Source: an uncultured Actinomycetes bacterium (GTDB taxonomy: Bacteria; Actinomycetota; Actinomycetes; Nanopelagicales; Nanopelagicaceae). Taken from it: a DNA stretch of 39,072 nt. The position numbers and the translations under genes are program-made. The DNA is taken from assembly GCA_903836945.1 (NCBI GenBank), contig CAILSO010000012.1, positions 1 through 39,072 on the forward strand. The letters are read 5' to 3'. Shown in pieces: positions 1 through 39,072 of the stretch; the first letter of the stretch is position 1; the number at the start of each line of letters is the position of its first letter. A model generated the notes under the pieces. That model made no database searches. It worked only from the letters and a program-made list of their open reading frames with translations, and was not told the origin of the DNA.

Positions 1-153
1 GCGGGATTTCGCGCTTAAGTTGGTCTTTAACCCAAATCTAGGCAATACTTCTCTCAGCGTTCAGCGCGCCGACTAACAAGTTCGGTTAACGCCGCGGATG
101 CGAGAGCTTTCAAAAGGAAGTTTTTAAATTTAGTTTTAGATGAGGATTTAACT

Positions 154-2367
154 ATGGCTATAGAGCCTAAAGGTGCCCGTAAGCGGGTACGAGGAAAAGC
201 GAAGAAGGATGAAGCTGCGCTTTCTCCAGAAGTTTCTGAGAATACTGAAGCAACAGAAGTCGCTATCGCAGAACCAACTGAGAAGAAGAAGAGCACCAAG
301 AAGGCCGCTTCAATCCCAGTACCAATGTTTCAAGCTGCGCCAGATGAGGTAGCTCCCAAGAAAGTTAAGGCAGCTGCGGCAAGCACTCCTTCGGAATCGG
401 AAGAGACTGAAGAGCAGAGCGCCGAGCGTCGCCGTCGCCGTCGTGGTGGAAGAGGCCGTCGCCGTGGAGGTCGCGATCTTGGTGATGACGCTACAAATGA
501 TGTAAATGAGAATATTGATAACGATTCAGATGAACCATCTGATGCAGGTGACCTTGATGGGGATTCACAAGTTAATGAAGATGGCACCGTAACCCGTCGC
601 CGTCGACGCCGCCGTGCACGTGGCGAAGGTGTAACTCCTGGTGAAGTAATTGATGAAGATGGTGTTGTAACCGTAGTTAAGGTGCGCGAACCAAGACCTG
701 CTCGCGAACCAAGACCTGCTCGCGATGATCGTTCAAGCCGAAGTGACCGCGGTCGCAATAATCGCCGGAATGATCGCCGAAATGATCGCGAACCAAGAGA
801 ATTTGTTCGCCGTCGCGGAAGTGTTATCACTGAATCTGAATTTCTAGCACGTCGCGAGAATGTTGATCGTCAGATGTTGGTTCGCCAAACTGGTGACCGC
901 ACCCAGATCTCAGTTCTTGAAGACAAGATCATGGTCGAGCATTATGTAAATCGAAATAGCAATATTTCTTATGTTGGAAATGTTTATCTCGGTAAGGTTC
1001 AAAATGTTCTTCCGTCAATGGAAGCTGCATTCGTTGATATTGGCAAGGGTCGTAACGCAGTTCTTTACGCCGGTGAAGTGAATTGGGATACCGCAGGTTT
1101 AGCCGATGGCCAACCTCGCAAAATTGAACATGTACTAAAGACCGGTCAATCGGTATTAGTACAAGTAACGAAAGATCCAATTGGTCAAAAGGGAGCTCGC
1201 CTTACAAGTCAGATCTCACTTCCTGGTCGTTATTTGGTTTATGTTCCAAGTGGTGAGATGAGCGGAATTAGCCGTCGCCTTCCAGAACAAGAGCGAAATC
1301 GCTTAAAGACTATTTTGAAGAATTTGATTCCAGAAGATGCTGGCGTAATTGTCAGAACTGCCTCAGAGGGAGCTTCAGAAGAAGAGCTAGAGCGCGATGT
1401 AATTCGCCTCAAGGCGCAATGGGAAGATATTCAAAAGAAGGCTGAGTCTTCCGAGACTTCAGCGCCATCACTTCTCTACTCAGAACCAGATTTAACCGTC
1501 CGAGTTATTCGCGATATCTTCAATGAAGATTTCAAGAAGATGATTGTTCAGGGAGATCAGGCTTGGGAAGATATCAATAACTATCTTGGCCATATTGCAC
1601 CAGAGTTAACTTCCAAGATCGAAAAGTGGACCGGTACTCGCGATCTCTTTGTAGAAAATAGAATTGAAGAACAGCTTGCTAAGGCATTTGATCGCAAGGT
1701 TTATCTACCTTCAGGCGGTTCATTAGTTATTGATCGCACCGAAGCGATGATCGTTATCGATGTCAATACTGGAAAGTTCATCGGTAAGGGCGGAAACTTA
1801 GAAGAGACCGTTACCAAGAACAACCTAGAAGCAGCTGAAGAAATTGCCCGCCAACTTCGCCTGCGCGATATGGGCGGAATCATCGTTATCGACTTTATTG
1901 ATATGACTTTGGAATCAAACCGTGACTTGGTATTACGACGACTCGTTGAATGTTTAGGGCGCGATCGCACCAAGCATCAAGTTGCCGAAGTTACCTCACT
2001 TGGTTTAGTTCAGATGACTCGAAAGCGCGTCGGTCAAGGTTTGATCGAAGCCTTCTCAACTACTTGCGAGAGTTGTGGCGGCCGCGGAATTCATATTCAT
2101 AGCGAACCTGTAGAAAAGGTTGCACTTGAAAAGGATATGGAGAAGCGTTTCGTACCTACCAATTACGGTGCTCAAGAGGTTGAAGAGGTTGAAGAGGTTG
2201 AAGAGGTTGAAGAGGTTGAAGAAGCTGAAGATATTGATGAGGCAGATGCGACGCCTGAGGTTTCGACCCCGGTAGAGGCCAAAGAAGCCGAAGAAGTTGA
2301 AGTTTCAAAACCAGCTCCAAAGCGCCGCCGCCGTGCGGTAAGTACCGGGGTAATTACCCCAGTTTGA
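154..2367 (+). CDS. rne: Ribonuclease E/G family endoribonuclease
   Basis: Single-strand-specific endoribonuclease of mRNA decay and rRNA/tRNA processing. The 737-residue protein begins with a low-complexity extension of about 240 residues: acidic stretches alternate with Arg clusters around residues 90-105 and 145-155 and an RNA-binding-like basic tract near 180-225. An S1 domain follows at about 265-350. The catalytic DNase I-like subdomain carries D536 and N538 in IDVNTGKF and D580 in IVIDFIDM, matching the metal-binding aspartates of RNase E. The Zn-link Cys pair C638/C641 lies in TCESCGG. The tail is acidic (9-bp repeat) and ends in a basic KRRRR patch. The long N-terminal extension is usual for actinobacterial homologues. 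The start is supported by GAGGA at 142-146. It lies upstream of rplU-rpmA-obgE as in other Actinobacteria. Confidence 0.96.
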   Translation: MAIEPKGARKRVRGKAKKDEAALSPEVSENTEATEVAIAEPTEKKKSTKKAASIPVPMFQAAPDEVAPKKVKAAAASTPSESEETEEQSAERRRRRRGGRGRRRGGRDLGDDATNDVNENIDNDSDEPSDAGDLDGDSQVNEDGTVTRRRRRRRARGEGVTPGEVIDEDGVVTVVKVREPRPAREPRPARDDRSSRSDRGRNNRRNDRRNDREPREFVRRRGSVITESEFLARRENVDRQMLVRQTGDRTQISVLEDKIMVEHYVNRNSNISYVGNVYLGKVQNVLPSMEAAFVDIGKGRNAVLYAGEVNWDTAGLADGQPRKIEHVLKTGQSVLVQVTKDPIGQKGARLTSQISLPGRYLVYVPSGEMSGISRRLPEQERNRLKTILKNLIPEDAGVIVRTASEGASEEELERDVIRLKAQWEDIQKKAESSETSAPSLLYSEPDLTVRVIRDIFNEDFKKMIVQGDQAWEDINNYLGHIAPELTSKIEKWTGTRDLFVENRIEEQLAKAFDRKVYLPSGGSLVIDRTEAMIVIDVNTGKFIGKGGNLEETVTKNNLEAAEEIARQLRLRDMGGIIVIDFIDMTLESNRDLVLRRLVECLGRDRTKHQVAEVTSLGLVQMTRKRVGQGLIEAFSTTCESCGGRGIHIHSEPVEKVALEKDMEKRFVPTNYGAQEVEEVEEVEEVEEVEEAEDIDEADATPEVSTPVEAKEAEEVEVSKPAPKRRRRAVSTGVITPV
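685..720 (+). repeat. Two-copy 18-bp tandem repeat in rne
   Basis: The unit CGCGAACCAAGACCTGCT occurs twice head to tail with no mismatch, encoding the REPRPA repeat in the basic linker of RNase E. It is in frame, so copy-number change would only lengthen or shorten the linker. Confidence 0.9.
2173..2226 (+). repeat. 9-bp tandem repeat encoding acidic EEV tract in rne
   Basis: Four identical GAAGAGGTT units follow a CAAGAGGTT copy, and a degenerate sixth unit (GAAGAAGCT) closes the array. It encodes a Glu-Glu-Val repeat in the C-terminal tail of RNase E. Perfect nucleotide identity at all three codon positions suggests recent slippage expansion rather than selection on protein sequence alone. 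Confidence 0.9.
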
Positions 2368-2380
2368 CCCCGAGGCGGGG
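2347..2380 (+). other. Tandem GC-rich hairpins at rne 3' end
   Basis: GGGGT-AATT-ACCCC (2347-2360) ends inside rne and CCCCG-AGG-CGGGG (2368-2380) starts directly after its stop codon. No T-tract follows, so neither looks like a classical intrinsic terminator. They may protect the rne 3' end or slow polymerase before rplU. A smaller GCCC-N6-GGGC stem followed by TCTTT lies at 2402-2420. Confidence 0.5.
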
Positions 2381-2452
2381 AGATCCGTATCCTTGCCCTC
2401 TGCCCAATTTCGGGCTCTTTAGGTTAGTTTGATTTGAATGAAAGGTGTCACC

Positions 2453-2761
2453 GTGTACGCGATTGTTAAAGCAGGCGGCCGTCAAGAGAAGGTTGCAGTT
2501 GGTGACACAGTTGTTGTCGATCGTATCGACGCAAAAGTTGGCGCATCAGTTTCATTCCCAGCTCTCCTAGTAGTTGAAGGTGCAACCGTTACCTCAGACC
2601 CAAAGGCGTTATCAGGCGTCAAGGTCACTGGTGAAATCGTTGAAGAGCAAAAGGGTCCAAAGATCGACATCCTTCGCTACAAGAACAAGACTGGCTACCG
2701 CCGTCGTTCAGGTTTCCGTTCCCAATTAACGCGCGTGAAGATCACCGCGATCACAAAGTAA
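2453..2761 (+). CDS. rplU: 50S ribosomal protein L21
   Basis: Structural protein of the large ribosomal subunit that binds 23S rRNA. The GTG at 2453 gives the canonical N-terminus [14 protein letters not shown] (read with fMet) and 102 residues, the family's normal length of about 103. It has AAAGGTG (2441-2447) six bases upstream as Shine-Dalgarno. An in-frame ATG at 2438 would add five atypical residues and would bury that site, so I prefer GTG. A TAGTTT hexamer at 2425-2430 could be a -10 element giving a short leader of about 15 nt. The gene precedes rpmA by 20 nt, the usual L21-L27 pair. Confidence 0.96.
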
Positions 2762-2781
2762 TAAGAGGAGGCGAATAACAA

Positions 2782-3051
2782 ATGGCAAGTAAAAAAGGTG
2801 TCTCGTCTACCCGAAATGGTCGCGATTCAAATGCGCAGTACCTTGGTATTAAGCGTTATGCAGGACAGATCGTAAAGAGTGGAGAAATCCTAGTTCGCCA
2901 ACGCGGAACAGTTTTTCACCCAGGACAAAATGTAGGTATCGGTAAGGATGACACACTATTCGCACTAGCTGCGGGTGAAGTTGCCTTCGGTCGCGCTCGT
3001 GGTCGCAAGGTTGTAAATATCGTTCCGGTGGCTGCACTAGTTAACGCGTAA
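2782..3051 (+). CDS. rpmA: 50S ribosomal protein L27
   Basis: Large-subunit protein whose N-terminus reaches the peptidyl-transferase centre. The 89-residue product starts [19 protein letters not shown] and contains the family core [22 protein letters not shown] in near-canonical form ([20 protein letters not shown]). There is no N-terminal prosequence of the Firmicutes type that needs cleavage. A strong Shine-Dalgarno GAGGAGG (2765-2771) sits 10 nt before the ATG. It is cotranscribed with rplU and ends just before a strong intrinsic terminator, so L21-L27 probably form a two-gene unit. Confidence 0.97.
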
Positions 3052-3066
3052 TCGCAGATTATTAGC

Positions 3067-3103
3067 TGCGGGTCCGCGAAATGCGGACCCGCATTTTTTA
3101 TTT
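3067..3103 (+). terminator. Intrinsic terminator after rpmA
   Basis: A perfect 11-bp stem, TGCGGGTCCGC (3067-3077) with GCGGACCCGCA (3083-3093), encloses the five-base loop GAAAT and is followed by six T residues and a further TTT. This is the clearest Rho-independent terminator in the window. It separates rplU-rpmA from obgE. Confidence 0.95.
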
Positions 3104-3132
3104 AAAGAGAGTTTTAAGGAAAGGGGAGTCAA

Positions 3133-4608
3133 ATGGCATCGTTCGTCGATCGCGTAACTCTCCATGCCTTTGCTGGCTCTGGTGGTGATGGTTGCGTTTC
3201 AATTCACCGTGAGAAGTTCAAGCCGCTTGGTGGTCCAGATGGCGGTAACGGTGGTCGCGGTGGAGATGTAATTCTCGTGGTTGATCCAGGCACGACGACC
3301 CTTTTAGATTTTCACCACTCACCACATAGACGAGCCACAAATGGTTCACTCGGTTACGGTGATTACTGCAATGGCAAAGAAGGTAAAGATTTAATTCTTC
3401 CTGTTCCAAACGGAACGGTTGTTAAGGATCATGAAGGCATAGTCCTTGCCGACTTAATCGGAACTGGAACAAGATTTGTTGCTGCGCAAGGTGGTAAGGG
3501 CGGACTTGGCAATGCTGGACTTGCATCATCAAAGCGTCGCGCTCCTGGTTTCGCACTTAAAGGTGAGCCAGGCGAAGAACGAACACTTCACCTTGAATTA
3601 AAGAGCGTTGCTGATATTGGTTTAATTGGATTTCCATCAGCTGGAAAGTCATCATTGGTAGCCGCGATCTCTGCTGCGAAACCAAAGATCGCCGATTACC
3701 CATTCACAACCCTTGCGCCAAACTTAGGTGTCGTCCAAGCTGGCGATACCCGCTTTACCGTTGCCGATGTCCCAGGACTTATTCCAGGAGCCTCTGAAGG
3801 TAAGGGCCTTGGCTTGGAATTCTTACGGCACGTCGAACGTTGTGCGGCGCTAGTTCATGTTCTTGACTGTGGAACTTTGGAGACCGATCGCGATCCAATA
3901 AAGGATTTCGACATTATTGAAGAAGAGTTAAAGCACTACGGTGGACTTTCAGAGCGACCAAGAATTATTGCCTTAAATAAAGTTGATCTTCCAGATGGAA
4001 AAGCTATGGCTGACATGGTGCAACCAACTTTGGAGGCTCGTGGCTATCAAGTATTCCAAATCTCTGCAGCATCACATATCGGATTAACCGAACTTAACTA
4101 TGCGATGGCAAAGATCATTCAAATTCAGCGAAAAGCTGAAGCGCTCCAAGAGAAGGCACGTATCGTGCTGCGCCCAGCTCCAGTTAATGACAATGGATTT
4201 ACTGTCACCGCAAATGAAGATGGCTCCTTTACCGTTTTGGGCGAGAAGCCAATTCGTTGGGTAAAGCAGACTGACTTTGGAAACACGGAAGCAGTGGGTT
4301 ATCTTGCCGATCGATTGGCAACACTTGGCGTTGAGAAGGAATTATTTAAAAAGGGTGCAAAGGCAAAAGATGAGGTCCGAATAGGTGCCGGCGAATCTGC
4401 GGTGATCTTTGATTGGGAGCCAACTATTGAAGCGGGCGCTGAATTACTTGCCGGGCCACGTGGTGGTGACTTGCGCGTTGAATCACCATGGGCTGGTCGT
4501 TATATTGATGATGATGTTGATGAACTTAGTGATGATGAAATTGCGATGCAATGGGAGTACAACGTTGCTGATCCAAAGAGTCCAAGGATAGAAACTACAA
4601 ATGAGTAA
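3133..4608 (+). CDS. obgE: GTPase Obg/CgtA
   Basis: Essential GTPase linked to 50S subunit maturation and stress control. The 491-residue protein has the Gly-rich Obg fold at about 1-158 ([22 protein letters not shown]). The G domain follows, with the P-loop GFPSAGKSS at 166-174, DVPG near 212 and NKVD at 282-285. An OCT domain lies at about 345-425, and an acidic tail ([12 protein letters not shown]) ends the protein. Length and domain order match actinobacterial Obg. GGGGAG lies 4 nt before the ATG. Its last codons overlap proB by 8 nt, so the two are translationally linked. A separate promoter must lie in the 30 nt after the rpmA terminator unless read-through occurs. Confidence 0.97.
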
Positions 4609-5395
4609 TGAAGTATTAACCAGAGCAAATCGAATTGTTATAAAGGTTGGTTCATCAACCCTAACTGGAAGTGCTGGGACTGCTCTAGATGTCGCGGCAG
4701 TTGCTTCCCTGGTATCAGTAGTTGCAAATTTAAAAGCTCAAAATAAGGAAGTAGTAATAGTTACTTCTGCGGCAATCGCAGCAGGAATGGCGCCACTTGG
4801 TTTGAGCGCTAGACCTACCGATCTGGCAACACAACAAGCGGCCGCCTCTGTGGGACAAGGTTTACTTATTGCCAAGTACACCGAGGAATTTAGTAAGCAT
4901 TCAATTGTTGCCTCACAGGTACTTCTAACCGGTGATGAGGTCGAAGAGGCGAGCAAGCGAGAGAATGCCCAACGAACTCTTTTTCGCTTACTTGAATTAG
5001 GTGTTGTGCCAATCATTAATGAAAATGACTCGGTAGTTACTGAGGAAATTCGAATGGGTGATAACGACCGTTTGGCAGCTCTAGTATCTCAATTAATCTC
5101 GGCAAATTTATTAGTCCTAGTTTCTGATGTTGATGCGCTTTATGACGCACCACCTTCACAGGTTGGTGCCAAACGAGTTGCAAAGGTTAATTCCCTCTCC
5201 GAATTGGGTAATTTCCAGATCGGTGGCGTTGGTAGTTCAGGTGTTGGAAGCGGCGGAATGGTAACCAAAATTCAGGCAGCCGAGATCGCAACAAAGAATG
5301 GTGCCACGATGTTGCTAACCAATTTGGCCAGCCTAAGTAAAGCGCTAGCTGGCGAAGATTTTGGAACGCTATTTCTTGCTGGAACTAATAGCTAA
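4601..5395 (+). CDS. proB: Glutamate 5-kinase, short form without PUA domain
   Basis: ATP-dependent phosphorylation of L-glutamate, first step of proline synthesis. The 264-residue protein is a complete amino-acid kinase domain: KVGSSTLTG near residue 13, NEND at 140-143, [10 protein letters not shown] after it, and [10 protein letters not shown] near 218. It ends right after the kinase fold. Many bacterial ProB proteins, including the E. coli enzyme (about 367 residues), continue into a C-terminal PUA domain, which is absent here. Short forms are known, so activity is expected. The start overlaps the end of obgE. The 3' end overlaps the convergent hydrolase gene by 27 nt. proA is not adjacent but lies beyond that gene. 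Confidence 0.95.
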
Positions 5396-6535
5396 CAAAA
5401 CCTTTGCAACTTTTACATTCATATTTTCATCACCAGATGTAGGCACATCAGAGGATTTAACAATCACAGTTCGAGTTGTTGGATCCGTCCAAACAAATTG
5501 CCCATGCAGGCCGAGGGCGGTTGAAATATTTGGATAAGGGTGCCAGACCTGTGCGCCGTAACCCCAACCATGATCGAGAGTCGTCACAGGTGTTGTCATA
5601 CGCTTTAACCAGACGGGATCAATTATTTGATTGGCACCTGCTTGCCCACCATTAATGATCGCTAAACCGACGCGTGCGTAATCTCGCGCAGTTGCGTTAA
5701 AGCAACAGAAAGTTTTTTCAACTCCGCCTTTATGATCAACATTCCAAGTAGCTGCATACTGCGCACCAATTGGCTGCCAAACGTTCTTGCTGAAGTAATC
5801 AGAGACCGAACCACCAGTGACCTTCTTGATGATCATGCCAAGTAGTTGGGTATCAACGCTCATGTATTCAGATTTAGAGCCCGGAGCAAAGGCCATCTTT
5901 CGATTGTGCTTAATAAACCAATTCATATCGGTGGTCGCATACATCTGCGCGATCGCTACGCCCCAACCAGAAGGCCCACTTGGGTAATTATCACTAACAC
6001 CAACACCGGCCTGCATATCTAAGAGCGTCTTAATGCTGACCTGATCAAACGAGGTGCCGGTTTTATATTCTGGGAAATATTTAATGAAGGTATCTGATTC
6101 AGCGATCTTCCCTTGATGAATCAATTGACCAATAACTATTGAGGTCATCGTTTTGCCTTCAGAATAGGAAGGGAATATAGATTTCTCCGTAAAACCCTTT
6201 CCATAATATTCATAGGTGATAACACCGTTACGAATAACCAAAAAGGCATTGGTGTAAGTCTTTTTTAAGAATTCTTGCCAGGTAATTGAACCGTTTTCCC
6301 ATGGCACGGTTGCGGGCATCGCTTCAGTCGAAGTTGGCCAAGCAATTGGTTTGTTAGCAGGTGCGATGGTGTTCCATGGCATCAGCGTTGGCGTTTTTGA
6401 GGCTGGGGCTAGGCCCAGACGAATCGCTGCTATTGGGTTTGGATAGTGGATGAATTTTGTGAAGCCGGTAAGCGCAACTGCAAAGCCGACAAAGACGATC
6501 AAGATATTTCTAAGCACCTTTAGAAAACGTTTCAT
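5369..6535 (-). CDS. Membrane-anchored serine hydrolase, beta-lactamase class C/NylB-like family
   Basis: Predicted penicillin-binding-fold hydrolase. One hydrophobic helix at about residues 9-25 (NILIVFVGFAVALTGF), preceded by basic residues, should anchor or export it, leaving the enzyme outside the membrane. The nucleophile motif SxxK is SEGK at 125-128. The second catalytic motif is YMS at about 225-227 (YxN/S type). LHGQFVWTDP near 344-353 resembles the third-motif region of 6-aminohexanoate-dimer hydrolase-like proteins. The substrate cannot be told: esterase, peptidase or amidase are all possible, and true beta-lactamase activity is unlikely to be its main role. It is the only minus-strand gene in the window and splits the proB-proA pair. 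It has no Shine-Dalgarno, but a TACCCT hexamer six bases before its ATG. Confidence 0.88.
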   Translation of the reverse strand: MKRFLKVLRNILIVFVGFAVALTGFTKFIHYPNPIAAIRLGLAPASKTPTLMPWNTIAPANKPIAWPTSTEAMPATVPWENGSITWQEFLKKTYTNAFLVIRNGVITYEYYGKGFTEKSIFPSYSEGKTMTSIVIGQLIHQGKIAESDTFIKYFPEYKTGTSFDQVSIKTLLDMQAGVGVSDNYPSGPSGWGVAIAQMYATTDMNWFIKHNRKMAFAPGSKSEYMSVDTQLLGMIIKKVTGGSVSDYFSKNVWQPIGAQYAATWNVDHKGGVEKTFCCFNATARDYARVGLAIINGGQAGANQIIDPVWLKRMTTPVTTLDHGWGYGAQVWHPYPNISTALGLHGQFVWTDPTTRTVIVKSSDVPTSGDENMNVKVAKVLLAISSSKK

Positions 6536-6547
6536 GAGAGAAGGGTA
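6536..6547 (-). promoter_or_regulatory. Predicted leaderless -10 element of serine hydrolase gene
   Basis: On the minus strand TACCCT (6547-6542) is followed by six bases and the ATG at 6535. This is the same TANNNT-N6-ATG geometry seen at six plus-strand genes. No purine-rich ribosome-binding site is present. No clear -35 box. Confidence 0.5.
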
Positions 6548-6555
6548 TGTTGCCT

Positions 6556-6567
6556 TAGGCTAGGAGC
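6556..6567 (+). promoter_or_regulatory. Predicted leaderless -10 element of proA
   Basis: TAGGCT (6556-6561), six bases, then ATG at 6568. The AGGAG at 6562-6566 is only one base from the ATG, too close to act as Shine-Dalgarno. Only 32 bp separate this start from the divergent hydrolase start. Confidence 0.5.
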
Positions 6568-7836
6568 ATGGAAGCCACCGCGATAATTAATGAACTTGCC
6601 GATAAGGCGCGCTTGGCTGCGCGGACTTTAATCGCGGCAACCGGCGCCGAACGAAGCGCCGCGCTGGTGGCGATCGCCGAGGAAATATTAAAAAGTGAAG
6701 GCGAAATTCTGGCAGCCAATGCGCAAGATATGGTGCGCGCAAAGGCCGATGGTATGTCCGATTCAATGCAAGACCGATTGCTCTTAACCCCAAAGCGAGT
6801 CGCCGATATAGCTGATGGGGCAATTCAAGTTTCCAAATTGCCTAATCCAATTGGGCTGACGATTAATGAGAACCGCCTTCCAAATGGACTTCACCTAAAG
6901 CAAGTCAGCGTTCCATTTGGAGTTGTTGGAATGGTTTATGAAGCGCGACCAAATGTGACGGTGGATGCTGCGGTTATTTTGTTGATGTCGGCAAATGCGG
7001 CTCTGCTTCGCGGTTCTTCAAGCGCTGCGGAAAGCAATGAAGTTTTAGTTAAGGTGATGAAGCGAGCATTGGCCAAAACAAATATCTCTGCTGAAGTTTT
7101 ACAACTAGTCCCTTCACATGATCGTTCTACAGTCACAGCCTTACTGCATGCCAGAGGCAAGGTTGACTTAGTAATTCCACGGGGGAGCGCGGCCTTAATC
7201 CGGACCGTTGTTGATGAGAGCACTGTCCCAACAATTGAAACTGGCGCAGGTGTCTGCCATGTGTACGTAGATGATCAGGCCGATTTAACTAAAGCGCTTC
7301 CAATCTTGATCAACTCTAAAACCCACCGACCAAGTGTTTGTAATGCTGCAGAAACCTTGCTTGTGCATCAAGGTATCGCCGCGAAATTCTTGCCAATTGC
7401 ACTTAAGGCGCTTGCCGAAGCCGGTGTAACTCTAAATGTTGACGAGGCCACTAAGAAGTTTGCTGATGAAATTGGAGTCAAGGTCAACCTGGCAGGTGAA
7501 GAAAATTGGAGTACTGAGTACAACGCACTTGAGATGAATGTGGCGATTGTGCCAGATATTTTATCTGCGGCCGATCACATTGCTAAATATGGAACCAAGC
7601 ACACTGAAGCTATCGTCTCTGAATCAGAAGAAAATGCCGCAAAATTTATTTCACTTCTAGATGCCGCAGCAATTATGGTTAATGCATCAACCAGATTCAC
7701 TGATGGAGAACAGATGGGCTTCGGTGCTGAGATTGGAATCTCTAATCAAAAGCTCCACGCCCGCGGCCCAATGGGTCTTGTTGCCATGACCACTACGACT
7801 TGGATCGTAACTGGCAATGGGCAGATCCGCGCATAA
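6568..7836 (+). CDS. proA: Glutamate-5-semialdehyde dehydrogenase (gamma-glutamyl phosphate reductase)
   Basis: NADPH-dependent reduction of glutamyl 5-phosphate to glutamate 5-semialdehyde, second step of proline synthesis. The 422-residue protein has the ALDH-superfamily fold with the ProA signatures VPFGVVGMVYEARPNVTVDAA and ALLRGSSSA. The catalytic Cys is C258 in PSVCNAAETLLVH. The C-terminal ARGPMGLVAMTTTTWIVTGNGQ is typical. Length is normal. It is separated from its partner proB by the inverted hydrolase gene and appears to have its own leaderless promoter. Transcription probably ends before gatC, which has another promoter-like site 43 nt downstream. Confidence 0.97.
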   Translation: MEATAIINELADKARLAARTLIAATGAERSAALVAIAEEILKSEGEILAANAQDMVRAKADGMSDSMQDRLLLTPKRVADIADGAIQVSKLPNPIGLTINENRLPNGLHLKQVSVPFGVVGMVYEARPNVTVDAAVILLMSANAALLRGSSSAAESNEVLVKVMKRALAKTNISAEVLQLVPSHDRSTVTALLHARGKVDLVIPRGSAALIRTVVDESTVPTIETGAGVCHVYVDDQADLTKALPILINSKTHRPSVCNAAETLLVHQGIAAKFLPIALKALAEAGVTLNVDEATKKFADEIGVKVNLAGEENWSTEYNALEMNVAIVPDILSAADHIAKYGTKHTEAIVSESEENAAKFISLLDAAAIMVNASTRFTDGEQMGFGAEIGISNQKLHARGPMGLVAMTTTTWIVTGNGQIRA

Positions 7837-7867
7837 ATTCGATTTATTAGTAAGGACCGGCTCGCGA

Positions 7868-7879
7868 TAGAGTGCGCAC
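7868..7879 (+). promoter_or_regulatory. Predicted leaderless -10 element of gatC
   Basis: TAGAGT (7868-7873) followed by GCGCAC and the ATG at 7880. No Shine-Dalgarno sequence is present in the preceding 20 nt. This would start the gatCAB-ilvD transcript. Confidence 0.55.
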
Positions 7880-8176
7880 ATGGCACAAATTTCTCGCGAT
7901 GATGTTGCGCATCTAGCCAAATTAGCTCGCGTTGAAATGACGCCCGATGAGCTCGATCATATGGCTACCGAGTTGGATCAAATTCTTGGCGCAGTTAAGC
8001 GGGTACAAGAAGTTGCAACATCCGATATTGCCCCAACATCGCACCCACTTGAAATGACAAATATTTTTCGAGCCGATCTCGTAAAGCCAAGTCTGACAAA
8101 TGAAGAGGCTCTTTCAGGTGCACCCGCCAAGGCCGAGGAGCGCTTTAAGGTTCCACAAATTTTGGGTGAAGAATGA
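7880..8176 (+). CDS. gatC: Asp-tRNA(Asn)/Glu-tRNA(Gln) amidotransferase subunit C
   Basis: Small non-catalytic subunit that wraps around GatA and stabilises the GatCAB complex, which converts mischarged Glu-tRNA(Gln) or Asp-tRNA(Asn) to the amide form. The 98-residue product begins [24 protein letters not shown] and has the family's middle motif [13 protein letters not shown] and a C-terminal VPQILGEE, all canonical. It overlaps gatA by 4 nt (ATGA), indicating translational coupling. It is the first gene of gatC-gatA-gatB-ilvD. Confidence 0.96.
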
Positions 8177-9672
8177 CAAATATTCATTCATCCGCAGCAG
8201 AGATGGCGGCGGCACTTTCCAAGAACGAGACAACTTCGGTTGAATTGACCAAGTTACACCTTGATCAAATCTCAAAGGTTGATGGAAAAGTTCATGCATT
8301 TTTACATGTTGATACCGAAGGCGCTTTAGCGCAAGCTGCGGAAGTAGATGCCAAGCGTGCTAGTGGCGAACAAATCTCGCCACTTGCCGGAGTCCCACTA
8401 GCTCTTAAAGATGTTTTAACTCAAAAGGGAATCCCAACCACAGCCGGTTCAAAGATATTAGAAGGTTGGCGACCACCATACGATTCAACAGTTGTTTCAA
8501 AGTTGAAGGCAGCTGGCGTTGTGATTTTAGGTAAGACAAATATGGATGAATTTGCCATGGGATCATCAACCGAAAATTCTGCCTACGGAACAACGCAAAA
8601 TCCTTGGGACCTATCTCGAATTCCTGGCGGATCAGGCGGAGGTTCTGCCGCTGCGCTAGCTTCTTTTCAAGCACCACTTGCAATTGGTAGCGATACTGGT
8701 GGATCAATTCGTCAACCTGCGGCGTTAACCGGAACCGTCGGAGTTAAGCCGACCTATGGTGGCGTTTCAAGATATGGCGTTATTGCGTATTCATCTAGTT
8801 TGGATCAGATCGGACCATGCGCCCGAACTGTTTTAGATACCGCACTACTACATGAAGTTATCGCTGGCCATGATGAACGAGATTCAACAAGTATCAATGC
8901 GCCAGTCCCACAAGTTGTTGCTGCGGCGAAGAAATTAGATGTAAAAGGAATGAAGATTGGTGTCATCAAAGAATTAAACGGTGCTGGTTTTCAGGCTGGA
9001 GTAATTGAACGCTTTAATGAATCACTTGATTTGTTAGTTGCCAATGGTGCAGAAATCGTAGAAGTCTCTTGCCCTAACTTTGAGTATGCACTAGCTGCCT
9101 ACTATCTAATTGCACCATCTGAAGCATCTTCGAATTTAGCGCGCTTTGATTCAATGAGGTATGGCTTACGTGTTGGCGATGACGGCAAGCGTGGCGCTGA
9201 AGAAGTTATGAGTATCACCCGTGAGGCTGGCTTTGGTAAAGAAGTTAAGCGCCGCATAATCCTTGGTACGTATGCGCTTTCATCTGGTTATTACGATGCC
9301 TTTTACGGCTCGGCTCAGAAAGTGCGAACTCTGGTTAAGCAAGATTTTGATGCCGCATTCCAAATGGCTGATGTGTTGGTTTCTCCGGTAACTCCCACAA
9401 CCGCATTTAAAATCGGTGAAAAGAGCGATGATCCAGTTGCTATGTACTTAAGTGATATTGCAACAATTCCAGTGAATATGGCGGGCATCGGAGGAATGAG
9501 CCTTCCATGTGGCTTGGCGGCAGAAGATGGACTTCCAGTTGGCTTCCAAATCATGTCTCCGGTTATGCAAGATGATCGGATGTATCGAGTTGGTGCGACT
9601 CTTGAAGCAGCACTTGTAAGCAAATGGGGTAAGCCAATTCTCGCCAATGTTCCTGATCTAGGCGGTAAGTAA
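8173..9672 (+). CDS. gatA: Asp-tRNA(Asn)/Glu-tRNA(Gln) amidotransferase subunit A
   Basis: Amidase subunit that hydrolyses glutamine and passes ammonia to GatB. The 499-residue protein shows the amidase-signature triad: K79 in LALKDVLT, cis-Ser S154 in [11 protein letters not shown] and nucleophile S178 in [12 protein letters not shown]. The same numbering is found in Staphylococcus aureus GatA. The substrate-gating and C-terminal segments (ISLPCG-like [20 protein letters not shown]) are intact. Its stop shares one base with the gatB start (TAATG), and its ATG lies inside gatC, so the three subunits are coupled. Confidence 0.97.
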
Positions 9673-11171
9673 TGACTCTAGATTACGCAGCAGCGGTAGA
9701 AAAGTACGAGCCAACACTTGGCCTTGAAGTGCACGTTGAACTAAATACCAAATCAAAAATGTTCTGCTCTTGTGCAACGGAATTTGGAGCGCAACCAAAT
9801 ACCCAGACCTGCCCAGTTTGCCTTGGATTGCCCGGCGCACTTCCAGTTGTAAATGCGAAGGCGATCGAGAGCACAATTTTAATTGGGTTGGCACTAAATT
9901 GTTCGATCGCACCTTATAGTCGCTTTGCTCGAAAGAATTACTTTTATCCTGATATGCCAAAGAACTTCCAGACCTCGCAATACGACGAGCCAATCTGCGT
10001 TAATGGCTATTTAGATGTTGAGATTGAGACCGATGAAGGTCAAAAGACATTTCGGGTTGATATCGAACGCGTTCACATGGAAGAGGACACTGGAAAATCG
10101 CTACACGTTGGTGGTTCAACCGGACGTATTCATGGCGCCGAATATTCACTCCTCGACTACAACCGTGCCGGTATTCCACTAGTTGAAATCGTTACTCGAA
10201 TTGTTCCTGGCACTGGAAAATACGCACCACAAGTTGCTCGGGCATATGTGACTGAACTTCGTGACATCTTAAGATCACTTGGAGTTTCTGATGTAAAGAT
10301 GGAACAGGGATCACTTCGTTGTGATGCAAATGTTTCACTTGCACCTGTTGGTTCTGGAAAACTTGGTACTCGTAGTGAAACCAAGAATGTAAATTCACTT
10401 CGTTCGGTGGAGCGCGCGGTTTCTGGTGAAATCGAACGTCAAGCTAATCGCTTGGAAAATGGCGAACGTATTATTCAAGAGACTCGCCACTTCTTAGAAG
10501 AGAGCGGTGCGACAAGGCCTGGTCGCTCGAAGGAGCAGGCAGAGGATTACCGTTATTTCCCAGAACCGGATCTAGTTCCAGTTACTCCTGATGCAAAGTG
10601 GATTGAAGAACTTCGCACTCGTATCCCCGAGAAACCTTCATTACGAAGAAAGCGTCTACAAGCTGAATGGAATTGCCCAGATAAAGAGATGGAATCTCTG
10701 GTTAATGCCGAGTTGCTTGATGTCGTAGAAGAGACGATCAAACTTGGCGCTGAACCAACCCGCGCTAGAACTTGGTGGCTTGGCGAAATTTCTAGATTGG
10801 CAAATGAAAAGGAAGTTGCTCCTACCTCGCTCGTTAATGCAGTGCAGGTTGCTGAAGTAATTTCATTGATCGTTTCTGGTGAATTGACCGATAAGTTAGC
10901 GCGCCAAGTTGTCGAAGGCGTTATTGCCGGTGAAGGTTCACCTGCGCAAGTAATTGAGAAGCGCGGCCTCAAAGTTGTCTCTGATGATTCAGCGCTCATG
11001 AGCGCTATCGAAGCTGCCATTGCGGCCCAACCAGATACGGCAGAGCGTGTGCGCGGTGGAAATATCCCTGCCGCAGGCGCGCTTATCGGAGCGGTTATGA
11101 AGGCAACTGGTGGCGCAGCAGATGCAGCGAAGGTACGAGAATTATTGTTAAAGCACTTAGGTCAGGGGTAA
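9672..11171 (+). CDS. gatB: Asp-tRNA(Asn)/Glu-tRNA(Gln) amidotransferase subunit B
   Basis: Kinase and tRNA-binding subunit that activates the mischarged aminoacyl-tRNA with ATP and accepts ammonia from GatA. The 499-residue protein has the GatB N-terminal signature [20 protein letters not shown], a Zn-binding Cys set (CSC and CPVC within the first 60 residues) and [20 protein letters not shown]. The tail contains the YqeY-like tRNA-binding domain near 350-499. The ATG overlaps the gatA stop by one base. ilvD starts three bases after its stop codon. Confidence 0.97.
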
Positions 11172-11174
11172 TTG

Positions 11175-12851
11175 ATGAGTAATCCAATGAAGCCACGTTC
11201 CGGTTTGGTTACCGATGGCATGGAACGAGCACCAGCTCGTGGCATGTTGCGAGCAGTTGGAATGGGCGATGAAGATTGGGTCAAACCACAAATCGGTATC
11301 GCATCTTCTTGGAATGAAATCACACCATGCAATCTCTCATTAGATCGTCTAGCAAAAGCATCACGCAGAGGCGTCATCGATGCTGGCGGTTTTCCGATGC
11401 AATTTGGAACCATCTCCGTATCTGATGGAATTTCTATGGGCCATGAAGGTATGCACTTCTCATTAGTATCAAGAGAAGTAATTGCTGATTCGGTTGAGAC
11501 CGTTATGCAGGCAGAACGTTTAGACGGAATGGTTACCTTTGCTGGTTGCGACAAATCACTTCCAGGAATGATGATGGCGGCAGCTCGAATCGACGTGGCC
11601 TCAGTATTTGTTTACGCTGGCTCAACTCTTGCCGGAAATGTTGATGGCAAAGATGTGACAATCATTGATGCCTTTGAAGCGGTTGGCGCTTGTGCTCGTG
11701 GCTTAATTTCGCAGGAACAGGTTGATCGAATCGAACGCGCTATTTGTCCAGGTGAAGGTGCTTGTGGCGGTATGTACACCGCAAACACAATGGCTGCCGT
11801 TGGCGAAGCAATCGGACTTTCTCTTCCAGGTTCGGCATCACCTGCTGCAGTTGATCGTCGTCGCGATGATTATGCAGTTAAGTCAGGCGCCGCAGTTGTT
11901 GAATTAATTCGAAAAGGTATTACAACTCGCCAAATTCTTACCAAGAAGGCCTTTGAAAATGCGATTACCGTCGTAATGGCTCTTGGTGGATCCACTAACG
12001 CAGTTCTTCACCTACTTGCAATCGCAAATGAGGCGGAAGTTGATTTAACACTTGAAGATTTCCAACGTATTAGCGACAAGGTCCCACTACTTGGCGACCT
12101 AAAGCCTTTCGGTAAATATGTTATGACGGATATCGATCGCGTTGGCGGAATTCCGGTAGTGCTTCGCGCGCTCTTTGACGCTGGATATATTCATGGAGAT
12201 TGCTTAACCGTTACTGGTAAAACGATGGCGGAAAACTTAGCTGAACTAAAGCCGCTTGATCCAGATGGCGAAGTTTTGCATGCGATCAAGTCACCACTTT
12301 CTACTGGTGGTGGCATCACAATTCTTGGTGGAAGTTTGGCGCCAGAAGGTGCTGTTTGTAAGACCGCTGGAATTGGCGTTGAAGAATTTGAAGGACCGGC
12401 CCGCGTATTTGAGCGCGAGCAAGCTGCAATGGAAGCTCTAGAAAATGGAACTATTACCGCCGGCGATGTAATCGTCATTCGCTACGAAGGCCCAAAGGGT
12501 GGACCTGGAATGCGCGAAATGTTAATGATTACCGGTGCGATCAAGGGCGCTGGCTTAGGCAAGAGCACATTGCTATTAACCGATGGTCGCTTTAGCGGTG
12601 GATCTACCGGATTGTGTGTTGGCCACGTGGCGCCAGAGGCAGTAGATGGCGGCCCAATTGCATTTGTAAAAGATGGCGATCGAATTCGCATCGACACAAT
12701 CACCAGAAAACTTGATCTATTGGTCGACGAATCTGAACTGGCCGAACGGCGCAAGAACTTCCAACCAATTCCGCACAAATACAAGCGTGGGGTCTTGGCC
12801 AAGTATTCAAAGGTCGTTGGATCAGCATCAAAGGGAGCGGTCTGCGGCTAA
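11175..12851 (+). CDS. ilvD: Dihydroxy-acid dehydratase
   Basis: Fe-S dehydratase converting 2,3-dihydroxy-isovalerate and -methylvalerate to the 2-keto acids of valine and isoleucine. With the ATG at 11175 it has 558 residues, the usual length. Cluster and metal ligands are visible: C125 in AGCDKSLPG and C191/C197 in [21 protein letters not shown] (11164-11168) lies six bases before the ATG. An upstream TTG at 11172 is in frame but is one codon longer without benefit. It follows gatB by 3 nt and so belongs to the gat transcript. The rest of its pathway starts 200 bp downstream behind an attenuator. Confidence 0.96.
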
Positions 12852-12908
12852 AGCCTTTAAGCCGATCTTCATGGGGGATTCCAGATAATGAGATCCTCAT
12901 CTCAACCC

Positions 12909-12943
12909 TTGACTAGCCTCTTTCACTAGGCGAGAATTCACCT
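12909..12943 (+). promoter_or_regulatory. Promoter of the ilv operon, leaderless with respect to leader peptide
   Basis: TTGACT (12909-12914), a 17-bp spacer and GAGAAT (12932-12937) form a near-consensus sigma-70-type promoter. The -10 element ends six bases before the ATG of the leader peptide, so transcription should begin at or next to that ATG. This is the only site in the window where a good -35 box accompanies the -10/ATG spacing. Confidence 0.7.
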
Positions 12944-12982
12944 ATGACATCAGTCGTGGTTATTGGCGAGCGTGCGCTCTAG
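12944..12982 (+). CDS. ilvB operon leader peptide (MTSVVVIGERAL)
   Basis: A 12-codon ORF, ATG to TAG, with three consecutive Val codons and an Ile codon (12953-12964), followed by a hairpin and a terminator. This is the layout of ribosome-mediated attenuation, known for ilvB leaders in Actinobacteria. Its stop codon sits at the top of the first hairpin's left arm. The peptide itself should have no function: stalling at Val/Ile codons when charged tRNA is scarce would control read-through into ilvB. It has no ribosome-binding site and probably starts at the transcript's 5' end. Confidence 0.75.
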   Translation: MTSVVVIGERAL

Positions 12983-13001
12983 TACTAACTAGAACGTACG
13001 C
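12970..13001 (+). promoter_or_regulatory. Attenuator hairpin 1 (pause stem) of ilv leader
   Basis: GCGTGCGCTCTAG (12970-12982) pairs with CTAGAACGTACGC (12989-13001) around the loop TACTAA, with 12 of 13 positions paired including one G-U. The left arm overlaps the last leader-peptide codons, so a ribosome stalled at the Val-Val-Val-Ile codons would interfere with its formation. Confidence 0.7.
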
Positions 13002-13002
13002 C

Positions 13003-13035
13003 ACCCCTCAGTGCAAACTGAGGGGTTTCGCATTT
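13003..13035 (+). terminator. ilv attenuator terminator
   Basis: A perfect 10-bp stem, ACCCCTCAGT (13003-13012) and ACTGAGGGGT (13017-13026), with a GCAA tetraloop, is followed by TTCGCATTTATT. The U-tract is interrupted, which suits a conditional rather than absolute terminator. It lies between the leader peptide and the ilvB Shine-Dalgarno. Confidence 0.75.
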
Positions 13036-13060
13036 ATTAGATAGAAGGGAGATGAACAAG

Positions 13061-14809
13061 ATGAGTAACGAAAGTGGAAAAACTATTACGGGGGCAAGTG
13101 CACTCGTGCAAGCGTTAGAGCATGCAGGCGTTGACGTCATGTTCGGTATCCCAGGCGGTGCAATTCTTCCTGCCTACGACCCAATCTTTGATAGCAAGAT
13201 CCGCCACATCTTGGTTCGCCACGAACAAGGAGCTGGCCATGCCGCAACTGGTTATGCGCAAGCAACTGGTCGCGTAGGAGTTTGTATTGCAACATCTGGA
13301 CCTGGTGCCACCAACCTTGTGACACCACTTGCTGATGCGCAAATGGATTCAGTTCCGATCGTCGCAATCACTGGTCAAGTAGCTTCCGGCGCTATCGGCA
13401 CCGATGCATTTCAAGAGGCCGATATTCGCGGCATAACTATGCCGGTAACAAAACATAATTTCTTGGTAACCGATCCGGCAGAGATTGCCGGCGCAATTGC
13501 CCAGGCTTTCCATATCGCAAGCACTGGCCGCCCCGGCGCAGTACTTGTGGATATCGCAAAAGATGCACTTCAGATGCAGACTGAATTTAACTATCCAAAG
13601 AGTGTAAATCTGCGTGGCTATCATCCAGTTACCGAACCAACTGCAGAGTCGGTTCGCGATGCCGCGCGGCTTATAGCGGAATCTAAGCAACCGGTTCTAT
13701 ATGTTGGTGGCGGCGCAATTAAGTCAAACTCACAAAAAGAGTTGTTAAAGCTCGCAGAATTAACTGGTGCGCCAGTTGTAACAACATTGATGGCACTTGG
13801 CGCTTTCCCAGATTCACATCCTCAGCACCTTGGCATGCCAGGTATGCACGGAACTGTCGCTGCCGTAACCGCGCTTCAAAAAGCAGATCTGTTAATAACA
13901 CTTGGCGCTCGCTTTGATGATCGAGTTACTGGAAAACTTTCTTCATTCGCGCCAAATGCAAAGATCATTCACGCTGATATTGATCCGGCGGAAATTGGTA
14001 AGAATCGTCGCGCTGATGTTGCGCTAATTGGTGACCTAACTAAATCAATTGAGGCGCTAATTCCTGCAGTAAAGGCTGAGTTCAAGAAGTCACAACCAGA
14101 TTTAACTCCATGGCTAGCAATGGTTTACGGCTGGCGAAATCGATTCCCACTTGGCTATGACCACCCAGCAGATGGCCTTTCACCACAATATGTAATTGAA
14201 CGCATCGGCCAGATTTCCGGACCTGATGCGATTTATGTAGCAGGCGTTGGTCAACATCAAATGTGGGCTTCGCAATTTATTAAATATGAAAAGCCAAGAA
14301 CCTGGCTTAACTCAGGTGGTCTTGGAACTATGGGTTATGCAGTTCCGGCAGCTATGGGTGCCAAGGTCGGCGCACCGGATAAAGTTGTTTGGGCAATTGA
14401 TGGTGATGGATGTTTCCAAATGACCAATCAAGAATTAGTTACCTGCGCCCTCAATAACATTCCAATCAAGGTTGCCGTAATCAATAACGAAAGTTTGGGC
14501 ATGGTTCGCCAATGGCAGACCTTGTTCTACAACGAGCGTTATTCAAATACCCAACTCCATTCTAAGCGCATTCCAGACTTTGCAAAGTTAGCTGATGCAA
14601 TGGGTTGCGTTGGCCTAACTTGTGATTCAAAGGAAGATGTAGATCGCACCATTGCACAGGCAATGGAGATCAATGATCGTCCAGTAGTAGTTGATTTCAG
14701 TGTTCATAAGGATGCCATGGTTTGGCCGATGGTCGCTGCAGGAACATCTAATGATGAGATTGTAAATGCCAGATCATTGGCCCCAATCTGGGATTCACAG
14801 GAGTTATAA
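13061..14809 (+). CDS. ilvB: Acetolactate synthase, large (catalytic) subunit
   Basis: ThDP- and FAD-dependent condensation of pyruvate with pyruvate or 2-ketobutyrate, the first common step of valine/leucine/isoleucine synthesis. The catalytic Glu is E55 in [15 protein letters not shown]. The ThDP motif runs from GDG at 448-450 to NN at 475-476. FAD-region and C-terminal motifs are intact. I choose ATG 13061 (582 residues) because AAGGGAG (13045-13051) stands 9 nt before it but directly abuts the alternative ATG at 13052. First structural gene of an operon reaching cimA and controlled by the upstream attenuator. Confidence 0.97.
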
Positions 14810-14810
14810 A

Positions 14811-15365
14811 ATGGCACAATCACATCCAGATGCACCTTCATCTTTGCGCGCAACTACCAAGAACCACACACTCTCGGTTCTTGTAGAAAATAGTCCAGGC
14901 GTTTTAGCGCGTATCTCTTCACTTTTTTCTAGGCGTGGCTACAACATTGATTCTTTGGCAGTAGGACCAACAGAGAATCCGGATTACTCAAAGATGACGA
15001 TTGTCATTAATGTGGAAGACCATGCACTTGAGCAAGTTATTGCCCAATTAGATAAGTTGATCAATGTCATTGAAATTACCGAACTTGATCCAATCACTTC
15101 AGTACAACGAGAACTTTTATTGGTAAAGGTTTCCACCGATGCCACGACTCGCTCACAAGTGCTAGAGACTGTTCAACTTTTCCGAGCCAAAGTTGTTGAT
15201 GTGGCCCAAGATGCGGTGACGATTGAGGCGACTGGAAATACCGAGAAGATTCAGGCCCTCTTGCGGGTCCTTGAGCCATATGGCATCAAAGAATTGGTCC
15301 AATCTGGGCTAGTTGCCATGGCCAGAGGCTTAAAACCTGGCTCGATTTCAGAAGATAAGAAATAA
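14811..15365 (+). CDS. ilvN: Acetolactate synthase, small (regulatory) subunit
   Basis: ACT-domain subunit that activates IlvB and confers valine feedback inhibition. From ATG 14811 the protein has 184 residues. The ACT domain (about 18-95) has the signature HTLSVLVENSPGVLARISSLFSRRGYNIDSLAVGPTE. The C-terminal domain has the ALS_ss_C pattern ending in ELVQSGLVAMARG. AGGAG (14799-14803) lies 7 nt upstream. A longer in-frame start at 14766 would lie inside ilvB and add 15 residues unlike the family. Starts one base after the ilvB stop. Confidence 0.96.
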   Translation: MAQSHPDAPSSLRATTKNHTLSVLVENSPGVLARISSLFSRRGYNIDSLAVGPTENPDYSKMTIVINVEDHALEQVIAQLDKLINVIEITELDPITSVQRELLLVKVSTDATTRSQVLETVQLFRAKVVDVAQDAVTIEATGNTEKIQALLRVLEPYGIKELVQSGLVAMARGLKPGSISEDKK

Positions 15366-15401
15366 AAAATAGAGTTATCCCATACAACCGACGAAAGGTA
15401 A

Positions 15402-18027
<2,626 letters not shown>

Positions 18028-18030
18028 TTG

Positions 18031-19068
18031 ATGAGTAATTTCAACTTAGCGGTAATTGGTGGCGATGGTATTGGCCCAGAAGTTGTAGCCGAAGGTCTAA
18101 AGGTTTTAGATGCGGTAGCAGCAAAATATGGCCACACCTTTACCAAAAAAGATTATGACTTAGGTGCTAAGTACTGGCACAAGACTGGTGAAACACTTCC
18201 TGATTCAGTTCTTGCTGAATTGGCGAAGGCAGATGTAATTCTCCTAGGTGCGGTTGGCGATCCAACAGTTCCAAGTGGCGTTCTAGAACGCGGTTTGCTG
18301 CTAAAGCTGCGTTTCGCCTTTGATCATTTCATCAACCTGCGTCCAGCAAAGTTGCACCCTGGCGTTAAATCACCATTAGTTAATTCAGATTCAATTGACT
18401 TTGTGGTTGTTCGCGAAGGAACTGAAGGACCATACGTTGGGGCCGGTGGCGTACTTGCCCTTGGAACCAAGGATGAAATTGCTACCGAAGAGAGCCTAAA
18501 TACTCGACGCGGTGCCGAACGTGTAATCCGCGATGCATTTGTTCGCGCGCAAGGCCGACCACGAAAGAAATTGACTTTAGTTCACAAGAACAATGTACTT
18601 ACAAGAGCTGGCGGACTTTGGACTCGTACCTTTAATGAAGTTGCTAAAGAGTTCCCAGATATCACCACCGATTATCTGCATGTAGATGCCGCCTCGATGT
18701 TCTTTGTAACCAACCCAGAACGCTTTGATGTTGTTGTTACAGATAATTTATTTGGCGATATCTTGACCGACATCGCAGCTGCAATTTGTGGCGGAATCGG
18801 TTTAGCTGCTTCTGGAAATATCAATCCAACCGGATCATTCCCATCCATGTTCGAGCCAGTACATGGTTCGGCGCCTGATATTGCAGGCAAAGGGCTCGCT
18901 GATCCAACCGCAACCATCATGTCTGTTGCCATGATGCTCTCTCATCTAGGTCTTAGTGAAGCCGCGGCAGATGTAGAACGTGCAGTCGCCGCCGATCTAC
19001 TTACTCGTGGCGATTTGAAGCGAAGCACCTCTGAAGTTGGAGATGCGCTAACCGCAGGTGTGAAATGA
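18031..19068 (+). CDS. leuB: 3-isopropylmalate dehydrogenase
   Basis: Oxidative decarboxylation of 3-isopropylmalate (leucine) and, where CimA is used, of 3-methylmalate to 2-ketobutyrate (isoleucine). With ATG 18031 it has 345 residues. Signatures are [13 protein letters not shown] at the N-terminus, [13 protein letters not shown] for metal binding and [14 protein letters not shown] for NAD specificity. A TTG at 18028 is an in-frame alternative with no advantage. It starts 3 nt after serA and overlaps ilvE by ATGA. Its presence beside cimA supports a dual role in two pathways. Confidence 0.95.
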
Positions 19069-20150
19069 AGATAAATCTCTCCCCAAATCAAAACCCAACC
19101 GCTCCAGCCGATCGTGAAGCAAAGATCGCCGAAGGTGGCTTTGGAAAGTATTACACCGACAACATGTTGATTGCGGAATGGGATGAGCAGAGTGGGTGGG
19201 GCGATGCCACAATTAAAGCTTATGGACCGCTTTCACTAGATCCAGCAACTTCTGTTTTACATTACGGTCAAGAAATATTTGAAGGCCTTAAGGCTTATAG
19301 CCAACCTGATGGGGGAGTAAGCCTCTTTCGACCAGATGCAAATGCCAAGCGATTTGCTAAGAGCGCCAATCGATTAGCCCTTCCAGAATTACCAGTTGAA
19401 GATTTCATCAATACAGTTACCGAATTGGTAAAACATGAAATCAATTGGGTGCCAAAGAACTTCGGTGAATCTCTCTACATTCGCCCATTTATGATTGCAA
19501 CTGAAGTGGGACTTGGCGTTAGACCAAGTAATCACGCAACTTATTTAGTAATTACGACACCAGCTTCTGCCTATTTCAATCCTAATAAGGCGGTCACAGT
19601 CTGGATCTCAACTGAATATGTTCGTGCAGCACCTGGTGGTACCGGAGCAGCAAAGGCCGGCGGAAATTATGCGGCCTCACTTCTTGCGCAAAAAGAGGCG
19701 GCAACTCAAGGTTGCGATCAAGTTGTTTGGCTAGATGCGCTAGAACGTAAATGGGTTGAAGAGATGGGCGGCATGAATCTCTACTTCATTAAAGGTTCTG
19801 GCAAAGATGCAACTGTCTTTACGCCAAAATTAACTGGAACTCTTCTGGCAGGCGTTACTCGCGATTCGATTCTAACCGTTGCACGCGATCTCGGTTATAA
19901 AGTTGAAGAGGGCATGATTTCGATTGACCAATGGCGCGATGGAATTGCTAGTGGCGAGATCACGGAAATTTTTGCTTGCGGAACCGCAGCGGTTGTCTCA
20001 CCAGTAGGTGCTGCCAAGAGCGCACAAGGAACTTGGACTACCGGAAACGGTGAACCTGGTCCCATCACTATGGAAATTCGTAATCACTTACTTGGCATTC
20101 AACATGGAACCATTGCTGATAAGCATGGTTGGAATGTCAAGGTTAAATAA
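19065..20150 (+). CDS. ilvE: Branched-chain amino acid aminotransferase
   Basis: PLP fold-type IV transaminase performing the last step of Val, Leu and Ile synthesis from glutamate. The 361-residue protein is of the longer eukaryote/actinobacterial BCAT type. The PLP lysine is K197 in [40 protein letters not shown] and the C-terminal [12 protein letters not shown] phosphate-binding region are all present. It overlaps leuB by 4 nt and is followed by cimA after 6 nt, so it is deep inside the ilv operon rather than free-standing. Confidence 0.95.
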
Positions 20151-20156
20151 GGCTCA

Positions 20157-21743
20157 ATGATGAATGACAACTTTCATATCTATGACACCACTCTTCGTGA
20201 TGGGGCGCAGCAAGAGGGCTTAAACCTCTCAGTCCATGACAAGTTAGCAATTGCCCGTCACCTAGATGATCTTGGTGTTGGCTTTATTGAAGGTGGTTGG
20301 CCCGGAGCTAATCCAAAAGATACCGAATTTTTTAAGCGAGCGGCTACCGAACTTAAATTAAAGAACGCAACCTTTATGGCCTTTGGTGCAACTCGTCGGC
20401 CAGGAGTTAATGCAGCTGATGACCCGCTACTTCGAGCACTTGCAGATTCTGGCGCGGCCGGAGTGACCCTTGTGGCAAAGAGCCATGATCGCCATGTTGA
20501 TTTAGCCTTGAAGACAAATCTTGATGAGAACTTGGCGATGATTCGCGATTCGATTGAATTTTTACGCAAGGGTGGACAGCGCGTATTTCTAGATGCCGAA
20601 CATTTCTTTGACGGTTATAAATCAAATAAGGCTTATGCCCTTGAAGTAGTCCGCGTTGCTGCCGAAGCTGGCGCAGATGTAATTGCACTTTGTGACACCA
20701 ACGGGGGCATGTTGCCTGATGAACTTTCACAAGTTGTACATGATGTCTTAAGAGCTTCAAGCGCCCGACTTGGAATTCATTGCCACAATGACACTGGTTG
20801 CGCCGTTGCTAATTCACTTGCCGCAATCGCCGCTGGTGCAACTCACGTGCAAGGCACATTAAATGGTTACGGTGAACGCACTGGTAATGCTGATCTTGTA
20901 AGTATTATTGCCAATCTGGAATTGAAGAAGAAGCAACAGGTACTACCTACCGGCGCACTTCGTGAAGCTTTTCGTATTTCACATGCCGTTGCAGAAGTTA
21001 CAAATGTTGCCCCAAGTGCTCGCCAACCATATGTTGGAGTTTCGGCATTTGCTCACAAAGCTGGGCTGCACGCGAGTGCAATCAAGGTCGATCCGGCAAT
21101 GTACCAACACGAAGATCCAGCTTCTGTTGGAAACGATATGCGGATGCTGGTTTCAGAGATGGCGGGCCGAGCATCTATTGAATTGAAATCCAAAGAACTT
21201 GGCATCGCACTTGGTGAAGATAAGGAAGTTGTCACCCGCGTTGTAGCAAAGGTAAAAGATTTAGAGTCACAGGGTTATACCTTTGAAGCGGCTGATGCCT
21301 CATTTGAATTATTGTTGCGCGAAGAGATTGATGGAAAGCGGGCTAGCTTCTTTAAGGTGGAAAACTGGGATACCACCGTAAGTCGCGATAAAAATAACTT
21401 AGTTACATCAAAGGCATTTCTAACAATTTCTGCCGGCTCAAAATTAATTGAGTCCGAAGGTTCTGGAAATGGTCCAGTTAACGCAATTGATACAGCACTG
21501 CGTTCGGGACTTGAAACGGTTTATCCAGAATTAGCAAAGCTTGAATTAACTGACTACAAGGTTCGAATCCTGGAAGGTCGCCTCGGAACTGGCGCGATTA
21601 CTCGCGTCTTGGTTGAGACCAGCGATGGCACCGGGGAGTGGAGCACAATTGGGGTCCACGAAAATGTTATTGCTGCATCTGTGATGGCCCTTGAAGATGC
21701 GGTCACATATGGCTTGCTAAGACAAGGCCGCAAACCCGAGTAA
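20157..21743 (+). CDS. cimA: (R)-citramalate synthase
   Basis: Condenses pyruvate and acetyl-CoA to citramalate, opening the threonine-independent route to 2-ketobutyrate and isoleucine. The 528-residue protein belongs to the citramalate-synthase branch of the LeuA/homocitrate synthase family. Its N-terminus IYDTTLRDGAQQEGLNLSV, the run GFIEGGWPGANPKDTEFF and metal-site GIHCHNDTGCAVANSLAA are more like CimA than LeuA. A C-terminal regulatory dimer domain is present (about 385-528). Two adjacent ATGs exist (20157 and 20160). AAGG at 20149-20152 is seven bases from the second, so either is possible. Substrate choice rests on family resemblance. Last gene of the ilv operon. Confidence 0.9.
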   Translation: MMNDNFHIYDTTLRDGAQQEGLNLSVHDKLAIARHLDDLGVGFIEGGWPGANPKDTEFFKRAATELKLKNATFMAFGATRRPGVNAADDPLLRALADSGAAGVTLVAKSHDRHVDLALKTNLDENLAMIRDSIEFLRKGGQRVFLDAEHFFDGYKSNKAYALEVVRVAAEAGADVIALCDTNGGMLPDELSQVVHDVLRASSARLGIHCHNDTGCAVANSLAAIAAGATHVQGTLNGYGERTGNADLVSIIANLELKKKQQVLPTGALREAFRISHAVAEVTNVAPSARQPYVGVSAFAHKAGLHASAIKVDPAMYQHEDPASVGNDMRMLVSEMAGRASIELKSKELGIALGEDKEVVTRVVAKVKDLESQGYTFEAADASFELLLREEIDGKRASFFKVENWDTTVSRDKNNLVTSKAFLTISAGSKLIESEGSGNGPVNAIDTALRSGLETVYPELAKLELTDYKVRILEGRLGTGAITRVLVETSDGTGEWSTIGVHENVIAASVMALEDAVTYGLLRQGRKPE

Positions 21744-21752
21744 TCTTTAAGT
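21741..21752 (+). promoter_or_regulatory. Predicted leaderless -10 element of xerC
   Basis: TAATCT (21741-21746) overlaps the cimA stop codon and is followed by TTAAGT and the ATG at 21753. No Shine-Dalgarno is present. Confidence 0.5.
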
Positions 21753-22652
21753 ATGACCGCCGAGTTGATTGTTCAGTATGAAGAACACCTCGCGTTGGTA
21801 CGAAACCTTGCTGATAATTCGATTCGTGGTTACGTCTCAGATTTGCAGTCTTTTCTAAACCATATTGAAAAACTAGGTATAACTGAATTCGCAGATCTAG
21901 ATATCACCCACATCCGATCGTGGTTGGCTAATTTGCAAAGTACTGGCGCATCTAGATCAACAATGGCGCGACGAATAGTTTCAATTAGAGCTTTCACATA
22001 TTGGGCAGCGAGCCAAGGTTGGATCCCAACCGATATCGGGGCGAAACTAGCAATCCCAAAGGCCCACAAAACCTTGCCTGAAGTACTGTCACAAAAGGAG
22101 ACACAACTAGTACTTCAATCCTTAATAACTAAGCGGATGGAGGAGCCGACGGCGCTAAATATTCGAGACTTGGCGATGGTTGAAATTCTTTATGCTGCGG
22201 GAATTCGCGTTAGTGAATTGTGCGGTTTGAATTTAGGTGATTTTGATAGTTCTAGAAATACCTTGCGAGTAATAGGTAAGGGAGATAAAGAGCGAGTAGT
22301 GCCACTTGGAATCCCAGCGGTCAAGGCGCTAAATGAATGGGTCAGTATTGCTCGTCCGGAATTTGTTTTAGGTAGTTCAATGAATGCAACATTTTTAGGT
22401 TCCCGTGGAAAGCGAATTGATCAACGAACGGTTAGGGAAGTTGTTTATCAAGCAATGTCAGCTATTGGATCTCACATGAGCCCGCATGGTTTGCGCCATA
22501 CCGCCGCTACGCACTTATTGGAGGGTGGCGCAGATTTGCGCACGGTTCAGGAGATCTTGGGACATTCATCTTTGGCCACGACTCAGATTTACACCCACGT
22601 CTCGCCGGAGCGATTGAAGTCTGCTTATTCACAGGCCCATCCGCGGGCTTAA
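21753..22652 (+). CDS. xerC: Site-specific tyrosine recombinase XerC
   Basis: Host recombinase that resolves chromosome dimers at dif with XerD. The 299-residue protein has an N-terminal SAM-like core-binding domain (LVRNLADNSIRGYVSDLQSF) and the catalytic domain with the complete set R152 (AAGIRVSEL), K176 (IGKGDKERVVP), H245/R248 (HGLRHTAATHLLEGG), H271 (LGHSSLATTQIYTHV) and nucleophile Y280. Size and position directly upstream of rpsB match actinobacterial XerC and argue against a phage or integron integrase. XerD is not in the window. dif was not seen. Confidence 0.93.
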   Translation: MTAELIVQYEEHLALVRNLADNSIRGYVSDLQSFLNHIEKLGITEFADLDITHIRSWLANLQSTGASRSTMARRIVSIRAFTYWAASQGWIPTDIGAKLAIPKAHKTLPEVLSQKETQLVLQSLITKRMEEPTALNIRDLAMVEILYAAGIRVSELCGLNLGDFDSSRNTLRVIGKGDKERVVPLGIPAVKALNEWVSIARPEFVLGSSMNATFLGSRGKRIDQRTVREVVYQAMSAIGSHMSPHGLRHTAATHLLEGGADLRTVQEILGHSSLATTQIYTHVSPERLKSAYSQAHPRA

Positions 22653-22928
22653 GTTCGGGAATCGCAATTCCAGTCACGAGTCCAAATAACAAAAGGGCGG
22701 TTCCCACTAAGAATCTCACGGGGCGATCTTCACAAATCTGGCCTGGCCAGAAGCGCCTGGGGCTCCGGGGTGTGGATTTTGCACCCTTGTGCATGGCCTA
22801 GGATTAAGCCAGCACGGAAAGTTATTTCTGTGACTTCACGCGACTAAATCAGTACGCCTGTTCGGTCCGGAATCAATTTAGATTCAAATTTGAATCAAGA
22901 TTCATTCGGTCGGCAACTAGTCGCTAGG

Positions 22929-22949
22929 GACTTAACAAATTGTTAAGTC
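22929..22949 (+). repeat. Perfect inverted repeat upstream of rpsB (I)
   Basis: GACTTAACAA (22929-22938) and TTGTTAAGTC (22940-22949) are exact reverse complements around one base. As RNA it would form an 8-bp stem with the loop AAATT. Confidence 0.9.
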
Positions 22950-22960
22950 ATCAACCGAGT

Positions 22961-22982
22961 GTGAACTTAATTTTAAGTTCAC
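22961..22982 (+). repeat. Perfect inverted repeat upstream of rpsB (II)
   Basis: GTGAACTTAA (22961-22970) and TTAAGTTCAC (22973-22982) are exact reverse complements around TT. As RNA it would form an 8-bp stem ending three bases before the rpsB Shine-Dalgarno. It shares the ACTTAA/TTAAGT core with repeat I. Confidence 0.9.
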
Positions 22983-23000
22983 GATAAGGAGTGTGCCGCC

Positions 23001-23780
23001 ATGGCGGTTGTAACAATGCGAGAACTTCTCGACAGCGGAGTCCACTTCGGACACCAGACTCGTCGATGGAATCCAAAGATGAAGCGCTATATTTTTGCAG
23101 AGCGCAATGGCATCTACATTATCGATATCCAACAATCACTAGCGCTGATTGATAGCGCATACGAATTCATTAAGGACACTGTCGCCAAGGGCGGACATAT
23201 CCTTTTTGTTGGCACAAAGAAGCAAGCTCATGAGCCAATCAAGGCGCAATCAGCACGCGTTCAAATGCCATATGTGACCGAGCGCTGGCTAGGTGGAATG
23301 CTCACTAACTTCCCAACTGTCTACAAGCGAATTCAACGCTTGAAGGAATTGGAACAATTGGAGAGCCAGAACGATCAACTTTTAACAAAGAAGGAACTCC
23401 TAGTTCTTCGTCGCGAACGCGAAAAGCTAACTAAGAACCTTGAAGGTATTCGCAACATGACCAAATTGCCTAGCGCAATCTGGGTAGTAGATACCAAGAA
23501 AGAACACCTTGCTGTTCAAGAAGCACACAAGCTAGGTATTCCAGTTGTCGCAATCTTGGATACCAATTGCGATCCAGATGAAGTCGATTATAAAATTCCA
23601 GGAAACGACGATGCAATCCGCTCAATCGCGCTACTTACTCGCGTAATTGCTGATGCTGCTGTCGCTGGCCTTGCTGCTCGCTCAAAGCAAGCAGAAGCAG
23701 TTGCAGATAAGGAAGTTGCTGCGGCAGCTCCAATTGCAGATGTTGAGAAGGATTTAATCGCCAAGTCAGAGCAGGAGTAA
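23001..23780 (+). CDS. rpsB: 30S ribosomal protein S2
   Basis: Small-subunit protein needed for mRNA channel formation and S1 binding. The 259-residue product starts [27 protein letters not shown] and has the second S2 signature region [37 protein letters not shown] in intact form (shown in parts: [19 protein letters not shown]). The C-terminal tail is Ala/Glu-rich. AAGGAG lies 9 nt before the ATG. It is followed by tsf after 4 nt, the conserved rpsB-tsf pair. In other bacteria S2 represses this operon. Confidence 0.97.
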
Positions 23781-23784
23781 TTAA

Positions 23785-24612
23785 TTGGCTTACACAGCAG
23801 AAGATGTAAAGAAGCTTCGCGAAGCTACCGCGGCCGGAATGCTTGATTGCAAGAAGGCGCTAGATGAAGCCGAAGGTGATTTCCAAAAGGCAGTTGAAAT
23901 CATTCGCGTTAAGGGTCTTAAGGGCGTCACCAAGCGTGAAGGCCGTACAACTCTTAATGGTTTAGTTCTAGCCAAGACCGAAGGCAACTTAGGTGTAATG
24001 CTCGAACTTAACTGCGAAACAGATTTCGTTGCTAAGGGCGATCGTTTTCAAGAGCTTGCTAACGAACTTCTAGTTCACCTACTTTCAAGCAAGATTGGTG
24101 ATCTAGCAACATTCCTTGCTTCAAAGATGGCTAATGGCAAGAGCGTGCAAGAGACCATCGATGAAGGAAACGCAACACTTGGCGAGAAGATTGAACTTCG
24201 CCGTATTGCCGTCCTTGATGGTTCACCAGTTGCTCTTTATATGCACCGCACCAACCCTGATCTACCACCACAAATTGGTGTTTTAGTTCAGTTGGCTACC
24301 GATGCACTTGAAGCCGGAAAAGATGTCGCTCAACATATTGCAGCCTTTGCGCCACAATTTGTTCGTCGCGAAGATATCCCAGCAGATCACATCGAAAATG
24401 AACGTCGTATTGCCGAAGAGACCGCGCGCGCTGAAGGTAAGCCAGAAGCCTCGCTCTCAAAGGTGGTCGAAGGTCGCATCACCGGCTTCGTTAAGGAAGT
24501 TAGCTTGCTAGAGCAATCTTTCGCTAAGGATGCCAAAAAGACCGTTCAACAGATCTTGGACGAGGCAAAGACCGCCGTGTCGGCATTTCACCGATTCAAG
24601 GTTGGTCAGTAA
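23785..24612 (+). CDS. tsf: Translation elongation factor Ts
   Basis: Guanine nucleotide exchange factor for EF-Tu. The 275-residue protein starts at TTG 23785, giving MAYTAEDVKKLREATAAGML, the canonical EF-Ts N-terminus. AGGAG (23773-23777) is 7 nt upstream, and no ATG or GTG fits. The UBA-like N-terminal module is followed by the core with LNCETDFVAKGDRFQELA, the second EF-Ts signature. Cotranscribed with rpsB. The rare TTG start in a highly expressed gene may tune the S2:EF-Ts ratio. Confidence 0.97.
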   Translation: MAYTAEDVKKLREATAAGMLDCKKALDEAEGDFQKAVEIIRVKGLKGVTKREGRTTLNGLVLAKTEGNLGVMLELNCETDFVAKGDRFQELANELLVHLLSSKIGDLATFLASKMANGKSVQETIDEGNATLGEKIELRRIAVLDGSPVALYMHRTNPDLPPQIGVLVQLATDALEAGKDVAQHIAAFAPQFVRREDIPADHIENERRIAEETARAEGKPEASLSKVVEGRITGFVKEVSLLEQSFAKDAKKTVQQILDEAKTAVSAFHRFKVGQ

Positions 24613-24659
24613 TCTCATCCAGTAGATAAGCTAGAAAAACTTCTAGAAATTAGAGATTA
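24610..24659 (+). promoter_or_regulatory. Two-tier stem-loop between tsf and pyrH
   Basis: TAATCTC (24610-24616, including the tsf stop) pairs with GAGATTA (24653-24659), enclosing a second stem CTAGAA (24631-24636)/TTCTAG (24641-24646). The outer stem's last base overlaps the first base of the pyrH Shine-Dalgarno AAGGAG (24659-24664). Function unknown. Confidence 0.4.
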
Positions 24660-24673
24660 AGGAGCACTCACAA

Positions 24674-25390
24674 ATGGCCCGCAAAGGTTATAAGCGAGTG
24701 CTCCTTAAACTTTCAGGTGAAGTTTTTGGTGGCGAGAAGGGCATCGGTGTTGACCCTGATGTCGTTCATGATTTTGCTGGGCAGATTGCAGAGGTAGTCC
24801 GATCTGGAACTCAAGTTGGCATCGTCGTCGGAGGAGGTAACTATTTCCGCGGCGCAGAACTTCAACAACGTGGAATGGATCGCGCCCGAGCTGACTACAT
24901 GGGAATGCTCGGAACTGTGATGAATTGTTTAGCGCTCCAAGACTTTCTGGAAAAAGAAGGTATCGAAACTAGAGTTCAAACCGCAATAACAATGGGGCAG
25001 GTCGCCGAGCCTTACATTCCGCGCCGTGCCATCCGACATTTGGAAAAGGGTCGCGTAGTTATATTTGGCGCCGGAGCTGGCATGCCATTCTTCACAACTG
25101 ACACAGTTGCCGCACAACGCGCACTTGAAGTTGGCGCCGAAGCTTTACTCCTTGCAAAGAGCGGTGTTGATGGCGTTTATTCGGCAGATCCGAAGAAGGA
25201 TCCATCCGCTACAAAGTTTGAGAACGTTTCATACGATGAAGTTCTGTCGAAATCACTTGCCGTCGCTGATGCAGCGGCATTTAGTTTATGTCGCGAGAAT
25301 GATCTACCAATCGTTGTTTTTGATCTAAAAAATAAGGGCAACATCGCTCGCGCCGTTCGTGGCGATAGCGTCGGAACGCTAGTTTCTTAA
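24674..25390 (+). CDS. pyrH: UMP kinase
   Basis: Bacterial hexameric UMP kinase, UMP to UDP in pyrimidine nucleotide synthesis. The 238-residue amino-acid-kinase-fold protein begins [20 protein letters not shown] and contains [25 protein letters not shown] and the uridylate-binding [13 protein letters not shown] and [15 protein letters not shown], all typical. AAGGAG lies 9 nt before the ATG. It stands in the conserved order rpsB-tsf-pyrH-frr, 18 nt before frr. Confidence 0.97.
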
Positions 25391-25408
25391 GTTTAATAAG
25401 GGGAGAAG

Positions 25409-25972
25409 ATGTCTGATATTTCAACCGCGCTAAGCGATGCAACTAACAAGATGGCCAAGGCTGTAGAAGTTGCTAAGGAAGATTTTGGCGGCATCCGAAC
25501 TGGCCGAGCTCATCCTTCAATGTTCGCCAAGATCATCGTTGATTATTACGGAGCAATGACCCCGCTCTCACAGCTAGCCTCATTTCAAGTGCCAGAACCA
25601 CGAATGGCTATCGTCTCTCCTTTTGATAAAGGCGCTACTGCTTCAATCGAGAAGGCGATTCGCGATTCTGATCTAGGTGTTAATCCACAAACAGATGGCG
25701 CCGTAATTAGAGTTAATTTCCCACAACTTACCGAAGAGCGTCGCAAGGATTACATCAAGGTAGCCCGAAATAAGGCGGAAGATTCCCGAGTTTCAATTAG
25801 AAATATTCGACGTACCGCTAAAGAAGCAATGGAGAAGCTAGAGAAAGATGGCTTAGCCGGTAAAGATGATGTGGCACGTGGCGAAAAAGATCTAGAGAAA
25901 ATTACCTCTGACCATGTAGCCAAGATTGATGAACTTCTAAAGCATAAGGAAGCCGAGTTACTCGAGGTTTAA
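25409..25972 (+). CDS. frr: Ribosome recycling factor
   Basis: tRNA-mimic protein that, with EF-G, splits post-termination ribosomes. The 187-residue product has the full RRF length. The domain I helices contain the recognisable VAKEDFGGIRTGRAHPSMFAKI and the C-terminal helix INxxQ-type region reads VARGEKDLEKITSDHVAKIDELLKHKEAELLEV in parts (DLEKITSDHV, HKEAELLEV). AAGGGGAG immediately upstream gives a good ribosome-binding site. It follows pyrH in the same transcript. Confidence 0.97.
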   Translation: MSDISTALSDATNKMAKAVEVAKEDFGGIRTGRAHPSMFAKIIVDYYGAMTPLSQLASFQVPEPRMAIVSPFDKGATASIEKAIRDSDLGVNPQTDGAVIRVNFPQLTEERRKDYIKVARNKAEDSRVSIRNIRRTAKEAMEKLEKDGLAGKDDVARGEKDLEKITSDHVAKIDELLKHKEAELLEV

Positions 25973-25990
25973 ACCTTCGATAAATTTAAG

Positions 25991-26839
25991 ATGGATGATC
26001 TGCATTCGATTAACGAAGCGATAAATGCCCGTGCTGGGCGCAAACTTCTTCCATCAATAATCGTCTCAGTAATTCTATTGACCTTGGTATTTACCACTGT
26101 GGTTTTTGCCAAACCTGTATTTGGTCTTCTAGTTTGGTTAGCCGTCATGTTGGCTATCCGTGAATTAGTAAATGCCTACAAGCTTGGCGGAATCGAACTT
26201 CCAAGGCTGGCAATACAAATTGCCGGAACCGCGCTTTTGATCGCTGCTTGGTATGGAAAAGTCTCTGGCCTAGCCGTTGCTACAGCTATTGCGATTCCAA
26301 ATGTGATGGTCTTTATTCTCTTTAAAGGTCCAAAGGATTTCGTCCGACGTGCGGCATCTGCCGCCTTTGCCGTCTTCTATCTAGCATTTCTCGGTGGCTT
26401 TATTATTTTGCTGGCACATCACTCTGATGGAGCTGCTCGAATTTTAACCTTAGTAGTTTTAGTAAGTTGCAACGATACCTTTGGATATATCTCAGGAGTT
26501 CTTTTCGGTAAGCACCCATTAGTTCCGGCAATTAGTCCCAAGAAAACTTGGGAGGGTCTACTTGGCTCTTTTATCTTTACTCCATCTGGTTCGGCTCTGG
26601 TATTCCACTTTGCGATGCATAAGCATTGGTGGATTGGTGCCGGCATTGGAATCGTTGCCGTCATAACCGCAACCTGCGGCGATTTGATCGAATCTGCAGT
26701 TAAGCGTGACCTTTCTATAAAAGATATGGGAACTCTGCTACCTGGACATGGTGGAATTTTGGACCGGATCGATTCCGTCTTATTTACCGGGCCGGCAGTT
26801 TGGTTCGCCCTCGAACTTATTACCCACTTTAAACTATGA
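25991..26839 (+). CDS. cdsA: Phosphatidate cytidylyltransferase (CDP-diglyceride synthase)
   Basis: Integral membrane enzyme forming CDP-diacylglycerol from phosphatidate and CTP, the branch point of phospholipid synthesis. The 282-residue protein has several hydrophobic segments (starting [20 protein letters not shown] at about 20-40). The family signature lies at about residues 235-262: [20 protein letters not shown] followed by GILDRIDS. The start has no Shine-Dalgarno. TAAATT at 25981-25986 is four bases from the ATG, so the start mode is uncertain. It lies 18 nt after frr and overlaps rlmN by 4 nt. Confidence 0.95.
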
Positions 26840-27951
26840 CTGAAATTAAATTAGTTTTCGAAGAGCCAAGGCAGCGAGTTAAGCCACCTCTTCACTTTGC
26901 CGATCTCTCACCAGAGGATCGCAAAGCAAAGGCGATAGAACTTGGTATTCCAGCATTTCGGGCAAACCAAATGGCAGTTCATTTCTTTTCACATTACAAC
27001 GATGATCCTGAAACTTGGACGGATATTCCAAAGGACCTTCGTGAGACTTTAGCCAGTGAATTCACGCCTAAGTTAATTACCTTGGTTCGTTCGGTAACCG
27101 CAGATGGCGGACGCACTCGCAAAGATCTCTGGAAACTTCACGACGGTGTCTTAGTTGAAAGCGTTTTAATGCGCTACTCCGATCGCACTACCGTTTGTAT
27201 CTCATCACAAGCTGGGTGTGGAATGAATTGCCCATTCTGCGCAACCGGTCAAAGTGGTTTGACGCGAAATTTAACTGCCGGTGAAATCACGGCGCAGGTT
27301 GTGGCAGCTGCAAGAATTTGCGCGACAGGTGAGTTGCCGGGCGGAGAGACCAGACTTTCAAATGTGGTCTTTATGGGAATGGGTGAGCCGCTAGCAAATT
27401 ACAACGCGGTTCTACGAGCGGTTCGAAATATCACAACCCCACAACCAGATGGATTAGGAATTAGCGCCCGATCGGTAACGGTTTCAACAGTTGGCCTAGT
27501 AAATGGAATTGAAAAATTAACGCAAGAGGGAATTCCAGTTACCTTGGCGGTTTCGCTGCACACACCTGATGATGAACTTCGCGACACCTTAGTACCGATT
27601 AATTCACGATTTAAAGTAAAGGAAGTCTTGGCGGCTGCTGATAAGTACGAAGCTAAGACTGGACGTAGATACTCGATCGAGTACGCATTAATTAGAGATA
27701 TAAATGATCAGGCTTGGCGGGCAGATCTCCTCGGGCGTTTACTCAAGAACCGAAATGCGCATGTAAATTTAATTCCGCTAAACCCAACTCCTGGTTCGAA
27801 GTGGACCGCCTCGCGACCAGAAGATGAAGCTGAGTTCGTTCGAGTTCTTGAAAGTTACTCGGTTCCAGTCACAGTTAGAGATACTCGCGGGCGCGAAATT
27901 GATGGCGCATGTGGCCAATTGGCCGCCGCCGAAGTAATCTCTGATTCATGA
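26836..27951 (+). CDS. rlmN: Dual-specificity RNA methyltransferase RlmN
   Basis: Radical-SAM enzyme methylating C2 of A2503 in 23S rRNA and A37 in some tRNAs. The 371-residue protein carries the 4Fe-4S CxxxCxxC motif as C128, C132 and C135 in [12 protein letters not shown]. The methyl-carrying cysteine at the C-terminus is probably C359 in [23 protein letters not shown] and the SAM-binding [10 protein letters not shown] regions are present. The ATG overlaps the cdsA stop (ATGA), and its own stop overlaps the aldehyde dehydrogenase start in the same way. rlmN after cdsA is usual for Actinobacteria. Confidence 0.96.
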
Positions 27952-29375
27952 AAAACCTCCAAAACTTTATCGCTGGCAAGAGCCAAGCCTCCCTTTCTGG
28001 TCAGACAAGTGAAGTAATTAATCCAGCTACTGGTCAGGCTTATGCAACAGCTCCAATTTCAACAAGCGCCGATATTGATCTGGCGATGGACGCAGCAAGT
28101 AAAGCTTTTGAGGATTGGCGAGATTCGACCCCATCAGAGCGTGCGCGGGCGCTACTAAAGATTGCCGATGGACTTGAATCTCGAAGTGAAGAATTAATTG
28201 CAATCGAGAGTGAAAATACCGGCAAACCACTTTCGCTAACTGCATCCGAAGAAGTTCCCCCAATGTTGGATCAAATTAGATTCTTTGCTGGTGCTGCTAG
28301 AAATTTAGAGGGTAAATCTGCGGGCGAATATATGCGCGGCATGACCTCATTCATTCGCCGCGAACCAATTGGCATATGCGCGCAAGTTACTCCTTGGAAT
28401 TATCCGATGATGATGGCGGTATGGAAGTGGGCGCCGGCGATCGCTGCTGGAAATACTGTAGTTCTAAAGCCAAGTGACACAACTCCTGCCTCTACCTTAT
28501 TTATGGCAGAAGTTATGTCTGAGTTCCTCCCAACCGGCGTCTTTAATGTGATTTGTGGCGATCGCGAAAGTGGAAGAGCGTTAGTAGAACATGCCACGCC
28601 ATCCATGGTTTCGATTACTGGTTCGGTTCGCGCTGGAATTGAAGTAGCAAAGTCGGCCGCTTTGGATGTAAAGCGGGTACACCTAGAGCTCGGTGGAAAG
28701 GCACCCGTAGTTGTATTTGCTGATGCAGATCTTGCAGCTGCGGCGGAAGCGATTGCAATTGCTGGCTATTTCAACGCCGGCCAAGATTGCACAGCTGCAA
28801 CTCGCGTGATTGTGCAAGAAGAAGTTTATGAAGAATTTGTCGCACTTCTTGCGGCGCAAGCTAAAGACAATATCGCTACAGGTGCGCCGAATGAAAATGT
28901 GCTTTATGGCCCAGTAAATAATGCGGCGCAATTAGCAAGAGTTCAGGGATTCCTAGAACGCACCCCTTCGCACGCGCAGATCGTGGCGGGTGGAACCAAG
29001 GTTGATCGAGCCGGATATTTCTTTAATCCAACTGTTGTTGCCGGATTAACTCAAAGCGATGAGATGATTCAAAATGAAATCTTTGGGCCGGTAATCACCG
29101 TCCAAAAATTTAAGGATGAAGCACAAGCCGTTGCATATGCAAATGATGTTCCGTATGGCTTGGCCTCTAGTGTTTGGACTACCAATCATGGGCGCGCGAT
29201 GCGCATGGCTAAGGCATTTGATTTTGGCTGTGTCTGGATCAATACCCACATTCCACTTGTCGCCGAGATGCCACATGGCGGCTACAAGCGTTCTGGTTAT
29301 GGCAAAGATCTTTCTTCATATGGATTCGAGGATTACACCCGAATTAAGCATGTGATGACAAATCTAAATGCCTAA
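27948..29375 (+). CDS. Aldehyde dehydrogenase, gamma-aminobutyraldehyde dehydrogenase-like
   Basis: NAD(P)-dependent oxidation of an aldehyde to an acid. The 475-residue ALDH has the general base E247 in LELGGKAP, the nucleophile C281 in [15 protein letters not shown] and the cofactor-loop [19 protein letters not shown]. The GQDCTA context is typical of the aminobutyraldehyde dehydrogenase (PatD/YdcW-like) group, so 4-aminobutanal or 4-guanidinobutanal are plausible substrates. Betaine-aldehyde type activity cannot be excluded. It overlaps rlmN by 4 nt and precedes an agmatinase-family gene by 42 nt, which supports a role in agmatine/putrescine breakdown. Confidence 0.88.
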
Positions 29376-29405
29376 CTTCAATTAAGTTTTAGCGCTCCCA
29401 TAAAC

Positions 29406-29417
29406 TAGAGTTAAGCC
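29406..29417 (+). promoter_or_regulatory. Predicted leaderless -10 element of ureohydrolase gene
   Basis: TAGAGT (29406-29411), TAAGCC, ATG at 29418. The same hexamer TAGAGT is used at gatC with the same six-base spacing. No Shine-Dalgarno. Confidence 0.55.
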
Positions 29418-30416
29418 ATGGCAAATATAGGAAATATGTATGGTCCAGATTTCACCTTCCTGGGCATACCTCGTTGCGACCTAGAAAAGCCCGAAACTTT
29501 CTCCGGCGCCGATGTAGTAATCGTTGGGGCTCCAATTGATAGCGGCACCTCCCATCGATCTGGCGCAAAGCATGGACCACAAGCGATCCGCGCTGGTGAT
29601 TACTTGGCTCATGATGGCGAACGACCACATATGTCGATGCGCGTAGATTCGCTAAAAGAGTTAAAGATCTTTGATGCCGGTGATCTTTTAATGCCAGGTG
29701 GCGATCTAGTCTCTTCGCTTAAAGTTTTAGAAGTTGCAACTGAGAAGATCTCGCGCGCTGGCGCCATCCCAGTAGTACTTGGCGGCGATCATTCAATCGC
29801 ATCAGCCGATATTGCAGGTATTGCCAAGCACCGCGGCGCGGGCAAAATTTCAATGATTCACTTTGATGCGCATGCCGATACTGCCGATCTGCAATTTGGC
29901 GCGCTAGTTGGACACGGAACACCAATGCGCATGCTGATCGATAGCGGGGCAGTGCGGGGAGATCGCTTCCTGCAACTAGGTCTTCGTGGCTATTGGCCAG
30001 ATGATGCGACCCTTAAATGGATGCGCGATCAGGGAATGCGTTCATATGAAATGACCGAAATTCATCATCGTGGATTAACCGCGGTCTTAGATGAATCATT
30101 TGCCACTCTCACAAATGAATGCGATGGCGTTTTTCTCTCAGTCGATATTGATGTCGTTGATCCAGGAATGGCGCCAGGGACTGGAACTCCAGAACCAGGT
30201 GGAATGACGAGCCGCGAACTTCTAGAGGCAGTTCGCAGAATCTGTTTTGAACTCCCGATAGTTGGAATGGATATTGTTGAAGTGGCTCCGGCATATGACA
30301 GCGCGGAGATCACAGCAATCTTGGCCAATCGCGTTGTTCTGGAAGCACTTAGTGCAATCACGCTTCGCAAAAAGGGTGGAACTTATTCACCTACTCGAAA
30401 TTTATTGGATCGGTAG
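29418..30416 (+). CDS. speB: Agmatinase-family ureohydrolase
   Basis: Binuclear Mn enzyme that removes urea from a guanidino compound. The 332-residue protein holds all six metal ligands: H125 in GGDHSI; D150, H152 and D154 in HFDAHADTADL; D243 and D245 in SVDIDVVDPGMAPGTG. PEPGGMTSRELLEAV follows as usual. Agmatine (to putrescine) is the default assignment, but guanidinobutyrase and guanidinopropionase share the same motifs, so the symbol is provisional. The upstream aldehyde dehydrogenase fits either a putrescine route or a 4-guanidinobutyrate route to GABA. It has a leaderless-type start and lies 13 nt before dxr. Confidence 0.85.
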   Translation: MANIGNMYGPDFTFLGIPRCDLEKPETFSGADVVIVGAPIDSGTSHRSGAKHGPQAIRAGDYLAHDGERPHMSMRVDSLKELKIFDAGDLLMPGGDLVSSLKVLEVATEKISRAGAIPVVLGGDHSIASADIAGIAKHRGAGKISMIHFDAHADTADLQFGALVGHGTPMRMLIDSGAVRGDRFLQLGLRGYWPDDATLKWMRDQGMRSYEMTEIHHRGLTAVLDESFATLTNECDGVFLSVDIDVVDPGMAPGTGTPEPGGMTSRELLEAVRRICFELPIVGMDIVEVAPAYDSAEITAILANRVVLEALSAITLRKKGGTYSPTRNLLDR

Positions 30417-30429
30417 CGGCAAAAGCTAA

Positions 30430-31569
30430 ATGCGCGAGATTGTAATTCTTGGCTCTACTGGTTCTATCGGCGTACAAGCGCTTGAAATAGTTGCGGCAAA
30501 TCCAGATAAGTTTCGAGTTATTGGACTCGCAGCCGGTTCCAAAAACTTACCTTTATTAATTGAGCAGGCTCGTAAATTTAAAGTACCGGTCATCGCTTCT
30601 ACTGCAGATGGGGCAAGTGCTCGTGAGTTAGCCGGTGAGATTAAAGTAATTGATGGCCCAAATGCCGCCAGCGAACTTGCAACTCTGCCATGCGAAATAG
30701 TTTTAAACGGAATCACCGGATCTATCGGCTTGGCCCCAACTCTGGCCGCCCTCGGCGTTGGAAATAAAGTTGCTTTAGCAAATAAGGAATCTTTGGTCGC
30801 AGGTGGCGACTTGGTTATGGCCTTTGGCCGCGACAAGTTGATTCCAGTCGATTCCGAACACTCTGCGCTCTATCAATGTTTTCTAAGTGGCAAGGAATTT
30901 GAGGTTAAGCAAGTTGTACTTACAGCAAGCGGCGGCCCATTTAGAGACCGAAATGATTTATCAGATATCACCGTTGAAGAAGCTTTGGCTCATCCAACTT
31001 GGTCTATGGGACCAGTCGTAACTATTAATTCTGCAACACTTATGAATAAGGGTTTAGAAATAATTGAAGCGCATTACCTATTTGATCTGCCGTATTCAAA
31101 AATTTCTGCAGTAATTCACCCACAATCTGTTGTTCACTCCATGGTGGAATTTATCGATGGTTCAACGATTGCCCAGGCCAGTCCACCAAACATGAAAGGC
31201 CCGATCGCCTACGCACTCTCTGGCGCCAATCGAATTAGTAAGGCAACCACGCCTATTGATTGGAGCGCCACCCACACATGGAGTTTCTCACCGATTGATC
31301 AAGCTCGCTTTCCGGCTGTTGACCTGGCCCGCCGTTGCGGAGAACTTGGTGGTGGACTTCCAGCAATATTTAATGCGGCTAATGAGGTCGCTGTCAATGC
31401 CTTCATCAATGGGGCAATAGCATTCACTCAGATTGTGGAAATAGTCGAAGAATGTGTACAACTTCTAGGAAGTGGTGCACCGATAACCATCAGAGACCTA
31501 TCTGATGTCAGTGCTATCGAGAATGATGCACGTGTTCGGGCCAGCAAACTAGTTCAGGAGCGTGCATGA
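30430..31569 (+). CDS. dxr: 1-deoxy-D-xylulose-5-phosphate reductoisomerase
   Basis: NADPH-dependent conversion of DXP to MEP, the committed step of the non-mevalonate isoprenoid pathway. The 379-residue protein begins MREIVILGSTGSIGVQALEI (Rossmann) and has ALANKESLVAGGD, the metal/substrate segment PVDSEHSALYQC and TLMNKGLEIIEAHYLF. Length is normal. The ATG has neither a Shine-Dalgarno nor a TANNNT box at the expected place, so it probably depends on read-through from the ureohydrolase gene 13 nt upstream. It overlaps the next gene by ATGA. Confidence 0.96.
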   Translation: MREIVILGSTGSIGVQALEIVAANPDKFRVIGLAAGSKNLPLLIEQARKFKVPVIASTADGASARELAGEIKVIDGPNAASELATLPCEIVLNGITGSIGLAPTLAALGVGNKVALANKESLVAGGDLVMAFGRDKLIPVDSEHSALYQCFLSGKEFEVKQVVLTASGGPFRDRNDLSDITVEEALAHPTWSMGPVVTINSATLMNKGLEIIEAHYLFDLPYSKISAVIHPQSVVHSMVEFIDGSTIAQASPPNMKGPIAYALSGANRISKATTPIDWSATHTWSFSPIDQARFPAVDLARRCGELGGGLPAIFNAANEVAVNAFINGAIAFTQIVEIVEECVQLLGSGAPITIRDLSDVSAIENDARVRASKLVQERA

Positions 31570-32756
31570 GTTTTCTCGGAGTAATTGCCTTTGTAGTAGC
31601 ACTTCTATTTTCAGTAATGGTCCACGAAGCGGGCCACTTCTTAACCGCCAGACATTTTCATATGAAGGTAACCGAATTTTTTCTTGGTTTCGGCAAGCGA
31701 ATCTGGTCCTTTAAGCGCGGTGAGACTGAATTTGGAATAAAGGCCATTCCTGCGGGCGGTTACTGCCGCATCGTTGGTATGTCGGTAACCGAAGAAGTAT
31801 CCGATGAAGATCGACCACGATCTTTTTATTTAGCCTCAGCACCAAAACGACTCATCGTTCTTGGGGCTGGCTCTTTCCTTCACTTCGTACTTGGGTTCTT
31901 AATTTTAGTTATTTTGTTGGCAGGCGTAGGCACCACTTCAGTTACCAATACTGTCGGAACAGTTAGTCAGTGCTTAAGCACAGATGCTTCTGGAAAGTGT
32001 GCGCCAGGGGCGCAAATTCCACCGGCAAAGAAGGCTGGAATCCAAGCCGGCGACAAGATAATTGCGATCAATGGCAAGAAGATTAATCTGTGGAGCGATG
32101 CGGTTTCCACGATTAGAAATTCACCAAATAAGCAATTAACTCTCACGCTCGAACGTGCCGGAAGCAATCTAGATATTTCACTGACTCCCGAAGCTCATCT
32201 ATTAAATGGCAAGAGCGTTGGCTTTATTGGTGTGCAAAATAAGATGGGAAATGTTCGCCTCTCATTGCTAAAAAGTTTGAGCAACAGCACAACTTTGACT
32301 GGACAATTGATGAAGAGCAGCGTGAGTTCCCTCTTCTCCCTCCCAACAAAGATTCCGGCACTAGTGCGCCAAACATTTGGCCACGAGAAGCGCGATGCAA
32401 GTGGCTTAGTTGGGGTAGTGGGAGTTGCTCGGGTCAGCGCGCAAACTGCAAGTGATCCAAAGCTTGCCACTCCTGAAAAGATCGCCACATTCCTAGTTAT
32501 TATCGCGAGCTTAAATATTTTTGTTGGTGTCTTCAATCTCTTTCCACTGCTACCACTAGATGGTGGGCATATGGCAGTGGCCTTGGCAGATGGCATAAGG
32601 CGCCAATGGGCCCGAATTCGAAAGAAGGCGCTACCCGATCCGATCAATGTCGAACGATTAATGCCAGTAACAATCGTAGTTTTTGCCCTCTTGGCCGTAC
32701 TTTCCCTCTTGCTCTTGGCGGCCGATATCTTCCATCCGATAAATATCAGCCAATAA
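31566..32756 (+). CDS. Site-2 protease (Rip1/RseP-type intramembrane zinc metalloprotease)
   Basis: Membrane-embedded M50 protease that cleaves transmembrane anti-sigma factors. The 396-residue protein has HEAGH at 20-24 in the first membrane helix and the third metal ligand in PLDGGH at about D332. A single PDZ domain lies between them (AGIQAGDKIIAINGKKINLW, about 150-220). Four hydrophobic segments are visible. The position between dxr and ispG is the mycobacterial rip1 context, so regulated intramembrane proteolysis of sigma-factor antagonists is the likely role. Its targets are not in this window. It is coupled to dxr by ATGA. Confidence 0.93.
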   Translation: MSFLGVIAFVVALLFSVMVHEAGHFLTARHFHMKVTEFFLGFGKRIWSFKRGETEFGIKAIPAGGYCRIVGMSVTEEVSDEDRPRSFYLASAPKRLIVLGAGSFLHFVLGFLILVILLAGVGTTSVTNTVGTVSQCLSTDASGKCAPGAQIPPAKKAGIQAGDKIIAINGKKINLWSDAVSTIRNSPNKQLTLTLERAGSNLDISLTPEAHLLNGKSVGFIGVQNKMGNVRLSLLKSLSNSTTLTGQLMKSSVSSLFSLPTKIPALVRQTFGHEKRDASGLVGVVGVARVSAQTASDPKLATPEKIATFLVIIASLNIFVGVFNLFPLLPLDGGHMAVALADGIRRQWARIRKKALPDPINVERLMPVTIVVFALLAVLSLLLLAADIFHPINISQ

Positions 32757-32758
32757 TC

Positions 32759-32770
32759 TAGGATACTTCT
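32759..32770 (+). promoter_or_regulatory. Predicted leaderless -10 element of ispG
   Basis: TAGGAT (32759-32764), ACTTCT, ATG at 32771. No ribosome-binding site. It starts two bases after the site-2 protease stop codon. Confidence 0.55.
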
Positions 32771-33922
32771 ATGGTCAATCTGGGAATGCCAAGCGCACCA
32801 CTACCTACTCTTGCCCCTCGCAGGAAGAGCAAGCAATTAAAAGTAGGAAATGTATTAGTGGGTGGAGATGCACCAGTCAGTGTGCAATCTATGTGTACGA
32901 CCCTTACCGCGGATGTAAATAGCACGCTGCAACAGATCGCCGAATTAACTGCATCTGGCTGTCAGATTGTTCGTGTTGCTGTTCCAAGTCAAGATGATGC
33001 CGATGCCCTTTCCCAGATCGCCAAGAAATCGCAGATCCCAGTTATTGCCGATATTCATTTTCAACCAAAATATATATTTGCAGCGATTGATGCTGGTTGC
33101 GCCGCGGTTCGAGTTAACCCCGGCAACATTAAACAATTTGATGACAAGGTAAAGGAAGTTGCAAAGGCAGCCGGCGATGCCGGGATCCCAATTCGAATTG
33201 GTGTAAATGCCGGCTCACTTGATCCACGCCTCTTGGCTAAATATGGCAAGGCAACTCCAGAAGCGCTGGCCGAATCGGCACTTTGGGAGGCATCTCTTTT
33301 TGAAGAGCATGGCTTTACTGATATAAAAATCTCAGTTAAGCATCATGATCCAGTAACCATGGTTCAGGCTTATCGACTCTTGGCAAGTAAATGTGATTAT
33401 CCATTGCACTTAGGAGTAACCGAAGCCGGTCCCTTCTTCCAAGGAACCATTAAATCTGCAACCGCATTTGGAATTTTATTATCAGAAGGTATCGGCGACA
33501 CGATCCGAGTATCACTTTCAGCACCTCCAGTTGAAGAAGTTAAGGTTGGAATTTCAATTCTAGAATCCTTAAATCTTCGCCAACGCAAATTAGAAATCGT
33601 CTCTTGCCCTTCTTGTGGTCGCGCCCAAGTTGATGTTTACACATTGGCAGAGAAAGTTCAGGCAGGTCTTCAAGGAATGACTGTTCCGCTGCGCGTTGCA
33701 GTAATGGGTTGTGTTGTAAATGGTCCTGGTGAGGCACGCGAAGCCGATCTTGGAGTTGCATCAGGAAATGGCAAGGGACAAATCTTTGTTAAGGGTGAGG
33801 TAATCAAGACCGTTCCAGAAGCACAGATTGTTGAGACACTGATCGAAGAGGCGATGCGTTTGGCTGATGAGATGGAAGCTGCTGGCGCCGCTAGCGGAAC
33901 TCCAACCGTCACCGCAAGTTAG
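32771..33922 (+). CDS. ispG: 4-hydroxy-3-methylbut-2-en-1-yl diphosphate synthase (GcpE)
   Basis: 4Fe-4S enzyme that converts MEcPP to HMBPP, the penultimate step of the MEP pathway. The 383-residue protein has a TIM-barrel half with [15 protein letters not shown] and [16 protein letters not shown]. Cluster ligands are C279 and C282 in [11 protein letters not shown] and C314 in [16 protein letters not shown], with the Glu that follows. Together with dxr it brings two MEP genes around the site-2 protease, as in mycobacteria. It appears to have its own leaderless start as well as possible read-through. Confidence 0.96.
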
Positions 33923-33959
33923 CCCAAGAAATCTTGAAAAATATCGCCAGATAATTAGA

Positions 33960-33971
33960 TAAGGTAAAGAC
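33960..33971 (+). promoter_or_regulatory. Predicted leaderless -10 element of proS
   Basis: TAAGGT (33960-33965), AAAGAC, ATG at 33972. TTGAAA at 33934-33939 is a -35-like hexamer but 20 bp away, longer than ideal. Confidence 0.5.
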
Positions 33972-35702
33972 ATGTTGAAAATGTCTACCTTGCTGCTTCG
34001 CACGCTTCGTGATGATCCAGCCGATGCCGAGGTAGCAAGTCACAGGCTGCTAGTACGCGCCGGGTATGTCCGCCGTATCGCCGCCGGAATTTATTCTTGG
34101 TTACCGCTTGGCTACATAACTCTTCGAAACATTGAACGAATCATTCGTGAAGAGATGGATGCTGCCGGCTTTCAAGAAGTGCATTTTCCAGCTCTTTTGC
34201 CGCGGGAACCATATGAAAAAACTAATCGTTGGGATGAATACGGCGCAGATCTCTTTAGATTAAAAGATCGTAAAGGCAATGACTATTTGCTTGGTCCAAC
34301 CCATGAAGAGATGTTTACCTTAATGGTGAAAGGCGAGTACTCCTCATACAAGGATCTACCACTTTCGATCTACCAAATTCAAAACAAGTTCCGCGATGAA
34401 ACTAGACCACGCTCTGGCATCATCCGCGGCCGCGAATTTGTGATGAAGGATTCTTACTCCTTTGATTTAGATGATGAAGGATTAGCAGCCTCTTATGAAG
34501 CACATCGCCAGGCTTATATAAAGACTTTCGATCGCCTAGGCCTTAAGTACAACATTGTTTCTGCGGTATCTGGGGCAATGGGTGGTTCTCGTTCTGAGGA
34601 ATTTTTAGCTCCTTGCAGTACTGGCGAAGATACCTATGTCCTCTGCGAGAAGTGTGGGTATGCCGCGAATGTTGAGGCTATGACAACAAAGGTCGAAGCT
34701 TATTCCGGTAGCGCTGCGCAAGTGATGGAGATTTTTGATTCGCCAAGTACTCCGACCATTGATTCATTGGTGGATTTACTTAATGAAAAGTTTGGTCCTG
34801 GCCACAAGGCAAGTGACACGCTAAAGAATGTAATGCTTATGGCGGATTCCAAAGCTATTTCGGTATTGGTTCCAGGGGATCGTGAAGTGGATCTAAAGCG
34901 ACTACAGGCAAATATGCCAGGCGTTGAAGAGATAAGAATGTTTGAAGATGCAGATTTTGCAAAGTTCCCTGGCCTAGTTAAGGGATACATTGGTCCACAA
35001 GATGCCAAAAAGAATGGCATCGAAGTACTTGCTGATCCACGAATTGTTATTGGTTCACATTGGATTACCGGGGCAAATGCTAAAGATAAGCACGTCCGCT
35101 TTGTAACAAATGGTCGCGACTTTGAAGTTGATAAATATATTGAAGCAGTGCAGGTTCGCGCAGGTGACTTGTGTCCTAATTGTCAGACTCCTGTGATCAT
35201 TGATCGCGCAATTGAGATTGGTCATATCTTCCAGCTCGGTCGCAAGTATGCCGAGGCACTAGACCTAACCGTTCTAGATAAAGATGGAAAATCAAGGGTC
35301 GTAACTATGGGTTCCTACGGAATTGGAGTTTCCCGTGCAGTGGCAGCGGTTGCTGAACAGACGCTAGATGAGATCGGTTTATCTTGGCCACGCGAAATTG
35401 CTCCAGCCGATGTTCATGTAGTGGCAACCGGACGCGAAGATGAAGTATTTCAAGCGGCTAAGACCTTAGCCGAGGATTTAGAAGAGAAGGGCTTGCGAGT
35501 GATGTATGACGATCGCCGCGAGGCAAGTGCTGGCGTTAAATTTAAGGATGCCGAATTAATCGGTATTCCATTCATTGTCGTAGTTGGCAAGGCTTTGGCC
35601 GAAGGCAAAGTTGAATTCCGAGTACGCAAGAGCGGTGAAAAGAGTGAGATTGAATTGCTAAAGGCTGTTACTGAAATTTATAACGCAGTAACCAAAGCCT
35701 AA
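33972..35702 (+). CDS. proS: Prolyl-tRNA synthetase, bacterial type
   Basis: Class II aminoacyl-tRNA synthetase charging tRNA(Pro). The 576-residue protein starts [20 protein letters not shown]. It shows motif 1 around [19 protein letters not shown], motif 2 with [23 protein letters not shown] (seen as [10 protein letters not shown] and GREFVMKD), and motif 3 with [17 protein letters not shown]. The INS editing domain lies between motifs 2 and 3 (about 220-400), defining the bacterial type, and the anticodon domain closes the protein. ATG 33972 gives the family N-terminus. A second ATG three codons later (33981) is possible but lacks the promoter spacing. Confidence 0.97.
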
Positions 35703-35705
35703 GTA

Positions 35706-36479
35706 ATGTCGATAGCAAACTGGATATTTCTCGCGCTGGCAGCTGGCTTTGCTGGCTTCGTTGATGCAGTAGCCGGCGGCGGGGGATTGGTTCAACTTCC
35801 TGCGCTCCTAATTGGAATCTCCGATAAACCAATTCCATTAATTCTTGGAACCAATAAAGTTCCATCAATTTTTGGAACCGGTTCGGCAGCGATCTCATAT
35901 TTTCGAAAAGTTAAACCTGATTTACGCCTAACAAGTTATATGGCTCTTCCGGCGTTTCTTGGTTCGATGGCTGGAGCCAGACTGGCGGCTTCATTTCCCA
36001 AAGATATATTTCGACCACTAATTATTATTCTCTTAACAGGTGTAGCTCTCTACACCTGGAAACGTCCGAACTTAGGCATGCATGAGAAATTGCGCTTCAC
36101 CGAAAGAGCTCGTCATAAAATTGTTGCCCTCCTTGGTCTAACGATTGGCTTTTACGATGGAATCTTTGGACCGGGCACCGGAACCTTCCTAGTTTTCTTG
36201 CTGGTCGGTCTAGTGGGGTATGCCTTCCTAAAAGCTTCGGCAACGGCAAAGTTAGTCAATATTGCGACAAACTTTGGTGCAATCATCTCCTTTCAACTCA
36301 CCGGCCATATTTGGTGGCGCCTTGGATTAATTCTGGCGATTGCAAATGTCACGGGTGCGATTATCGGCACCAGATTGGCAATCCGTGGTGGCTCGCCTTT
36401 GGTTCGCAAGATCTTTCTTTTTGTGACGACAATTCTGATTGCAAAAGTGGGTTATGATTGGATCGTAAGCTTGCAGTAA
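35706..36479 (+). CDS. TSUP/TauE-SafE family membrane transporter
   Basis: Predicted multi-pass permease for a small sulphur- or carbon-containing anion. The substrate is unknown. The 257-residue protein has about eight hydrophobic helices and the tandem TSUP signatures: AGFAGFVDAVAGGGGLVQLPALL at the N-terminus (in parts: DAVAGGGGLVQ) and GFYDGIFGPGTGTFLVFLLV in the second half. It lies 3 nt after proS and 34 nt before rimP, so it is probably cotranscribed with proS. It has no obvious link to translation and no sulphur-metabolism neighbour that would suggest a substrate. Confidence 0.9.
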   Translation: MSIANWIFLALAAGFAGFVDAVAGGGGLVQLPALLIGISDKPIPLILGTNKVPSIFGTGSAAISYFRKVKPDLRLTSYMALPAFLGSMAGARLAASFPKDIFRPLIIILLTGVALYTWKRPNLGMHEKLRFTERARHKIVALLGLTIGFYDGIFGPGTGTFLVFLLVGLVGYAFLKASATAKLVNIATNFGAIISFQLTGHIWWRLGLILAIANVTGAIIGTRLAIRGGSPLVRKIFLFVTTILIAKVGYDWIVSLQ

Positions 36480-36513
36480 AAACTTAATAAAAACTAAATA
36501 GAGAAGAGTGAAT

Positions 36514-36948
36514 ATGGTTCAAAAGGAGAAGATCGCAGCCGCACTTGCGCCGATCATCGAAGCATCAGGTAATTTCTTAGAAGATCTCTCAATTACCACA
36601 GCTGGAAAACATAGAATATTGACGGTCGTTATCGACAGTGAAAAGCATTTAACCCTAGATGAAGTTACGGTTGTAACTAAGAGCCTTTCGGAAATCGTAG
36701 AAAACCTAAGTGAAATCGGTGACTTACCCTTCACTCTTGAAGTAACTTCACCAGGTGTAGAACGGCCGTTGACTTTGCCGCGGCATTGGAAGAAGAATTT
36801 GGGCCGCTTAATTAACATCGTATTAAATGATGGCACTTTAATAAATGGTCGAATCGGTGAATCAACGCAGAGTGAAGTCACGGTTGCTCAGAAGAAAATC
36901 AACTTCGCCGATATCAAAAAGGCTACTATCGAAATTGAGTTCAAATGA
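36514..36948 (+). CDS. rimP: Ribosome maturation factor RimP
   Basis: Assembly factor for the 30S subunit. The 144-residue protein (from ATG 36514) has the RimP N-terminal domain with LEVTSPGVERPLTLPRHWKK, the family hallmark, and a C-terminal SH3-like domain ending near EIEFK. A GTG at 36508 would add two residues. I prefer ATG because GAAGAG (36503-36508) then sits five bases upstream as a Shine-Dalgarno. It overlaps nusA by ATGA, the standard rimP-nusA arrangement. Confidence 0.93.
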   Translation: MVQKEKIAAALAPIIEASGNFLEDLSITTAGKHRILTVVIDSEKHLTLDEVTVVTKSLSEIVENLSEIGDLPFTLEVTSPGVERPLTLPRHWKKNLGRLINIVLNDGTLINGRIGESTQSEVTVAQKKINFADIKKATIEIEFK

Positions 36949-37988
36949 GCGTAGATGTAGAGGCGCTAATCAATCTAACAATTGAACGTCAGATTCCACT
37001 TGAGAAGATGATCAGCTTTATCGAGAATGCGGTAACCGAAGGTTATCGAGAGATTCCAGAAGCAAAACCACAAGGTCGCGCCGTTTTAAATCGGGATACC
37101 GGTGAAATTGCAATCCATGTGCCGCTCTTTGATGACGCTGGCGTCTACACCGAAACAATTACCGACGAACCTGAAGGTTTTGATCGAGTGATTCAATCGA
37201 TTGTTCGCAAAGAGATCAAGCAACGAATGCGTGCCCAAAATGATGCCGGAATTGTTGAAGAATTCTCCGCAAATGTTGGTGATGTTATTACCGGAATGAT
37301 CCAACAAGGTCGCGACCCTTCAATTGTCTATGTCGACTTAGGCAAAGTTGAAGGAAAGATTCCACCAACAGAGCAAGTAGCCGGTGAAGTCTACAAACAC
37401 GGTGATCGCATCAAGTGTTTCGTTGTTGAAGTTAAGCAAGGCCTTAAGGGTCCAGAAGTAGTACTTTCTCGCTCGCATCCATTGCTAGTTAAGCAATTAT
37501 TTATGCTGGAAGTGCCAGAACTAAAAGATAGAATCGTAGAAATTGTTGGGATTGCAAGAGAGGCTGGAGCCCGAACAAAAATCTCAGTTCGCTCTCATCG
37601 CGCAGGAGTCAGCCCTAAGGGTGCCTTGATCGGCGCAAGTGGCGCTAGATCAAAAGCGGTTAGTGATGAATTAAATGGCGAGAAGATTGACATCGTTGAT
37701 TTCTCTGAAAATCCAGCTGTTTATGTTGCAAATGCCCTCGCTCCGGCGAGAGTTAGTAGCTGCGAAGTCGTTGATCTTGAAAGTAAATCGGCAAAAGTAG
37801 TTGTTCCGGATTACCAGTTATCTTTGGCGATCGGTAAAGATGGTCAAAATGCAAGATTGGCCGCGCGCTTAACCGGTTGGCGAATCGATATTCATCCAGA
37901 TAATCCAGTCGAGCGAATCCTTAAACCAAAACCTGAGCCAGAAATCGGGGCAGAGCAATCGCTAGCGGAAGGTGAAAATCCCGCATAA
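36945..37988 (+). CDS. nusA: Transcription termination/antitermination factor NusA
   Basis: RNA polymerase-associated factor that promotes pausing, termination and rRNA antitermination. The 347-residue protein has the N-terminal polymerase-binding domain (about 1-125), an S1 domain (about 130-200, GDVITGMIQQGRDPSIVYVD) and two KH domains (about 200-345) with GVSPKGALIGASGARSKAV and LAIGKDGQNARLAARLTGWR. It lacks the acidic C-terminal repeats of E. coli NusA, as usual in Actinobacteria. Translationally coupled to rimP. ylxR follows after 75 nt. Confidence 0.96.
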   Translation: MSVDVEALINLTIERQIPLEKMISFIENAVTEGYREIPEAKPQGRAVLNRDTGEIAIHVPLFDDAGVYTETITDEPEGFDRVIQSIVRKEIKQRMRAQNDAGIVEEFSANVGDVITGMIQQGRDPSIVYVDLGKVEGKIPPTEQVAGEVYKHGDRIKCFVVEVKQGLKGPEVVLSRSHPLLVKQLFMLEVPELKDRIVEIVGIAREAGARTKISVRSHRAGVSPKGALIGASGARSKAVSDELNGEKIDIVDFSENPAVYVANALAPARVSSCEVVDLESKSAKVVVPDYQLSLAIGKDGQNARLAARLTGWRIDIHPDNPVERILKPKPEPEIGAEQSLAEGENPA

Positions 37989-37999
37989 AACTAGGGTGA

Positions 38000-38027
38000 T
38001 TACCGCCTCACGCATATGTGAAGGTAA
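38000..38027 (+). other. Possible hairpin between nusA and ylxR
   Basis: TTACC (38000-38004) with GGTAA (38023-38027), and inside it TCAC (38008-38011) with GTGA (38018-38021), form an interrupted stem-loop. There is no U-tract, so it is not a standard terminator. Its significance is uncertain. Confidence 0.3.
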
Positions 38028-38063
38028 GGTTCTCCTATCAGTTTGTAAGTGAGGGATATGTAT

Positions 38064-38309
38064 ATGGCGATTCCCATTCGGAGTTGCATCGCATGTCGCA
38101 AAGCAACAAATTGGAGTGAACTACTTCGAGTTGTGTCTTTCCAAGGTCAGGTAATCCCTGATCCAGATCGGCGCAAAGGTGGTCGCGGAGCTTGGTTGCA
38201 TCGAGGATGTCTCGATATGGCAAAGAATCGCCGATCATTTAATCGAGCCTTTCGGTCAGATGAAAATCTAGATCTGCAGGTTCTGGAGAAGTACTTAACT
38301 TTGAATTGA
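38064..38309 (+). CDS. ylxR: YlxR family RNA-binding protein (DUF448)
   Basis: Small basic protein encoded between nusA and infB in many bacteria. YlxR proteins bind RNA, and a role in RNase P or transcription control has been reported, but its role here is unproven. From ATG 38064 it has 81 residues: IRSCIACRKATNWSELLRVV, then GRGAWLHRGCLDMAKNRRSFNRAFR (in parts: GRGAWLHRGCLDMA), the family pattern. GAGGG (38051-38055) lies 8 nt before this ATG. Earlier in-frame starts at 38049 (GTG) and 38058 (ATG) fit the Shine-Dalgarno less well. Its stop lies inside a terminator-like hairpin. Confidence 0.88.
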   Translation: MAIPIRSCIACRKATNWSELLRVVSFQGQVIPDPDRRKGGRGAWLHRGCLDMAKNRRSFNRAFRSDENLDLQVLEKYLTLN

Positions 38310-38334
38310 GCACCGTGCACAATTCAACTTTATT
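38301..38334 (+). terminator. Intrinsic terminator overlapping the end of ylxR
   Basis: TTGAATTG (38301-38308) pairs with CAATTCAA (38320-38327), with a further GCA/TGC stem inside, followed by CTTTATT. The left arm includes the end of the ylxR stop region. It is AT-rich and therefore weaker than the rpmA terminator. It would separate rimP-nusA-ylxR from infB, implying a separate infB promoter. Confidence 0.55.
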
Positions 38335-38363
38335 AACCGAGTTGGTTATTAGAAGGAGCAGAA

Positions 38364-38387
38364 ATGCTTAATAAGGCAAGCAAGTAA
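38364..38387 (+). CDS. Possible 7-codon upstream ORF (MLNKASK) before infB
   Basis: ATG CTT AAT AAG GCA AGC AAG TAA is preceded by GAAGGAG (38352-38358) at five bases, a better Shine-Dalgarno than most genes in the window have. It is followed by a hairpin and by two more minute ORFs. It could be a translated leader that controls infB, or chance. No conservation data are available to me. Confidence 0.35.
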   Translation: MLNKASK

Positions 38388-38451
38388 TCATGAGCACCGC
38401 ACGCTCATGAGTAAGGCATTGATTTAGGCTCCAACACTAAACGTGGGGCCT
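38388..38451 (+). promoter_or_regulatory. infB leader hairpins
   Basis: TCATGAGC (38388-38395) pairs perfectly with GCTCATGA (38403-38410). AGGCTCC (38426-38432) pairs with GGGGCCT (38445-38451) with one G-U. They lie between the small upstream ORF and the infB Shine-Dalgarno AGGAAGG (38465-38471). Confidence 0.5.
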
Positions 38452-38476
38452 CCAAGAGCAAGACAGGAAGGCAACT

Positions 38477-39072
38477 GTGGCAAAGGTCCGCGTTTACGAG
38501 TTAGCAAAAGAATTAGGCATAGAGAGTAAAGATCTCCTAGCCAAGCTACAAGAAGTCGGCGAATTCGTTCGTTCCGCATCATCAACCGTTGAAGCGCCAG
38601 TAGTGCGTAAGTTGATGGATAAATTCCCGGATATGAAACCGGTAGAAGCGCCAGCAAAGCCCGCGAAGAAAGCCGCTGCCAAAAAGAGCGCTGCCAAAAA
38701 GAGCGCGAGCCCAACTCAAGAAGAGATCGATGCCGCTCTTGCCCAACTTCCTGAAGGAACACGTGAGCAACTAGCCAAGGCGCAAGAAGCGCAAGTTATT
38801 AAAGAAGAGATCGCTGAAGTAAAAGCAGCAAGTGCGGAAACTTCGACAACTCCAGCAACTCCAGCAACTCCAGCAACTCCACCAACAACATCGAGCATGC
38901 CTCGCCCACCGCGCGCAGGTAATAATCCATTTAGCGCAGGAAGTGGTGCGATGCCTCGCCCACCAATGCCACGACCACAACCACCACGACCAATTCGCCC
39001 AGGTGAACGTCCACCAATGTCTGGTGCGCGCCCAGGTTCAGTACGTCCAGGTTTTGCAGCACGCCCACAACA
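38477..39072 (+). CDS. infB: Translation initiation factor IF-2, N-terminal part (runs off the window)
   Basis: GTPase that brings fMet-tRNA to the 30S subunit. Only the first 198 codons are present. The GTG at 38477 gives [20 protein letters not shown] (read with fMet), the IF-2 N-terminal module of Actinobacteria, followed by [17 protein letters not shown]. After about residue 55 comes a low-complexity linker: Lys/Ala-rich ([14 protein letters not shown]), a TPA repeat and a Pro/Arg/Gly-rich stretch ([20 protein letters not shown]). AGGAAGG lies five bases upstream of the GTG. The G domain and C-terminal domains lie beyond the window. Position after nusA-ylxR is standard. Confidence 0.95.
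38675..38704 (+). repeat. Two-copy 15-bp tandem repeat in infB
   Basis: GCTGCCAAAAAGAGC occurs twice in tandem without mismatch, encoding AAKKS in the basic linker of IF-2. Confidence 0.9.
38848..38883 (+). repeat. 9-bp tandem repeat in infB encoding TPA
   Basis: Three perfect AACTCCAGC units and a fourth with one change (AACTCCACC) encode a Thr-Pro-Ala repeat in the IF-2 linker. The unit length equals that of the repeat in rne. Confidence 0.88.

Follow-up and report, generated by a model that had tools for sequence, protein, structure and literature searches.

The 39,072-nucleotide stretch of DNA analysed here (the window) carries several genes in which a hexamer TANNNT is followed by exactly six bases and then the ATG. 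This raises the question of whether the mRNAs of such genes begin at the start codon itself. A sequence-only reading had named seven of these genes and suggested widespread leaderless transcription. All seven hexamers were located at the places it gave; as predicted −10 boxes, they are as follows.

6542..6547, minus strand: TACCCT, gene of a beta-lactamase-fold hydrolase (Pfam PF00144), start codon at 6535
6556..6561, plus strand: TAGGCT, proA; opposed to the hydrolase box over a gap of 32 bp
7868..7873, plus strand: TAGAGT, gatC
21741..21746, plus strand: TAATCT, xerC; begins with the TAA that terminates the citramalate synthase gene (20157-21743)
29406..29411, plus strand: TAGAGT, ureohydrolase (agmatinase-like) gene
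32759..32764, plus strand: TAGGAT, ispG
33960..33965, plus strand: TAAGGT, proS

Position and conservation of the hexamer

The seven genes make up one fifth of the 35 genes called in the window (binomial p ~2e-7 at a 1.2% background). The discovery sample comprised 574 kb of the source genome, which belongs to a small actinobacterium of freshwater type and is Nanopelagicaceae-like, 1.26 Mb in size and ~47% GC, and the hold-out comprised 229 kb from other stretches of the same genome. Among the first ATG or GTG starts of the discovery sample, TANNNT occupied positions −12 to −7 (spacing N6) in 94 of 428, whereas the other offsets averaged 5.0 each. The enrichment at this position, on which the earlier proposal depended, was replicated in the hold-out (36/170 starts, background 2.4), and the genomes of two relatives gave 34/170 (G009) and 43/234 (G019). 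When the longest-ORF starts of all codons were taken instead, the hexamer preceded 84 of 444: 65/293 ATG, 18/78 GTG and only 1/73 TTG starts, so that TTG is avoided. The chance rate of one in 64 assumed by the sequence-only reading was close, the measured rate being a little lower, at ~1.2% per offset and 0.3% at in-frame internal ATGs (7/2529).

The boxes of the window are kept in orthologs while their flanks drift. The hydrolase box has the N6 spacing in 51 of 55 ortholog loci and the proS box in all 16 own-genus rows, window included. For xerC, 15 of the 17 own-genus rows, including the window, show N6 and two show N7; for ispG, N6 was found in 13 of 16 such rows, again with the window, the remaining three having CAGAAT-N6. 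The ureohydrolase box is more variable (N6 in seven and N7 in seven of 18 rows, window included). Over 94 ortholog loci of proA, N6 occurs in 38 and N7 in 26, and over 89 loci of gatC the counts are 38 for N6, 29 for N7, 19 for N8 and three without a box; the closest loci hold N6 in 20 of 21 and 14 of 14 cases, respectively. The sequence pattern, its position and conservation, its distribution in the lineage and its dependence on gene context, described below, are direct observations.

Probable promoter character of the hexamer

Substitutions within the hexamer were examined at 127 head genes that lack a TANNNT hit. The variant [ACG]ANNNT at −12 was found at 22 of them (7.0 expected) and was replicated at 10 of the 49 non-hit heads of the hold-out (2.4 expected), the excess being weaker in G009 (8/62, 3.7 expected). 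Neither TANNN[ACG] (five, 8.0 expected) nor T[CGT]NNNT (five, 7.2 expected) was enriched among the 127. The hexamers follow the −10 rule of SigA/sigma-70, in which A at −11 and T at −7 are essential and T at −12 is tolerant of change. A pyrimidine stands at −1 in 78 of 102 hits versus 64 of 181 in-operon non-hits. As had been claimed, most boxed genes are without a usable Shine-Dalgarno sequence: the 4-mers occur at 12 of 102 hits, which is background (nine in the control region), compared with 41 of 127 non-hit heads.

Among the predictions of leaderless transcription tested at the sequence level, only the −35 element failed to appear. A TTGACA-like element accompanies 21 of 102 hits in ordinary leaderless promoters, with 10-20 in shifted windows, and is not enriched; in most cases, therefore, the hexamer with its three fixed bases would be the sole promoter element. 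An SRN motif preceding the −10 box, as in Mycobacterium tuberculosis, is only weakly apparent, both in the discovery sample (both positions in 39/102 hits and 32/127 non-hit heads) and in the hold-out (12/37 and 10/49). The third base of the box (−10) is G or A in 70 of the 102 pooled hits. At first starts G was counted 41 times, A 26, C eight and T eight, and at later starts C ten times, T six, A two and G one; the purine preference, for which an in-frame stop at −12 was considered as the cause, partly reflects the choice of the first start, an ascertainment effect.

About one fifth of the sampled genes have a promoter box that ends exactly six bases ahead of the start codon, so their mRNA very probably begins with that codon. 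We regard it as highly probable that the hexamer is a −10 element of the sigma-A-type housekeeping class and that transcription starts at the first nucleotide of the start codon. The polymerase would require A−11 and T−7, accept a non-T at −12 and usually act without a recognisable −35, and it would start six bases downstream of the box, on a purine that follows a pyrimidine. With +1 so placed, the 5′ end of the mRNA would be AUG or GUG, without leader or Shine-Dalgarno sequence, and such an mRNA would presumably be loaded straight onto the ribosome. The position of +1 and the mode of translation are what we infer from the DNA. The proposal of widespread leaderless transcription thus gains support from the positional enrichment, the −10 rule, the pyrimidine at −1, the purine-first start codons and the background level of Shine-Dalgarno motifs, together with the orthologs and with the operon dependence and the box before rnpB considered below.

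Alternative readings, rnpB, ilvB and rne

The hexamers might instead be −10 boxes of transcripts with a short leader, +1 lying 1 to 5 nt from the ATG, or a second promoter upstream might make the main, leadered transcript. The N7 and N8 spacings of gatC and proA orthologs in other genera point in this direction, since in those genera +1 need not fall on the A. The gene for RNase P RNA, rnpB, which is untranslated, was used as a control. TANNNT begins 13-21 bases before the start of the RNA model in all 16 full-length loci (seven of the own genus, nine of other families). Six bases beyond the box, a purine (A) stands in only three of the seven own-genus loci, with T in three and C in one, and adding three partial loci gives a purine in 6/10; an exact N6-purine start is consequently not visible there. 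In addition, 155 of the 1,099 leaderless genes reported for M. smegmatis have leadered transcripts too (PMC6448022). Nevertheless, a short or alternative leader seems unlikely: N6 dominates in the own genus (94 versus 13 at N7 in the discovery sample, over a background of five), the −1 pyrimidine and the purine-first start codons fit +1 on the start codon, and Shine-Dalgarno motifs stay at background.

A translation signal, such as an A/T-rich landing site for the ribosome that is no promoter at all, would account for the fixed distance to the start codon, the replacement of the Shine-Dalgarno sequence and the missing −35. It should, however, be independent of operon position, and the hexamer is found at 44 of 95 divergent genes, 27 of 103 same-strand genes with a gap above 40 nt and 28 of 209 with a gap of 40 nt or less. 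Nor would it predict the A−11/T−7 rule or the −1 pyrimidine, and the box before rnpB would be unexpected. Further, the ilvB leader has a full promoter, a TTGAC element 17/18 bp from its box, at an equal distance to the ATG, and a translation signal is therefore very improbable. Chance matches in upstream DNA rich in A/T, or a bias from taking the first ATG, have only the small seven-gene sample in their favour and can practically be discounted, as a single offset stands out (Poisson p ~3e-83 in the discovery sample and 1e-29 in the hold-out), orthologs retain the box between drifting flanks, and the pattern is present at non-first candidate starts (19/302 at −12, 1-7 at other offsets).

Two further genes with G in the first position of the hexamer, the ilvB leader and possibly rne, had been proposed to share the N6 spacing. 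The relevant features are listed here.

12909..12914, plus strand: TTGACT, predicted −35 box of the promoter for the ilvB leader, separated from the −10 box by 17 bp
12932..12937, plus strand: GAGAAT, predicted −10 box for the ilvB leader, with a non-T at −12
12944..12982, plus strand: putative leaderless leader-peptide ORF MTSVVVIGERAL, with branched-chain codons
13004..13028, plus strand: GC-rich hairpin with a short run of T after it, read from the sequence as a probable attenuator terminator before ilvB (13052)
142..146, plus strand: GAGGA before rne (start 154), a Shine-Dalgarno sequence and not a −10 box

The first proposal was borne out: GAGAAT appears to be a true −10 box, as a five-of-six match to TTGACA at 17-18 bp accompanies it at all 52 loci, counting that of the window, and this −35 element was seen at the ilvB leader only. 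A leader ORF rich in V/I/L lies upstream of ilvB in 51 of the 52 loci searched, and comparable hairpins are visible before ilvB in a number of relatives. The region 12944-13028 has the layout of an ilvB attenuator, a V/I/L-rich leader ORF and then a predicted intrinsic terminator; an Rfam search of the window returned no family at gathering score anywhere. The suggestion concerning rne was rejected: among 16 orthologs, TANNNT at N6 or N7 occurs in none and AGGA within −20 to −5 in 15.

Use of the motif, possibly fused signals and known systems

The motif had been offered as a predictor of start sites and operon heads. It serves this purpose moderately: it is commonest at divergent genes, but it recovers 71 of 198 head genes (36%; perhaps 43% if weak variants are added), and 28 of the 99 hits with a known neighbour follow a gene on the same strand at a distance of no more than 40 nt. 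At gene pairs with a gap of 9 nt, the TAA or TAG that closes the upstream gene can double as the opening triplet of the −10 box downstream; a single stop codon would then end a protein and start an mRNA. Such reuse was found in 10 of 12 pairs of the source genome and in 2/3 (G009), 2/4 (G019), 0/1 (G020) and 0/1 (G028) pairs of relatives, none significant alone. Leaderless promoters also stand face to face, 22-59 bp apart. Divergent pairs with both genes leaderless are not in excess over the single-gene rate (12/46, ~9.9 expected; hold-out 4/21, ~3.4 expected). A single −10 box common to two divergent leaderless genes (CAT-N6-TANNNTA-N6-ATG) was sought and rejected, with one match in the own sample, one in relatives and no excess over other spacings.

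Tentatively, and with somewhat less than even confidence, these cases may reflect a streamlined lineage in which the −10 box is fused with neighbouring coding signals such as stop codons. Divergent genes could likewise be served by two opposed −10 boxes touching or overlapping within ~10-20 bp, and the tight N6 would have become fixed in this lineage from a looser spacing rule of 6-8 nt.

Both the leaderless idea and the TANNNT motif were previously published for Actinobacteria (Zheng et al. 2011, PMC3160421; Cortes et al. 2013, PMC3898074), TA-led starts having been proposed by Zheng et al. as the mark of leaderless genes. Their results section on these motifs, which does not name Nanopelagicaceae, associates TAnnnT with high-GC groups and TAtaaT with groups of 40-60% GC, whereas the source genome, at ~47% GC, keeps the degenerate TANNNT. 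The data of Cortes et al. on M. tuberculosis are similar in the TANNNT −10 box, the lack of a conserved −35 and the purine at +1, and likewise in C as the commonest base at −1, in about a quarter of the genes with a primary start being leaderless, and in closely juxtaposed divergent promoters, one pair with both mRNAs leaderless; the starts were measured there by RNA and are deduced here from DNA. In M. smegmatis, 79% of promoters are reported to have ANNNT, TANNNT is stronger than VANNNT and 24% are leaderless (PMC6448022); the same rule of fixed A and T with an optional first T, RNA-measured there, was recovered here in another lineage. The leaderless promoters described for Streptomyces lividans TK24 have A in 94.5%, the last T in 97.4% and the first T in just 63.8%, with a mean −10 to +1 distance of 6.3, a leaderless IlvL leader peptide and only ATG and GTG starts (PMC8079986). 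They differ in a distance range of 4-9, compared with the strong N6 dominance here, and in possessing a −35, which is not enriched here except at ilvB. The actinobacterial ilvB attenuators of PMC1262725, PMC10272879 and PMC11857589 also place a branched-chain leader peptide and a terminator before ilvB, although in another lineage and with different leader peptides; in Corynebacterium glutamicum, the transcript starts a single nucleotide away from the start codon of the leader.

What is new here, if anything, may be the lineage detail: the tight N6, the stop-reusing −10 boxes and the spacing of the face-to-face promoters. A reliable +1 from DNA alone would permit start-codon correction, promoter calls and the recognition of internal promoters in many metagenome-assembled genomes. 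The promoters embedded in stop codons suggest that in these small genomes the operons may be split up further than the distances between genes would indicate.

Position and nature of the TANNNT box

The window is contig 12 of a draft genome of 1.26 Mb (56 contigs, 90% complete, 47.1% GC). NCBIfam models support the assignments of proA, gatC, the XerC-type recombinase, the agmatinase-like ureohydrolase, ispG, proS, rne and ilvB, and by Pfam PF00144 the hydrolase on the minus strand has a beta-lactamase fold. The hexamers that the sequence-only reading had placed at −12 to −7, leaving six bases before the start codon (N6), were found exactly as written upstream of all seven genes (the hydrolase, proA, gatC, xerC, the ureohydrolase, ispG and proS) when read from the window sequence.

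Genes were predicted with a simple caller based on codon log-odds and non-overlapping ORFs. The discovery sample comprised the window and 37 further stretches (574 kb, 45% of the genome), and the hold-out consisted of 20 additional stretches (229 kb) from this genome, retrieved once the counting rules were already in use. Genes cut by contig ends were left out, as were, in later counts, those with no ATG or GTG candidate. At longest-ORF starts of the discovery sample, TANNNT was present at −12 in 84/444 cases, against 1–14 at each other offset from −40 to −6; by start codon, it preceded 65/293 ATG, 18/78 GTG and 1/73 TTG. Among internal in-frame ATGs, 7/2529 had it at −12. The predicted positional enrichment was borne out at first ATG/GTG starts, with 94/428 at N6 against a background of 5.0 per offset (102/428 if any plausible start is counted), and in the hold-out, with 36/170 against 2.4.

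Five properties point to the putative TANNNT-N6 box being a promoter, not a ribosome site. Hits were distributed as 44/95 divergent genes, 27/103 same-strand genes with gaps above 40 nt and 28/209 closer same-strand genes. Shine-Dalgarno 4-mers were at background in hits (12/102 vs 9 in the control region) and raised outside them (41/127 non-hit operon heads, 53/181 non-hit starts inside operons). A pyrimidine at −1 was found in 78/102 hits, 60/127 non-hit heads and 64/181 in-operon starts, and in 28/37, 28/49 and 31/77, respectively, in the hold-out. A−11 and T−7 are the key bases of the −10 element. Heads lacking TANNNT were enriched in [ACG]ANNNT at the box position (22/127 vs 7.0; hold-out 10/49 vs 2.4) and showed no enrichment of boxes without A−11 or T−7. 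Measured motifs from M. smegmatis (PMC6448022) and from S. lividans (PMC8079986) show the importance of these two bases.

The RNase P RNA gene, rnpB, is never translated. In 16/16 full-length rnpB loci (seven of the own genus, own genome included, and nine of other families), TANNNT started 13–21 bases upstream of the RNA model start. The own-genome copy has TATTCT, six bases and A, but the base at that place in the seven own-genus loci was mixed (A in three, T in three, C in one), which counts against an exact rule; three more own-genus loci with partial matches, read by eye, all had A. Genome G006, of the same genus, carries two above-cut-off matches to RNase P RNA on one contig, separated by about 8 kb:
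G006 contig 19, 9350–9705: RNase P RNA match (L192) with its own upstream TANNNT box
G006 contig 19, 1178–1529: RNase P RNA match (L208) with its own upstream TANNNT box

Conservation among relatives

The N6 share of first starts was 22.0% in the own genome (hold-out 21.2%), 20.0% in G009 (same genus), 18.4% in G019 (another genus of the family), 12.5% in G028 (another family, 1.4 Mb) and 4.2% in G020 (same family, 2.2 Mb). Small samples gave 6/63 for G006 and 6/43 for G023 (same family), and three 71%-GC genomes together gave 5/205. The N6:N7 ratio was 164:27 in the own genome, hold-out and G009 vs 8:8 in G020 and the three 71%-GC genomes (Fisher p 0.0015), a comparison with small numbers that left out G006 (6:3) and is affected by the weaker performance of simple gene calling at high GC.

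Removal of duplicates left 99 of 109 proA-region loci. The hydrolase box was at N6 in 51/55 relatives, at N7 in 2/55 and missing in 2/55; for proA the counts were 38/94 N6, 26/94 N7 and 30/94 neither, and for gatC 38/89 N6, 29/89 N7, 19/89 N8 and 3/89 none. Among the closest relatives N6 was kept in 14/14 (hydrolase), 20/21 (proA) and 14/14 (gatC). No box occurred at the homologous start of the control genes proB (0/70), gatA (0/89), gatB (0/72), obgE (0/61), ilvB (0/51) and ilvD (0/62). Nearby starts had it in two gatB cases and, as TANNNT-N6, in 36/62 ilvD relatives, so that some members of the family may have a leaderless ilvD. The window's own ilvD stands directly behind gatB and has no box.

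In own-genus alignment rows, window included, N6 was found in 16/16 for proS, 13/16 for ispG (the remaining three with CAGAAT-N6) and 15/17 for xerC (N7 in 2/17); the ureohydrolase had N6 in 7/18 rows and N7 in 7/18. Other-family rows mostly lacked the box at the homologous site (xerC 0/7, ispG 0/11, proS 0/3), partly because starts there misalign. These ortholog counts indicate that within the genus the putative box is conserved and its flanks drift, and that exact N6 is a trait of the genus more than of the family.

The ilvB leader and rne

Two doubtful cases concern boxes beginning with G. The rne motif, GAGGAT, did not hold as a −10 element: none of 16 orthologs has TANNNT at N6 or N7, and 15/16 have AGGA within −20 to −5, which makes it a Shine-Dalgarno sequence. 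The ilvB leader peptide, MTSVVVIGERAL, starts at 12944 and its GAGAAT box gained support:
window 12909–13028: ilvB attenuator leader, predicted, complete; TTGACT-17-GAGAAT-N6-ATG, leader peptide, terminator hairpin

TTGAC was found 17 or 18 bp upstream of the box in 52/52 loci, window included; shifted control windows reached four or more matches in 0–7/52. In most loci the box reads GAGAAT or GACAAT, and N6 or N7 separates it from the leader ATG. Because a NANNNT box was favoured when this ATG was picked, the −35 counts as independent evidence and the −10 does not; the 52 loci are also related to one another. The promoter is kept in 51 relative loci, and the sequence is a predicted leaderless attenuator leader. 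The 12909–13028 segment falls below every Rfam gathering score. A leaderless leader of this kind has also been reported from S. lividans (PMC8079986), and C. glutamicum has a nearly leaderless one (PMC11857589). Many of the 52 rows have a TCTCA stretch immediately ahead of the −35.

Boxes in compact ARRANGEMENTS

Boxes embedded in stop codons and pairs of face-to-face boxes were both encountered. At a gap of 9 nt, the upstream gene's TAA or TAG forms the first half of the next gene's putative −10 box at the following places:
window 21741–21753: TAA stop of the citramalate synthase gene as the first half of the xerC box, TAATCT
fetched stretches L013, L023, L029, L037, L306, L311, L319 and L324: the same arrangement

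In all eight same-strand pairs of the discovery sample with a gap of exactly 9 nt the upstream gene ends in TAA or TAG, and a T completes TARNNT in 6/8 vs 43/169 at other gaps (p 0.006); the hold-out gave 4/4 vs 9/55 (p 0.0016), the own genome combined 10/12 vs 52/224, and the own genome with G009 and G019 14/19 vs 83/368. Nine of the ten own-genome cases had a family match (XerC, aconitase, EamA transporter, PASTA kinase, glycosyltransferase, DNA ligase, MFS-thymidylate kinase, alanine dehydrogenase and exonuclease VII small subunit); L013 had none at 1e-5. The gene at L311:7218-9245 (+) encodes a single 676-aa protein with an MFS-type membrane domain and then a fused thymidylate kinase domain.

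Both genes were predicted to be leaderless in 12/46 divergent pairs of the discovery sample and 4/21 of the hold-out, no more often than single-gene rates predict in these samples. Gaps were 22–59 bp in 10 of the 16 pairs; in one of 22 bp (L018) a TA is common to both boxes, and in one of 25 bp (L324) the boxes are one base apart. The 32-bp gap between the hydrolase and proA (window 6536–6567) contains two opposed putative −10 boxes, and its length and both N6 spacings are retained in 22 relative loci. Simultaneous binding of both polymerases there is implausible, so transcription of the two genes may compete.

Among the open-licence papers listed by the searches, no title or abstract opening dealt with leaderless transcription in Nanopelagicales or with stop codons that double as −10 boxes. 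Leaderless-aware gene finding exists in GeneMarkS-2 (described in PMC9581028). Leaderless TANNNT starts were predicted in 2011 for about 20% of actinobacterial genes (PMC3160421), and measurements of leaderless transcripts exist for M. tuberculosis (PMC3898074), for M. smegmatis (PMC6448022) and for S. lividans (PMC8079986). Such starts are already known from Actinobacteria, and this Nanopelagicales genome is very probably a further example.
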